Of a stretch of 64,000 nt of DNA, positions 1 to 64,000 are shown in pieces (the first letter of the stretch is position 1; each line of letters begins with the position of its first letter). Both the position numbers and the translations under genes were made by a program. The stretch covers positions 7,626,001 through 7,690,000 of the forward strand of contig OY754468.1 in assembly GCA_963575645.1 (NCBI GenBank), written 5' to 3'. This DNA comes from Xanthostigma xanthostigma (taxonomy: Eukaryota; Arthropoda; Insecta; Raphidioptera; Raphidiidae). Under the pieces are notes generated by a model that saw only the letters and a program-made list of their open reading frames with translations, did not search any database and had not been told where the DNA came from.

Positions 1-273
1 GTTGCATTTGATGAGTTCATGCTTGACTTCAGTGTTGGTTTCAGTGTTTATTTGTCCCACACACTATCATGCTTCACTGAACTATAAGTTTGAACACTGA
101 ACTGTTGCATGAAGTGTGATCGTGAGTGGGGCCTATAATAGGCCCCACTCACGATCACACTTCATGCAACAGTTCAGTGTTCAAACTTATAGTTCAGTGA
201 AGCATGATAGTGTGTGGGACAAATAAACACTGAAACCAACACTGAAGTCAAGCATGAACTCATCAAATGCATC
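1..273. repeat. Near-perfect 273-bp palindrome at the window edge
   Basis: Bases 1-136 read as the reverse complement of 138-273 around a one-base centre at 137; the only mismatch I found is near the outer end (272). The centre reads GGGGCCTATAATAGGCCCC. The arms are rich in CAGTGTT and TGAACACTGAACT motifs. It could be a foldback MITE, two head-to-head copies of an element, or an assembly/fold-back read artefact at a contig edge. No coding potential was seen. Confidence 0.85.
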
Positions 274-1368
274 TTGATTTTTGAACGACTTCAGTGTTCA
301 GTGTTCAAGTAAACTGTTGTGTGTGTGGGTGTTTTTCAGTTCAGTTTTTGGAGTTCTGTGTTTTGTACAACCAGAAGCCAAAAATCTCAATGTTGCTGCC
401 TTTCTTGTGCAGAAATAGATTTTCACATATTTGTGTCCTGGTTCTTAATAAATAGGGTAACTAATTCCAGTAAATAATTGTAAGTTAATTCATTCATTCG
501 TAAATAATTATTGCAATCAAGCGGCTCAAGTTGTAATTCATTAATCAAATAAACATGACTTCTTGAATCACGCATTTCTAACCAATTTTTTACCCATATT
601 CTTCTTTTTTTTCTTATTTCTCTGTTTTAAATACAATCCCATAGCTCTGAACAGCCAATCCTCACCATTTAAATTACTCATTTAGTTCTTATTAATGAAC
701 TATACTCTATAGTATAATATTATAGTGTGTATATAATATAATATATCTTATGTATCTATACTCGACGAGTGTATGCCAACAACTGAACCAAATTGAACAC
801 AAAAAATTTAAAAAACTGAGCAGTTTGCATGAACTGTGTGTGGTGCCAGTCAGTCTTTCGATTAATCTGTCCAACTTCACTGAACACTGAACTGTGGCAT
901 GAAGTTTGATCGTGAGTGGGGCCTATAAGAGCTGTCAAACATGTCTGGCTACGTAATTGAGGCAGCGTGAAAATTTGTGTAACACTTCTTTTGTAATGTT
1001 TGAACAGCGAAGACCCGACTGAAGGGTAGTTGAGCCTAACCAAGCCGTGAATTTTTAATTGCGAAAGTTTATTTGCACAAAAAGTTCTTGAGCACTTTGA
1101 AATTGAGATGTAGTAATTTACTTCCCATAAAAATACTCTAAAATTTATTAATTAACGTAAAGTCACAAAATTGACAAGATTGGAAACAGTTTCGATGTGC
1201 ATTGCATACTTATTCGGTTTTGTAAACATCATTTTAGTTTGTGTATTACATAAGAAAACATTATAAACTAAAATTAAATGAAAATTATTATCTAGCGTTG
1301 CCTGTAGTCATATATTAAATAACAACACCGTTTTATATATTGAAATGAATGCGAAATTATTAATAATT
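274..1368. other. No gene; one half-copy of the palindrome arm
   Basis: A/T-rich sequence without a recognisable gene. At about 879-928 it repeats the inner part of the left palindrome arm (TGAACACTGAACTGT, then GTGAGTGGGGCCTATA) as a single half with no mirrored partner. This suggests the 273-bp palindrome is made of two inverted copies of a dispersed unit. The short ORF at 756-1043 (minus) lies across this repeat and has no family resemblance. Confidence 0.6.
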
Positions 1369-1513
1369 ACCCAACTAGCAAAGTTGCTCTGTAATTTTAA
1401 AATTAAAGAACGGTTCTGTTTTTTTAATGTTGTATTACTGTCGTCCAAAAGCTATTTTGTTCTGTTGCTGTCACCAAGATGAGTATTTTATCATCGGCAG
1501 CTGAATTGTTTTA

Positions 1514-1982
1514 TAAAATAGTACTAAGAATGTTCTTAGAACAAAATTATAAAATATTAAAGAGAGTTAGATTTTTACTGTTCAGTAAACGTTTATACAA
1601 CAATTCTTATGCAACATTTTTGCTGTCGAAACAAAATTGTTTTATAGTGGCTATATAAAGGCAACCACAAGGATCATTTGGTTACTTTAGAAACAATTAT
1701 AAAATACTTTTTTAAAAGCTGAGCTGAACAATAATAAAATAGTTTTGTAATGCCGTTTTCCGTCACAGTATTGCTGCACAGAACATTATTTAATGCGCCA
1801 ATAGCCTTTATCCGAATATTTTATAATAGAATCATGCAAAGCCATTATACAACACTTATCGAATAGTTATAACTCAAAAAAATACTTTTTAGGACGAAAA
1901 TGTTTCCATCAATATTTTTATAAAACAAAACTGTTCAAGTAAGGTTCGCCTTATTGATTTATTTTATCAGTTCTGCGGTTGT
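1514..1982. repeat. Left arm of ~460-bp inverted repeat
   Basis: Reads as the reverse complement of 2163-2620. The junction with the loop is at TTCTGCGGTT (ends 1980) against AACCGCAGAA (from about 2165). Confidence 0.9.
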
Positions 1983-1991
1983 GCTGTCAGA

Positions 1992-2159
1992 ATGTTAAGC
2001 AAGTGGAAAGAAGTAAAAAGAAGTGGAGCTTTTCGCAGAAAGATCAGCAAATACTATGCAATTTTGAGTAATAATGGCCATGAAACAGTAACTAATAATA
2101 ACAGTGGCATAATTTTAAAAAATAAACCTCCAGAAGAGCCTAAGATACCGATCTTTTAG
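1992..2159 (+). CDS. Small ORF (55 aa) in the foldback loop
   Basis: An ATG at 1992 and TAG at 2157-2159 enclose 55 codons occupying nearly the whole single-copy loop between the inverted arms. The predicted peptide starts MLSKWKEVKRSGAFRRK and is rich in Lys/Arg over its first 20 residues, followed by an Asn/Ser-rich tract and a Pro/Glu-rich end (KPPEEPKIPIF). I do not recognise the family. The basic N-terminus is reminiscent of the starts of some transposase-type proteins, but that is an impression only. It could be a captured first exon, a remnant of the element's own gene, or chance. No promoter or polyadenylation signal stands out. Confidence 0.35.
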   Translation: MLSKWKEVKRSGAFRRKISKYYAILSNNGHETVTNNNSGIILKNKPPEEPKIPIF

Positions 2160-2162
2160 ATG

Positions 2163-2620
2163 AAAAACCGCAGAACTGATAAAATAAATCAATAAGGCGA
2201 ACCTTACTTGAACAGTTTTGTTTTATAAAAATATTGATGGAAACATTTTCGTTCTAAAAAGTATTTTTTTGAGTTATAACTATTCGATAAGTGTTGTATA
2301 ATGGCTTTGCATGATTCTATTATAAAATACTCGGATAAAGGCTATTGGCGCATTAAATAATGTTCTGTGCAGCAATACTGTGACGGAAAACGGCATTACA
2401 AAACTATTTTATTATTGTTCAGCTCAGCTTTTAAAAAAGTATTTTATAATTGTTTCTAAAGTAACCAAATGATCCTTGTGGTTGCCTTTATATAGCCACT
2501 ATAAAACAATTTTGTTTCGACAGCAAAAATGTTGCATAAGAATTGTTGTATAAACGTTTACTGAACAGTAAAAATCTAACTCTCTATAATATTTTATAAT
2601 TTTGTTCTAAGTACTATTTT
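2163..2620. repeat. Right arm of ~460-bp inverted repeat
   Basis: Mirror of 1514-1982. It lacks about 10 bases of the left arm near GTTCTAAG, where a short CTTAG repeat may have caused slippage. RNA crossing the locus would form a long duplex. Confidence 0.9.
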
Positions 2621-3800
2621 TCTACAAGATAAATACTTATATTCTAACAGATTAATTATATTATGAAATAACTTTGTTGTTGCATTAAGTACGCCCCTGT
2701 AGAGAAAAATAATTTAATACAAAATGTATGTTTTATAAAAGTGACATATAGAGCATATCTATTTTATAATTATCACCGCCTAGATAAATATGTTTTATAA
2801 AGCGCAGCCATTTTTTGGAGCTAATGTAGACAATGTATTCTCCGACATTTTTGGAATTAGCAAACAACAGACGATTTTTTTTATCAATTGCCTGTTTTAG
2901 CTAACAAAAATTTAATTCTGAAACTTTTTTTTGTAATTATATACACATTTAATGAAAAAAAATAAAAAAAAATATTTATTTATATTCACTATTTATTATT
3001 TTAATATAAGAAATATTTAATATTTTTATGGCGCTTCAAAATTTTAGCACATATACCCTATATATTGCACATAAAAATTTTCGTCGCATGTCAAATTCAC
3101 CTTTCAACTGGCCAAATTAGTTATTTGTCTAGTTATAATTTATATGTAATGTAACAAATATTCAGACATGGAAGCCATAATGTTTATGCGTTTTTATTAG
3201 AGTTCCCTCGAAAGCAATTTAGAACATTATTTGTATTTAGTTCCATTATTGTGGTATTGCAACAAAATTGTTGCATAGAAGAAATAAAATCATGCTGATA
3301 GAAATATTTTATAATGGCTCGATTAATATTTTATAAAGGTCTTAAAAATAAGACACAATTCAGTTGTATAACTGTTTTCTAAAAAAGTATTTTATAATTA
3401 TTTTATATAACTTTTATTAAGATTCTATATACGTTTATAAAACTATTATATAATAGCTTTCGTAGTTAATATACAACAAATTATAGAGCTAATTTATTTT
3501 ATAAATTGTGCCCATTTTGGTTCTATAGATGTTTTGTAAACATTGTTAAAATGTTTATATCATCATTCTTGTTTTATAAAAAATGTTGTATAAACGTTCT
3601 TGCAACAGTTATAAAATATCAAATTGTTACTTGGGTATTGTATGATTGACATCAGGCGTGATTCTTTTGAAGGTTAAATTTGAAATATTTGTTAAAGACG
3701 CTGCATAGGGTGTAAAAGAATCATTGCCAACGTAATATAAAATATTTTTTCAATTCTTTGGCTTTTATTATTGTTAATAATTAAAAGAACTTTTTAATCC

Positions 3801-3960
3801 AAGTCTGTAGGCTTTCACGGCCGGTGTTGATCCAAATCTTCTTGGTTTCGGGGTTTGTATGCCGTGGTCCATTGGTATTTCTACCTGACGTTTCGTCTAC
3901 AACTGCGGTAGACATTCTCAAAGGCGATGTGGTAGCTACCACATCGCCTTTGATAATGTT
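3801..3960. repeat. Hairpin repeat, truncated copy of the 47.1-kb element
   Basis: Shares a long stretch with 47080-47210 (GGCTTTCACGGCCG, GCCGTGGTCCATTGGTA, ACGTTTCGTCTACAACTGCG). The right half is a 32-bp perfect palindrome at 3920-3951 around GTAGCTAC, then breaks off after TGATAATGTT. The minus strand carries TTGAGAA, T, a GTCTAC/GTAGAC stem and GAAAC, the core also found in other hairpin repeats here. Confidence 0.8.
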
Positions 3961-3964
3961 TTGT

Positions 3965-4216
3965 TGGGTTAGGATAAAATAATATTATTTTTTGAAACTT
4001 TTTTTTTGACGCTTACACTAACGCCATCGGTCGGATTTTTGGGTGAACGTCAAAATATTCAACAAAAAGAGCAAGGAGTATAGTTCAGTGTGTATTTATT
4101 TTTGAACTAACCTTTCTACCTGATAATTTGCTTGGTGAATTGAAAGTAAATTTTATTCTAACAAATAAATTTGTTCCGAGATTAGTAACTTCTATCTTTA
4201 ATAGTGTTCGGTGAAT
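3965..4216 (+). repeat. Dispersed ~250-bp MITE-like repeat, copy 1
   Basis: Matches the reverse complement of 23240-23500: GGTTAGGA at one end, then a GACGCTTACACTAACG/ATCGGTCGGATTTTT block, and TAATAGTGTTCGGTGAATA at the other. Unit length is about 250 bp. No ORF. Family unknown. Confidence 0.75.
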
Positions 4217-4222
4217 ATTAGT

Positions 4223-4944
4223 CAGTGGCGGATTTACAGATTTGCCGCCTGTAGGCTATTCAATTTTTGCCACCTCTGAATTTTGATACCTTAGTCCACA
4301 ATCATATCAATTACATTTTCTATCAATAAAATTCCAACTTTATGATTTGTGCTCCATCATCCTCGTTACATCAACTTTTCACGTATGGTTAGTATCATTG
4401 AGAACTGAGATACCGTGTCAGATCCTTGATTATTTTTGTCAGTATTTTTTACGCATAAAGAAATAATTTTCTGAAATTGAATTTGACAATTTGCTGCAGC
4501 AATCATGATTAGACCACCGATATTATATCAAGATTGAATTGTGTAAGCAGATCTCATAATAATTAGGTCCATGGAGAAACAATAAATTATAGTAATTAGG
4601 TATCAGTGAAGAAAATATGTAAAAATATCTAAATTTGGATTATAATATCGAATTGCGATATTCTAAAAAAACATGATCATTAAAGTATTTTTTGCAAAGG
4701 GTTTAGCAATTGTTCATGTTGAAATGGTATTTAGTATTTAGCACTGTATATAGGACTATATTTGGGTTTTTGTTAAATATTTTAATTTCTGTCCAATTTT
4801 CGAAATTCGTATTTTGTGTGTGCATAATAATTTTTTTTTAATTTTGTAAATCGAAATAAAAAATTTATTAACTAAGTCTGCCGCCCCTTAAAATTTGTCG
4901 CCCTAGGCTTCAGCCTACTCAGCCTGCTGGTAAATTTGCCACTG
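4223..4944. mobile_element. hAT-like MITE with CAGTGGCGGATTTAC ends
   Basis: The left end CAGTGGCGGATTTACAG at 4223 is mirrored imperfectly at the right (AAATTTGCCACTG ending 4944). Sub-terminal TGCCGCC/GGCGGC and TAGGCT blocks are also mirrored. CAGTGGCG-type ends are typical of hAT elements. I could not see a clean 8-bp target duplication. The interior is A/T-rich and non-coding. Confidence 0.6.
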
Positions 4945-5339
4945 AATTAATAGTAGTGTGCTATGAACATAATAAACTATATTGGAACTCGTTTAGAAGA
5001 CACGAGACCGCTCCTCCGCACCATATGTTGATTGCACGTTAATATCAATTATAATATTCTTGCATTATCTAGTGTCAAACACTTGACATTGAGGCCTGTC
5101 CGCCACACCGCCTATGTTTTTATATCCACGCATCCATTGAACACGATAATATAAACAAATATCACTCAACAACACATTGAATTCTGTTTTTTGCAAACAT
5201 CTGCCATTTAACCTACATTGTGAATAAATCAATAATTTTCTTCTCGTTCGCGGTCAGTGTTATATACAGAATGATTTGCAATATTTATACTGGGTTGCAA
5301 AAAGCGCGCGTTGTCAGAAAATCTGGTTTGGCAATGACC
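4945..5339. other. Nothing recognised
   Basis: Unique-looking A/T-rich DNA between two repeats; no ORF, RNA gene or clear repeat. Confidence 0.5.
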
Positions 5340-5830
5340 GTGTATTGTCAGAATTTTTGAAGTAAAACTTCTTTACGCACGCTTGATTTGGGGAGTAAGT
5401 TGGTAAATGCGTGACGAAAGATTTACGGAAACTGATCGCTGTGATCGGACGAGGCGAACGGAAGTTGAGAGGGAGATATAAGTTAGTGAAGATAAAAAGA
5501 GGATGACAAATACTTCACTGGCTAGTGGTGCCCTCAGGTGGCCGAAACAAATACTTCACTGGCTAGTGGCGTCATCAGGTAGCCGAAAAAATAAGCAGTA
5601 CTAACAGTAGAATGACACATACTTTACTTGCCAGTGGCGCTATCGGTTGACAGAAAAAAGTAATACTTTGTTCAATACATTAAATATTCTACGTTTAAAG
5701 TGAATAAAATTGTAAATTCATTTTAAAGTTCGTATTTTGTGAATTTTCGGGTGAATAATAACAAATTATGGCAGAAAGAAGTTTTACTTCAGTCGTGTGG
5801 TCTAAAGCACACTCGTTTTTTTTTTTTTTT
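5340..5830 (+). repeat. ~500-bp dispersed repeat, copy 1 (inverted copy at 26.4-26.9 kb)
   Basis: Runs in the same order as the reverse complement of 26400-26940: AGTAAAACTTCTTTACGCACGC, AACGGAAGTTGAGAGGGAGATATAAG, a short tandem of about 40-bp units (ACTTCACTGGCTAGTGG and variants at 5515-5640), AATATTCTACGTTTAAAGTG and GGTCTAAAGCACAC. The two copies differ by small indels. Short ORFs over it are incidental. Confidence 0.8.
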
Positions 5831-6039
5831 TAGTTGTAGTTTGAATTTTTCAACAAACAGATTTCTTACTGAAACCAGTTCCGACTGTGAGTCCTGTGCC
5901 GTTGTCAAATATTACGTTTAAAATACACATTTATTCATGGAGACTGGCGGTCGGAAAAGATTATCCTGTTATTTTACCACGGAAACTTGTAGGACTTGAA
6001 ACGAAAAACGTGGGGCGCATGCGACAGTTATATAAGAAG

Positions 6040-6370
6040 AGTAGAGAGTAGCTATCAATGAAAAAATCTTTTTACGAAAATATATCTGCGTCTCTTTCTT
6101 CGATGTAATTCCCTGATTTCTCCGATGATAGGATTGGTTGATGTACTTGTATTCAATCCGAATAAAGCATCTCTGTTTCAAAAACTTTGTCTTTTTCTAT
6201 GACGTTAACATGGCCGTACCCAGCTTTTGGCTCAGGAGGGGGCAAATTAAAAATTTCTTAAGCCGAGTCTCCTCCTTTGGATACGCTAGTGCTTACGACT
6301 TAAAAAAAGACAGAAGTATATGATTGCACCCTAATGGTTTGATTGCGATTTTATTCCTTTGCTCAATATG
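6040..6370 (+). repeat. Dispersed repeat, copy 1
   Basis: Shares AAATATATCTGCGTCTCTTT, CCGATGATAGGAT, TTTGTCTTTTTCTATGACG, TACCCAGCTTTTGG and GATTGCGATTTTATTCC with 28840-29195 (same strand) and with the reverse complement of 7250-7540. Together with the 7.3-kb copy it forms an inverted pair about 0.9 kb apart. Confidence 0.75.
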
Positions 6371-7249
6371 CTAGCCGCTGATGATCTCAGCTGTTCAGCG
6401 TCTATAAGCCACTATCTATCAATCCTAGCATCTACAGTATTAGGTATGTAAAAATATTGTAGCTATAGATGGAAATAAATAATTCGATTGTATAAATACA
6501 CGTCAGCACGTCGTATGTTCCTATGAAATGTTGTATTACGCATGTCAATTATGTCCGAATATGTACTTAGATGGAAAACGATAACTCGTGCGATGACTGA
6601 AACAATTTGAAAAGAATTCATCTAATCAAATATACTGGTTATTGTAATGTATAACATGTAAATGCAATATCACATCTGTTACGCAACATCAATGCTACAC
6701 TTCAATACATAAAATAATTGAATTAAAAAAGTGACAGCAATATTTTATCAATTTATATTGCGTGTGTTATTTTTACGTCATGTTAGTTTTTTGGATTCTG
6801 CTGGGATTTTACGTAAACTAATCGCCATCTACTCAGTATTTCGGTGAACTATCCTGTGCGAAGCGGCTCATGTAGTAAAGTATTGCGCGCTGCGTTTTTT
6901 TTTTGTAAATATTTGCTGTTTACAATATATTATGGAAGTTATGTTATCTAAAAATCGAAGAAGAAGCATGACATGTGTTGTGCAGTACCTTACTGTATTA
7001 GAGCAAATGTAAATGCTAATATTAAATTATTAAATTGATTTATAAACCGTATATTTTAATGCGGTTTCTCTTTGGCATTTATATTATGTAGAAAACAACA
7101 AAGTTAACTTAATCATTACAGCTTGAATCAACGATTCGGCCGCATTTTACGATGTGACCAGAACTCTCGATTTTTTTCCTTTCAATATAATTACGTTTTG
7201 AAGGATTAGTATCACCCCAACGACAAATTTCTTCTTTGAAAATATCATA
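6371..7249. other. Spacer between inverted repeat copies; nothing recognised
   Basis: A/T-rich DNA without a supported gene. It separates the inverted copies at 6040-6370 and 7250-7560, so the whole of 6.0-7.6 kb could be one composite element. Confidence 0.45.
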
Positions 7250-7560
7250 TACTTTTATTCTATACCGAACCTAGGAATAATATCGCAATCGAACCATTGT
7301 GCAAAGATATACCTATGTCTGTCTTTTTTTAAGCCGTAAGCATTGGCGTATCCAGGGGGGGGGGGGGGGCAAAACAAGCACGAGAGGCCCGGCTTAAGAA
7401 ATTTCTAATTTACCCCCTCCTGTGCCTAAAGCTGGGTACGCCCATGTTAACGTCATAGAAAAAGACAATCCTATCATCGGAGAAATCAGGGAATTACATC
7501 GAAGAACGAGACGCAGATATATTTTCGATACGCTTTGTTGCGTTCACTCACCGCTCATTG
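7250..7560 (-). repeat. Dispersed repeat, copy 2 (inverted)
   Basis: Inverse of 6040-6370 and of 28840-29195. It contains a run of about 15 G at 7357-7371. It shares ATACGCTTTGTTGCGTTCACTCACCG with the 28.8-kb copy only, so these two are the more complete copies. Confidence 0.75.
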
Positions 7561-7990
7561 AGTAGATAGACAATGATTCATATAGTTAATTAATAGGTGT
7601 ATGGAAAATAAATAAAACATTCGCATAGGGCGGCCATATTGAATATTTTTAAATGGACTGCGCCTCCCGGTAAAATCCTAATATATTTGGCAAAAATCAC
7701 GAAATTTTGCTGGACGTCAAAATCAAGTTTGAGTCGGAGTGGCGCACTGAGAGTTCCATACACTAAACAAATATCCGATCGAGCAACTTAGTTTTGGTAT
7801 CTGGCGCCATATAAAATATTTTTAGAGACTCTGAAAATCATCAGCTACCTAAGAATAAATGGATTCTTGTTGCGTTAAATTTTGATTGAAAGTATGGTAA
7901 TGGATATTTATTACAAATCTGATATGTTACAACCGCGAAGTTGAAATACCGGTGGTTTAGTTAAGAAAATTGATCTATACAAAATCACAA
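7561..7990. other. Nothing recognised
   Basis: Unique-looking sequence leading into the tRNA-derived element; no ORF or repeat identified. Confidence 0.45.
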
Positions 7991-8063
7991 GCCCGGCTAG
8001 GTCAGTCGATAGAGCATGCGACTGTTAATATCAGGGTCGTAGGTTTGAGCCCCACGTTGGGCG
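7991..8063 (+). pseudogene. Decayed tRNA-Lys(CTT)-like gene
   Basis: 73 bases beginning GCCCGGCTAG and ending CACGTTGGGCG closely match the eukaryotic tRNA-Lys(CTT) pattern: acceptor stem GCCCGGC, a D-arm with TAGAGC, and the T-arm box GGTTTGAGCC. The anticodon loop reads CTGTTAA instead of CTCTTAA, changing the anticodon to GTT, and the anticodon stem is mismatched. It is followed by the same A/T-rich tail as the copies at 28.1 and 43.0 kb. It is therefore part of a transposon and probably not a working tRNA. Confidence 0.7.
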
Positions 8064-9149
8064 AATATATTTTTATTTTTTTATTTTCCATATTCATGCT
8101 TTCTTCTAAGGCTTACATTTAAATTTATTTTAATTTTATTTATACGACTAATTAAAACTATAAATAAATCTATAATTAAAAGCTCATTTGAAAACTGTTA
8201 CAACTATAGGTACCTATATAAAAATAATTTACCTATAGTGTTTTCAATTATATATTTATTATATTTCATTAATTATAACAGTAATTATTGTTTTAAAAGA
8301 AATTTATTACTTAAAAAAATTGGTTGTCTGTAAAGTCGGTTTACGGACGATAGTTTTACGTGATAACGTATTCCGTAATACATAACCTAAACCTCCCAAA
8401 ATTTGGTTTCAATCCGCTTATCCTTGGTGTCGGAATGATAAGAAATGTCAAAAGTGACGTTTGCAACTTACAAAGTATTATGATCTAATAATAATTAGTT
8501 ATTCCAATACTTAACTTAGAAGGCTTTGCATTTCACAATATACTAATGTCAAAAAATTGAATTAAACATTAGAAATGCAGCTGTTTTCATGTTAAGACAA
8601 GACATACGTTTGCTTCTAATTTCCATGTACGGCAAACAAAGACAACCGACCGCGTCGCGCCATGCATTACACAACATTGCATTTATACAGCTATTTTTCT
8701 ATATTTTATATAAAATATTTTTCTATATAAATTTGTATAAAAAAACTGTTTAGGCAAATTCTGTTATACGAAATCTATGTAAAATGTTCTCCTCTTTCGT
8801 TTAAGACTGGTTTCAAACCGATCTGATTTAAATTGAGCGAGAAATTAGCAAAAAGCACGCACAGGGTCAGGCGGAACGTTAGGAACGTTACGTTACACTT
8901 TTTCGAACATGCAGCCGGTGTTTTATCAATTTATAAGATTGGTGATTCATCAATTTATAAGACGTTATCACGTCAAAAAAGTATAAATACCGCTTTTTAT
9001 CGACAAAAACTTTTGAACGGTAACTTCGATCATCATGAAATTTGGACACAAAATTCATCTTGGTAACCAAGATGAATGTGCGTACTCATGTCTGTCCCTT
9101 CCCCATTCGTTCTTTTGCACCCGGGTGAAACCGGACGAGACTGCTAGTC
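8064..9149 (+). mobile_element. Helitron family 1, 3' portion, interrupted by an insertion
   Basis: 8064-8313 matches the body of the Helitron at 27703-28425 (minus), and 8977-9149 matches its 3' end: AAAACTTTTGAACGGTAAC, GATCATCATGAAATTTGG, CATTCGTTCTTTTGCACCCG and a terminal GCACCCGGGTG hairpin followed by CTAGT. Between them about 660 bp (8314-8976) is absent from the other copies and carries mirrored ACGTGATAACGT/ACGTTATCACGT near its ends. The piece is thus split by a secondary insertion. The 5' end of this copy was not found. Confidence 0.7.
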
Positions 9150-9655
9150 AAAACGTATAGGACAATAGGAATACATGCATCTTGCATTCATATAATAATA
9201 AGAGAAATACCGACTTTGATGATAAAAATCTTGTAGATATAGTGTCGACTGTCTTTGCAATAGACAAAAGAAGGTTGTTACTAAACAACTGTTAAAGAAC
9301 AAAAGCTATGCGAGGAAATAATTGTTTTTGTAAATACATACATTATGCGAACATAATATTTATGTGCAAAATAAATAAAATTACTAATATAAATCCAGTA
9401 TGCTAACGTTTGTAACCAGTAGTAAATTATGTACAGACTATTATTGCATTTACGCATAACAAATGTAATCAATTTTGAAGCATCAAAACTGATTTATTCG
9501 TTTTGCATGAAAGATGAGAAAGACGACAATAAAAACAGAGTGGACAGTTAATTTCAATATTTTTTAAGTGAATGTAATTCTATAAAGTGAGCATATTTGT
9601 TTAAGAAGGTTGGGTCAAAAATCAAAACGATTAAAATTTCAAAGAGATGTTCTTC
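9150..9655. other. Nothing recognised
   Basis: A/T-rich non-coding DNA without visible repeats. Confidence 0.45.
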
Positions 9656-9675
9656 TCAGTGATAAGCATCATATC

Positions 9676-9792
9676 TAGTGTCCAACCGAAGCTTCAGCTT
9701 CGGCCACATTCGGCCAAAAAAACCACCTTCGGTGAGACCTTCGGCTTCGGCCAAAATAGGCCAAAGTTTTGGCCGAAGCCGAAGGTTTCTAG
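9676..9792. repeat. GGCCGAAG-rich inverted repeat (hAT-like MITE ends)
   Basis: Begins TAGTGTCCAACCGAAGCTT and contains several TTCGGCC/GGCCGAA copies in both orientations, ending TTTTGGCCGAAGCCGAAGG. The same end sequence (TAGTGTCCGACCGAAGCTTC on the minus strand) occurs at 40262-40345. Overlapping ORFs on both strands arise from the symmetric repeat and are not genes. Confidence 0.65.
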
Positions 9793-10033
9793 CAAGCGCC
9801 GAAATTGAACGAACTGTTACGAATGAGCGAGAGCGCGATGGACGTGGCGACTTCAAGAGATGATTAAAATTACCTTTTTATAGTCAATGTAAATATTCAA
9901 TTTTTTTTTTTAAATCATTTATATTATTAATTATAGCTTGTAACAGTTGTAGCCAATTTAAACTGAATTTCTTATAGGGTTTTTAATATTTCGGTTTCGG
10001 CCGAAGGTTGTGGCAATAGCTGATTAACTGCCC

Positions 10034-10672
10034 AAGTTCGTTCCGTCTTTGGAACTTTTTTGCGCAAATCCATAGTAAACACCACATTTATTTCCTTCAA
10101 CACAAAGGTGCCAGTGAAACGAGATCGTTTCTCGAACACATCCCGAAAACATGTCCGTCCGACTAAGGACACTGTCCATGTTCGTTCAGTTTTTGGAACT
10201 GTTTTGAAAATCTTTTATAAAAACTTCATTTATTTCCTTCAACACAAAAGTGCCAGTGAAACAATGGAACGAGATCGTTCCTCGAACACACTCCTAAAAC
10301 ATGTCCGTCCGACTAAGGAAACTTTCCATGTTCGTTCCGCCTTTGGAACTGTTTTGCGCAAAGTAAAAACCTTATTTATTTCCTTCAACACTAAGGTGCC
10401 AGTGAAACAGTGGAACGAGATCGTTCCTCGAATAAGTTTCCCGAAAACATGTCCGTCCAACTGAGGAAACTTTCTAAGTTCGTTCCATCTTTGGAACTGT
10501 TTTTCGCAAATCCGTAATAAAAACCTCATTTATTTCCTTCAACACAAAGATGCCAGTGAAACAAAATCGTTCCTCGAACACACTCCGAAAACATGTCCGT
10601 CCGACTAAAGAAACTATAACTATGTTCGTTCCGCCTTTGGAACTGTTTTGCGCAAATCCATAATAAAAACCG
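10034..10672. repeat. Tandem array, ~4.3 copies of a ~147-bp unit
   Basis: Starts of the unit (GTTCGTTCCGTCTTTGGAAC and variants) fall at 10036, 10180, 10330, 10478 and 10624, giving periods of 144, 150, 148 and 146 bp. Each unit contains TTTATTTCCTTCAACAC, GTGCCAGTGAAAC, CGATCGTTYCTCGAA-type sequence and AAAACATGTCCGTCC. Copies differ by 5-15 percent with small indels. Overlapping ORFs on both strands are by-products. It resembles a short satellite array. Confidence 0.9.
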
Positions 10673-11287
10673 CACAAACGTCGACTAAACAACGAGTATT
10701 TAATCATAATAACACCATCAGGTGGCCTTAATTATTCTTATGGCAAAGTTGCGAAGTGTATTTGAAAGTCTCTTAAAGAAGGCTACAATTAACTTTCAGG
10801 CCGTTGTAAAAATAATAAATAAGTAACTAAAATTTCTCATATAGAAGATAGCATAATTTTTATTACTTTACCAAAAATGGTTAAACAAAGCAAGCGCTGT
10901 TGTGTTGTTAATACCAAACATGATTTTAATTTATTATATGTGCTGATCGCACGTTCATAATTACGCTGCACGGCGCCACCATTTTGAACTTAATTAAATT
11001 GATACAGGACTTGGATAATTGCCCCACAATTCCACATGTTTATCGGAGTACACCGTTCGCATGTATAAATCTATCCCGACAACAGTGGTGACGTCAAATC
11101 AAAAAGTGATAGATTTGTCATTTTTTTGTTAAATTTGAAGATTTATAATAAACAAAATAAATAACTTTTAAATGTTTATAATAAAACAAAAATTTCAACG
11201 GAACTTTATTCTTTCAAGTGTTAAGATGACACCACAATTTATTAAACTTTTAAATTGTTATTTAATAAGTACTATAAAAAAAATTAT
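10673..11287. other. Nothing recognised
   Basis: A/T-rich DNA between the tandem array and a truncated repeat; no gene seen. Confidence 0.45.
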
Positions 11288-11482
11288 TTTACTGATAAAG
11301 ATACATACTGAAAGGTGTATATAATTTGGTACAGATGTTGAATTGTGAAATTAAGAAAAAAAATGTTTTTTTTTTATTTTGTCCAAAAACAAAGTTAATA
11401 GTTCATACAATAGAGCCACACTGCCTATAAAAACAAATACACTATATTGTCGGCAGGGTTTGGCACTGCGTCCCGAGTTTTT
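11288..11482 (+). repeat. Repeat family A, 3' fragment
   Basis: Matches the last ~200 bp of the full copies at 16347-17068 and 58628-59384: GGTGTATATAATTTGGTACAGATG, GAGCCACACTGCCTATAAAA, ACACTATATTGTCGGCAGGG and CCGAGTTTTT. It is truncated at the 5' side. Confidence 0.8.
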
Positions 11483-11950
11483 ATTATTATGGCGCCGTCA
11501 TAGTCCGAATGATGTGCAGTCAACACACTAAATTAAAATCATATGAATTGTATACCTTTATGTAATTTTACGCAATTTGCTAGTATTGTCATAGCAAATA
11601 GCAGTTTAATTTGCCGGATACATGCATAGTTAAAATGTCAATATAAATCAAATGAGTATTTACTCTTAGTATCATTAGTTCCATTACATAATATAATGTA
11701 CCCACATGAATATGCTATTTATTTTTATATCTAATAATTATATAATGCGCAAAAACTTAAAATTTGACGATCGAAACTCTCCTAAAACTATGATATGATA
11801 TATAGTTAGAAGCTGACGCGCAAAAAAAACGTCCTAACTTTCTGCCGCTTGGTGCATGAGCTATTTAAGTAATTTAGAGCATTTTTTCTTATATGATGTG
11901 AATCTTGACTAATTTGAAGATAGGGGGGATAAAAAATGTCAAAGATGGTA
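11483..11950. other. Nothing recognised
   Basis: No gene or clear repeat. Confidence 0.45.
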
Positions 11951-12037
11951 AATAACATGAACCATTTAAAATGTCTGACACCTCGAATATGTTCGACATA
12001 TTCGAGGTGTCAGACATTTTAAATGGTTCATGTTATT
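11951..12037. repeat. Perfect hairpin, 42-bp arms, 3-base loop
   Basis: Bases 11951-11992 are exactly complementary to 11996-12037, with loop TCG. The stem includes GTCTGACACCTCGAATATG. The perfect match over 42 bp suggests a young MITE or a recent fold-back event. A small-RNA hairpin is possible, but animal miRNA stems are normally shorter and imperfect. Confidence 0.9.
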
Positions 12038-12800
12038 TGTCAGAGAACATTATTTTAGCGTTTTGGTTGAAGTTTTTAAGCTATCCAATTAAAAAAACAA
12101 ACAGTATTTATAAATTTTTACATGCCGTTTCGAAAGCTTAGAGGGAAAACGCCCCAAAATCAAGAAAAGTCATAGAGGAAATAGGTGTCAGACTAGGCCT
12201 AATGAAGCCATATACAAAGTTTGGGGAGAGTATTTGTCAGTAAAATTTTTGCCGACGGGCACTCTGACTATAATGTCATTTATCACTAATATCACATAAG
12301 TTAAAATAAGATAAATTTAACAGCGCTGTTAAATTTACCAGTGCCCGCACAGATTAGCGCCAATAGTGTTATTCTGTAGAGTCAGGCTTAGAATATTGAC
12401 AGTGCTGTTAATGTATCATCACAACATATTTGACATTACATACGGTAAAGCGAGACAAAAAATTTTACAGTTCTGTAATATTATACAGAATAGCACCAGT
12501 AATTTGGTTGCAATAAGATATTGAATATAATTTAAATTAATACAAAATCGTAGGTAATTCACGCGAACGAATCATCAGCAAAAAACTAATGCGTAATAAA
12601 GCATATTATTCTCGCCTTAAAATGGCACACGATGTTACGGTGTAGGTATGTATGTACACCAATCCATTGAATGAGAAAAATTACATTATAATTATCTATT
12701 ATAATATAGTTTTATTACTATTGCTTTGTTTTCTATTGAAACTTCATACAGAATCGGCAAAGAAGAAATTGTTTCATAAACAAATGAATAGATAATGCTA
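12038..12800. other. Nothing recognised
   Basis: Non-coding. It includes a short palindrome, AATTTAACAGCGCTGTTAAATT, near 12325, and two TATTCTGTA/TACAGAATA motifs about 115 bp apart, which could be remnants of a small inverted-repeat element. Confidence 0.4.
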
Positions 12801-13597
12801 TCCTATGACTAATATTATAAATGCGAATGTGAGTTTTTTTTTTTGTTACGCTTGCACGCGTAAACTGCTGAACAGATTTCGATAAATTTTGGCAAGGAGA
12901 TAGATTACATCCCGAGGAAGGACATAGGCTATTGTTTGTCTCAAAAACAACTCTGAAGGAGTGAAATAGGGGATGAAAGTTTGTATGGAGAACCGAACAT
13001 TTCTCAAGTGAGAGATATGAAAATTCATAGGCTTTTGGTAAGAAATAAATAATTACGTGTTTTAGTGTTTTTGCAAAATCATCCCTCAAAAGGGTAGAAT
13101 TGGGGATGATTTAAAAAATTCACACGTAATATACCTATCTATACTAATATATAAAACTGAAGAGTTTGTTTGGTTGAACACGCTAATCTCAGGAACTACT
13201 GGTTCGAATTGAACATTATTTTGTTGGATAGCTCATTTATCGAGGAAGGCTATAGGCTATATAATATCACGCTTCGACCAATAGGAGCAGAGCATCAATG
13301 AAAAATGTTGCAAAATGTAACTCAAAATTTGTCCGTCCGACAAAAACTTTTGAACGGTAATTCGATCATTATGACAATTTGGACACAACATTCATCTCGA
13401 TAAACTAAGATGAATGTGCGTACTCATGTACCTCCCCCCATTCGTTCTTTTGCACCCGGGTGAAACCGGGCACGCAAACCACTGCTGGCAAAAATGTCAA
13501 AGTGTATAAACATTTTTTTTTAAGTGGTACGGATCCACTATTGTTGTCGCTGTCCCGTTTCATCTCAATCGCGTGCGGAACCGCGGGTAGCAGCTAG
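12801..13597 (+). mobile_element. Helitron family 4, containing a nested Helitron
   Basis: Begins TCCTATGACTAATATTATAAA and ends with the hairpin GCGTGCGGAACCGCGG plus GGTAGCAGCTAG|T, the standard Helitron 3' layout of a hairpin just upstream of CTAG. It carries the sub-terminal CGTAAACTGCTGAACAGATTT also seen inverted near 24.3 kb. A family-1 Helitron sits inside it (13138-13490). Non-autonomous: no Rep/helicase ORF. Confidence 0.75.
13138..13490 (+). mobile_element. Helitron family 1, nested copy without the tRNA segment
   Basis: Starts TCTATACTAATATATAAA. It contains GCTCATTTATCGAGGAAGGCTA and TTTTGAACGGTAA, and the terminal hairpin CACCCGGGTG with a mutated end (ACTGCTGG in place of CGCTAG). 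It lacks the tRNA-Lys segment carried by other family members. Confidence 0.75.
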
Positions 13598-13610
13598 TAA
13601 AATATAATTT

Positions 13611-14153
13611 AAATAAATAAAATTGTCGACCAATTTTCTTTAGACTATATATTGGCAAAAATAAAATTGTAAATCAATATATATTAGAAATCGTGTCCAT
13701 CGAGACAATTATTTATAAGAATCGCAGGATTGTGGACAAAAAGTTCTTTATTAAGTGTACGACGTTTCGTCTATAAATTTTAAATTTTCATATTAATTGT
13801 ACTTGAAAAAGTCTAAATTTATAGACGAAACGTCGTACACTGAATAAAGAACTTTTTGTCCACAATCCTGCGATTCTTATTAATAATTATAAATCAATAT
13901 TACAAAAGATGTCGTTTCGATCCGGATTTGGATCAACTTGAGAAATAATCTAAAAAATATAAAAAATAATTAGTAGGTATATATCTATTTATTTTATAAT
14001 AGAATAAAGTTAATTAATTATCGAAACGTCATCTTTTGTAATAATTAATATCGATTTATAATTTTATTTTTGTTAATATAATAGTCTGACAAAAATTGAT
14101 CGACAATTTTATTTATTTGAAGAGTTCTATTCAGACGTTAATCAAAGATTTGA
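13611..14153. repeat. Nested set of three hairpin MITEs
   Basis: Outer element: AATAAAATTGTCGACCAATTTT at 13616 is mirrored by AAATTGATCGACAATTTTATT near 14093-14113; a compact relative lies at 23604-23712. Inside are hairpin C (13715-13880, arms of about 60 bp from ATAAGAATCGCAGG to GACGTTTCGTC) and hairpin B (about 13884-14061, arms TACAAAAGATGTCGTTTCGA against TCGAAACGTCATCTTTTGTA). B and C carry GAAACG beside a short stem (TAGAC and GGATC respectively). Confidence 0.8.
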
Positions 14154-15153
14154 AAATATAATTTACTCGAAAGGCTATTCAAATGCTATGCTATAATGGC
14201 AGTATGATAATAATAATTATTTATATTGCTTATTTTTGGAAAGATCGAAATAGATATCCTTAAAAACGAAACTCAAGAAACTGCCCAATTTCTTTCCTTA
14301 TACGAAGTGAGTGAAAACAAATCATGTTCTACAAAAATTAAATGATTACAAAGCCAACGCGAATAAGAAGTTCTCTTTAGGTAATTTTGTATTTAAATTC
14401 ATTGTTTTGTAAATAAAACAATTTATATTTACAGTAGGTAATGTATACATAAATCGCATTAATAAAACGAATAATCGCTTCATTAAAAAAGGTAATATTG
14501 CATTAAATACTTTATAATCTCCTTGACCTCAAATGGGCAATTTGCGATACTTAAAAGTAAGCTCTGCTTAACAAAAACAATCGGCAAAAAAACAATTGAG
14601 TGCATAATAAACAAAACAACAACCGACCACGCGCATAAAACGTGGCGTATGTGGGTGACAAATGAGCGCGTCTTCTTTTTGGATACAGTTGTTTATAATA
14701 GGCGCTTAGTTGTGTTTGTTCTTCTTTTTTTTCACCTTGCATATTTTGTTTTCTATACGGACGATGAACTTTGAGTAGACGTAGTTCTGTGGGTTGAAAT
14801 GGGTGGAACTATATGTCTATAAATCTCAAAATCCGCGATGATTATCTGCTGTCTTGTGAATAAAAAATCACGACACGAAATGCACACAAAAACAAATTTG
14901 TTGTTACTAAAATAACCAATAAATTTTCGATTAAAAAATACCTACGCATTACCGAAAAACAGTTTTTAAGTCGATCAAAAACTTTATAAATCAATATTTG
15001 CAGAAGCAAGACTAAATTTTCAAATTATACAGTATGCTTCCACTAAGTCAATGATCGATAAGTTAGCACTTTCTATATTGTACTCGACTACTTTTGACTG
15101 TCACAAGTCCTAGCATAACTCCATGTGATGACTTAGAAAAAATATTGTAACAA
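14154..15153. other. Nothing recognised
   Basis: About 1 kb of A/T-rich DNA. Two overlapping ORFs of opposite strand (14523-14774, 14551-14742) have no recognisable features, and the antisense overlap argues against both. Confidence 0.45.
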
Positions 15154-15500
15154 TCTATACTAATATATAAAGCTGAAGAGTATGTTTGTTTTGTTGAACG
15201 CGCTAATCTCTGGGACTATTGTTCGAATTCAATTTTTTTTGTTGGATAGCTCATTTATCGAAGAAGGCTTTAGGCTATATAATATCACGCTACGACCAAT
15301 AGGAGCGGAGCATCAATGAAAAATGTTGCAAAATATAACTCAAAATTAGTCCGTCTGACAAAAACTTTTGAACGGTAACTCCGATCATCATGAAATTTGA
15401 ACACAGCATTCATCTCGGTAAACGAAGATAAACGTGCATACTCATGTCCCTCTCTCCATTCGTTCTTTTGCACCTGGGTTAAACCTGGCGGGACCGCTAG
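15154..15500 (+). mobile_element. Helitron family 1, short complete copy
   Basis: 347 bp from TCTATACTAATATATAAAG to GGGACCGCTAG|T, with CACCTGGGTTAAACCTGG forming the terminal hairpin. It lacks the tRNA-Lys segment and adjoining body present in the 43.0-kb copy, so it is an internally deleted derivative. ORFs inside are incidental. Confidence 0.85.
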
Positions 15501-15822
15501 TTTTTTATATCTATATAGAAATATATTTGAATATACAAATTATCTTCGTGTCGTTCACACAGATGACAGATCAGTGGCACTATACATCTGGTCGGCCAAT
15601 CACAGGTTGTATTATGTCAACGCCATTTCGGCAGTTGCACGTTTCTGTGTTTAAAATTCCATTGAATAATATACACTTTTGGGAATTTTTTTGGGGAAAA
15701 ACTTTCAAAGAATTCTCGAACAATGGTCAATAAACTATTTGCAATATAGATTCCCACAGACAAACAGAAATATGGGATTGTCCCATTCTGGATTTATTAC
15801 TAGTGAGTTCGTTTTATTAAAA
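15501..15822. other. Nothing recognised
   Basis: Spacer between two Helitron termini. Overlapping ORFs (15397-15879) run in from the Helitron and show no family resemblance. Confidence 0.4.
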
Positions 15823-16050
15823 CTAGCTGTCCTGTCCGGCTTCGCCCGAATTCGTAGATTGCCACCGTTTTTTCATTGACTTACGTTGCAAAATTGGTCT
15901 CTTTATTTTAACGGGATAATATATTGCCTGTGTCCATCCTGAAGGTCCATTCTAATTATTGGTGAAAGTCGGATGAGTAGTTTCGGAGATGACCTCCTAC
16001 ATCCAAACTTACAAACTTTTCCTTTTTATAATAGTGGCATAGAAATACAG
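15823..16050 (-). mobile_element. Helitron family 2, 3' end (minus strand)
   Basis: On the minus strand it ends ...AATTCGGGCGAAGCCGGACAGGACAGCTAG|T. The body (GACCAATTTTGCAACGTAAG, GGACCTTCAGGATGGACACAGG) matches 42104-42312 (plus) and 21525-21720 (minus). The 5' end is not clear. Confidence 0.7.
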
Positions 16051-16346
16051 GTTATGCTTTGCCATCATCTGTGACCTAACTTTGTAAATAAATGTTCAAA
16101 AATTATAAGGAAACTATATTCTTTGTTAAAATTTCTGAACAAAGCGATTTCAATCTCAGCGTATGATATTTTAAAGATTGTAAATAGATAATCGACGTTT
16201 AACTGTACACATTTTAACCGTTACAACAATGTAAAAATATTCATCTCACAGAACTGAATAAGTAATTATTCGATTGTCATCAAACCTGACGTCATTCTTG
16301 TAGGTATGTGTGTAGGAAGGAGTCGTTGATAATTGGACTATTTTAT
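16051..16346. other. Nothing recognised
   Basis: No gene or repeat recognised between a Helitron end and repeat family A. Confidence 0.4.
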
Positions 16347-16478
16347 TAGTGTATTTGCCATAAGGCACTTACACTATTGGCGTCGGTCGGATGGCGGGAC
16401 CTAGGGGTCGGACCAAAATTTCTCGACGTTTCATAAGTTTCTAAGAAGTTTGGCACCATTTTTGGAAATGTTTATATA

Positions 16479-16531
<53 letters not shown>

Positions 16532-17068
16532 ATATATATATGTGTTAGCACGATAACTCTCGACAGACTTAATCGATTTAAACGAAATTTGGTCCACACG
16601 TTGGAATCCATCACCGCACGAAGCCTATTTAAAATGGGCCTAATCGGGCCATGTTAAGGGTGGTATTTAGGGGTTGAAAAAAGTTTTCGGGCCCAAAAAT
16701 ACCGAAAAAATTCTCAGAATCGTTTCAAAATTGAAATTTAACCCTTTAGTAGGTATTAAAAAGTGCCGCTAAAATTTTAAAAAAATCGGCCCCACAGGAC
16801 CGGACTTACAAATTTTATGAAAACACAAGTTTACTGATATAGATTTACATACAGAAGGGTGTATATAATTTAGTACAGATGTTGAATTGCTATGTAGTAT
16901 TAAAATTAACTAAAAAAATGTTGTTTTAAGGGGTGTATTAAGGGTTTTTTTTTTATTTATTTTGTTCAAAAACAAAGTTAAGCTCATACAATAGAGGCCA
17001 CACTGCCTATAAAAGCAAATACACTATATTGTCGGCAGGGTTTCGCACTGCGACCCGAGTTTTTTTTT
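16347..17068 (+). repeat. Repeat family A, full copy 1
   Basis: Nearly identical in order and sequence to 58628-59384. It starts TAGTGTATTTGCCATAAGGC, then GGCGTCGGTCGGATGGCGGG, a (TA)n microsatellite (16468-16540), GATAACTCTCGACAGACTTA, and ends CGGCAGGGTTTCGCACTGCG then CCCGAG-T(n). The first 20 bases resemble the inverse of ATACACTAT near the 3' end, so weak terminal inverted repeats are possible. No coding capacity; class unknown. Confidence 0.8.
16468..16540. repeat. (TA)n microsatellite inside repeat A
   Basis: Alternating TA interrupted by TG and TTTA. It occupies the same internal position in the second copy (58755-58856), so the microsatellite is part of the element. Confidence 0.95.
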
Positions 17069-17364
17069 CAAATTGACACCGTACCTCCAGAATAAATTAA
17101 TGATAAAATAGTGACACTGCGATATCTGCTGATCATATTACAAGTTCTGTATAGTTCAATCGCTAAATATACAAGGTGTCTTGAAATTGCCACGCCTTAT
17201 CTTCATTTAATGTTGATGAAATGGATGATCTAATAGTACTTACATCTATAGAGTTGCTAGATCGAAAACTTAGATTTCCGGGACATGTTCTGAGGCCTTG
17301 GTTGGAAAATTGATACAGGTAGCAAACTGATGATGAGGCTACGCCTGATATTCTACAAAATGGA

Positions 17365-17600
17365 GCATAATAATAATAATAATAAATTCCTCTAACTCCT
17401 TAGGGGAACATAGGGCATCTACGAAAATTTTTAATCTGATCCTATCTTTTGCTATATTTTTGACTTGAAGCCAGGTAGTTCCTTGTTCCATAACTTCTTC
17501 ACGAATATTTCTTCTCTAGGATATTTTTACGATATCCCTGTGGGTTCCAATCCTACCTCTCTTCGCTATGTCGTCATCTGTCTTTCGTAGCCTGATGTCC
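17365..17600 (-). mobile_element. LINE 3' fragment with (TTA)n tail
   Basis: On the minus strand one frame reads DIRLRKTDDDIAKRGRIG, an internal stop, then MEQGTTWLQVKNIAKDRIR and LKIFVDALCSPKE. This resembles the C-terminal end of endonuclease/reverse-transcriptase ORFs of insect LINEs (the ...VDALCS ending). The fragment finishes in a (TTA)n tail at about 17365-17388 (AATAATAAT on plus). It is broken by at least one stop. The clade is uncertain. Confidence 0.5.
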
Positions 17601-18064
17601 TACAAAAAACGCGTATGGAGGATAGTATAAAAAAATTACCAGCCGCAAATAATTGGTTAGGCACTGTTTATACCCGACTGCGCAAAAAGATAGATAATTT
17701 TAACACAGCGTTTGTAGTTGGTACTAACTGTAGATATATAATCGCGTCGCGACATCTGGCGACGAGCCTGAAAGGAAGGCTTCGAGGGCTGAATCTGACC
17801 TAGAGTATTTTGAGAGAATAATTATTATCCCTATAAAAAATCATCTTGGTATAGAGGCGTTGAAGAAAACTTAGGTCGCTCTTTGTAATTCATGTTTATT
17901 CACTGACCCTATCATGATTCAAGACGCAGATGCTCAAAACAGGGAAGAATTTCTAGATATTGATGTATATGAACCTATTTTTTCCCGCCAAAATAAACTC
18001 CCAATACCATTTGACTACGAGCCTACGCTAATCTCTCTTGATGATTTTTGTATTGCATCCTAGT
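17601..18064. other. Nothing recognised
   Basis: Contains a 62-codon ORF (17615-17803, plus) without recognisable features. Confidence 0.4.
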
Positions 18065-18595
18065 AATTAGTCTATATGTTACAGTCAATGTCCGGAATCC
18101 GGGCAATGTCGACAATGCCTGGGCAATGTCGATATTGACCGGTCAATGTCTACAATGCCCTAGCCACATCGGGCAATGTCCGAAATCGGACAAGATTCTG
18201 AAATTTAATGCATTGAGATATATTGTTTATTGCTCATATCATATAAAAAATACAATTATTTATATTTGTAATGCCTTTTTTGTATTTTTTTTTTCATTAA
18301 AATAAATAAAATGTGTGGAAATAAATTATACATGGTTTCAATCATCTATAATATTGTAATAGAAAGCTGAAAAATATATTCTTCAATAGTTGATATCAGT
18401 GATAAAAATTCCACAAAAAGGGTTAATGATAACTTATCATGATAAAGATACAATCATATGTCAGCGTTTCATGTTTATAAAAAAATCTATTTTTTGAACC
18501 TTGTTCGATTTCGTACATTGCCCGATGTGGCTCAGGAATTGTCGACATTTCCCAGATTCCGGACATTGACCGTAACATATACAAACTATAAACTA
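18065..18595. mobile_element. MITE with long ends built of GGGCAATGTC repeats
   Basis: Left end TATATGTTACAGTCAATGTC and right end, inverted, TATATGTTACGGTCAATGTC. The match continues through CCGGAATC, GGGCAATGTCGACAAT and GCCACATCGGGCAATGT, with small indels, over 70-110 bp. GGGCAATGTC-like 10-mers recur several times in the left arm and could be transposase-binding sub-repeats. The interior is A/T-rich and non-coding. Confidence 0.8.
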
Positions 18596-18608
18596 ATAAC
18601 AACTAGTG

Positions 18609-19079
18609 TCAAAAATGGGATAAGTTAAGCACATGGTGTCTTTTTAGCCTGGATATTTTTGTACTATTATCTAGAAAGCTTATGGCAGTTGGTTGAGATG
18701 GTTCTGTAACCTTCCTTTGGTATTTGATGCTCGAATTACTTCGATTACTGTTAAGTGTACTTGATTCATCTGTTATCATGCGCATTGTTCTTGATTGGAA
18801 CCTTTGCATTGTTGCAATGCTCCGTAATTGCGTTCCGTAAATCCATACCCGTTTTAGGTTGGCTTTGTGGAGCAGCAAATTGTTTTAAATTGTCAATTGA
18901 GATTTCTTCCCGATAAGTCGCCACATTTTCTTCCTTTTCATGAGCAGTTGCTTTCTCTTGACCAAGATATGGTTCACGAGGTGATTTTCTTCGTCGGCTT
19001 GGGGTAGTTTGGTGTCACTTAATTTGACAGCAGGGCATGTTTCTCTATTTAAGGCTGACGTTTCAATTGTATTCTTCAC
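18609..19079 (-). mobile_element. Jockey-like LINE reverse-transcriptase fragment (decayed)
   Basis: Two minus-strand ORFs (18885-19079, then 18609-18878) separated by a stop and four bases read as one decayed polypeptide. It shows SDTKLPQADEE, then HILVKRKQLLMKRKKMWRLI, GKKSQL, LLLHKANLKRVWIYGTQL, IQRFQS-like MQRFQSRTMRMITD, and finally FLDNSTKISRLKRHHVLNL. This is the order seen at the C-terminal side of jockey-clade ORF2 (the P-W-YG-QLWG region, LRMI, and LLDN...RRLKR). About 15 residues around the YLG..D motif are deleted, and the WG Trp is lost. It is an inactive remnant. Confidence 0.75.
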
Positions 19080-19639
19080 TTTAGTTAATGGATGACCATA
19101 ATAAGTGTCACTTTTGGCTTCACACTTCCTTCCATAGTTAAGTTATAAACATAGACACACCTTGCATGTATAAATGGCATATAGTTATCGTGAACGGCCA
19201 ATTTACACTTAAAACTGGTATATTGGAACCCTCAGGGCAAATGCACAATTAACTCTATGATATATAATATGCAGAAATTACTACCTGGACTTTCGTAGCG
19301 TTATTATTAACGCCGTTGCAATATTATTTCCAACCTACATGTTTACGTTGGCTGTTCATATGATTATTATCATTGAATGTTTAATATTCTAAAATCAAAC
19401 AACAACTTTAAAGTTTAAATCGATGTTTTATTCATGGATTATTTCTAAATCCACTAGAATGACGTGAAATCCTTCACGGAAAATTATTCTTACAAGTCCC
19501 CATAGCTCCTATAAGTAGCAGTAATGTTGGTTTTCAGTTCAGTATTAAAAAATAAGACATTATTGGTGTGGTTGAGGTATAACTCGGAACGTCAGTTATA
19601 TCAAGTGCATTAATTAATAGAATAGAATATAATTTTATT
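19080..19639. other. Nothing recognised
   Basis: No gene found. Confidence 0.4.
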
Positions 19640-19956
19640 TGTATAAATCACATATGATAATACAAAACGTCAAATTTAAAATTTAAAAATTCATTGATGG
19701 TGTAAAATGAGTTTCTTTTAAAGAAACTGTTAAGGTTGTTTTTAAAATTTTTAAGGGGTAAACCCTGTATTGATTCTAGCAGTCTGTTATATAACTTTTT
19801 GGCCATGTAATGTGGGGCAGCTTTTCTTAAGGGTAGGCAAATAGCATTTTTGGTTCTCGTATTATAACTATGGTAGTTAGAATGGTTTCCGAAGCGGTCA
19901 ATGTTTGTTTTTGCATATATCAAGCTTTGATACAGGTAAGTAGATATTAATGCCAT
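19640..19956 (-). mobile_element. LINE reverse-transcriptase C-terminal tail
   Basis: The minus ORF shows YLYQSLIYAKTN, HSYNTRTK, LPLRKAAPHYMAKKLYNRL and a FYTINEFL ending. These are hallmarks of the last ~100 residues of the LINE ORF2 type also present at 45.3-46.4 kb (YSIQEFF ending) and 61.7-62.0 kb (YSVQDLF ending). Severely 5'-truncated. The 3' flank has a short TATTC-like tail near 19620-19634. Confidence 0.75.
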
Positions 19957-20387
19957 AATGCTATGTTTTATAAATATTAGGCTAATACTAATTATTGGAT
20001 AAGCTCAGATCGAATTGCACCGGATCATCTATTTTATAGTTCATTGATTTATCGAAAGTGTAATAAACAAACGTGAATAGTAAGTGGAATGATTCCGTCT
20101 TATTGCAGTTTTTTTTTCTAAAATAAATCATTATATCTATTATAAATTCAGTCTACTAGTATACCTACCTGCCAAATTTACGACCAACTAAACTATTAAT
20201 AATCACAAGTTACATAAATTACGCATTTTATACGTCTGCGGTTTATAAATAAATATAATATTGTAACGACTAAAATGAATCACATATGTTAAGCTTGCGA
20301 TACACATAACAAGTTTTGATCTTAAATGAAAAAAAAGTGAAACAAACAGAGATTTTTCGTTGATGAAGAAAAAATTACATTACAATA
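19957..20387. other. Nothing recognised
   Basis: A/T-rich non-coding DNA. Confidence 0.4.
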
Positions 20388-20631
20388 CAGTTGAACGCCG
20401 AAATTACAATAATCGGACATAGATTGGTAATAAAGAAAAACGCATAGAATAAACTTTATTACCTAAATTTAACAAACACAGTTCTACAATAACGCTCACT
20501 TGAACATCTCGATGTATTCTTGCGTCCCCACAAAACTTGTTTTTATTAAAAAATTACTTGGTTTTAATTTTTTATATTTCACTTAGGACCGATTCGGATA
20601 ATTGGCGATTCGGTTAATCGGCGTTCTACTG
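20388..20631. mobile_element. pogo/Tigger-like MITE, TA target duplication
   Basis: 244 bp flanked by TA. It starts CAGTTGAACGCCGA and ends TCGGCGTTCTACTG. The mirrored ends include GATTAACCGAATCGCC-like sub-terminal sequence. The CAGT...ACTG ends and TA duplication fit the Tc1/mariner-pogo superfamily. Non-autonomous. Confidence 0.75.
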
Positions 20632-20749
20632 TACCTACCTTACAGAAATTTCGCATCGTGAGGGAAGCGGAACTTTTAAGTTTTTTTAAGTTTTATAAAA
20701 AAAATGCCAAGATAGTTACGAAGATTTCATTGACAAAGGAACTGGTTAT

Positions 20750-20965
20750 GTAAAGGCCGCTGCACACGAGGCTGGTTTTGCCGCTGGAATCACTGCTGGG
20801 CATTGTGCTGGCTGGCGCGCTGGCCGCGAAGATGGAAATTATGTCAATGCAGGCTCGCGTGCGTGGTCACAAAGATGCATTTCAAAATTAGAACCGGGAC
20901 TATTCTTCGTATTCTTCGTGCTAGTTTGTCTGCTTGTTGTGAGTAAGAACCAATCAGGAAATAGT
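20750..20965 (+). repeat. Repeat family B (GCTGCACACGAGGCTGG), partial
   Basis: Contains AAGGCCGCTGCACACGAGGC, GGTTTTGCCGCTGG and a downstream AACCAATCAGGAAA, as in 60158-60530 and 37382-37790. Only part of the unit is present. Non-coding. Confidence 0.65.
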
Positions 20966-21524
20966 GTTAAAAGTTTAATCCGGCACTGCGTGCATGTAAA
21001 GCAGCTATTTTAAGGGTAGTGCAAAAAATATGCAACCTTGTACTGTTAGCTTTAACTTTCATTTAGTTCACCATAACAAGTAGCCTCATTGGGTTAACTT
21101 TTATTATGTGTTTTATATAATAAATAGTCGCGGTGTTATTGTTTACCATATACGGCTTAAGTTAAAGTATATATCAAAACCCATAATTATATATACCTAT
21201 TACCTATGTGCGGATACACATCGTAGGTTTTTAATATAATATTGTATTTTAGCGAGATTTTAGATATAGGGATATCCATTGAATTCACAAACATGTTCCA
21301 TGTTCAACTTTTGTGCTTTTTTTATAAATAGAAAAAATAGTCGAAAACTGGATAATGCTGGATAGGCCCACCTGCCCCCTCCCCCTCTTGCTACGTCATA
21401 GGCTTGTTCTGGGTCCTTTAACCGAAAATCAACCTTTGAATTGGTCCTCTATCTATAATCAACTCCGTTGTTCAGATATCACCGCTTGTCGAATAGCAAC
21501 TCTTTTATCGTAGACTAGTGGCCC
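20966..21524. other. Nothing recognised
   Basis: No supported feature. Confidence 0.4.
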
Positions 21525-21720
21525 AATCCCGCTTCGCCCGAATTTCTAGATTGCCACCGTTTTTCCGTCGACTTATTTGCAAAATTGGTCCCCACGAAAA
21601 CGCTTTTATTTTAACGCGATAATATATAGCCTATGTTCATCTTGAAGGTTCATTCTAAATAGCGGTGAAAGAATTTTTCAAATAGGCGCAGTGGTTCCGG
21701 AGTTTACCCTCACAAAATTT
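21525..21720 (-). mobile_element. Helitron family 2, 3' end (minus strand)
   Basis: The minus strand ends in AATTCGGGCGAAGCGGGATT followed by GGGCCACTAG|T; the body matches 15823-16050. It lies almost back-to-back with the family-3 Helitron that follows. Confidence 0.7.
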
Positions 21721-21721
21721 G

Positions 21722-22110
21722 CACTCTCTCTTTATAATCTTTAGTATAAAAATCTCGTGTCACGATGTTCGTCTGCACTAATCTCCGCAAACACTGAACT
21801 GATTTTAATGAAATTTTGTAAATATGTCTTGCTTGATCCAACTTTGTTTTCTCAAAAAAAAAAACTGTTTTAGTAACATGCAACCACATCTGATAGAATT
21901 TACTCAAAGCTATTAGTTCAGAAGCAAACAAAAAAACTGTTTTAATACCGAGTAGCGACATCTGACAGAGTTCGCTCAAAGCTATTAGTTCGGAAGCAAA
22001 TCTGGTAGAATTTGCTCAAAGCTATTAGTTCAGGACGCCGGGTCGCAAACGAAATACATTTTGCAGAATTATATCTATCGCACCCGGGTGAAACCGGGAC
22101 GGACCGCTAG
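21722..22110 (+). mobile_element. Helitron family 3, copy 1
   Basis: From a TCTTTATAATC..AAAATCTCGTGTCAC-type 5' end to CACCCGGGTGAAACCGGGAC and GGACCGCTAG|T. The internal unit ATTTACTCAAAGCTATTAGT is repeated three times (21896, 21977 and 22014). Matches 37963-38380. Confidence 0.75.
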
Positions 22111-23239
22111 TATCATAGTATGTAGATTGGTATGACTTGGTCATACTAACTATCCATAAACAGTTGCAGTTTATATTTCAATAAAACGGGTCGAGGCTAT
22201 GTAAATACTCTGAAATTAAACCGAAACACGCGGAACGTATTTAGATCATGTAAACATTGCTTTAATGAATATTTTTATAAATGGCATGTTTTTATTTCAA
22301 AAACAAAAGACATTTCAATAATATTACAAGAAAAGAAGTTAAATTGAAATAAAACACGGCCTTCTGGATAATAAAACCATTGCGTGTTTTGTATTATTAA
22401 ATTAAAAAATATTTAAATAAATATAATCATACGTTAGAATCAAAGTCATCGAGAGAGAAAAATAATGAAATATAATTTCCACTATAAAATAGATGAAAAA
22501 AAATTCCTTTCTCTCCTGTTGCAATTGTTCTGTGATTTAAATTTTAAGGTAGGTAGTTAACTCACGACAGTCGTAGACAAAAGTAGAGCGTAATAGTAAG
22601 AGATTCTTCGTGCATTTTTGTAAGAAAATGTACCCAACACATCAAATTCAAATGTTATTTCATTCCTTGGACAAAAAAATGTATGGAATAGGTCAAATAC
22701 ACTGTCAATATAATACATTTCAAGTTATTATACAATTGTTGAAAATAAAAGAAATAAATGAGCAAAATAACAATAAATTTAAAAAATATAACAATAAATA
22801 TAAAAAATAACAATACATTTCTAAGCTTTAATATACAGATACACTCCTATACGATTACAATTTATTGCAAGTACAATACAAATATTTTTATTTTAAAAAT
22901 CTATATATTTTTTTAACAAATCGGTAAAAAATTCAGTTTTTTATTTTTAAATCGTAATTTTTGAATTTACAACGCATTAGTTTTTAAAAACTGCACTAAG
23001 AACCGTTTTCGAGATATTCTGGAATGAACACGTTTTTTGGAATATGTTTTTAGCAGTTTACAATTCTTGTAAAAATCGTTGTTTTTCTCGTCCAAAATTC
23101 TGTATTTGTAGCCAACGATCCTGTTGTCTACTAATTATTATTATACTCTTTTTTATTGTGAAAATTTATTCAGTTATACATATTATATTAATAAGCAATT
23201 TCACACGCAATAAATTATAAATAAGGCACATTGATGCCC
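22111..23239. other. Nothing recognised; A/T-rich
   Basis: Includes a low-complexity tract of AATAACAATAAATTTAAAAA units at 22755-22820. The ORF at 22610-22810 ends in this tract and is not supported. Confidence 0.45.
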
Positions 23240-23500
23240 ATATTCACCGAACACTATTAAATATAGAAGTTATTAATCTTGGAACAAATTTATACGCTAG
23301 AAAAAAATTTACTTTCAATTCACCAGGAAAATTATCACGTAGAAAACTTAGTTAAAGAATAAATATACACTGCACTATACTCCTTGCTCTTTTTGTTAAA
23401 TATTTTGACGTTCACCTAAAAATCCGACCGATGACGTTAGTGTAGGTAAACGTCAAAAAAAGTTTCACAAAATAATAATGATTTTTCCTAACCTAATTGC
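23240..23500 (-). repeat. Dispersed ~250-bp MITE-like repeat, copy 2
   Basis: Inverse of 3965-4216, including the GAACACTATTAAATATAGAAGT end and the ATCCGACCGATGACGTTAGT block. Confidence 0.75.
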
Positions 23501-23603
23501 ACACAAAACCTCCACTAACTTAAATGTTTTACAACTATACACTTCACAAAAGGTTAATAAACAACACATAAATAAATTCCCAAGAGCAACTGTAAATATA
23601 ATA

Positions 23604-23712
23604 CTTCACTAAATAAAATTATCGACCAATTTTCAGACAATATATTGTCTAAAAAATGGGCGATAATTTTATTTATTGAAGAGTTCTAATCAGACGTTAA
23701 TCAAAGATTTGT
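23604..23712. repeat. Compact hairpin related to the outer 13.6-14.1 kb MITE
   Basis: AAATAAAATTATCGACCAAT is mirrored after ATATTGTCT by GGGCGATAATTTTATTT, followed by GAAGAGTTCTAATCAGACGT, which also follows the 14.1-kb copy. It is the same family without the nested insertions. Confidence 0.75.
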
Positions 23713-24260
23713 ATAATACTTCACGTTTGTAGGTTAGGTATTATGATTTATGCGGCGACCATTATTATTTTATCAGGCGAATAAATATTTATACCCTGGA
23801 AGTAAGACAGAATAGATTTATACCTGCAGTAAAAATAATTATGGTTGATGAATTGAATTATCGCTATTTGTTCGGAGGAATAGCACGTTCGGTGAATATG
23901 GCCCTGAGTGATATTTCTCGTGTGGAGAGACCAAGTGCATTTGTAAACATAATTGACATTCCATGAGCGATTTGCTTCCTACTCGTCTCTCACGTGTAGG
24001 GACGTTTAACTATTACTAATTATCACCACAGTTCGATTAACATTGATTCGCACAGATATACACAATGCCTCTACATACATCAATATTATTTGTATACACG
24101 TGATTTATTGTTGCGTTTTCCGATTCATGTCGAAAGAGATTGCGTCGAGTATAGTCATTGGATTAGTGATTTTGTTATCGTAGGCGCGCTTAAAAAATTG
24201 TCTAAATAGAGTACACTGTACATCTAAGATGCTTCGATATAATGCAAAGTGTTTCAACAA
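23713..24260. other. Nothing recognised
   Basis: Non-coding, no clear repeat. Confidence 0.4.
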
Positions 24261-24265
24261 TCCCG

Positions 24266-24345
24266 GAACAGCAATCTATCTCCTTGCCAAATTTTATCGA
24301 AATCTGTTCAGCGGTAATAAACAAACAAACTCACATTCGCATGTG
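24266..24345 (-). mobile_element. Helitron family 4, 5' fragment (minus)
   Basis: Inverse of 12815-12915: CTCCTTGCCAAATTTTATCG, CTGTTCAGCGGTAA, CTCACATTCGCAT. Confidence 0.65.
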
Positions 24346-24474
24346 ACCTGTGCGAATTATTCGCACTAAATAAGTATAATAATTATCACTTTACAAAATT
24401 ATTTTTTTAATAATGATTGCAGGTATTCAATTCGTTTCTAATTTTTTACACTGCTTATAACGTTCTTCTTTTTG

Positions 24475-24770
24475 TTGTATTACAATATGAAGCTCAGATG
24501 ACAGATCGAAGAAATATTTTACTAAAATTGTCATATAGAGGCGCAAGTAGCAAGAGCGTTGAGCTAAGCCGTCAGATGGCATCATGCAGCATTGCTGTGA
24601 CGTTGTTCAGCGTTGCTCGCTGTTTCAAAATTATAGCCGTCAGATGGCAGTATGCAGTATTGTGTCTGTTGTATTACAATACGAAGGTCAGATGACAGAT
24701 CGAAGTGTTGACGTTGTTTCAAAATTAAAGCCGTCAGATGGCAGACGTTGTTCAGCGTTGCTATATTTTA
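24475..24770. repeat. Imperfect tandem with GCCGTCAGATGGCA units
   Basis: GTTGTATTACAATAYGAAG followed by CAGATGACAGATCGAAG occurs at 24475 and again about 190 bp on. GCCGTCAGATGGCA occurs at about 24568, 24637 and 24731, each near CAGCATTG/GTTCAGCGTTGC. Short ORFs here follow the repeat. The unit lies inside a Helitron-like segment ending at 24966. Confidence 0.7.
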
Positions 24771-24934
24771 ATTAATTTACAAAAACAAAAGCGATAATAA
24801 ATTTTTTAGTTGTCGATGTCAGTAGAGCCAGCAATTATCTGTAAAATGATATATAATTTATGTGGAGAAATTATGAGGTTTTTTCTAAAAAGGGAGGCAA
24901 ACATCTTTAACCTTAGTGTATTAATATATATGAT

Positions 24935-24966
24935 ACCGCGCGGACGAAGTCGCGGACAACCGCTAG
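24935..24966 (+). mobile_element. Helitron 3' terminus
   Basis: A CCGCGCGGACGAAGTCGCGG hairpin followed by ACAACCGCTAG|T. The 5' end of this element was not found; the tandem at 24475-24770 is probably internal to it. Confidence 0.7.
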
Positions 24967-25549
24967 TAAAATAATAACCGAAAGAAAAACTTTTACGGTA
25001 AAAATTTCTTTTGTTTATTTAGCCATCGATCTTTCACAAATCTCTTTTTGCACAGTTACGACAGTATTCCGTTAGCATAATATCGATCACGTCTGTCAAT
25101 CATCTTTGTCATTTCACAGCTAATATTAACAATGCTATTCACACTGTCGACTGCCGAGTGTCGATCGTACAACAAGATAAATACCTTTACACAGAAATTA
25201 AATGCCAATATTTCACAACTGATTTATGACGTTCCAAACGGAACGGTTGGCGTTCCCCAATTCGCTTCGAGTATAAATGTCGTGACGTGCCTATTGTTCA
25301 AGCTGTAATATTTGCAAATTGAACTAATAGAGATTTGTTTCTATAGGTATACAGAATGATTTTTTAGTTGATTCTTTTTGGATTTTACTCCTAATCAATT
25401 GGTGAGGCGTTTCGCTCCACCGCTTCAAGTGTAGCGTTACGCTCGTCCGCTTCAAAAGAGACAAACATATATATCTGTAGGATTTAACGTGCGAAAGAAT
25501 GAGATGGAATACATTACACAGCGTATCTAAGGAGTAAACTAACATTAAT
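24967..25549. other. Nothing recognised
   Basis: A GAGTATAAATG motif at about 25268 resembles a TATA box, but no gene follows it. The ORF at 25324-25554 (minus) has no recognisable features. Confidence 0.4.
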
Positions 25550-25762
25550 AACAAATAGTAAAAACAAAAAAAAAAAACGTTAAAATTCTACAAAATATTT
25601 TCTCTTCTCAACGATTGTTTAGGTCTTAGGACATTCAGTCCATCATCAGGAGTATACAGACATAAATACTGATGATGAACTTAATGTCCGAAACTATCGT
25701 TGAGAAGAGAAAATATTTTGTAGAATTTTCACGTGTTTTTGTTTTTACTATTTATTATTCTA
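25550..25762. repeat. Hairpin MITE with hammerhead-like core
   Basis: Arms run from AACAAATAGTAAAAAC to its mirror at about 25745-25762, with the inner stem ATTCTACAAAATATTTTCTC/CTTCTCAACGAT. On plus, CTGATGA at 25669, one T, a GAAC/GTCC stem, then GAAAC at 25690. On minus the partner arm has CTGATGA, T and a perfect GGAC/GTCC stem, but its GAAAC is mutated. Confidence 0.85.
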
Positions 25763-26399
25763 CCAAGTGCCGAGTAAAAAATCAGTGCAAATTAAGTTAT
25801 ATTAATAGTACCTACACACCGATTCCACGCGAACGAAGTCGCGGGTTTTAAGTTTTGTATGTAAAAGTAAAAGCCAGAAAAATTAGACAGTAATTATTTT
25901 AACGATGGTATAATGTTTTGTAACTTTTACATAAATTAAAATTGAAAAAGCTATTTTAGAAATTTTAAAATGGCGAACAGGAAAATTGTGAAAAGTTAAC
26001 GAGTTTAATTATATTGCGGAAACAAGATTTTCATTTTAAAGCGATCAGTCATCTGGCAGCCGTAAATATCTTGCCAGTTTTTCTCACTCACACACAGCGA
26101 GAGAGACATGCGTCTAGTCTACTTGCACCCGTTTCATATATTGCTAATTTTATACAAATTACGTGTACTTGAAAATGTTTGTGTACATTGATGTTTGATG
26201 CATAAATAAATTATACTAATTGTGTCCGCTCCGGTGCAATGTGTGCCAGAGCTCAGTGGCGCGCTAGAATTCCACAGAACAGGGATTAAGGAGTTATTAC
26301 TGGAATTTAATTTGTTCGTTATATGAAACCAAAAATAGGCGCGTAGGTTGTGTCGGGGATCTAATACCCGACTCTAATGTTCGATCACAAGAATAAAAA
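25763..26399. other. Mostly unrecognised; Helitron-type terminal hairpin remnant
   Basis: ACGCGAACGAAGTCGCGGG at about 25828-25846 resembles a Helitron 3' hairpin without the CTAG end. The rest is unassigned. Confidence 0.4.
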
Positions 26400-26940
26400 A
26401 ACACGAATATGCTTTAGACCACACGACTGAAGTAAAATTTCTTCCTGCCATAATTTATTATTATTCACCCGAAAAAATATGAACTTTAAAATGAATTAAA
26501 AATTTTATTCACTTTAAACGTAGAATATTACATAAAAATAATGAAAACAAAAGTAATACATTGCAATTACTTAGCTCTCGTTGGATTTTAGTCACCCGAT
26601 AACGCCACTGGCAAGTAAAGGCAACCTGATGGCGCCAAGCATGTGTCATTCTATTGTTAGTACTGCTTATATTTTCGTCCACCTGATGGCGCCACTAGCC
26701 AGTGAAGTATTTGTTGAGGAAGAGAGAAAGAGGGAAAATGTGCGCGCGCACCTCTCTCTCTTGCCCCTACAGTAATATACGAAACGTAACTCTCTCTCTT
26801 TCTATCTTCACTAACTTATATCTCCCTCTCAACTTCCGTTCGCCTCGCCCGATCACGCACTTTCCGTAGACTTTCTTGTCAGGCATTCACCAGCTTACTC
26901 TCCAAGTCAAGCGTGCCTAAAGAAGTTTTATTTCAAAAAA
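26400..26940 (-). repeat. ~500-bp dispersed repeat, copy 2 (inverted)
   Basis: Inverse of 5340-5830, with the same order of blocks including the GATGGCGCCACTAGCCAGTG tandem units. It has extra GAGAGAG/CTCTCTC tracts around 26730-26800. The 64-codon ORF at 26581-26775 lies on the repeat. Confidence 0.8.
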
Positions 26941-27144
26941 TAAATAACCAGAAGCATAACTTGAACCGGTGCCTTTTATGTGGCTATTGACGGATATGCG
27001 AACTTGGTTTAAATAAAAGATGACATTTTATTGCTTTTCTATAAGCTCACCTACTTATTTAATTGAAATATTTGTGGTTTTGTTTAAAAAAAATATTTTT
27101 GCTATCATAGCAAGTACAATTTTATACTTAAATAGTCTAGACGA

Positions 27145-27190
27145 AGTAACTAAAGGCCGCTGCACACGAGGCTGGAAACACTGCTTGGAT
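27145..27190 (+). repeat. Repeat family B, short fragment
   Basis: AAAGGCCGCTGCACACGAGG then CTGGAAACACTGC, the end motif of family B (20.75, 37.4, 39.8-40.2 and 60.2 kb). Confidence 0.6.
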
Positions 27191-27702
27191 TTCTTTTGTT
27201 CACTATTTGAAATTTTAATATGTGGCCATGAATTAATTTAATTTTTATCACCCTGAAGACTTGTTGACAATCTCGTAAATATTAATTTCTCCAATCTTCA
27301 TGTCAAGTAGTTAATTAATTATTAATAATAACAGGTAAATAGTGTATAGAAGATTAATCTCCTTTACTTCTAACGAACCAGGAACTTTAATTCCAACCTA
27401 CAACAACGCCTTTATATTCCGATTTAATTCTCTCTCTCTCATTTTCTCTCTCTCTCTCTCTCTGTTTAATACCAGACTTGATCTGACCAAATTTGTTAAT
27501 ATATATAACATTATTATTTACAGTACAAAAGTCGCAATATGAGGCTGGGATATTTTTGCAAACAACATGCACATTCCACATGAGTCACAAAAACATTACA
27601 TTCGAGATACATACTACATTTTATGCGCGTACCTATAAACATTGGTCCTGTTCTCAACCATTACAGAGATAGAGGGGTAAACAAAATTATTTTTATTATA
27701 TA
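27191..27702. other. Nothing recognised except a (CT)n tract
   Basis: A CTCTCT microsatellite at 27428-27464, interrupted by ATTTT. ORFs crossing it on both strands are artefacts. Confidence 0.5.
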
Positions 27703-28425
27703 CTAGCGGTCCCGCCCGGTTTCACCCGGGTGCAAAAGAACGAATGGGGAAGGAAGGGACATGAGCACGCACATTCATCTTAGTTTACCGAGATGAATGT
27801 TGTGTCCAAACTTCATAATGATCGGAGTTTTTGTCGTTAAAAAGCAGTATTTATACTTTTTTTAAGTAATAAATTTCTTTTAATATAATAAATATTTAAT
27901 TGAAAACATTGTAGGGAAATCATTTTTATATATTATAGGTACATATATAGTAATTGTAACAGTTTTAAAATGAGCTATTAATTAGATTTATTTAATTTTA
28001 ATTAGTCGTAATCAAATTTTATAAAATTGAAATGTGAGCCTTAGAAGAAAGCAATGTAGAAAATAAAAAATATATATATATATTCGCCGACGTGGGGCTT
28101 GAACCCAAGACCCTGGCATTAAGAGTCCGCTCTACCGATTGAGCTATCCGGTCTTGTGAACGTCACGCGCTAATATTGCAACATATAGTTAAGGCATTTC
28201 ACCTGATAATATTTGTCGGACGACTAATTTTGAGATACATCTTGCAACATTTTTTATTGATGTTCCGCTCCAATTTGTCGTAGTGTTATATTATATAGCC
28301 TATAGCCTTTCTCGATAAATGGGCTATCCAACAAAAAACATTTTTTTCAATTCGAACCAGTAGTTTCTGAGATTAGCGCGTTCAACCAAACAAACAAACT
28401 CTTCAGCTTTATATATTAGTATAGA
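27703..28425 (-). mobile_element. Helitron family 1, full-length copy with tRNA-Lys segment
   Basis: On the minus strand it starts TCTATACTAATATATAAAGC (ending 28425) and finishes CACCCGGGTGAAACCGGGCG then GGACCGCTAG|T at 27703. 723 bp. It includes the tRNA-Lys pseudogene (28085-28153) and the following ATATATTTTTTATTTTCTAC/ATTTAATTGAAAAC body. No Rep/helicase ORF. It is the best reference copy of this family in the window. Confidence 0.85.
28085..28153 (-). pseudogene. tRNA-Lys(CTT)-like segment in Helitron
   Basis: The minus strand reads GACCGGATAGCTCAATCGGT, then AGAGC, an anticodon loop with CTCTTAA (anticodon CTT retained), and the T-arm box GGTTCAAGCCCC. About three bases of the 5' anticodon stem are missing compared with a normal tRNA-Lys, so the cloverleaf is broken. 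Confidence 0.7.
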
Positions 28426-28804
28426 TAATAAGTAGGCTAGATTTTATAGTTTTCAAGAATGTAACCGTTTACTTCTTAAACACAAGTCAGCTCTCTGATG
28501 AATAGGTCGGGTCGCTCTATGAATGGATGCGGGTCTGTTCGATCGAGTAATGCGTCTCTAGTGCTTACTTTACAGTTTACTCAGCCTTTAACTTCAACAA
28601 GAAAGTAGGTACGTACCTACGTACGTTTATGGTGAACAGTGTTTGCAATCCACACGTGGAGAATTTTATTCACTTATGGAGTGTCCAAGTTTCGAACAGA
28701 ATTTCAGTAAAAAAAGTATCCGCTATAATAAAACGGTTTCTTTACATGGAATTCAGTACGGCCGTTACATGAGATAAGTCAAGGCTACGAAACGTTCTGT
28801 CTTC
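28426..28804. other. Nothing recognised
   Basis: Includes the small palindrome TACGTACCTACGTACGT near 28610; otherwise unassigned. Confidence 0.4.
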
Positions 28805-29200
28805 TGAAGTCATATATCTATTAATTAACTATATGAATCATTGCCTATCTACTCAATATGCGGTGAGTGAACGCAACAAAGCGTATCGAAAATATATCTG
28901 CGTCTCTTTTTTCGATGTAATTCCCCGATTTCTCCGATGATAGGATCGGTTGTTGTACTTGCATTCAATCTGAATAAAGTATCTCTGTTTCAAAAACTTT
29001 GTCTTTTTCTATGACGTTAACATGGGCGTACCCTGCTTTTGGCCCAGGAGGAGGCAAATTAGAAATTTCTTAAGCCGGGTCCCCCGTGCTTGTTTTGCCC
29101 TCCTGGATACGCCAGTGCTTACGGCGTAAAAACAGACAGAAGTATATGTTTGCACCCTAATAGTTCGATTGCGATTTTATTCCTATGCTCGGTATGTCTG
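28805..29200 (+). repeat. Dispersed repeat, copy 3
   Basis: Same family as 6040-6370 and 7250-7560. It contains GTGAGTGAACGCAACAAAGC, ATGACGTTAACATGGGCGTA and TGCTTGTTTTGCCCTCCTGG. The copy shares the outer segment with the 7.3-kb copy. Confidence 0.75.
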
Positions 29201-29641
29201 AAGTAAACCTGCATCTTTGATATCAACGAATCATTCAAACGTTGTCATGTTTTAGAGTTGTCTCGTGCTACTCATTGCGTTGGAGCGGTGTTGTGAATCT
29301 TTGTGTTTTCTAAAAATCTAAAAGCGTTGGTACCAATATAACTAAATGTAATTTTGACAAAGCTTGTTGCGTCATTTTCTAACTAATTTTAGCTGAAAAC
29401 AGTCCTCCGTAGAATATGTAATTATCATGGACGTAAATAAGACAGTGTCTTGTTCACATTAGTGCAACATGCATTTATCATCTTAGAGAGAGATACACCA
29501 TTAATATAACTAACAATTCTATGGACATAATGTAACAGCATAATACATATAATTAGTCTTTATAGTAGTATTTTAAAATTACTGTTTGTTTTTTTTTTAC
29601 TTGAAATAAACACGAGTTAGAAAAAATGCGACAGAAACAAA
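29201..29641. other. Nothing recognised
   Basis: No gene or clear repeat. Confidence 0.4.
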
Positions 29642-29683
29642 TGAACTGGTCATTGAAACAATAATTGTTTCAATGACCAGTTC
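29642..29683. repeat. Short perfect hairpin
   Basis: AACTGGTCATTGAAACAAT is directly followed by its complement ATTGTTTCAATGACCAGTT, nearly loopless. Confidence 0.85.
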
Positions 29684-29689
29684 AGAAGC

Positions 29690-30355
29690 AAATCTCGCGA
29701 GATTGGGGCTCAGAAGAGATCTCACGAGTTTATGAATAACAATACCGCGAGATCTCGCCAATTTCGAGATTTCGCGAGATTGTCAGTTTTGTGTGTTTAT
29801 TCTTCTAAATAGTCACAATATTTGAATAAATTAGGAAAAAAATAATAAGAATTATAGGTATTATGAAATAAACATTTATTTTTACGAATTTTTTCAATAA
29901 AATTTTGTGTATTTAACATTTTTTTTAATAAACTTTTAAGTAGTAAACTTTGACGTATCTTATCAAATAATAAACGAAATAAACAACCAGTGTTCTCCTC
30001 TAATATCAATCAAAAATCTTTTAATAATAAAACAGTTCTTTTATAACAAAACAACAAGAAGACAAAAACTAAAATGAAACTTATTAGCTAAGTTGAGTTG
30101 ACTATTAAACTGAGATATTATCAATTAGTAAAGAAAACTATACTTACTCAGAAATCTATTAGAAATTAGAGGTCAATTAACAAAATATACCAATCTAATG
30201 AAAGGCTTGGCTTGTTCAGTTCACATCACACTCCATTATTAGGAATTATTTTGAAAGTAGCTTCGAATAAGACGTTTTTATGCTCGAGTGCAATCTCGAA
30301 AAACTTGCGAGATCTCGCCCATTTTTCGGCCGAGATCTCGCAAGAACAAGATTGC
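29690..30355. mobile_element. MITE-like element with GCGAGATCTCGC clusters at both ends
   Basis: Several copies of the palindrome GCGAGATCTCGC and half-sites cluster at 29690-29790 and again in mirrored form at 30285-30355. The roughly 490-bp interior is A/T-rich and contains an unsupported minus ORF (29797-30009). Sub-terminal clusters of a palindromic motif are typical of transposase-binding arrays. Confidence 0.6.
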
Positions 30356-30369
30356 ATTCCCTAAACAGC

Positions 30370-30560
30370 TGACGCTGATAGAATTTACTCAAAGCTATTT
30401 ATTTAGCTTTGAGTAAATTTTATCAGACGTCGATACGTGTTACTAAAACAGGTGTTTGGAAAAAATACCGCAATTTTGTACAAAATATTTAATAAAAATT
30501 ATCCTATAGCGTAAGTTTCAAGTTTTTTCTTCGACTTACGTTGTAAATTCGTACACTCGG
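30370..30560 (-). mobile_element. Helitron family 3 fragment (minus)
   Basis: GATAGAATTTACTCAAAGCT is immediately mirrored by AGCTTTGAGTAAATTTTATC; then come CGTGTTACTAAAACAG, ACCGCAATTTTGTACAAAAT and TATCCTATAGCGTAAG as in 38060-38180. The small hairpin suggests a rearranged end. Confidence 0.6.
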
Positions 30561-30760
30561 CTACAATATTCACTTGTTTTTACATTTATTTCTTTAGGCA
30601 ATGCCTTAATTTCTTGTCATTGACGACGACTCTGCGAATAATACAACGTATAGTGCATAAAACATGCGATGTCAACATTAAAAGGAGTTTAAAAACATGG
30701 AATCCACACAAAAAGCGCATTCCTTCGCAATGACAATCGATTTATAAAACTGTATAAACT

Positions 30761-31037
30761 TATAAATACCCGCGCACAATACTGCGTTCCATTCATGCCT
30801 CGACTACGAAAATATAAAAAACGATTACGTGCTGCGCGTCTTCAAAATATTAGTGATATTTTACCATTCCAACCCACAACAAGTGGGAATGGTACTAGTT
30901 TAGGTCACAAGTCACTTTACACAATTTTACAATATCTTTTCGTTTTGAGGTCCCCCGAATCCAAAAAACATATTTTTGGAAATACTCCGTGCATCTGTTT
31001 GTCTGTGAGCACGATACAGGTCAAACGGATGAACTGA
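30761..31037 (+). other. TATAAATA motif followed by an 80-codon ORF, unassigned
   Basis: TATAAATACCCGCGC at 30761 lies 34 bases before an ATG (30795) opening an 80-codon ORF. Its N-terminus is strongly basic (MPRLRKYKKRLRAARLQN). After about residue 50 the frame runs into repeat-like sequence (GTGCATCTGTTTGTCTGTGA) typical of dispersed elements. The TATA-to-ATG spacing leaves almost no leader, which argues against a simple promoter-gene pair. It could be the remains of a transposon gene. Confidence 0.2.
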
Positions 31038-31317
31038 TTGAAACCAAATTTTGAGAGGATGTTTGGTATGCTAATATAAAATGCCCTATTATTTTTAGGA
31101 AAAATCGGTGCATGCCCAGATGAGATATATGTTATAACGGTGTTTTTTATATAACAATGGTATTTTTTTCATAACGGCTTATTTTTCTATTTATTTTTTC
31201 AAGAAAGTCGCATTAAAATTTTTTTTCCCTAAACTTTATGGTTTCGGAAATATTTTGAAAATAAAAAAAATCAGCTGTTCTTTTGTTTTGTAGATCTGTT
31301 AGAAATAAACTAGTTAA

Positions 31318-31723
31318 GAGTATTCGTCCCTGCAAACACCCCCTGCACCCTTCATCTCAAATCTTTTCCCCTCGCCTAAAAATGGTTCGTGCTCTCCCGA
31401 CGATATTTTTGAAGCTAGAGGGTTCTAGTAAACGCCAAATGAAAGACAAAGAATCAGACTACAGATCCTTCAGGCGAATTTTTTGAAAAAAAATTCCTGA
31501 AAAAACTTACAACCTTTTGAAAAAAATAATAAGTTACGTAGGCGAAACTGTTTTTAAAAAGATTCGCCTGAAGGATCTGTAGTCTGATTCTTTGTCTTTG
31601 ATTTGGCGTTTACCAGAACCCTCTAGCTTTAAAAATAGCGTCGGGAGAGCGCGAACCGTTTTTAGGCGAGGGGAAAAGATTTGAGATGAAGGGTGCAGGG
31701 GGTGTTTGCAGGGACGAATACTC
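31318..31723. mobile_element. Foldback MITE with 163-bp arms and TTAA target duplication
   Basis: TTAA at 31314-31317 and 31724-31727 flank a 406-bp element starting GAGTATTCGTCCCTGC, with arms 31318-31480 and 31561-31723 about 95 percent identical. An 80-bp A/T-rich loop separates them. TTAA duplication suggests the piggyBac or Kolobok superfamilies. ORFs inside are incidental. Confidence 0.85.
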
Positions 31724-32010
31724 TTAAGTATGCTTTGATTAATTTTTACATGACGTGGAACATATTATGTAGGTGACGATGCCAACGAATAGCAAATATC
31801 ATTATGAAAAACTAGCCATTACCCGCGTCACGTCACGTACTATTAAAAACGTTATTTTCTTTATTATACTACTTATATCAAATGTCGACATTTTGATGTT
31901 GGAATGGTCGTGGACCCAATCGGCTGGAATTTTTAGTCTATGTCCTATTGTATCTACGTCGAAGTTTTTCACCAAATACGTTATATATGTGAATGTTTCT
32001 ATTGTTTCAG

Positions 32011-32190
32011 TGCATACTCGGCCACAACAACCACATCAATAACGAATACAAACAGCAGCAATCTGACATGGCTCCAGCGGCAACAGCAGAAACTGAAGGA
32101 GCGACGCGAGATCCAGCTGCGCGAAGAACGCCAACCCCACGAGACGAGGCTTATTTCTGAGCTTCGAACTTACAACACGGTACAACACAG
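32011..32190 (+). CDS. by: Tensin exon A (first exon recognised)
   Basis: Acceptor TTGTTTCAG (ends 32010), donor ACACAG|GTATGC. It begins with one base completing a codon and ends with two bases. It encodes 59 whole residues, starting [14 protein letters not shown] followed by a charged Gln/Arg/Glu helix-like stretch ([16 protein letters not shown]). It belongs to the gene because its phase joins exon B exactly; on sequence alone it is only moderately convincing. Confidence 0.8.
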
Positions 32191-35100
32191 GTATGCCAAT
32201 GAATCCTTTCTATTCTTTGCATCCAACCTTACACCATATACTCGTAGACTGCTTGTTTTATCTAAATATATAAAAGGAAACCGTGACTGATTGACTGACT
32301 GATCTATCAACGCACAGCTCAAACCACTGGACGGATTGGGTTGGAATTTGGCACACAAATAGTTATTATGACGTAGGCATTCGCTAAGAACGGATTTTTG
32401 AAAATTCAACTCCTAAAAGGGTGCAGTGGGAGTTTAAAATTTGCATGGAGAAATCATATAAGATAGATGTATCAATTCGAAAATGTGCAGGATTACTCCT
32501 GTAAACAAATAAATAAACACGTGTTTCATTCTTTTTTAAAAACAAACCCTTCAAAGGGTAAAAAGAGGTAAATAGTCTAAAAATCAACATAGGTGTCATT
32601 TTCAAGGTTAGTCAGGACTAGAGAATACAATCCCGACCGTGTTTTTCAATCCCGGTATTACGGGATTTTTGATGCGTAATCCCGGGATCCCGGGACTATC
32701 CCGGGATTAGACTATGTGGTTTCTAATTGGGTTCAAATAAAAAAAAAACTTGGGTAATTTCTTAATAAATGTTTTTAATATTGTTGCACAACACAAATCA
32801 CAATATAGTAAGAAAAGAAAATAGACAAAACAAAAAAAAAACTTTTGCAAGAAATCAAAAAGACAACACAAAAAAACTATTTAGAATTTCGAAAATACAA
32901 TCGCAGAAATATCAAAGCATCCAATGTTTGACTTCCAAGCTTGCTTCGTAGTTTATTGCCAACATAAGCAGCAGCTGAAAACGCTCGCTCAGGTTCTACG
33001 CTGGTTGGAGGAATAGACAATAGATACTTATATGCTGTTTCTAAATAGTATCCACGAGCTCCTCCATTTTCGAACAGGCTTATTTCACGTCTAATACTAT
33101 TTGCCAACCCCGATTCATTTTGTACTTGTACTCCAGGATATGGAGATTTCATATTCTTACGTATCGTACCGCGTATTTAAGGATTATTTTTTGTCGTTAT
33201 GTAATAAATAGTATTAATATAATCTAGGCAAGGTAATTGTCAAGGCGCAACGGATTACGGAATGCAAACTAGATCTGTTTGTGCCAATCCCGAAAATCCC
33301 GAGATTAGCCAAGTACGATCCCGGTATTTTCGGTGCCAGAAAACGTCTAGTCAGGACGTTGATCACGTGAATTTCATCAATTTCGAAATTATACTGTATG
33401 AAAAAATTCCATTGTAAAGCCACGCTTACAGTGTAACAATCATTCTTCCTTATTACAGACACATGCGGCCGACGGCCAGCCATCGTCTGGACGGCTACAC
33501 AAGTGACACGACGGCATTCGCAGACGACGACGACGATTTCACGATACCGTTACACATCAACACCAGCGCCGGCGGAAAGTTAATCCCCGGTGGTCCGGCG
33601 TCGCCAGTTTTGCCGCACAGAACCTCCTCCAGGAAGTACACTACCAGCAGCACGTCTTCACAACGTTCAATGTCTGCTGAGAGACCGTTTGTACAAGTTA
33701 AACGCGCGCATGAGCAGAACAGAAAATACAACGAGGTATGTGAATTTTATCTGTCTACTGCTTTAATAAAGGGATGAACAAAGATGGAATTAAACTGGCT
33801 GATTAATTGAAGAAATTACCGTTTTTTTAGTTTTCCGTACCGCAAAAGGAAAGAAGAAACCCTTATAGGATCACTTTGTTGTCCGTCTGTCTGTCTGTCT
33901 CTTTGGGTACTTCCCGTTCGCCTAGAATCATGAAATTTGGCAAGAAGTAATGTCTTATAGCACAAGTAAAGGGAAAAATCCGAAAACCGTTTTGTGATTA
34001 CATCACAAAAAAAAAATGTTTTTAAACGGCTACCGGTGCGAAACATACAGCATAATATGAGAACTCTCGAATACAACACGGTACGACAACTAGGCTATCA
34101 GATAAGTTCAGATTTTACCATGTTTTCTCCCAAAGTGCTAAAAATACTTTGAAAGTACAAGCGTAGAAAGTCGTTCCAGAAACCCAACATAATAATAATC
34201 TCAAAAATAAAATCGAAACGGTTTTTAATTGGTTCAGATTTTTTCGTCACTTAATCAGCCACTTTATCTTTAATTATTCCCGACATAAGAATGTAAATAT
34301 TGGGATGAAATTGTTTCACCTTGCATAACTATAACCAGGTATCATTTAACCGCGTATTGAATAACTCCTCAACTTGTAATCCAAACATACGACGTATTTA
34401 TGATTAAAGTTCAGCCTCAACACACTTAATTAAAAATTGAATAATCCAAGCATTTTCAGATCCACCCCAACTTTTTAAACATGTTTTTTTAATGTACGTC
34501 TAGACCAGTCTCCAAAGCTAAATCAAGTTCTTTAATTAATCAATTTGTATAAATGGATTCATGCCGGCTTTAACTTGAAGCGCTCCATTTTATGGCCTTA
34601 GATACCGTACAGAAGGCACTGGAATATTCACAATTTTTTATTTGTGATTGTTCCAATTCCTTTCGCTTGGATATCAAGGTCAGAAGACGGAACGTTTCAA
34701 AGTCAAGCCGAAATGAGCACATTTATCCAAAAAATTGGCGTTGAATCAATTAATAGTTGTTCTTATTTCTAGAACGTAAGTACAGTTAGTTGTGATACCG
34801 AGTTTTAACGGTCACACGAGTCATAATAGCATTACGTTCGAGAGACATACTACACTTTTTTTACGTACGTTCTACAAAATAGCTGACTTTCACATCATAA
34901 TAAGCGTATATTTAATATTTTTGGCAGCTCTATATGTAGTCTCATTTGAGATGTGTTTGGATTGTTATCGAAAACTACGCGAGCTTTGCTATCTCTGTTA
35001 CTCTTAGTGTTAAATGATAAGTGCTGCTTTTTAAAATTACTGTTGGACTGGTAAGATAACATTTATTTGTTTTAGTTTACAGCGCTAGTGTTAAACGGGC

Positions 35101-38100
35101 CATTTTTATACCGCTATATTGGCATGAAAAGTAGCTATTTTATAGGACGCTGTGAAAAAAACTTTATATATTTCTGGGGATGGGCCTAGTAAGTGTCTGG
35201 TAAATGACAAAGTTTAGTATAATGTTTTAAAAGTGAAAAATTACAATACAAAATAATTATGTTTGGGGAAAAACTTGAGGCAAGTTATACTTTTTTAAGG
35301 AACGATATGAAATAATTTCTATAATTGGTTATTGGCACTGAGAGTATTCTTTTTGACTAAAAACTAACTCCATTCGAAATTCTTTCTTGAAACTAAACAG
35401 TGACCAAATCATATACATACTATTCGCACGAAGAATACTTGCTTATACTTATTTTAAAAGATTACCATTAAACTATGAAAACCAAATTACCTACCCATGA
35501 ATCTCTTGATGAGGGATTACCTACATTTTTGTTAACATCATGGGTCAATTACTAATACCTAGTTGTAATCGTTTCTTGATGATGCTACATTGCCAACATG
35601 GTTAGCGAAATTTACGTCGAGAAAAAAATGTTTAGTAGTAATTTATACTATCCAGCAAAACAAGGGCGTAGATATTTTATTTTGGAGGGGGGAGGTTAAA
35701 GCAAACAATCAATATTTTTTAAGTTTTATTCATATCACACAAGAATACTCACAAAGGAAGATGCCAAGCAAAATATCAATTTCCAAACCAATTTTACAAT
35801 TTTTTTTTCAAGAAGTGTTTCTAAATTTTATTTTTTAGGAAGAAATTCGTATTATTTTCAGTTTTATTTTTTATTATTATGATCCTGGGGGGGTAATTAC
35901 CCCCTATATCTACGCCCTTGCAGCAAAATACCTACTAGTCTAATCAAAATAAACATTTCAATTTACTATAATTCGCATAGAGCTGAAATTTGATACAGGC
36001 GTTAAGTACACTATGATAAATAAAATATCAAACGTCCCCATCGATCCTACATCTGCTTCAAAATTTATTCAAGGTCAAAAATATCAGTTTTTTGCACTTT
36101 TCTCGTGAACGGTTTACGTTATCTAAAAATAGGTCAGACAAAAGTTGTAGATCATAATTTATTATTTATTTTCGATGTATGAAATCGCCATTTCAAAAGA
36201 ATGGTGATTCGTAAGAAAAAAAGTATAAGAACAATTCTTGTAATTCGTGAAACTTTCGGCTCTTGTGGTAATATACCGCAAATTCGGTATGTCTTGAGCA
36301 TATTTCTTCTAGACCGTCAAAATATCTGTGTTGTATAATCGACTTTCACAAAAATGTGGGTAGGTATCCCTTTAATGAGAAAGTTTTCTAAAAATGGTAG
36401 TCTTTTATTATTACCTCACGTAAAATTGCACCACTAACCGTAACCTATAACCTGAACATACGCACAGAGCCCTACTGCATCGGGTATCCTCGCTCGTCCC
36501 GATTCACGATGCGGAACCGAATCGATCGATTCGGGCTTATTATCAGTAGTCGAACACCAAGAACCATCTCCACCAACGCTGCAGAGATCTGCTAGTCAAC
36601 GCAGCGGAGCGGTGGGTATTCAATCATCATCAAACAACACTCACCATCATCAATATCATCATATTAACAACAACAACAACAACATAAGCCATCACAGTGA
36701 CGCTTTGGCAGATCTTATAGCTAACCTAGCCAATGTTTGCACGTCATCTCCCGCCTCGTCTTCTAGTGTTGCAACAACAGCTGAAGCGGTTCAGGTGTAC
36801 AGTGATAACAGTAGTGACACAACCACTAACTCACCTGCATGGCATCACCACCATCACCAAAATACACAGGTATCATCACAGTATCATCGGTAGAGCCCGG
36901 ACAGTAAGGTCTCTTTAACTCCTTGTAGGCCAGATTTCGCACCCAAAAACTCAATGCATTACAAAGACCACATCATAATATTAAGAACTTTACTATCCAT
37001 GTTTTCAGCATAAAGTAGTGTTGATCCAATAGAATGTTACGATGAAGGAAGGTTTTAAATGAGGATCATACATAAATAAGCTTTACCAATGTTTCGCTAG
37101 TCGCCAACGTTTCGAAAAATTTATTTTCATCTTCAGGGCCTCAAGCTGGTCAAAAGGTGGTAAATTGTTAAACTTAACTCATAATAAAATGATCATGTAT
37201 ATTGTTTTAACAATTTACCACCTTTTGACAAGCTTGAGGCCCTGAAGATGAAAATAAATTTTTCGAAACGTTGGTTACTTGCGAAACATTGGTAAAGCTT
37301 GTTTATTTATGATCCTTACCCAAAACCTTTCTTCATCGTTTACTTTCCATGTTTTGACAAAGTCACATTCGCGATTTCTCTTAAGGCCGCTGCACACATG
37401 GCTGGTTTTGTCGCTAGGTTCCAAGCTTGCTGTGGCGCTGGATTTCGTGACGGTTTGTAATGTGTGGACTTGAAGCTGGATTGTAGATGGTTTTTTTTGA
37501 CCGTACAATGATAGTTAAAATGTTAACAAGAGTGGACGTTTATTGTCTCTTAACAGAACAGACACACTATGACGCCATGCTTGTTAATGACGTTTGCTCA
37601 CGTGACAAGATACTGTTTTCTGATTGCTTCCTGTTAAAAACCAGCAGAGAAACATGCACGAATAATAGCCCCGGTTGTAATTTTGAAATCCAGCTTGTAA
37701 CCACGCACGCGAGCCGGCAGTCCATCCTCGCAGCCTGCACAAGTCCGAGCAGTGATTCGAGTGGCAACATCAGTCTCGTGTACAACAGCCTTTAGACGAG
37801 CATGCCATGAGCAGATATTCGATATTCTACTTTGTTTCACATTATGAAAGCATTACATTGCTTACGTGGTTTTTCATAAACAAGGAGTTAGGGACAACCT
37901 TATCTGGTTTTCAAACATTAATGGAGCTAGGACTGGAAAGAGTAGGCAATAAGTTCAAAATATCTTTATATATAAAATTCTAGTGTCACAATTTTGGCCG
38001 CGCTAATCTCCAAAATCATTTAATCGAATTTAATGAAATTTTGTAAATGTGTCTTGCTTGGTGTGCAACTTACGCTATAGGATAGTTTTTGTTAAATATT

Positions 38101-41100
38101 TTGTACAAAATTACGGTGTTTTCTCAAAAAAACTGTTTTATTAACATGTAACGACATCTGATAGAATTTACTCAAAGCTATTAGTTCAGAAGCAAACAAA
38201 AAAAAAACTGTCTTAGTACCAAGTAGTGACATCTATTAAAATTCGCTCAGAGCTATTAGTTCAGAAGCAAATCTGATAGAATTTGCTTAAAGTTATTAGT
38301 TCCGACGCCGGGCCACAAACGAAATACATTTTGCAGAATTATATCTTTAGCACCCGGGTGAAACCGAGACGGCCCGCTAGTAGTAATTAGAAATTACTGA
38401 GCTTTAGTCGACTGGTCCTAAATCCGGCATTGTATTTAATCATCAGTTTCTTTGCTCCGAACGCTACTCACTGATTCTTATACATGATTATCTGATTAAG
38501 TACTGAACACTTGGTTGTTCTTTCAAGACTGAGTGCTTGATAATATATCCTAAAACTTTAAAGTATCTTCTAATAGAGACATAGAGTTTACTGTAATTTC
38601 TTCTTTGACAGTATTCACATTCAGACCATGTGTAATTAATCTATTACTTATGTAAAATGTCAGATAAACTTTATTTAATTTGAATGAATCACACTAATTC
38701 GCACTGCTTATAATTTACAATAAATAATCATTTTAATTATCTATTAAATTTAAGACAAGCGATCGGGGATCGAGTACTTTTTAATCAATTGAAAATAACA
38801 TAAGTTTAACAAATGTTATGGGTAATAACCAGAGATAATATCTCTGGTAATAACACAGATTCCACCCGTAAACATTTTTTAGAAGCGGAAACCGATTTTA
38901 ACAAATCTGTGAAGTCTGTCCCATCGCATCACCAGTATTCGCAAGTGTGTTTCGCAAGGGCGTCTATATTTATTTTTTCTGGGGGGGGGGTAAGCAAAAA
39001 AATCAGTATTTTATACGCCCATGCACACTTTTTCTTAGTGACCCTTAAACTATAAAATAAAACCATTTTCGGTCAATTTAACCGAGAACCAAATCCCATA
39101 AGGTTTGTGCGGGGTCCTTTGCCTTATAATTTTTAAATGATATCTATTACGATAATGTACTTATATTCTCTGAATTAATAATATTTTCATTGATTCCCTC
39201 TCCTTCTATACTATTTTTGCTGAGATTTTGCTGAACCCCTCCTCCTATTTTTAGCTAATGAACATCCCCTTACTTGTGAATATTCACGATGTCGATGGGG
39301 CCAATTGATAACTGAATTATCTTGGTTCACAAATATGCGTCAGTGTGCTCTTTTTCTGTACTAACGTAAAAAAGTTCCGTTGCTATCTCTTAGTGAGAAG
39401 ACGATAATCAATTAATGTTGTGTTATAGTATCGTGACGAATCATATTCGTCCTGGCGTACTGCGTCAGAAGCAGAAGGAAGTCCACCGCCCAGCAGTACA
39501 TCGCCAAGACCTCAAACGCCAGCGTTTCCTGTACATCCCCGAACACCCTACGTAAACAACAACACTGTACAGTTCGATCTGTCATCATCACAAGGAGGAC
39601 TGCCACCCAAGAGTCCTACAACCCAGCGGTAAGTAGATCGTTTAATAATTTTTACAATTCGTCAATAGTACTGTAAATCCCAAAATTTACGACACGTATT
39701 GCTGTAAGAAACAAGACTTTACCTATTACGAAATTATTAAAAACGTTTTCATCATCATTTGATTAATTAATTATCATTAACAGCTCCACGCGTGGCTGGA
39801 AACAGTGCTCGACTGACGGTCAGCGCGTAGCTATATCAATGCAAGTGTATTACGCGTTCAGTGCAGCTCTGACAATTTGCTACGCGCGTATAGCTACGAC
39901 GAAGCGCGTACGTACTTTTGTACAGTAAAAACAAAATTTAACCAACAAATTTTCCTCATCTTCTCGCAATTTTGAAAACAGTGTACAGAATTCGCCTTGA
40001 ATTAACCGTTCTACAAGTATTGGGAGAACATGATATTTTCTTCGTCGTTTCTTTCGTAATTGTTTGTATAAATAATCATAGATTTCACTGCAAAATGGTT
40101 CATTTCTGTTAGCAACTGTACGTTACACAAGCGACTCAGTTTTTACCATCAGTTGAACACTAAATGCATTTTCACCACCGACGATCAGCGCATACGGTAC
40201 GCGCTTACCGTCGGTCGAGCACTGTTTCCAGCCTTAAAAATGTGTGACATTTTATCAAATACTATGGAAACAATATTCGGCAGTCCGTGCCAAAACTTCG
40301 GTCCATTTTGGCCGAAGCCGAAGCTTCGGTCGGACACTACAGTGATGAAAAAAATAACGTTGCTCCAAAATTAATTTTACAGATGGATATGAAAACTTGC
40401 ATATCTAAAAATATGTTTATAGAGTCATAGCAAAAAATCACAAAATATTATTCTATGTATTTATAGACGTATGAGTTACCCATCGTCAGGAACATATAAA
40501 AATGTCAGCAGGAAATATTCTTCTGAACCGATTTATAGGTATGATTGATTTACATCAGTGCTAGCCAATGAGAATGCAAAAAAAAAACTATACAGCATGA
40601 TTACTGTCTCAAAAATGTGATAACAGCAATATGAACTCGTCTCTATAAGCCATTTATGTAAAATAATTAAATTTACAATAACTAACTATATTCTTGTAAC
40701 GTGAATAATTTATTAGTGTCGTCGTTTTAGCTTGGACTAATCATTGTTCAAGGTTTCTTAGATTTTAGAGTTTAATTGTTAAAATTGACGTATTTTCGTT
40801 CTTAATAATAAAAAATTCCATGCAAGTATCGTATTATTATTCGTCATTTTTTTTTTTTTTGTTACAAAACTGCTTTGGAAGACCGCGCATACTGTGAAGC
40901 ATAAACCTGCCCGACCTGAACAGCACGGAGCAAAAAAGCCTATTCGTGAAAGCACCCGTTTAGCACACATTAGATCAGCAGCTGCAACCAGCAGCCAGCA
41001 ATAACCGTCATTTGGTCTGGACCATAGATATATTACAATAAAATGCGCGAAAGAGAAGTGAACGTGTCTGCAATTAAGAAAGAGAATAGTTCCTTATCTC

Positions 41101-44100
41101 TATGGTAACTAATGATGCAAAACAATGCTGATTTGAGTAAACAAATATCTGGTTTTCTGCAAGATTCTCTCTCTTAACTGATGACACGTTCACTTATGGC
41201 AAGCATACGAACTAGCGTACTCTAGTTACTATCTATCTCTATGGTCTGGAGTCTGAACCGATCTAATGTACTAGTGATGGTGTCGTTTTCATTAATTAAT
41301 TTGTATTGATATAAAAATATTTGAAAACTGCACTAAAATTTGCTGGTTTATGCTGGTCTAGCGTGCTACAACGTGCAGGTTGCAGGTTTGTGCTGTACAT
41401 AGGTCGTGCTTGATAAGTGTGCGCGGTCATTTAGAGTGAACAAAAAAGGTTATCAAGTTTATAAATTTGTTTTTGGCAAAATCACAAGAATAAATAAATA
41501 ACCAGAAGTATAACTCTCTATTATAACCATTACTCATTTTTGTTACCTCGGTGCTCGGTTAACCTAAGTTTCTATCCTGAAATGGTCAGTGCTGTACTGT
41601 CGCAAGTGTTGAAAGGTTTACAGGGAATTGTTTCTTACGCGTTCGGTTTTTATCTACATGTTTTATTTGATTTAAAAATTGTGCTTGCCATGATAGAAAC
41701 AAAACCATAAATATATAAATTAATTAGATAAACCTAAGGAAAATCAATAAAATTTCATCTTTTCCTTGGCATCGGTAACCACACACAAAACACCGCCTTC
41801 GAGTTATGATTCTGGTTATTTATATATTCTTCTATTCATACCGTCTGAAGAAGTTATTTTCAACCAAACAGTTTGGTTTATTTAAATTAAAATTGTGTTC
41901 AGCTACAAGAGAAAAATAACTTGCTGGAGAAACAATATTTTCTTCTATAGTCCGTTTTTTTTTAATTTTATTCTTTTTACATAAATGGCTAAACAAGTAA
42001 TTGTAAAAAATAGCTATACTAAAGAAATTACTGTGACTGAAAACTGTAGAAAAAACAAAACAATTTAGTTACTTATCCACACCATTTTTTTTATCTCTAC
42101 AAATATTATAAAGAGGTAAAGTTTTTAAGTTTGAATGTAGGAGGTAATCTCCGAAACTACTCGTCTTATTTCAAAAATTGTTTCACCAATAATGGACCTT
42201 TAAGATGGACATAGGCTATATAATATAAAGCGTTTTTCGTGGAGACCAATTTGGGAACGTAAGTCGACGGAAAAACGGTGACAAACTACAAATTCGGGTG
42301 AAGCCGGACCGGGTACATTTCGGTTTCAGTGCCGTTTAGTTTTTCTTGATGATTGGAGTATAAATAAAATAGTTGTGGTTAAAAAGTAACTAAATAGTTG
42401 TTTTTAAAAGTATATACACCTACACCTCGTAAATTACGTAATGGTACTGACTGTAACAATGTGTTTTGTGTTTTTTTTATACATACCTATATATTATTAC
42501 GAAACAATGTAAACATCATGAATATGTTAACAGCTTGAAAAACTGCAACACAAGCTCGTATCTACGCATATCTATCCTTTGTTTCAAACAATATATTTTC
42601 GCATGAAAAAAGTATAGTCATATTATATCTATTTCTTTTGTACAAAAGTCGAATGAACCATTTAATTGCTTAAAAATTAGTCAAATTGATATTTGAAATT
42701 ACCTAAATTTCTATTCCATTCACATGCATTAAAATAATGAATGGCAAATCACTGCATATCTATACTAATATATAAAACTGAAGAGTTTGTTTGTTTGTTT
42801 GAACGCGCTAATCTCAGAAACTACTGATTCAAATTGAAAAAAAATTTTTTTGTTGGATAGCCCATTTATCGAGGAAGGCTATAGGCTATATAATATCACG
42901 CTACGACCATTAGGAGCGGAGCATTAATGAAAAATGTTGCAAAATGTATCTCAAAAATAAGCTTCTATTCAGGTGAAATGCACTAACTTAATATACTCAT
43001 AATTCATATTAGCATTGTGACTACGTAACGTCGAATGGCTCAATCGGTAGAGAATGCGATTGTCAATATCAGGGTCGTGGGTTCGAGCCTCACGTTGGGC
43101 GAATATATTTTTATTTTTTTCTTAATTTTCTACATTGCTTTCTTCTTAAGCTCACATTTAAATTTATTTTAATTTTATTTAATTAATTAAATAAAATTAT
43201 TAGTTAAAAAAAGTATAAATACTGCTTTTTATCGACAAAAACTTTTGAACAGTAACTCCGATCATCATGAAATTTGGACACAACATTCATCTCGGTAAAC
43301 TAAGATGAATGTATGTACTCATGTTCATCCCTTACCCATTCGTTCTTTTACACCCGGGTGAAACCGGATGGGACCGCTAGTTATACATAAGAGTGAATAG
43401 TCCAGGAGGCGAAGATATTGTTGACTGTATTGATCTTAGGCTTAGCAATTGCAAAATTTACAACAAAAGATTTAAAATATTTGTAAGTACAAATTAAATG
43501 GTTCATCTTCGTAATTTGCAAAGTGAATTCCTTCTAGTAAACTTAATATTTGTCTAAATTATTTATCTAAGATTGCACCCTATTATCTTTGGCATGTAAA
43601 AGCACAGATTTTGTAAAACTAGTTGGTGAATCAACAATAGTAGGTACGAATGACTCGCAGGCTATTTCCTGCCCCTGATAGCGCCACTAATAAGTAAGGT
43701 ACACGTCAAGGTCATTCAAATATAACAACTGGTTATACATTAATTTTGTTTAATCGGTTTGATGATTGTGAAATCATTAAATCCTTAATAGTTAGACGGT
43801 AGTTATGAAAATCATTAATTTAATCTCTAGTAGTTTGTCCAAAGGCTTTGACGCATATCTTACTTGTCACTAGCACTATCTGATGAATAAAAAAATGTTA
43901 GCCTTCAGAAGATTAGTTTGTCTTTAAAATTTGCTGTAGAACAATACCTCAGTAAAAATGATACTCCTCATTTATAGATCTAGAACTACAATCTATGTGA
44001 AAGATAGTAATCATATTAGTTTCACGTTCAACTGTGATTGGACAGTAAAGGATTAATCAAATAGGCAAATCCTTTGCGGGACGTACCGATTATGCCCAGC

Positions 44101-47100
44101 TGTATGGATGCGTTTAAACTGGCACAAATAGTCGCGTGAGTTGCATAAATCATAGCCGAATTTTGCACTTAATTCGCGTCTCGCGCGGGATTTGGTTCCG
44201 TTTGATTAATTCTTTAATTAATTCAATTAATTGACTCGGTTGAAACCTGTTTTACCCATTATTATATCCTGAACTATCACTAGTAAAGATTGAAACAAAT
44301 AAGGGTAGTCCTATATCGACCCAAAATGAGCCCCGCATCCAATTTTTGTTCTTCCTCTTTTTACCGGATCTAGTCTGGATCTTCTTATGAGCTCCAGAAG
44401 ATTGACCACTAGATTATCCTGTGGAATGATTCCATCCTCATCTATAATGTAATCAAAGACGGTTGTCTTCCTGTAGGCTAGAGCCACACATCGGAGCACG
44501 ATATGGGTGGCTGTCTCATCCTCTATTTCACAAAATAATATGCTGTAATGAATTAACAAGAATGGTACGTTATTAACTATAGATTTTTCAACAGCAAGGA
44601 CATGTCAAGTTCTCTTTTGATGAACGGAAATACGACCACCGAATACATCCATCAAATTTCGACATCGAACGGCAGCGGTCCACCACGTAGTGGAACACCT
44701 AGCGAAAACATATACCAACAACATAGTCCTAAGAGTCCAACTTATAATGGATCATCATCTCCGACGGTATATTATGGCCATTCAAGAAGATCATCCGTGC
44801 ACTCCAACAGTGAACCTCCACAAGAAGTACCGGCCGCGCACGTCAAATTTGTGCGTGACACTTCCAAGTACTGGTACAAGCCGACCATCACCAGAGAAGA
44901 AGGTATGTATAATAAACTCCATTACAATGTATTTGTGGAACTGTGATCCGAAATCTTCATTATTACATTATGGTTGAAGGCGAAGTAAGGTGTAATGATC
45001 AAAACCGGAATAATGATGTTAAGTTTTACTATTTATCTAACGTTTCGACAGCATTCCTAATTCATCTGATGATAGAAATAGTAAAACTTAACCTAGATTT
45101 CGTTGTGCAACTTCTTAAAATAGTTCCACTGTGTTCACTGTTTATCATTGCTTTACTAGGTGATCAGAACTTTTCCATGCGTATTCTAAACTTTTGGAAG
45201 CTCCAATTGTTTATATATAATAATAATAATAATAAAGTTTATTTATTCCGTTGACATAAATGTGTGGAACAAGTCAAACATAGAAATTACAATGAGGTCG
45301 AAAAAAATTCCTGGATTGAATAAAAAGTGTGCTGAATTAAGAGACGCTTGATGGTGCGTTTGAAACAAGATAGGCTATTAATGGATTTAACATTAGCCGG
45401 TAACTGATTATATAATTTTATAGGCATAGAATTTGGGCCTTTAGCAAACAGATTTAAATGGTGCTTCGAAATTGTTAGCTGATCATTATTACGTAGAAAG
45501 TGACAAGTAGTGTCGCTAACTTTCGAAAATGTGTTAATATTTGATTTAACATACGTTAAGCAATTATAAATATATAAAGAAATGACTGTTAAAATTTGAT
45601 GTTTTTTAAACAGAGGGCGGCAAGAGTCTCTATAATTTGAAAACGACATCAGTCTAATTATTCTTTTTTGCATAATAAGTATATCGCCAATACGCGTGGA
45701 GTTACCCCAACATACAATTCCATAACTGAGCGTGGATTGGATACAACCGAAGTAATATGTTCTTAATGTGTCAATATTTACGGATTTACGTAGATGGCGG
45801 ACGATATAGCAGTATGAGGCCATCTTATCAGAAATAACATTAATCTGCTTATGCCAATTCAGTTTAGAATCAAAATATATACCTAAGAACTTTTCATCTG
45901 ATGATTGTTTAATAGATTTGCCATTAAATTTCAGTAAAACATTTTGATCCAACTCTCTAGTGCTAAATTGAAGAAAGGCCGACTTCGAGTTGTTTAAAAC
46001 AAGGCCATTCATATGGCAAAATTTTTGCATGTTGACCGCACAAACATTAAGTTTATGTGAAAGTTCAGGTATATTGTGTGCGAAGGTGGTCACAGAAGTA
46101 TCATCAGCAAACAATGTTGTAAAATTATTAGCACCAAGATTGGAAACAACATCATTTATAAATAAGATGAAAAGTAAAGGACCCAGATTACTACCTTGGG
46201 GAACTCCAGTTGTAGTGGCTAGAGGTTCAGAATAAAATACACCGTTGTCGTTTTTAAGCGCCACCTTTTGTGAACGATCTAACAAGTAAGAATTCAACCA
46301 GTTACGACAAACTCCATGAATACCATATGACTCTAACTTATTGATTAAAATCACATGATTAATAGTGTCAAAACATTATTCATTTCTGCCATTTCAGCTA
46401 TAAGTATGCTTCGTGATCAACCGCCCGGTACTTTTGTCGTCCGTGATTCTAATTCATTCCCAGGCGCTTTTGGAATGGCTTTGAAAGTATCAACACCACC
46501 GGCAAACGTGCAAAGCAAATCAAATAATGGAGATGAGTTAGTGCGTCATTTCCTGATTGAACCGACGTCACGCGGCGTCAGACTAAAAGGCTGCAGCAAT
46601 GAGCCAGTATTCAGTTCTCTATCAGCACTTGTTTATCAACACTCGATCATGCCGCTGGCATTACCATGTCGACTTCTCTTACCAGAAGGAGATGGCTCCA
46701 AAGTAGTCGAGCCCCAGGCCAGCTTAAGTACTGCACAACAGTTGTTGACTCAAGGAGCAGCGTGCAATGTTCTGTACCTGTTCACTTGCGACATGGAGTC
46801 GCTTACAGGACCGCAAGCCATCAGGAAAGCGGTGTTGCAACTCTTTATGCAACGGCCATTACCAAAAGCGGCGGTCGTTCATTTCAAAGTGTCTGGACAA
46901 GGAATTACTCTAACCGACAACAAAAGAAAGTTATTCTTCAGAAGACATTATCCAGCTAATACTATTTCACATTGCGGTATGGACCCAGAAGATCACAGAT
47001 GGAGTCATTCAAGTGACGAAACTGGAATGCCAATCAGTTCCAAGTAAGTTTGACGAAATTCTTGACATTCTGTTTATATCCAAGTGGGTAGGCTTTCACG

Positions 47101-47888
47101 GCCGACCTTGATCCAAATCTTCTTGGTTTCCGGGCTTGTATGCCGTGGTCCATTGGTATTTCTATCTGACGTTTCGTCTACAACTGCGGGAGACATTATC
47201 AAAGACGATGTGGTAGCGGGCGAAGTCACAGGTAATAATGCTTTGATAATGTCTACCGCAGTTGTAGACGAAACATCAGGTAAATACCAATGGACCACGG
47301 CACACAAGCCCAGAAACCAAGAAGATTTGGGTTCTGTTTATAATTACTAAATAGATATGCACGTTCTAAAAGATAATGAAAAAGTCAGGAAAGTCAGAAT
47401 TGACAAGCTTTTTTGAAAACTGTTTTTGTTACGCAATAATGCGTATGTTGCTTGCTGCGCTTCCACATTAAGTAACATAATAGTTACTCATGAGTTATAA
47501 GTTACTAGCGGTTTGCCTGCGAATTCGTCTGCGTTTTATAGATGATATATTGCGTATCCAGTTAAATTCTTTTAGATAATATCCACCTCCACCCCGATTG
47601 GGTAGTGTGTTCAAAAGACGCATGGTAGTGGGCTTCTATTCCACTATTTTAATAAACTTCAAATACTGATTAATTTTAAAAAAATAAACAAAATGAAATG
47701 TGTTACTAACAATGGCTTTTTTTCACAGTCGTTGTTTTGGATTTGTCGCCCGAAAACCTGCCAGTAACACAGACAATCAGTGCCACGTATTTGCAGAATT
47801 GGAACCGGAACAACCTGCAACAGCAATTGTAAATTTCGTTTCGAAAGTCATGATGACAAGCGTTCAGGGCAAAGCCAACATTGTTTAA
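32011..47888 (+). CDS. by: Tensin (blistery orthologue), 3' part of gene, eight exons
   Basis: Joining 32011-32190, 33459-33735, 36468-36869, 39429-39628, 40467-40538, 44595-44902, 46398-47043 and 47729-47888 gives one frame of 747 residues ending at TAA (47886-47888). Every junction is GT-AG with matching phase. Residues 1-465 are a Ser/Pro/His/Asn-rich linker; about 466-575 an SH2 domain with FVVRDS holding the phosphotyrosine-binding Arg (495); about 599-745 a PTB domain. Tensins link the integrin tail (PTB) and phosphotyrosine proteins (SH2) to actin at focal adhesions; the fly gene is blistery. The first listed exon starts with the third base of a codon, so earlier exons exist upstream, probably outside the window. 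An N-terminal PTEN-like region was not seen. Confidence 0.93.
32261..32610 (+). mobile_element. Helitron-like 5' segment
   Basis: TCTAAATATATAAAAGGAAA, repeated GACTGACTGA and TGGGTTGGAATTTGGCACAC match the usual 5' layout of insect Helitron-like repeats. The 3' end was not identified. Confidence 0.5.
32619..33349 (-). mobile_element. hAT element remnant with 8-bp target duplication
   Basis: GTCAGGAC at 32611-32618 and 33350-33357 is an 8-bp target duplication around a 731-bp element starting TAGAGAATACAATCCCG and ending in TA. The ends hold many ATCCCGGGAT-type motifs. The minus ORF 32877-33152 gives the hAT C-terminal dimerisation region: YLSIPPTS-like [18 protein letters not shown], then [19 protein letters not shown]. 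The rest of the transposase is deleted, so the copy is non-autonomous. Confidence 0.9.
33459..33735 (+). CDS. by: Tensin exon B
   Basis: Acceptor TTATTACAG, donor AACGAG|GTATGT. The first base completes an Arg codon split with exon A; then 92 codons, ending in phase 0. The product holds [16 protein letters not shown], an acidic run (DDDDD), [14 protein letters not shown], and a Ser/Thr-rich basic tail. GC content is clearly above the introns. No folded domain recognised: linker region. Confidence 0.85.
33825..34050. repeat. Dispersed repeat with GTCTGTCTGTCTGTC
   Basis: TTCCGTACCGCAAAAGG, ACCCTTATAGGATCACTTTG, then (GTCT)n and CGCCTAGAATCATGAAATTTGG: a layout common in lepidopteran dispersed repeats. 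The window end (AAGGGTTCCGT at 63987) may be the end of a related copy. Confidence 0.55.
35661..35920. mobile_element. hAT-type MITE with perfect 8-bp target duplication
   Basis: CAGCAAAA at 35653-35660 and 35921-35928 flanks a 260-bp element beginning CAAGGGCGTAGATAT and ending with its exact inverse. Sub-terminal G runs and C runs (GGAGGGG; CCCCC) are also mirrored. A relative is visible at about 38950-39020 (CAAGGGCGTCTATA). Non-coding. Confidence 0.9.
36468..36869 (+). CDS. by: Tensin exon C (His/Asn/Ser-rich linker)
   Basis: Acceptor ACGCACAG, donor ACACAG|GTATCA; 134 codons, phase 0 at both ends. It encodes [36 protein letters not shown], then His/Asn runs ([15 protein letters not shown]) and a Ser/Thr-rich end with WHHHHHQN. 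The symmetric phase allows skipping without frameshift. The acceptor's pyrimidine tract is weak, so the exact start is less certain than the frame. Confidence 0.82.
37041..37338. repeat. Hairpin MITE with hammerhead-like core
   Basis: Arms of about 130 bp: GATGAAGGAAGGTTTT at 37041 is mirrored by AAAACCTTTCTTCATC ending 37338; the inner stem is GCCAACGTTTCGAAAAATTT against AAATTTTTCGAAACGTTGG. On plus, CTGAAGA (37231-37237), T, a GAAAA/TTTTC stem and GAAAC (37264-37268). Confidence 0.85.
37382..37800 (+). repeat. Repeat family B, longer copy
   Basis: Begins TTAAGGCCGCTGCACACATG. It contains CACTATGACGCCATGCTTG, GTTTGCTCACGTGACAAG and CTGATTGCTTCCTG, as in 60158-60530. Overlapping ORFs on both strands reflect its higher GC content and are not supported as genes. 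Confidence 0.7.
37963..38380 (+). mobile_element. Helitron family 3, copy 2
   Basis: Starts TCTTTATATATAAAATTC and ends AGCACCCGGGTGAAACCGAG then GGCCCGCTAG|T. The TACTCAAAGCTATTAGTTC unit is repeated inside as in 21722-22110. Confidence 0.8.
39429..39628 (+). CDS. by: Tensin exon D
   Basis: Acceptor TGTGTTATAG, donor CCAGCG|GTAAGT. It encodes [18 protein letters not shown], then a Pro/Ser-rich stretch with [12 protein letters not shown], and [15 protein letters not shown]. The PRTPY-N block is characteristic of the region before the SH2 domain in animal tensins. It ends two bases into a codon. The minus-strand ORF over this exon is a shadow. Confidence 0.9.
39784..40237. mobile_element. ~450-bp MITE with family-B-like ends
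   Basis: TGGCTGGAAACAGTGCTCGA, then TGACGGTCAGCGCGTA, at the left is mirrored by TACGCGCTTACCGTCGG and TCGAGCACTGTTTCCAGCC at the right. The outermost bases (CTCCACGCGTGGCTGG) resemble family B ends (GCTGCACACGAGGCTGG). Confidence 0.75.
40262..40345 (-). repeat. GGCCGAAG hAT-like end, copy 2
   Basis: The minus strand reads TAGTGTCCGACCGAAGCTTC then GGCTTCGGCCAAAATGG, matching the start of 9676-9792. Confidence 0.6.
40467..40538 (+). CDS. by: Tensin exon E (72-bp micro-exon)
   Basis: Acceptor GTATTTATAG, donor TTATAG|GTATGA. It completes an Arg codon, encodes [20 protein letters not shown] plus IY, and ends two bases into a codon. Its length is a multiple of three and its phases match on both sides, so it can be included or skipped without changing frame. 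Confidence 0.82.
41021..41253. repeat. Inverted-repeat MITE, diverged arms
   Basis: GGTCTGGACCATAGATATAT and GAAGTGAACGTGTC on the left are mirrored by GACACGTTCACTTA and TATCTCTATGGTCTGGA on the right, with an inner AAGAAAGAG/CTCTCTCTT match. Confidence 0.6.
42104..42312 (+). mobile_element. Helitron family 2, 3' portion without CTAG
   Basis: Matches the inverse of 15823-16050: GGAGGTAATCTCCGAAACTA, GGACCTTTAAGATGGACATA, ATTCGGGTGAAGCCGGAC. The terminal CTAG is replaced by GGGTAC. Confidence 0.65.
42759..43380 (+). mobile_element. Helitron family 1 with tRNA-Lys segment
   Basis: 622 bp from TCTATACTAATATATAAAAC to CACCCGGGTGAAACCGGATG and GGACCGCTAG|T. It contains a tRNA-Lys pseudogene and the A/T-rich body, shortened relative to 27703-28425. 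Non-autonomous. Confidence 0.85.
43030..43101 (+). pseudogene. tRNA-Lys-like segment in Helitron
   Basis: GCTCAATCGGTAGAG (D-arm), a mutated anticodon region (ATTGTCAATATC), and GTGGGTTCGAGCCTCACG (T-arm) are clear. The acceptor stem is mutated (GTCGAAT against TTGGGCG). It retains an almost intact B-box and is not a plausible functional tRNA. Confidence 0.65.
44311..44559 (-). mobile_element. LINE C-terminal (CCHC-like) fragment
   Basis: The minus ORF reads [20 protein letters not shown], then [21 protein letters not shown]. It resembles the C-E-E-DET--H-L--C-ALA..R block that ends many insect LINE ORF2 proteins after RNase H. It is antisense to tensin and stops 35 bases short of the exon F acceptor region. 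Confidence 0.6.
44595..44902 (+). CDS. by: Tensin exon F (linker and start of SH2)
   Basis: Acceptor TTTTTCAACAG, donor GAAGAAG|GTATGT. It encodes [50 protein letters not shown], then [20 protein letters not shown], the first strand and helix of the SH2 domain. It ends one base into an Ala codon. Family knowledge: tensin SH2 domains begin with K-YWYKP..SREEA, which is matched closely. Confidence 0.95.
45020..45090. repeat. Short hairpin with ACGTTTCG
   Basis: TAAGTTTTACTATTT at 45020 is mirrored by AAATAGTAAAACTTA ending 45090; the loop side carries AACGTTTCGACAGCATTCC and CATCTGATGATAG. It shares GAAACGTT (minus) with the other hairpin repeats, but its stem is degraded. Confidence 0.7.
45205..46375 (-). 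mobile_element. 5'-truncated LINE (reverse transcriptase), antisense in tensin intron
   Basis: The minus frame is open from the left end of RT block 2 ([18 protein letters not shown], coded from about 46375) through [27 protein letters not shown] (the catalytic A-DD motif), [16 protein letters not shown] and LSYGIVCWG to a YSIQEFF end with a stop at 45287-45289. About 355 residues are intact without stops, so this is a fairly young insertion. A short 3' UTR ends in a (TTA)n tail (45220-45238 as AATAAT on plus). It lacks the endonuclease and N-terminal RT. Clade not certain (CR1/Rex1/jockey group). Confidence 0.9.
46398..47043 (+). CDS. by: Tensin exon G (SH2 core and PTB start)
   Basis: Acceptor TTCTGCCATTTCAG, donor TTCCAA|GTAAGT. 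It completes Ala, then [20 protein letters not shown] (phosphotyrosine-pocket Arg in FVVRDS), [39 protein letters not shown] and [10 protein letters not shown] (SH2 end). The PTB follows: [60 protein letters not shown]. It ends two bases into an Asn codon. Every core tensin motif appears intact. Confidence 0.97.
47044..47728 (+). other. Tensin intron G-H with palindromic repeat
   Basis: 685 bp; 47080-47332 is a hairpin repeat. 47333-47728 is otherwise featureless. Confidence 0.8.
47080..47332. repeat. Hairpin repeat with hammerhead-like core, full copy
   Basis: GGCTTTCACGGCCGAC, TTGATCCAAATCTTCTTGG and GCCGTGGTCCATTGGTA on the left are mirrored by TACCAATGGACCACGGC and CCAAGAAGATTTGGGTT on the right. 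On plus: TTGATAA (47243), T, a GTCTAC/GTAGAC stem with a 7-base loop, and GAAAC (47270). A truncated copy lies at 3801-3960. Confidence 0.85.
47729..47888 (+). CDS. by: Tensin last exon H (PTB end)
   Basis: Acceptor TTTTTTTCACAG. It completes Asn, then [42 protein letters not shown] and a short tail ending NIV and TAA. This is the last strand and C-terminal helix of the PTB domain. Confidence 0.97.
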
Positions 47889-48020
47889 TATTTGGAAATC
47901 GAACTTTTTAGTAATAATGTCGACTTCGGTAGCGCAGATGACAATATGTTGTGAGTTTAACAATAAACAATATTATTGTAAAAGTTACAAGTCAATAAAA
48001 ACTAGGTAAGATATAATTTT
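47889..48020 (+). other. Tensin 3' UTR with poly(A) signals
   Basis: AATAAA at 47962-47967 and 47994-47999, 74 and 106 bases after the stop codon. These give a very short 3' UTR; later signals further downstream cannot be excluded. Confidence 0.6.
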
Positions 48021-49267
48021 TTGTAACTGCAAAGAATGGCTCAATTTAAGCTAACAAATGAATTTTTAATTCATTGTTGCTGTAGTTATTTCGGTCAGGT
48101 TGAACATCTTATAAAAAAAAAAAAACTATAGAGCGTCACAAGGTTAATTAATTTCTTTTTAATTAATCACAAAGTTACCTACGAATTTTTAAATACAATT
48201 AATTTGTTGTCTCAATCCATTATGGTGCTATTTTTATTGTGGGTCACAGGCTGGACACGGAAACCTATCTTTTTATTATCTAAATGAAAGTCTACGCTAC
48301 TGAACTAATTATATTAAATATATCAGTAACCTCATTTAATATAAATAAATCACATGAAATATTGATATTTTATTTGTTGCAGCTTTTAGATTATTATTAT
48401 TTATATTACAACAAAATTGTTTATTAACTAGTCCCATTGATAATATAAATAATAAATTGTAATTTTTAACCAATGTACATATTTTATTTTAATAGCCGTA
48501 TATATTATATAGTGCCGCGGTGAGAGTTGAAGCCAGGCACGTCATCAATAATATGGTAGTGAACGCTTACTTGCCCGCAGACAGTGGAGTGTGGAATAAA
48601 TTCGACATATCCATTTATAGCGGTAGAATAAAAATAAACACTCGACGCACATGGATCTCCGAAACAGCCAATAGCAAGCTAGAAGGCGGGCGCAATGCGT
48701 TCACGTCACTATGACGCGGTGGCTTCATCTTTCGCCGCAGCTATTCTACAATTGCTTAACAATTACTGTTTAATTCCAATACTTACACTAAAATTTGGAA
48801 AAGAATTTTTTTTCTTAATTATATCGTCTTATGAATGAGATCACTTAGAAATACACTCGGGCTCAAAAGTCAAAAGCAACATGTTGAGATACAATCTACC
48901 TTAATTTGTTAGATATGAACTGTTCTAGAACTGCTCTAATTGGAGTGACCCAAATCAGCAAAGGGATTTATTTATTTTATTACTAAAATCATGTTCAAGT
49001 ATCCTGTTGCCAAAACATTACGTTTAAAATATTATTACTCGACCTAAGGACAAGGACTACTAGAACCAAGTTCCAGCAGTCCGAAAAGTTCAAAATTTTG
49101 ACCAGCTCATCGAACTATTAGAGTTAGGTGAGTTCTGTAGTGCCAACAAACACCCTAGAACTGGCGGAACCATAAAAATTACTCTAACAAGAAACAGGCA
49201 ACGAAAACGGTATTATTTTATAGCGCATATATTATTGGTCGGATGGGGGACATAGTTTTTATGTTTA
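48021..49267. other. Intergenic; GC-richer patch with a 64-codon ORF
   Basis: The ORF at 48520-48714 (plus; MRVEARHVINNMVVNAYLPA...) lies in a patch of clearly higher GC than its surroundings. No family was recognised, and no splice sites or promoter could be tied to it. It could be an exon of an unlinked transcript or a piece of a transposon. The remainder is A/T-rich and unassigned. Confidence 0.3.
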
Positions 49268-49447
49268 AGATCCCGATTTGACTCGATCTTCATCCATCGA
49301 GTCTTCTAATGAAACTTTAAATTTGATAATATAATGTATTAATTAAGAAAATTGATTTGGTTGACATTCAATTTCTTGGCAGAGCTATTTTTAATAAAAA
49401 AATAAAGTTGTTGAATGAATGAAGATCGAGCCAAATCGGGATCTTGT
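49268..49447. repeat. Short inverted-repeat MITE
   Basis: AAGATCCCGATTTGACTCGA plus TCTTCATC is mirrored at 49421-49447 (GAATGAAGATCGAGCCAAATC then GGGATCTT); 27-bp arms, ~125-bp interior. Confidence 0.75.
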
Positions 49448-50088
49448 ACTATAAGAGACTTTAAACCTACAAAATACATAGATTTTATTAACACTTAGAA
49501 ATGAGATAGCAAATTAAAGCATGCTTTGGGATAATTTTACAAGTTATATGTGATTATATTATCAAAGTCTTTTTTACTGGTATTTGGGGGCACGGCAGTG
49601 CCCCCGCCAAGTCGAGCGCGAAGCAAACACTGCCGTACCATCCTTTACTGGAACCATTTCGCCGCATTTTCAGGCCCCTATTTGAGAACCTCTGGATAAG
49701 ACCAGAACGCAGAAGTTTTCGTCATCCAGTAAGCTATAATCACATACTTAAAATCCAAAATTTCAAGTCTGTAGGTTATTTAGTTCCGAAGTTAAGCGAA
49801 AGCAAAGTTTCGCATTTATGACACTCACTCATGATAATAAAAATAGAGCTAGTACTTCCCATAAACTCAGAGAGCTGAAATTTGGTACAGAGTTAGGGTT
49901 TAATGGCCACATAAAGGGAAAACTATAAAAACTAGGATAATCGAAGATCTGGAGTACCTGGTGACCCTTATTAAAAAGCACAAGAGCCCAACCAAACTAT
50001 TAGAGATCGACCTAAAAAGAAAAAAAAACTTTCAAATAAGAAAATCTAAAAAAAATAAAATGCCCACGTTTCTACAAAAAGAAGTGAA
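49448..50088. other. Mostly unassigned; GC-rich motif
   Basis: GGGGGCACGGCAGTGCCCCC at 49587-49606 is a perfect GC-rich hairpin followed by GCCAAGTCGAGCGCGAAG. It looks like one end of a dispersed element. No gene. Confidence 0.45.
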
Positions 50089-50361
50089 ATCCCACCAAAA
50101 ACATTCTGTAAAAAACTAGCCAAGTCTCGATGGTGCTGCTTGTTTATCTCTAAAAAGTAATGAAATCTAGACAAAGTCGTGCCAAGTCTAAGGTTCCTTA
50201 CTGCGATTTCTTTATTATTATATTAACTATAATAATAAAGAAACCGCAGTAAGGAACCTTAGACTTGGCACGACTTTGTCTAGATTTCATTACTTTTTAG
50301 AGATAAACAAGCAGCTCCATCAAGACTTGGCTAGTTTTTTACAGAATGTTTTTGGTGGGAT
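50089..50361. repeat. 273-bp near-perfect palindrome
   Basis: ATCCCACCAAAAACATTCTG at 50089 is mirrored by CAGAATGTTTTTGGTGGGAT ending 50361. Arms are about 133 bp with a loop of a few bases around TTAAC (50222-50228) and a handful of mismatches (for example near GATGGTGCTGC/GCAGCTCCATC). Non-coding foldback MITE or recent inverted duplication. Confidence 0.9.
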
Positions 50362-50772
50362 CTTATTGACAAAAAAATATTAATACGTATTTCTCGTGTG
50401 TGGAACAGGGTGGTTACTTTCTGGAAAACTTGAAAAAGTCGGGTTTAGTTGATTAGGGAAATGTCAGGACTCAGGGAGTTTTGACTAAAGGCAGGGATTT
50501 TTATGTTACAACACCCAGCGAATCTGTATTCTAAAGATGTATGAAATTAATTTATGTGTAAATGTCCAACTGCCCCCGTCCAAAAAAACAAAAACAAAAC
50601 CAACAAACATATTTTATATGACAGTAGTTTCAAAAGCAGCAAAGCCAATGCGAACGTCAGCTGTTCTACTGCACTACATACTAATAACACGATGTTTACA
50701 CATTCTATGAGACGTGCACACGTAATATGTTTACACATACTATGATAGTACTGTAGCAAGTTTTGTTACATT

Positions 50773-50774
<2 letters not shown>
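50362..50774. other. Nothing recognised
   Basis: Two fully overlapping antisense ORFs (50547-50759) have no recognisable features. Confidence 0.4.

Positions 50775-50812
<38 letters not shown>
50775..50812. repeat. (CT)n microsatellite
   Basis: About 19 uninterrupted CT units. Confidence 0.98.
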
Positions 50813-50816
<4 letters not shown>

Positions 50817-51281
50817 TTTTTGTTTGACATAATAGTGATAAAAAATTACTTATCTCAAAAATAAGAATCCTGTTCAATCAGTTGTTAGGAGTCACCAATT
50901 GTAAGCACTATTAAGTTCTTACTTAAAAAAAATAAATGTAATTAATGCAACAAAACTTGCTACAGTACTAACTGGTCTCACATTTATTTTTTAAATAATC
51001 AAAACAATTACTTAAACATCACTACAGCTTTAAATAAAATAATTGACAAGAAAATACTCATTAAAGTCACAAAACGTAAAAATGAAATGGTAAAGGAGTT
51101 TAAAATATTTTTTTCTTAATTTTGGTAGCTAATTTAAAGTGGTATTGGAATTAAACTGATTAGCTATGTGCCTGTTAAAATATATTAGTTTCTTATTAGT
51201 ATATTATCTATTTTATATAAATTGTGTAATTATTTTTTATTTTTTGATTGCTATATTAGTTATATATATTTTTTGGTTATA
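50813..51281. other. Nothing recognised
   Basis: A/T-rich; no gene. Confidence 0.4.
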
Positions 51282-51595
51282 CAGTGGAAATCTATTTATC
51301 CAGATCCCGATCGTCATGACCGGTTTGTTTTTTTTTTTTAATTTTAAGGGGCGACATTCCACATACATAATATATTATGAATACGTTCTCAATAGTTATT
51401 TTTGATATTTTGACATTGTATGTCAATATTTTTCTGATGATGTGTTGTTGGAATAAATCTAGATTTAATAATAATATACCTACAATATCTCTTGTTCATT
51501 TTTTTGTCTTATAATATGTCATCCAACCCTGGTTAAAAGATACAATTTTCCGGTTTATCCAGCGCCATCGAGTCCGGATAAACGAGTTTCTACTG
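51282..51595. mobile_element. pogo/Tigger-like MITE, TA target duplication
   Basis: TA|CAGTGGAAATCTATTTATC at the left, GTCCGGATAAACGAGTTTCT then ACTG|TA at the right; 314 bp. The internal ORF (51166-51405) runs across the left end and is not a gene. Confidence 0.75.
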
Positions 51596-52027
51596 TATTT
51601 AGTTTTAGTGAAGTGTCTCAAATATTTCAATGATATTTGCGATAGTCACTTTCAAAGTAGTTTGTTTTAGAGCAAGACCAGGCAAACAAACTTTGAATTA
51701 TTGCAAATTTTCAATTTGGCAAAACTGGTCACATTTATTTGCATATTTATATTTTTTTCTTTTATTTTATAGCGGTGAAGTTAGACTAAAATACAAAATT
51801 AAAACTGTTTTTTTTTTTGTTGAAAGCCAACCATTTAAATTCGCTAGTGATTATTTTTAAACAACATGAATTATTAATTGCAATTTTATCGGCCTTTAAA
51901 ACTGCTGTACCAAATACAGTTATAATAATATTGTTTTTCAGGATGTGACGTCACTTTTCTTGACATAAAACTTTGCGTTCCTGCGAGATAAAAAGTTTCG
52001 CTTTAAAAGGCATACAGTTTCCTTATT
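51596..52027. other. Nothing recognised
   Basis: Non-coding, A/T-rich. Confidence 0.4.
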
Positions 52028-52637
52028 TATACAGATAAATAAAATTGAAGTGTCTGTTTGTAATGTTAAAATAACAGCTTTTTACTAAGTTCATATGAAA
52101 GTATATACCGTACTTATAACAAAAACAATTTTTAAAGTTTTCGTCTGTCTGTCTGTTTGTTCCGACTAATCTCCTAAATGAGTGAACCGATTTGGACGGG
52201 ACTTTCATTGGTAGATAGCTGATGTTATAAGAAGTAACTTAGGCCATTAAAAGTTCGTCAAAATACATTCGGATTGAAGAAAAATTGATGTCAATATTAA
52301 GATTTCACATTGTTACAGTTACAATACTATATAAGAAAAATTAACTTTCCAACAATATCACTGTCCAGACTTTAATTCCAAACTGCCACTCACAGCTTCC
52401 CCCTCCAACAACTTAAAATTTCACAAAGGCTGCCTGTCACGCGGGCTATTGTAGATGGTTGTGTTTCAACGCGCGCTTTAAAAAACTGTTTTCTAGCAGT
52501 TAGCTCATACTTTTTTGTTTGCTTAGGTATTTTTTTATTTGTTCCTCTATATATAATATATATAGCCGCAAGCTCTACTACTTTTGTCGCTACCGTGTTT
52601 GGTCACAATCGCGTGCGGAGCCGCGGGGAGCAGCTAG
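52028..52637 (+). mobile_element. Helitron (family 4-like)
   Basis: 5' side TACAGATAAATAAAATTGAA with GTCTGTCTGTCTGTTTGTTC; 3' side GTTTGGTCACAATCGCGTGC, then GGAGCCGCGGGGAGCAGCTAG|T, the same terminal hairpin type as 13597. The 5' boundary is approximate. Confidence 0.7.
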
Positions 52638-53087
52638 TTGTTAATAAAAATTCTGAGCCAAAGTTTCACCGCTAAAAAATAAAATATTATGTTTTATTTT
52701 GGAGCTTTTAGATGATTTGTTTAGTCACAAAAAATAGTGAATAACAAAATACTAACAAAATGTAACATTCAGAAATTACTAGAACCCTGATAAATTCTCA
52801 TCGAAATAAATCTTAAGTAATATACCTTTTAAATAATACCTTTCAAATGTAGTTAAGTACAAAATGATAAATCACATTTTATTAATCTTCACAATAAATG
52901 AAATACCATTTTACGAATAAAACTGATGATAAACTAATTCATGAAATGTTAATTTTTAGATGAAGAATAATGTATAAAAATATATAAATAATTATGTAAC
53001 AAACTAATTTTAAAAATGTATCAAAATATTGAGAAATAAAAACTAATACCAATATATTAATGTTTAATTTTCATCTTACTTAAGGCG
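52638..53087. other. Nothing recognised
   Basis: A/T-rich DNA. Confidence 0.4.
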
Positions 53088-53749
53088 GTAGACCCTTTAT
53101 ATCGGAAGAAGGTTAGCGCACTTCCGAAATGTTTAACAATTAGGTAAGTGTATCAGACTTGCGTATTTGAAATTTAGCAAAGTACTTTTCTGGAAAGTCT
53201 GGAATACGCATCAGATACGTTTCAAATCCGGTATGCTGATAGATCTAAGTTCAATGAGCTCACCCGGAGTTCTGTATCTATGAGATAAAGAAATTTTAAA
53301 AATTAAAAACATCTATAAGAGGCCACCAATCGCACAGCTGGGCCTATTTTTTGATTTGGAGTGTCATTTCCTGTTAGTATAAGCCGTCTGGATCTAAAAA
53401 GCGAGCTTTTAGAAAATGTCAAAAATCAACTAAAAACGAGATTTTTCGCATAGTATAGTCTTAGTTTTTTTGTGATTTTTTTAAGACAGTTTTGGACAAC
53501 TTCTGGGATCCGATTCAAATTCGGAAAGCTTATGTAAAATGACTCGCTGAAGTCACCGAACCCATCGGTTGCTCCGTATCACTTACCGTTTTGAAGATAG
53601 ACCCGTTTGAAGTGATTTTCTGGAAAGTCTGGAATGCGCATCGGATACATCTCAAATTCGGTATACTGATAGAAAACGCCATTCTAAATTCAATGAGCGC
53701 AACCGCAGGTCTGTATCTAATACCGTTTCGGAGATAGAGACAATCGAAT
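53088..53749. repeat. Repeat mosaic, left section
   Basis: Carries blocks that recur throughout 53-61 kb: TTTTCTGGAAAGTCTGGAAT, GTATGCTGATAGAAAAC-like, AATGAGCGCACCCGGAGGTC and TACCGTTTCGGAGATA. ORFs such as 53530-53787 (minus) are translations of these repeats. Confidence 0.75.
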
Positions 53750-54970
53750 GCTGATTCAGTATTTAAACACATTTCATACATGGCCACAGAACCAAAGACA
53801 GCTGATTTTTAATTTGAGTGTCATTTCCTGTTAGTATAAGCCGTATGGACCTAAAAAGCGAGTTTTTGGAAAATAACGACGTAAAACGAGAAATTTTCCT
53901 TACAGTCTTAGGTTTTCTTTTTGACAATTTTGGAAAATCTCTCAGAACCGATTCAAATTCGGTAGACTTACAGAAAACTAGCTGCTGCTATCTCCGCGTC
54001 TTCGCCCGCGAATGAGATGAAACACGATAGCTACAACAGTAGTGGCTGTGCGTTGTCCGTCAGTAGGTCAGTGTTTAAAGTAGACTAGCCCCCTAAGGGA
54101 ATGAATTTTCAAAAATCCTTTCTTAGTACTCACTCACGCCATATAGGGGACTTCTGTGCAAAAATCATGCTTATAGACCCACCGGTTTAGGCTATGTTGT
54201 ACGTCAGCCCAGTGTTTTTTAACTAAATGGATTTAAGACCCTTTAAGAGGATGCATTTTCAAAAATACTTTCCTAGTGCTCACGTACGTCATATAGGGGA
54301 CTTCTGTGTAAAATTGCATGCTTTTAGACCCACCGGTTTAGGCTGTGCGTTGTCCGTCAGCCTTTGAGCTTTTTTGTTAAGAAAAAGTGACAAAAAAGTG
54401 CATAAAATCGATAGAACGTAAATATCAGAAATTTGCTATCCAGCTCCCAGAAACAGTTAGAGGTATTTATATCGAATAAAACAAGACAAAACATAGTTAC
54501 ATAATAGTTTTTATACTCACACCAAATATTGCCGTCTTTAGACGTCAGACTGTTATCTAATGTATTATATTTTTAAAATTTTAACCCCTTCCACAGTCAG
54601 GGCCGGACTAATCAGCTTTTGCCTTTTTGAAATCTGAAAAATAGTTGTTAATAGTTGTCAATAATTGTCTTATTCCAAGAATTTGAAGATGGCCTCCATC
54701 TAACGTTACAGTATAAGCCGTGTGAATCTAAATCGCGAGTTATTGGAAAATTTCGTTAGTTTAATTATTTTGTGATTTTTTTTGACAATTTTAGACAATG
54801 TCTCGTATCCGATTTAAATTCGGTAGGCTTACGGAAAATGACACGTCGAAGTCACCAAGCCCATCGGTTGCGCTGTATCAGCTACGGTTTTGAAGATAGA
54901 CCCGTTCGAAGTGCTTTTCTGGAAAGTCTGGAATACACCTCCAACACATTTCAAATTCGGTGTATTGATA
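53750..54970. repeat. Inverted duplication, left arm (~1.2 kb)
   Basis: Reads as the inverse of 56276-57490: TTTAAACACA..GGCCACAGAACC, GTTAGTATAAGCCGT, the Helitron end ACTAGCTGCTGCTATCTCCG at 53976-53995, GGCTGTGCGTTGTCCGTCAG, CAGTCAGGGCCGGACTAATC, and CACGTCGAAGTCACCAAGCC near the inner side. Identity is high but not perfect. Confidence 0.8.
53978..54020 (-). mobile_element. Helitron 3' terminus (minus strand)
   Basis: The minus strand reads CGCGGGCGAAGACGCGGAGA then TAGCAGCAGCTAG|T. Mirror of the terminus at 57215-57252. Confidence 0.75.
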
Positions 54971-56275
54971 GAAAACAACACGCTGAATTCAATGAGCGCA
55001 CCCGGAGGTCTGTATCTAATACCGTTTCGGAGATAAGACGTTGAAATGTTACTTCGGTGTTTAAACACACTTTAAATGGCCACAGAATCAAAAGTTGAGC
55101 TTATTTTTTTAATTGGAGTGTCATTTCCTGTTAGTATAAGCCGTGTAGACCTAAAAAGAGTTTTAGGCTGTGCGTTGTTACGGTCAGTCGATATTAGAGT
55201 TTTAACTAAGTAGATTAACCCCCCCAGGGGATGAATTTTCTAAAATCCTTTCTTAGTACACATCCACTTTAAATAAGGAGCCCCTGTGCAAAATTTCATG
55301 CAATTAAACCCAGCGGTTTAGGCAGTGCGTTGTCTGTCAGCCTAGCTTTTTTATTAGGAAAAAGTGACAAAAAAGTGCATACATTTCGATAGAAAAGTAA
55401 ATATCAGAAATTTGCTATCCAGCTCCCAGAAACAGTTAGAGGTATTTATATTGAATAAAACAAGACAAAACATAGTTGCATAATAGTTTTTATACTCACA
55501 CCAAATATTGCCGTCTTACGTTAGACTGTTATCTAATGTATTACATTTTTAAAATTTTAACCCCTTCCACAGTCAGGGCCGGACTAATCCACTTTGGCCT
55601 TTTTGAAGTCTGAAAAATAGTTGAGAGTAAATTGAAATATTTCTTTTTTCTTTTGAGTTTATAGGCTGTGTGCAAGAAGCCTATTAGCGCCGCTAGTGGG
55701 TAATAGAGAATTATTGAACTAACTTTTTAGGGAAATCCCGACATGTTTCTAAGGTGATAAGTCAAAAACTTTAGTTGGCCATGATGTGTCAAAAAAAATG
55801 TAATAAGGAAAACTGATGTTAATTTGTTTACACTGACAGCGGACCGTCAAATTAGGGCGCCAATGGTCTTTATTTTACTTAAATCGCCATCAGCACAACA
55901 GCCCGGAACACAACAAGCATTTCCAGATCGCTTAGTTTTCCTGTTTTCTTTGTAATTAAAAAACTTTATAAAACTATAACTACTTTCACTTTTAATAAAC
56001 ATTGCTAACTGACATACGGAAAATTGGAGCTCAAAGTTTTCCCTAGAGCTCACCACAAACGCTCGCATCGAAAAATTTGTAATTCCGCCTTCGTGCACAT
56101 AGGCCATAAAAAGAATTCTAAGTTATCGAAACAATAAGTTTTTAAATAAAGTGAAACATAAGAACACATTTTTTTTAGATTTTAGAATAACCATATAAAA
56201 AACAACACATTTTTATTTATTTGTTTATTATACACAGTTGTCCAACAGAAAACTAAACTATCAGTTTATCTATCG
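54971..56275. repeat. Spacer of the inverted duplication, with direct repeats
   Basis: 55150-55620 repeats 54350-54620 in the same orientation (TTGCTATCCAGCTCCCAGAA, CACACCAAATATTGCCGTCTT, CAGTCAGGGCCGGACTAATCC). 55630-56100 is unique to the spacer, with an unsupported minus ORF (55847-56107). 56103-56262 is inverted relative to 58170-58322. Confidence 0.65.
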
Positions 56276-57490
56276 ACTATCAATACACCGAATTTGAAAT
56301 GTGTTGGAGGTGTATTCCAGACTTTCCAGAAAAGCACTTCGAACGGGTCTATCTTCAAAACCGTAGCTGATACAGCGCAACCGATGGGCTTGGTGACTTC
56401 GACGTGTCATTTTCCGTAAGCCTACCGAATTTGAATCGGATCCGAGATATTGTCTAAAATTGTCAAAAAAAATCACAAAATAATTTAACTAACGAAATTT
56501 TCCAATAACTCGCGTTTTAGGTTCACATGGCTTATAACGTTAGATGGAGGCCATCTTCAAATTCTTGGAGTAAGACAACTATTAACAACTATTTTTCAGA
56601 TTTCAAAAAGGCCAAAGTGGATTAGTCCGGCCCTGACTGTGGAAGGGGTTAAAATTTTAAAAATATAATACATTAGATAACAGTCTAACGTCTAAAGACG
56701 GCAATATTTGGTGTGAGTATAAAAACTATTATGCAACTATGTTTTGTCTTGTTTTATTCGATATAAATACCTCTAACTGTTTCTGGGAGCTGGATAGCAA
56801 ATTTCTGAAATTACGTTTTTATCGATTTTGTGCACTTTTTTGTCACTTTTTCTTAATAAAAAACCTCAAAGGCTGACAGACAACGCACAGCCTAAACCGC
56901 TGGGTCTAAAAGCATGCAATTTTGCACAGAAGTCCCCTATATGACGTACGTGAGCACTAGGCAAGTATTTTTGAAAATGCATCCTCTTAAAGGGTCTTAA
57001 ATCCATTTTATAAAAACACTAGGCTGACGTACAACATAGCCTAAACCGGTGGGTCTAGAAGCATGATTTTTGCACAGAAGTCCTCTATACGGCGTAAGTG
57101 AGCACTAAGAAAAGATTTTTGAAAATTCATTCCCTTAGGGGACTAGTCTACTCACTGACTTAGGTACTGACGGACAACGCACAGCCACTACTGTTGTAGC
57201 TGTCGTGTTTCATCTCATTCGCGGGCGAATACGCGGAGATAGCAGCAGCTAGTCTACCGATTTTGAATCGGTTCCGAGAGATCGTCCAAAATTGTCCAAA
57301 AAAATCCCAAAAAACTAAGGCTATACTATGCGAAAAATCTCGTTTAAATGGTCGATTTTCGACATTTTCCAATAGCTCGCTTTTTAGGTTCACACGGCTT
57401 ATACTAACACGGAACGACACTCCAAATAAAAAAATAAGCTCAACTTTTGGTTCTGTGGCCATTTGAAGTGTGTTTAAACACCGTTGCAAT
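56276..57490. repeat. Inverted duplication, right arm (~1.2 kb)
   Basis: Mirror of 53750-54970. It includes the plus-strand Helitron 3' end at 57215-57252. The 68-codon minus ORF at 56270-56476 is the inverted counterpart of the plus ORF at 54772-55044; the matching translations are due to duplication, not selection. Confidence 0.8.
57215..57252 (+). mobile_element. Helitron 3' terminus
   Basis: ATTCGCGGGCGAATACGCGG hairpin, then AGATAGCAGCAGCTAG|T. Confidence 0.75.
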
Positions 57491-57579
57491 GCAACATTTG
57501 AACGTCTTATATCTCTGAAATGTTAAGCTTAAAATTTCTGACTGCAAATAGTATACATTCAATTATACCAAGCTTACAA

Positions 57580-57619
57580 ATATAAATTCCACGCGGACAA
57601 AGTCGCGGGTAACAGCTAG
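57580..57619 (+). mobile_element. Helitron 3' terminus
   Basis: TTCCACGCGGACAAAGTCGC then GGGTAACAGCTAG|T. It probably closes the element whose inner part is the surrounding repeat. Confidence 0.75.
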
Positions 57620-58169
57620 TTTATGTATAAAATTATTATTTAGCTGCGAGCCTGATAATTTTGTGTTTATATTATTGACTGACGAATTTTTGAAGATTGC
57701 ATAATGTCGAATGCTGCGTATACTGCAGTACCAAATCAAGAGGTCATGTCTGTAATTTTACATTTTTGAAATATATTAGACTTGAAAAGCTGAAACATGA
57801 AATTAATTCCTCTTTTGTTTCTTTATCATGCTTTATTATGCATCCATAATATCTATTTAAAAAATAGATTTAGCACTGAAGTGATATACCTATATTTTGA
57901 TGTTTTTATCTCAACTTTAAATTTTAAATATCTACAAAAATACAAAAAAAAAATAACTGTTTTGGTACCAAATTAATTATTATTATACCTGCTTGTTTAT
58001 ACTTTGCCAAAGTCAAATTTTAAATCTATTATGCAATAGGTAATAATATTGCAAAACTGTGGGCAGGGCCGAATTATTGTATATACAAATGAGACAATTA
58101 ATGTCTAGGGCCCGGTTTTTAGAAGGACCTGGTCAACTGTATATTTTGAACAGATTTGTAAACAAGATA
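57620..58169. other. Nothing recognised
   Basis: A/T-rich DNA; a GGGCCCGG motif at about 58108. No gene. Confidence 0.4.
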
Positions 58170-58600
58170 GTTTAGTTTTCTGTTGGACAACTCTGTATAA
58201 TAAACAAATAAATAAAAATGTGTTGTTTTTTATATGGTTATTCTAAAATCTAAAGAAAATGTGTTCTTATGTTTCACTTTATTTAAAAACTTATTGTTCC
58301 GATAATTTAGAATTCTTTTTATAAAAAAAAGAAATATTTCAATTTACCTGCAACTATTTTTCAGACTTCAAAAAGGCCAAAGTGGATTAGTCCGGCCCTG
58401 ACTGTGGAAGGGGTTAAAATTTTAAAAATGTAATACATTAGATAACAGTCTGACGTCTAAAGACGGCAATATTTGGTGTGAGTATAAAAACTATTATGCA
58501 ACTATGTTTTGTCTTGTTTTATTCGATATAAATACCTCTAACTGTTTCTGGGAGCTGGATAGCTTTCTGATATTTACGTTTCTGTAGAAATTTGCAGTAA
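58170..58600. repeat. Repeat mosaic, further copy
   Basis: 58170-58322 is the inverse of 56103-56262 (TTTTCTGTTGGACAACT, ATGTGTTCTTATGTTTCACT). 58360-58600 is a direct copy of 56580-56810 (CAAAGTGGATTAGTCCGGCC, TGGGAGCTGGATAG). Confidence 0.8.
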
Positions 58601-58627
58601 AGTGTTATCTCTGGTAAAGTTACTTTT

Positions 58628-58785
58628 TAGTGTATTTGCCATAAGGCACTTACACTATTGGCGTCGGTCGGATGGCGGGACCTAGGGGTCGGACCAAAAT
58701 TTCTCGACGTTTCATAAGTTTCTAAGAAGTTTGGCACCATTTTTGGAAATGTTTATATATATATGTATATATATATATATTTATA

Positions 58786-58854
<69 letters not shown>

Positions 58855-59384
58855 ATGTGTGTGTGACCACGATAACTCTCGACAGACTTAATCGATTTAA
58901 ACGAAATTTGGTCCACAAGTTGGAATCCATCATCGCAAGAAGCCTATTTAAAATGGGCCTGATCGGGCCATTTTAAGGGGGGTATTTAGGGGTTGAAAAA
59001 TGTTTTTGGGCCCAAAAATACGGAAAAAATTCTCAGAATCACTTCAAATTTGAAATTTAACCCTTTAGTAATTATTGAAATGTGCTGCTAAAATTTTAAT
59101 AAAATCGGCCCGACAGTACCGGACTTATAAATTTTATGAAAACGCAAGTTTATTGATATGGATTTACATACTGAAGGGTGTATATAATTTGGTACAGATG
59201 TTAAATTGGTATATGGTATTGAAATTAAGTAAAAAAATGTTGTTTAAGGGGTGTATTAAGGGGTAATTTTTTCCATTTTGTCCAAAAACACAGTTAAGTT
59301 CATACAATAGAGCCACGCACTGCTTATAAAAGCAAATACACTATATTGTCGGCAGGGTTTCGCACTGCGACCCGAGTTTTTTTC
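58628..59384 (+). repeat. Repeat family A, full copy 2
   Basis: Same order and near-identical sequence as 16347-17068, with a longer internal (TA)n (58755-58856). The ORFs at 58722-58976 are translations of the TA tract. Confidence 0.85.
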
Positions 59385-60057
59385 ACTTTTTCTTAATTAA
59401 AACCCTGTAAAGGCTGACAGACAACGCACTGTCTAAACCGATAGGTCTAAAATGCATGCAGTTTTGCACGAACGTTCCTTATTTAACGCAGCTGTGGACT
59501 CGAAAATGATTTTTGAAAACTCTTCCCCTAGGGCCTAAGGGGTTAAATCTACTTAGTGAAAACTTAACACAGGACTGACGTACAACGCACAGCTTAAACC
59601 GGTGGGTCTAGAAGCAAGAAATTTTGCACAGAAGTCCCTTATATGACGTTAGTGAGCACTAAGAAAGGATTTTTGAAAATTCATCTCCTTAGGGACCTAA
59701 TCTACTTTACCACTGACCTATTAACGGGCAACGCACAGCCACTACTGTTGTAGCTATTGTGTTTCATTTCTATCGCGGGCGAAGCCGCGGGGATAACAGC
59801 AGCTAGTTCTCTATAAGTCTACCGAATTTGAATCGGTTCCGAAACATTTTCCAAAATTGTCCAAAAAAAAAACCTATGAATAAGGACATTTTCTTGTTTT
59901 TAGTCGATTTTCGAAATTTTCCAAAAACTCGCTTTTTAGGTCCACACGCGACATATAGGTACTACAGGAATTGACGCATTCCAAATAAAAAAATGTGGCT
60001 ACTTGAAGTGTGTTTAAACACTTCAAACATCTTTTTGCCATTTTACCACTGTAACGA
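59385..60057. repeat. Repeat mosaic with Helitron 3' end
   Basis: Copies of the 54.0-54.4 and 56.9-57.2 kb blocks (GGCTGACAGACAACGCA, AAACCGGTGGGTCTAGAAGC) and a Helitron terminus at 59773-59806 (TCGCGGGCGAAGCCGCGG, GGATAACAGCAGCTAG|T), followed by the GAATCGGTTCCGA block. Confidence 0.75.
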
Positions 60058-60069
60058 GAATGTATTTCT

Positions 60070-60530
60070 CGGAGAATGTTCGTTTCGTTTTTTGGAGCTG
60101 TTTTGCGCCAGCGTACAGTTACGATGAAAATATTTAAATATATAATAGGAAAAAAAGCCGCTGCACACGAGGCTGGATTTGCCGCTAGATACCTTGCTAG
60201 ATTTGACTACCAGTTTTCTAGCGCTGGTTTTCGTTATTGCTTCTATGTGCTCGCTTCACACGAGACGTCTTTTCAAGCTTGTTTTGGAGATGGATTTGGT
60301 GCGCGCGCGGCGACAGTAATATAAATAAAGAGCAAAACGTGTCTGTTATTTTACTCTGAGCAGAATGACGCCATGTTGGCTTGTGGGCGTTTGCTCATGT
60401 CGCTCACGTGACAAGGTACTGTTTCCTGATTGGTTTTTGCTCAGAGCAAGCAGAGGAGCTAGCAAGACAAATAGCACCTGTTCGAATTTTTAAAAATCTA
60501 TCTTGTGAGCTAACAGGTGAGCCCGCAGTG
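60070..60530 (+). repeat. Repeat family B, long copy
   Basis: GAGCTGTTTTGCGCC, then GCCGCTGCACACGAGGCTGG, GGATTTGCCGCTAG, ATGACGCCATGTTGGCTTG, GCTCACGTGACAAGGTACTG and a TGAGCCCGCAGTGACT end. The 82-codon ORF at 60076-60324 lies within it and is not supported. Confidence 0.65.
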
Positions 60531-61270
60531 ACTAAAAATGAGATTTTTCGCATAGTATAGCCAGAGTTTTTTTGTGATTTTTTTTGGACAATCTCTCGGA
60601 TCCGATCGAAATTCGGTATAGGCTTATGGAAAATGACACGCTGAAGTCACCAAACCCTATCCGTTTAGCTTACCAATTTTGAAGTGCTTTTCTGGAAGGT
60701 CTGGAATACGCGCATTGAATACATTTCAAATCCGGTATGCTGATAGAAAACAACATTATAAATTCAATGAGCGCACCCGGAGGTCTGTATCATTCTATTA
60801 CCATATCCTGAATTAAATGAGGGCACACGGATTTCTTATCTATTACCGTTTCGGAGATAGATTTTATGAAGCTGTCAGATGTCGTTTTTGCCGCGCTCCC
60901 TTTCAATAACAAGGCAATTCAATCCCGCTGTATTGTCCGCTGCAGCGCTTCGTGGAAGTAAACGTCGAATAACAAATATTTTTTTACATTTTTCCAAATA
61001 ATAATTAAGTATACTCAATTCGTTTTTTTTCAGTGCAACGACATAAACACCTTAACTGGGTATAAAAATATCGATAAATAATTAAAGGTTTCGTTTAATT
61101 TTTATTACAGTTATTTGAAAAATGCTCATTTGACACATGTTATAATAGCATTGAAAATTGCGAACGGTAGGCGGTGCTGTCGTCACGCACCCAGCGAATA
61201 GGTTATCCAGCTACAAGGTTCCAATAGGAACTGAAATTAAAGCTAGTAAAGACTAGTCTCTAATATAATA
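60531..61270. repeat. Repeat mosaic tail, then unassigned DNA
   Basis: 60541-60870 repeats the 53.1-53.7 kb blocks (GAAAATGACACGCTGAAGTC, CTTTTCTGGAAGGTCTGGAA, GAGCGCACCCGGAGGTCTGT). From 60870 nothing is recognised. Confidence 0.6.
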
Positions 61271-61273
61271 ATT

Positions 61274-61530
61274 ACAGTGTGAACTCCATTTAACGTCACT
61301 CGATATGACGACAAACTCCTTAAAACGTCGAAATATTTAACTCTAGTTGGTTTATCTTGTTGCTCATACGACGCACCCATTCTAAATAACGACAGCCATA
61401 CGATGTCATCATTAAGCAATAAACAGTACTTGTTTGTTGTTTTGTTGTCGGCATCATGCGTACCGAAGATTCTAAGAAATTCGTTCTTTTGTTTGTTGGT
61501 ATTATCTTGCATATGTTTAGCCAAGCTGCT
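61274..61530. mobile_element. Possible pogo/Tigger-like fragment
   Basis: TA|CAGTGTGAACTCCATTTAAC, then GTCACTCGATATGACGACAA, resembles the left end of pogo/Tigger transposons. No right end was found. The minus ORF 61243-61524 (93 codons) overlaps it and is of unknown meaning. Confidence 0.35.
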
Positions 61531-61685
61531 TGTTGATCAGTTGTAAATTTTATATATTATGGGTAAAAAAATATTAATAAATTATTTCTTAATAACGTCA
61601 CAAAATGCACAGTTCCTTGAGTGTCGCTATATAAATAAATATATTGTCCATAATAGCTATACAGCAGGAGTTGGTCATAAATTTC

Positions 61686-62033
61686 TTAATTAAAAATTAA
61701 AAACAAATCTTGTACTGAATATAGACAAGCTTTAATTAAAAATGATTTAAGCTCCCTTTTAAATTTAAGAAAAGGTAAATTGTTCAGTTCTATAGGAAGG
61801 CAGTTATAGAATTTTAGGGCAGAGTATTCGGGGCTGTTTTGATAAAGACTAAGATTTGGTTTCGGAAGAATAATTGAGTTCTTATTACGCGTTTGGTAGC
61901 TATGCATTGTACTGTGAGTTGGATATTTAGTAACAAATTTCTGCAAATGACATAATGAGTGATAAATGTAAATAGATGGAGCTGTTAATATTTGATTTGC
62001 CTTAAAATAATTTTTACACTGTATTAAAAACAT
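61686..62033 (-). mobile_element. LINE reverse-transcriptase C-terminal tail
   Basis: The minus ORF shows LTAPSIYIYHSLCHLQKF, HSYQTRNKNSIILPKPN, SALKFYNCLPIELNNLP and ACLYSVQDLF. It is the same protein type as the C-terminus of the 45.3-kb LINE and the 19.7-kb fragment. Only the last ~115 residues remain. Confidence 0.8.
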
Positions 62034-62144
62034 ACCTACGTTTTTAAAATATTTACTTTATTTTTCCAGCCACTTACATTCTAAGTTAAAAATACTTAAT
62101 AATATATAAACATTACAAATATTGTATAGGTACAAATTTTATTA

Positions 62145-62537
62145 TCATTCTCCTCCGCTTCTGCCAAACCTCATGTGACCATAATCATCGAATTCTTCTC
62201 TTTTTCCGAATCGCATGTGTCCATAGTCATCGAACTGTTTCTTGACAACGTCGAAATCATCCTCTTCGGGCAAAAAGTCATCGGCGGCTAATACAACAGC
62301 CGCAGGCGCTGATCGCATTCGACCACCGTAGAGTTTTTGAGCAAATCGTAGATGATTCCCCGCATGGCTTCTTGAACCACGACGCGATTCGCTACTCGAC
62401 CCAGAGCCCGAAATGGCGTTCGACGTAGCGCGATCTACGGAAGGAGCGCCTTCGGCGTAATTGATTTGACGATGGAGAAAGATCAGATAGAGTCCGAGCG
62501 TGAAAGCTAGGCCAGTGGCTAAGCTACCGCAACCCAT
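62145..62537 (-). CDS. SK: Sulfakinin neuropeptide precursor
   Basis: 130 residues from the ATG at 62535-62537. Residues 1-27 form a signal peptide (hydrophobic core LATGLAFTLGLYLIF). A spacer with GGRMR follows. KK precedes QFDDYGHMRFG (101-111), KR separates it from EEFDDYGHMRFG (114-125), and R then SGGE ends the protein. Gly before the basic residues marks C-terminal amidation; the DDY context favours tyrosine sulfation; the N-terminal Gln can cyclise. Sulfakinins are the insect cholecystokinin-like satiety and gut-motility peptides. An ATG five codons upstream (62552) is in frame, but TTGTGTTCCAG before GATGGG looks like a splice acceptor, so a 5' UTR intron is likely. AATAAA lies right after the stop (62138-62143). 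Confidence 0.95.
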   Translation of the reverse strand: MGCGSLATGLAFTLGLYLIFLHRQINYAEGAPSVDRATSNAISGSGSSSESRRGSRSHAGNHLRFAQKLYGGRMRSAPAAVVLAADDFLPEEDDFDVVKKQFDDYGHMRFGKREEFDDYGHMRFGRSGGE

Positions 62538-62740
62538 CCTGGAACACAACACAATATTGTTGAAAAATTAAAACCGAAACAACTTAGATCATAATGTACT
62601 CTCTAAACATGAATCAGTGATTTTTCACTAATTACAAGTGCATAATATTCACTATTTGTCAATGCCAGTGCCGGTTTAAGACTCCTTGATGCTCTAATAG
62701 ACGGAGAGCTGGCTACGGAGAAAATGGGAACTGTTTATAT
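62538..62740. other. Upstream side of the sulfakinin gene
   Basis: Probable intron or 5' flank. It carries TTTTTCACTAATTACAAGTG and ATATTCACTATTTG, similar to motifs at 63520-63960. Confidence 0.4.
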
Positions 62741-62778
62741 GATAACGCGCGTTGGTGGCGCGTTGAACGCGCGTTATC
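62741..62778. repeat. GC-rich hairpin
   Basis: GATAACGCGCGTT at 62741-62753 is mirrored by AACGCGCGTTATC at 62766-62778; 13-bp perfect stem, 12-base loop. Confidence 0.85.
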
Positions 62779-62899
62779 ATAATGTATAATATACGTATAT
62801 AATATATAATAATATAATCTAGTTTTGAATTACAGAATTATTCTGTAATTCAAAACTAGATTATATTATTATATATTATATACGTATATTATACATTAT
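62779..62899. repeat. 121-bp perfect A/T-rich palindrome
   Basis: Continuous self-complementarity around 62839 (centre AGAATTATTCT), with TATAATATACGTATATAATA in the arms. It abuts the GC-rich hairpin directly. Confidence 0.9.
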
Positions 62900-62923
62900 A
62901 TAGTTATAAGGGTATACTGAAAA

Positions 62924-63053
62924 TTCAAACATGATATAATAATTATTACATTCGACAAATATTCAAAATTATTAATGACATTTTGATAGAAATAAAATTA
63001 AATAAATGTATAAAATTACGTTGGTCGAATGTAATTATTATATCATGTTTGAA
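62924..63053. mobile_element. 130-bp MITE
   Basis: CATGATATAATAATTATTAC with ATTCGAC at the left is mirrored by GTCGAATGTAATTATTATAT and CATG at the right, differing by a 3-base indel. Confidence 0.8.
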
Positions 63054-64000
63054 ATATTATCTGTCTCTGTCGTGTTAAGTTTATAAAAAAATTTCAAATT
63101 GTGAATGTCTAAGCTTAAAATTGGTAGAGCATAGACTTTTAAAGAAAAAAATTAATTTTACAATTCATGCTCTCATTGAAAATTTGATTGTCTATAAAAT
63201 CGGTTCTTAGGCATTTTTGTACAGTTAATTGGAAAAAAGTTCAAAAAATGTTAGGTTAAAAAAAACTACGTTTTTATTTTCAAAAATAAACTATTATTTA
63301 TTTTTAATTTCTGTACTTCTGAAGACAATTTTATATCAGTAGATCACATTTTTGAGAACTTGACAAAAAGAAAAAAAATTTTTGTTGAGACGGTCTGGTA
63401 AGATACTTTTCATTTCTGAGTTGTGATTTTTGGTGCCCCCCGATACGTAATGCCCTAAGCAGTTGCCCATTTTGCTTATAGGTTAATCCAGCAATGGGCA
63501 ATGCTAGTATTGTACCACACAGAATTAGTGAATACTCACAATATGAATTAGTGAATATAAAAATTCACTAATTATATAAGTGACCATTAAAATGTCATCT
63601 GACATCAACAATTTTTTTTACAGTTTTTTTTTTTAATCTTCATTCATTCATTACTTTAACTAGTACTTATAATTAACTTTTATATTTTTACCAGTCGATT
63701 AAAAATTGAATACAAAATATAGAATTAAAGAATTCGTGTCAAAAAAATAACCTTAATTCATTGTTATTACTCCATGTAAGTATAATACCTAATAAGTAAC
63801 TACTTATAGAGTATAGTAACTGTATGGACTATGGAGGCGCCAAAAGCGACACGTATAAAATCACTATTCTGACAGTGAACTTTACTTGAATTCACTATTC
63901 CGGAAGTGAATCAGAAGTCACTATTTCAAATAGTGCATTTTCACTATTCCAGTTTTAGAGAGTAAATTTATTAGCGAAAATTTGTTAAGGGTTCCGTTTT
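63054..64000. other. No gene; scattered TCACTATT/AATAGTGA motifs
   Basis: A/T-rich. Motifs of the type GTGAATA, TCACTAAT, TCACTATTC and AATAGTG recur in both orientations at 63520-63590 and 63870-63960, and resemble those at 62615-62660, so they may mark both sides of one A/T-rich element around 62.6-63.95 kb. The last bases (AAGGGTTCCGT) may start another dispersed repeat. Confidence 0.45.

Follow-up and report, generated by a model that had tools for sequence, protein, structure and literature searches.

Results

Minimal hammerhead motifs in head-to-head repeats

From sequence comparison, the motifs that recur in the foldback repeats of the window (the whole 64,000-nt stretch of DNA analysed) are very probably minimal type I hammerhead ribozymes or decayed copies of them, carried in the pseudo-LTRs (pLTRs) of several families of Penelope-like elements (PLEs). 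Ribozymes of this kind are already known, as PLE mini-hammerheads have been published. The initial annotation had listed six instances of a hammerhead-like core followed by an extra base, a short stem and GAAAC. The GAAAC ending was confirmed in five of them (3921 minus, 13803 plus, 25669 plus, 37242 plus and 47243 plus), while the sixth, 25617-25651 minus, reads ...GTCCTAAGACCTAAAC, lacks GAAAC and is a decayed copy. The five host repeats, described there as unrelated, represent four families among the listed instances, since the copies at 3.9 kb and 47.2 kb belong to one family (family A). Overlooked there were the instances at 37136 and 47202, both on the minus strand, as well as a decayed minus-strand copy, at 13903-13950, that belongs to a further family. 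That annotation had described stem II; to it we add stem I, the cleavage triplet NUH and stem III, a palindrome without a loop (mostly ACGT). Two covarying helices, the core, GAAA, NUH and the palindromic stem III together support its hammerhead reading, as far as sequence can. The features are as follows, with no strand assigned to the insertions.

3802..3959 (limits approximate): family A terminal-repeat insertion; long minus arm with tail, short inverted remnant at 3937-3959; flanks with only AT-rich 8-mers in common and no convincing target duplication
3879..3929, minus: predicted minimal hammerhead, family A; stem I GCCU/AGGU, core UUGAGAA (U3-A8), extra U, stem II GUCUAC/GUAGAC, GAAACGUC; model-search E 0.00099
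13681..13889: head-to-head terminal-repeat insertion, 13.8 family; 11-bp duplication TAAATCAATAT at 13670-13680 and 13890-13900
13795..13842, plus: predicted minimal hammerhead, 13.8 family; stem I GUAC/GUAC (5 bp), core UUGAAAA (U3-A8), extra A, stem II GUCUA/UAGAC, GAAACGUC; model-search E 3.2e-11, own sequence included in the model
13903..13950, minus: putative decayed hammerhead resembling the GATCC...GGATC family; model-search E 0.00039
25547..25759: head-to-head insertion, 25.6 family; arm homology starts at the core; no flanking duplication of at least 8 bp
25617..25651, minus: putative decayed hammerhead, 25.6 family, GAAAC lost
25669..25694, plus: putative partly decayed hammerhead, 25.6 family; one mismatch in stem II, which is GGAC...GTCC in intact genomic copies; one intact copy (L078) has stem I CUC/GAG and an 8-nt palindromic stem III, ACGATCGT
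37006..37345: head-to-head insertion, 37.2 family; 10-bp duplication TCCATGTTTT at 36996-37005 and 37346-37355
37098..37144, minus: predicted minimal hammerhead, 37.2 family, left arm; model-search E 0.00024
37234..37280, plus: predicted minimal hammerhead, 37.2 family, right arm; stem I GGCC/GGUU, core CUGAAGA (C3-G8), extra U, stem II GAAAA/UUUUC, GAAACGUU; model-search E 3.1e-5
47079..47331: head-to-head family A insertion; long tail on the left arm; 11-bp duplication TTCTGTTTATA at 47068-47078 and 47332-47342
47160..47210, minus: predicted minimal hammerhead, family A, left arm; stem I GUCU/AGAU, core UUGAUAA; model-search E 0.00036
47236..47285, plus: putative decayed hammerhead, family A, right arm; GAAACAUC, stem I of only 2 bp; model-search E 0.079

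A full descriptor called for GAAA, NUH, a loopless stem III and minimum lengths of 4 bp for stem II and 3 bp for stem I; it matched 5 places in the window against a mean of 0.005 and a maximum of 1 in 200 dinucleotide shuffles; stem II with GAAAC alone was less special (shuffles: mean 0.19, maximum 2). In viral contigs there were 72 pattern matches, 0 of which satisfied the full descriptor, and the family A pattern had no match. The Rfam hammerhead families gave no match in the window even at E 10, the gathering threshold not being reached, and at E 1 no hammerhead was reported in four minimal-motif loci (L078, L087, L103 and L156). In unconstrained folding, the 13.8 monomer formed both hammerhead helices, which lends weak support, and the 37.2 monomer also formed both, although its extra U pairs there with G12; other folds were obtained for the 25.6 and family A monomers.

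Genome-wide enrichment and covariation

In the 623-Mb host genome, the C3-G8 pattern CTGANGAN{8,22}CGAAACGTH had 18,052 matches versus 18 for its reversed control, the U3-A8 pattern 5,693 versus 135, and the mismatched C3/A8 pattern 631 versus 31; this comparison of the 3-8 pair covers three of the four classes, all but U3/G8. The two checks proposed in the initial annotation, enrichment and stem II covariation, were both passed: genome-wide matches stood about 1000-fold above the reversed control pattern, and many different stem II sequences kept their pairing. Pairing was counted by position, since alignment A1 had misplaced the 3' strand of stem II owing to differences in loop length. With one extra base, stem II pairing was 0.83-0.98 at positions 1-5 (42 distinct sequences), compared with 0.02-0.55 without an extra base and 0.14-0.60 with two, and the sum over positions 2-4 reached 2.79 (shuffled mean 1.33, maximum 1.76). 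The first pair, G10.1-C11.1, was G-C in 40 of the 42 distinct sequences, its C being fixed by the pattern. Model R1 consists of seven equal-length rows picked for pairing, so its result is biased towards the structure.

Stem I played no part in choosing the rows for its own pairing test. Its pairing at positions 1-4 was 1.00, 0.82, 0.75 and 0.72 (40 distinct stem II sequences), and the first three positions summed to 2.57 against a mean of 1.56 and a maximum of 1.99 in 2000 shuffles. Ten of the 12 stem II families, none selected for that trait, had one copy or more with a palindromic stem III and H17, the expectation for a random tail being about 0.08 per tail. These palindromes vary among families (ACGT, ACATATGT, ACGATCGT and ACGTGTACATGT), with lengths of 4, 8 and 12 nt. 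GAAA, A15.1-U16.1 and an NUH site were present together in the 5 window hits and, for 10 of those 12 families, in one copy or more.

The extra base and the question of catalysis

Almost always, exactly one extra A or U stands between A9 and stem II. A single extra base was found in all 78 stem-bearing places among 100 matches listed (the 22 others had no 3-bp stem) and in 42 of 43 among another 100 matches listed (the 57 others had no 4-bp stem). The initial annotation regarded it as a departure from the known core. However, the plus-strand hammerhead of the viroid CChMVd has an extra A10 at exactly the same place, between A9 and G10.1, and one extra base also falls within the limit given in a published description of hammerheads, which allows no more than one or two bases to separate CUGANGA from the stems beside it. 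In CChMVd trans-cleavage an extra U raises the rate, an extra A moderately lowers it, and C or G strongly lower it; the near-universal A/U found here is what these kinetics would allow, with U and A tolerated and C and G harmful. The change at the 3-8 pair likewise has a precedent, in natural hammerheads in which C3-G8 covaries to U3-A8, the covariants being described as active in vitro (PMC3088659).

A less probable reading, which nevertheless carries some weight, is that the motifs descend from PLE hammerheads but are now non-cleaving RNA or DNA structures, retained because proteins bind them or because they form the start region of the element; the extra base and U3-A8 would then be signs of lost catalysis. 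All 48 family A cores aligned from 30 loci have U3-A8, and the moderate slowing by the viroid's extra A points the same way. So does the description of PAc, the enzyme of a PLE that cleaves and extends both strands: its hammerhead showed no cleavage without its protein, and cleavage was dispensable for insertion in vitro (PMC11167929). Review literature also describes the function of minimal PLE hammerheads in vivo as unknown. On the other hand, persistence or covariation across families is seen for the cleavage triplet, for stem I and for the palindromic stem III. The reported in vitro activity of the U3-A8 covariants and the faster cleavage of the viroid hammerhead with an extra U at the same place also speak against this reading, and the PAc paper mentions earlier PLE hammerhead self-cleavage at 3-25 mM Mg (PMC11167929).

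Foldbacks as probable insertion units of Penelope-like elements

The foldbacks are head-to-head terminal repeats. Target duplications of 10-11 bp flank three of the five in the window (13.8, 37.2 and 47.2 kb); a convincing duplication was absent in the other two (3.9 and 25.6 kb) and in 10 of 26 family A pairs. An opposite-strand partner was present in 25 of 30 family A loci, where the DNA query included the long tail and so favoured long-tailed arms. At least 8 bp were common across the flanks in 16 of the 26 head-to-head pairs, and the mean flank-shared length was 8.96 versus 5.58 after shuffling; one row of this comparison, the L111 pair, rested on a stray short match and is uninformative. 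Family A foldbacks match the Penelope layout published in a rotifer paper, i.e. pLTRs, an inverted partner, an optional one-arm tail and an 8-10 bp target duplication, in having pLTR-like arms, an inverted partner, a tail and the duplication; the window foldbacks at 13.8, 37.2 and 47.2 kb conform to it as well. For the head-to-head palindromes the same paper gives a different origin from the one proposed below, namely self-priming of an antisense template. We also considered the inner arm ends as marks of the cleavage site and rejected this, because arm homology starts within a few bases of the 5' end of the core in three of the five window foldbacks, not at the downstream cut site. Matches of the foldbacks to miRNA families stayed below curated scores and probably reflect any long hairpin.

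The 13.8 family adjoins a PLE-type ORF at locus L167, where two ORFs of 442 aa were found. Among the 120 homologues listed of 226 found, 97 carried the Pfam domain RVT_1 and six GIY-YIG, two of the six having RVT_1 as well; none of those listed was named Penelope. A direct Pfam scan of the L167 ORF matched neither RT nor GIY-YIG, and the only hits of a PDB sequence search were two weak ones to RTs resembling those of group II introns (E 0.08). The name PLE is based on the homologues with both domains, on sequence motifs in the ORF taken to be of PLE type and on the element layout. For 10 of 12 PLE-type ORF matches, from four families, an intact motif lies 136-203 nt downstream on the same strand, which fits the Penelope lead of the initial annotation; of the remaining two matches, one has the motif 795 nt away and one has no intact motif downstream. 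No complete PLE ORF was recovered, and for the 37.2, 25.6 and other families a PLE ORF was found in 0 of 20 further loci.

It is highly improbable that the foldbacks are MITE-like DNA transposons with the motif as a transposase-binding hairpin, even though long inverted arms and 10-12-bp flanking duplications would suit such elements. The outer ends differ by 26-43 nt in 20 of the 26 family A pairs and the inner ends are ragged, PLE-type ORF ends lie between the arms of some larger copies (four families), and the covarying helices follow hammerhead geometry; the transposase-recognition structure offered earlier as an alternative is not needed. Least credible of all is that every copy is a recent descendant of one ancestral hairpin, with covariation reflecting shared ancestry: most copies within a family are near-identical, but several Watson-Crick types occur at each of stem II positions 3-5 across families, and stem I pairs well above shuffles in rows not selected for it.

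Discussion

Minimal hammerheads in PLE terminal repeats suggest the following mechanism. Stem III is loopless and so can form only between two copies; its palindrome would pair two ribozymes, either in tandem PLE transcripts or in two RNAs, and the dimer would cleave 3' of NUH. The two strands of a staggered break may each prime reverse transcription, which would start inside the beginning of the element and run upstream through the ribozyme. The foldbacks are read as insertion units: in each, two 5'-truncated copies meet head-to-head, with outer ends at the tail and, in many cases, flanking target duplications. Since the two copies in a foldback are antisense to one another, the majority of foldbacks probably represent dead products and not working ribozymes.

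In extra-U families A9, the extra U and G10.1 form an AUG, which extra-A families do not have there. We tentatively propose, at rather less than even probability, that PLE hammerheads carry the position-10 A/U as a conserved feature under selection, not as a tolerated slip, and that it tunes a slow ribozyme dependent on a dimer or protein; in extra-U families it would build the start codon, so that folding or cleavage and translation exclude each other. The roughly 24,000 pattern matches, in many families with different stems, offer a natural system in which to examine the core positions that are held, the dimer palindrome, the position-10 base and the order of cleavage and reverse transcription.

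Among known systems, canonical metazoan retrozyme hammerheads share the type I core and are present in this genome at L091, where Rfam detected them. Unlike the minimal motif, the L091 copy has no extra base and a stem III that is not palindromic. A retrozyme with canonical hammerheads in direct tandem repeats was rejected for the window, whose copies are inverted pairs, minimal and with an extra base. The viroid CChMVd shares the single base between A9 and G10.1, the comparison covering that base and its effect on the trans-cleavage rate. For U3-A8, several examples are described in PMC3088659, whereas thousands of matches in several families occur here. The closest counterparts are the minimal PLE hammerheads attributed to Cervera & De la Pena (2014) and to Lunse, Weinberg & Breaker (2017), which reviews describe as helix III-less type I: as described, they have the same type I order, a reduced stem III thought to need dimers, a pLTR location and thousands of dispersed copies in animal genomes, all as here. 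In the Poseidon hammerhead of Anolis, PAc, stem II begins where the start codon of the ORF is located, downstream of C3 and G8, and the AUG of the extra-U families is placed likewise; PAc is a lizard element tested with its protein, and it is likened here by its published description (PMC11167929). Both U3-A8 covariation and the extra base at position 10 have precedents, and what stands out, set against the PLE hammerhead papers by review description, is one unusual feature, the near-universal single extra A or U.

Hammerhead-like motif in the window

The completed motif reads, from its 5' end, stem I upstream strand, YUGANRA, one base, stem II and GAAA, followed by a loopless palindrome from A15.1, H17 and the stem I downstream strand. 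A descriptor scan of the window found five full-motif copies, against a mean of 0.005 and a maximum of 1 in 200 dinucleotide shuffles.

Full-motif copies in the window (descriptor scan, minimum stem I length 3 bp)
3921, minus strand, full-motif copy
13803, plus strand, full-motif copy
37136, minus strand, full-motif copy
37242, plus strand, full-motif copy
47202, minus strand, full-motif copy

A covariance model with seven input sequences, one of which came from the window, gave six places in the window with E < 0.001, and its matches included a decayed copy at 13903-13950 absent from the initial annotation. Among the six instances listed there, the GAAAC ending stands in five and is lacking at 25617-25651; the count of five dissimilar repeats had to be revised, because the 3.9- and 47.2-kb copies belong to a single family (family A). 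The full descriptor had no match in the long near-perfect inverted repeats at 1521-2625, 31311-31730, 50089-50361, 3-271 and 62779-62899, which may be other foldback elements. Reverse-transcriptase-like ORF pieces at 45287-46375 and 61686-62057 (both minus) look by eye like non-LTR (jockey-like) elements. The ORF at 62145-62567 (minus) carries two FDDYGHMRFG repeats and is presumably a sulfakinin-like precursor; the window ORF list also includes what is presumably a tensin-like exon, and the two point to an insect.

Helices and the 3-8 pair

With one extra base, stem II positions 1-5 were paired at 0.95, 0.83, 0.98, 0.98 and 0.86 across 42 distinct sequences, compared with 0.02-0.55 for zero extra bases and 0.14-0.60 for two. 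The initial annotation held that the stems differ in sequence yet keep pairing, which was borne out by the sum over positions 2-4 (2.79; shuffled mean 1.33, maximum 1.76). For stem I, in 40 rows chosen without regard to it, positions 1 to 4 paired at 1.00, 0.82, 0.75 and 0.72, position 5 at 0.12 and position 6 at 0.62, with a first-three sum of 2.57 against 1.56 shuffled (maximum 1.99); near-relatives occur among the rows, which therefore do not count as independent events. Stem III was assessed in 12 stem II families with a search pattern silent on the sequence after GAAAC: in 10 families at least one copy had a palindrome starting at A15.1 with H directly after it, where the chance per random tail is about 0.08 and rises for families with more than one copy. 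Of the two families that lacked it, one is the canonical hammerhead without the extra base. In ViennaRNA, both hammerhead helices formed in the monomers of the 13.8- and 37.2-kb families, the latter with the extra U wobbling with G12, and the 25.6-kb and A monomers took other folds.

The proposed enrichment extends across the 623-Mb genome (28 contigs, the window being C5:7626001-7690000), where the C3-G8 pattern CTGANGAN{8,22}CGAAACGTH gave 18,052 matches against 18 for the reversed control; the genome counts are of pattern matches only, pairing stems being no part of the pattern. Its U3-A8 version (TTGANAA core) gave 5,693 against 135, and the version with a broken 3-8 pair (CTGANAA core) 631 against 31, many of these being, by eye, single changes from C3-G8 families. 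The looser pattern CTGATGAN{1,25}GAAAC gave 4,842 against 728. On these counts, the YUGANRA heptamer is the C3-G8 core pair covarying to U3-A8, a change described as natural, with covariants of this kind active in vitro (PMC3088659). Family A is fixed for U3-A8 (48 of 48 aligned cores from 30 loci, UUGAUAA in 38), and several further families share it.

The extra base at position 10

Among 100 listed C3-G8 matches, 78 had a stem of 3 bp or more, each with a single extra base (A in 48, U in 30), and 22 were without such a stem. In another 100 places, 43 had a stem of 4 bp or more; here the extra base was U in 25 and A in 17, and one stem had none. The 60 distinct stem II sequences in the loci examined had A 36, U 22, G 1 and C 1. 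Given these rare G and C bases and a recurrent C10 form among family A matches, the rule of one extra A or U is strong, not absolute.

The base had been regarded as a departure from the known core; it has a precedent at the same place in the CChMVd plus hammerhead, which has an additional A between A9 and G10.1, at a moderate cost to its trans-cleavage rate (PMC3705267). There, C or G is very harmful and U raises the rate 3-4-fold (PMC3705267, a review of chrysanthemum viroids), a tolerance that base usage here parallels. In known hammerhead alignments, at most 1-2 bases are inserted between CUGAnGA and its neighbouring stems (PMC10085705). In extra-U families A9-U-G10.1 spells AUG, and in the PAc element the start codon coincides with the beginning of stem II, C3 and G8 lying upstream of it (PMC11167929). 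The extra-A families lack an AUG at this place, which rules out a start codon as the general explanation of the base.

Canonical type I hammerheads were found at locus L091 (contig C1, near 5.417 Mb) by Rfam.

Canonical type I hammerheads (locus-internal coordinates)
L091:374-447, plus strand, canonical type I hammerhead
L091:95-141, minus strand, canonical type I hammerhead

Scores were 36 bits for HH9 (below its gathering score of 52) and 35.7 bits for Hammerhead_1 (above 34). The plus copy is without the extra base, and the two hammerheads, on opposite strands, are retrozyme-like.

Association with putative Penelope-like ORFs

At locus L167, two inverted 442-aa ORFs lie between two 13.8-family motifs. 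Among 120 listed of 226 protein matches at E 1e-3 or better, RVT_1 occurred in 97, GIY-YIG in six and both in two; the named homologues listed were chiefly from insects, and none of the 120 was named Penelope. A direct Pfam scan of the ORF returned no relevant domain, so the domain assignment rests on homologues. The name Penelope-like element (PLE) rests on the RT/GIY-YIG combination, the foldback layout and motifs that resemble those of PLEs. The two ORFs overlap head-to-head with near-identical sequence (L167:538-3135), which suggests a two-sided insertion of fairly recent date.

With the 120 proteins and this ORF as queries, tblastn over an initial set of loci gave 12 PLE-type matches, spread over 11 loci and for the most part covering C-terminal ends. 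An intact same-strand motif lay 136-203 nt downstream of 10 of the 12, the motifs coming from the 13.8, A, GATCC and GCTG families; at L168 the motif was 795 nt away, and at L119 no intact downstream motif was found. No PLE-type ORF matched in 20 further loci of other families, including 37.2 and 25.6.

PLEs carry minimal type I hammerheads without helix III, dispersed by the thousands in many animal genomes, for which dimer cleavage is possible and the role is stated as unknown (PMC6155905, PMC7761336). No mention of an extra base in PLE hammerheads was found in the review-level literature covered, these two included, and this carries little weight. The motifs are most likely ribozymes, or descendants of ribozymes, that would act on tandem PLE transcripts as dimers paired at the stem III palindrome and cleave them, perhaps assisted by the PLE protein; the hammerhead parts are read from sequence, and from them we infer cleavage and dimer formation. 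A foldback transcript would pair its own two motifs, so the window copies are probably inactive.

Foldback structure and target duplications

An opposite-strand partner was present in 25 of 30 family A loci examined. The 26 head-to-head pairs comprised 24 from 29 loci plus the two window copies, L101 (the 3.9-kb window copy) being excluded. Flanks shared at least 8 bp in 16 pairs, eight of these sharing 12 bp; the shared 8-mer of L103 lay away from the arm ends. Mean sharing was 8.96; shuffling the pairs gave 5.58, with 6.54 as the maximum. Outer ends differed by 26-43 nt in 20 of the 26, in a set whose DNA query included the long tail and favoured long-tailed arms.

Target duplications flanking window foldbacks
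13.8-kb foldback, 11 bp
37.2-kb foldback, 10 bp
47.2-kb foldback, 11 bp

At the 25.6-kb foldback no flanking duplication of at least 8 bp was found, and the 3.9-kb flanks share only AT-rich 8-mers, unconvincing as a duplication. Inter-arm homology in the 25.6- and 47.2-kb foldbacks begins 0-2 bases from the 5' end of the hammerhead core; cDNA ends may thus cluster there.

The PAc enzyme cuts and extends both target strands, and reverse transcription begins within the template (PMC11167929). Similar two-strand priming, which we infer for this genome, would give two cDNAs meeting head-to-head. In rotifer Penelope elements, palindromes are ascribed to self-priming on an antisense template (PMC3846280). 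Those elements have a direct pLTR (pseudo-LTR) with an inverted neighbour, a palindrome at the mostly head-to-head junction, duplications of 8-10 bp and an optional 31-bp tail on a single arm, and the foldback layout here is the one described for them (PMC3846280).
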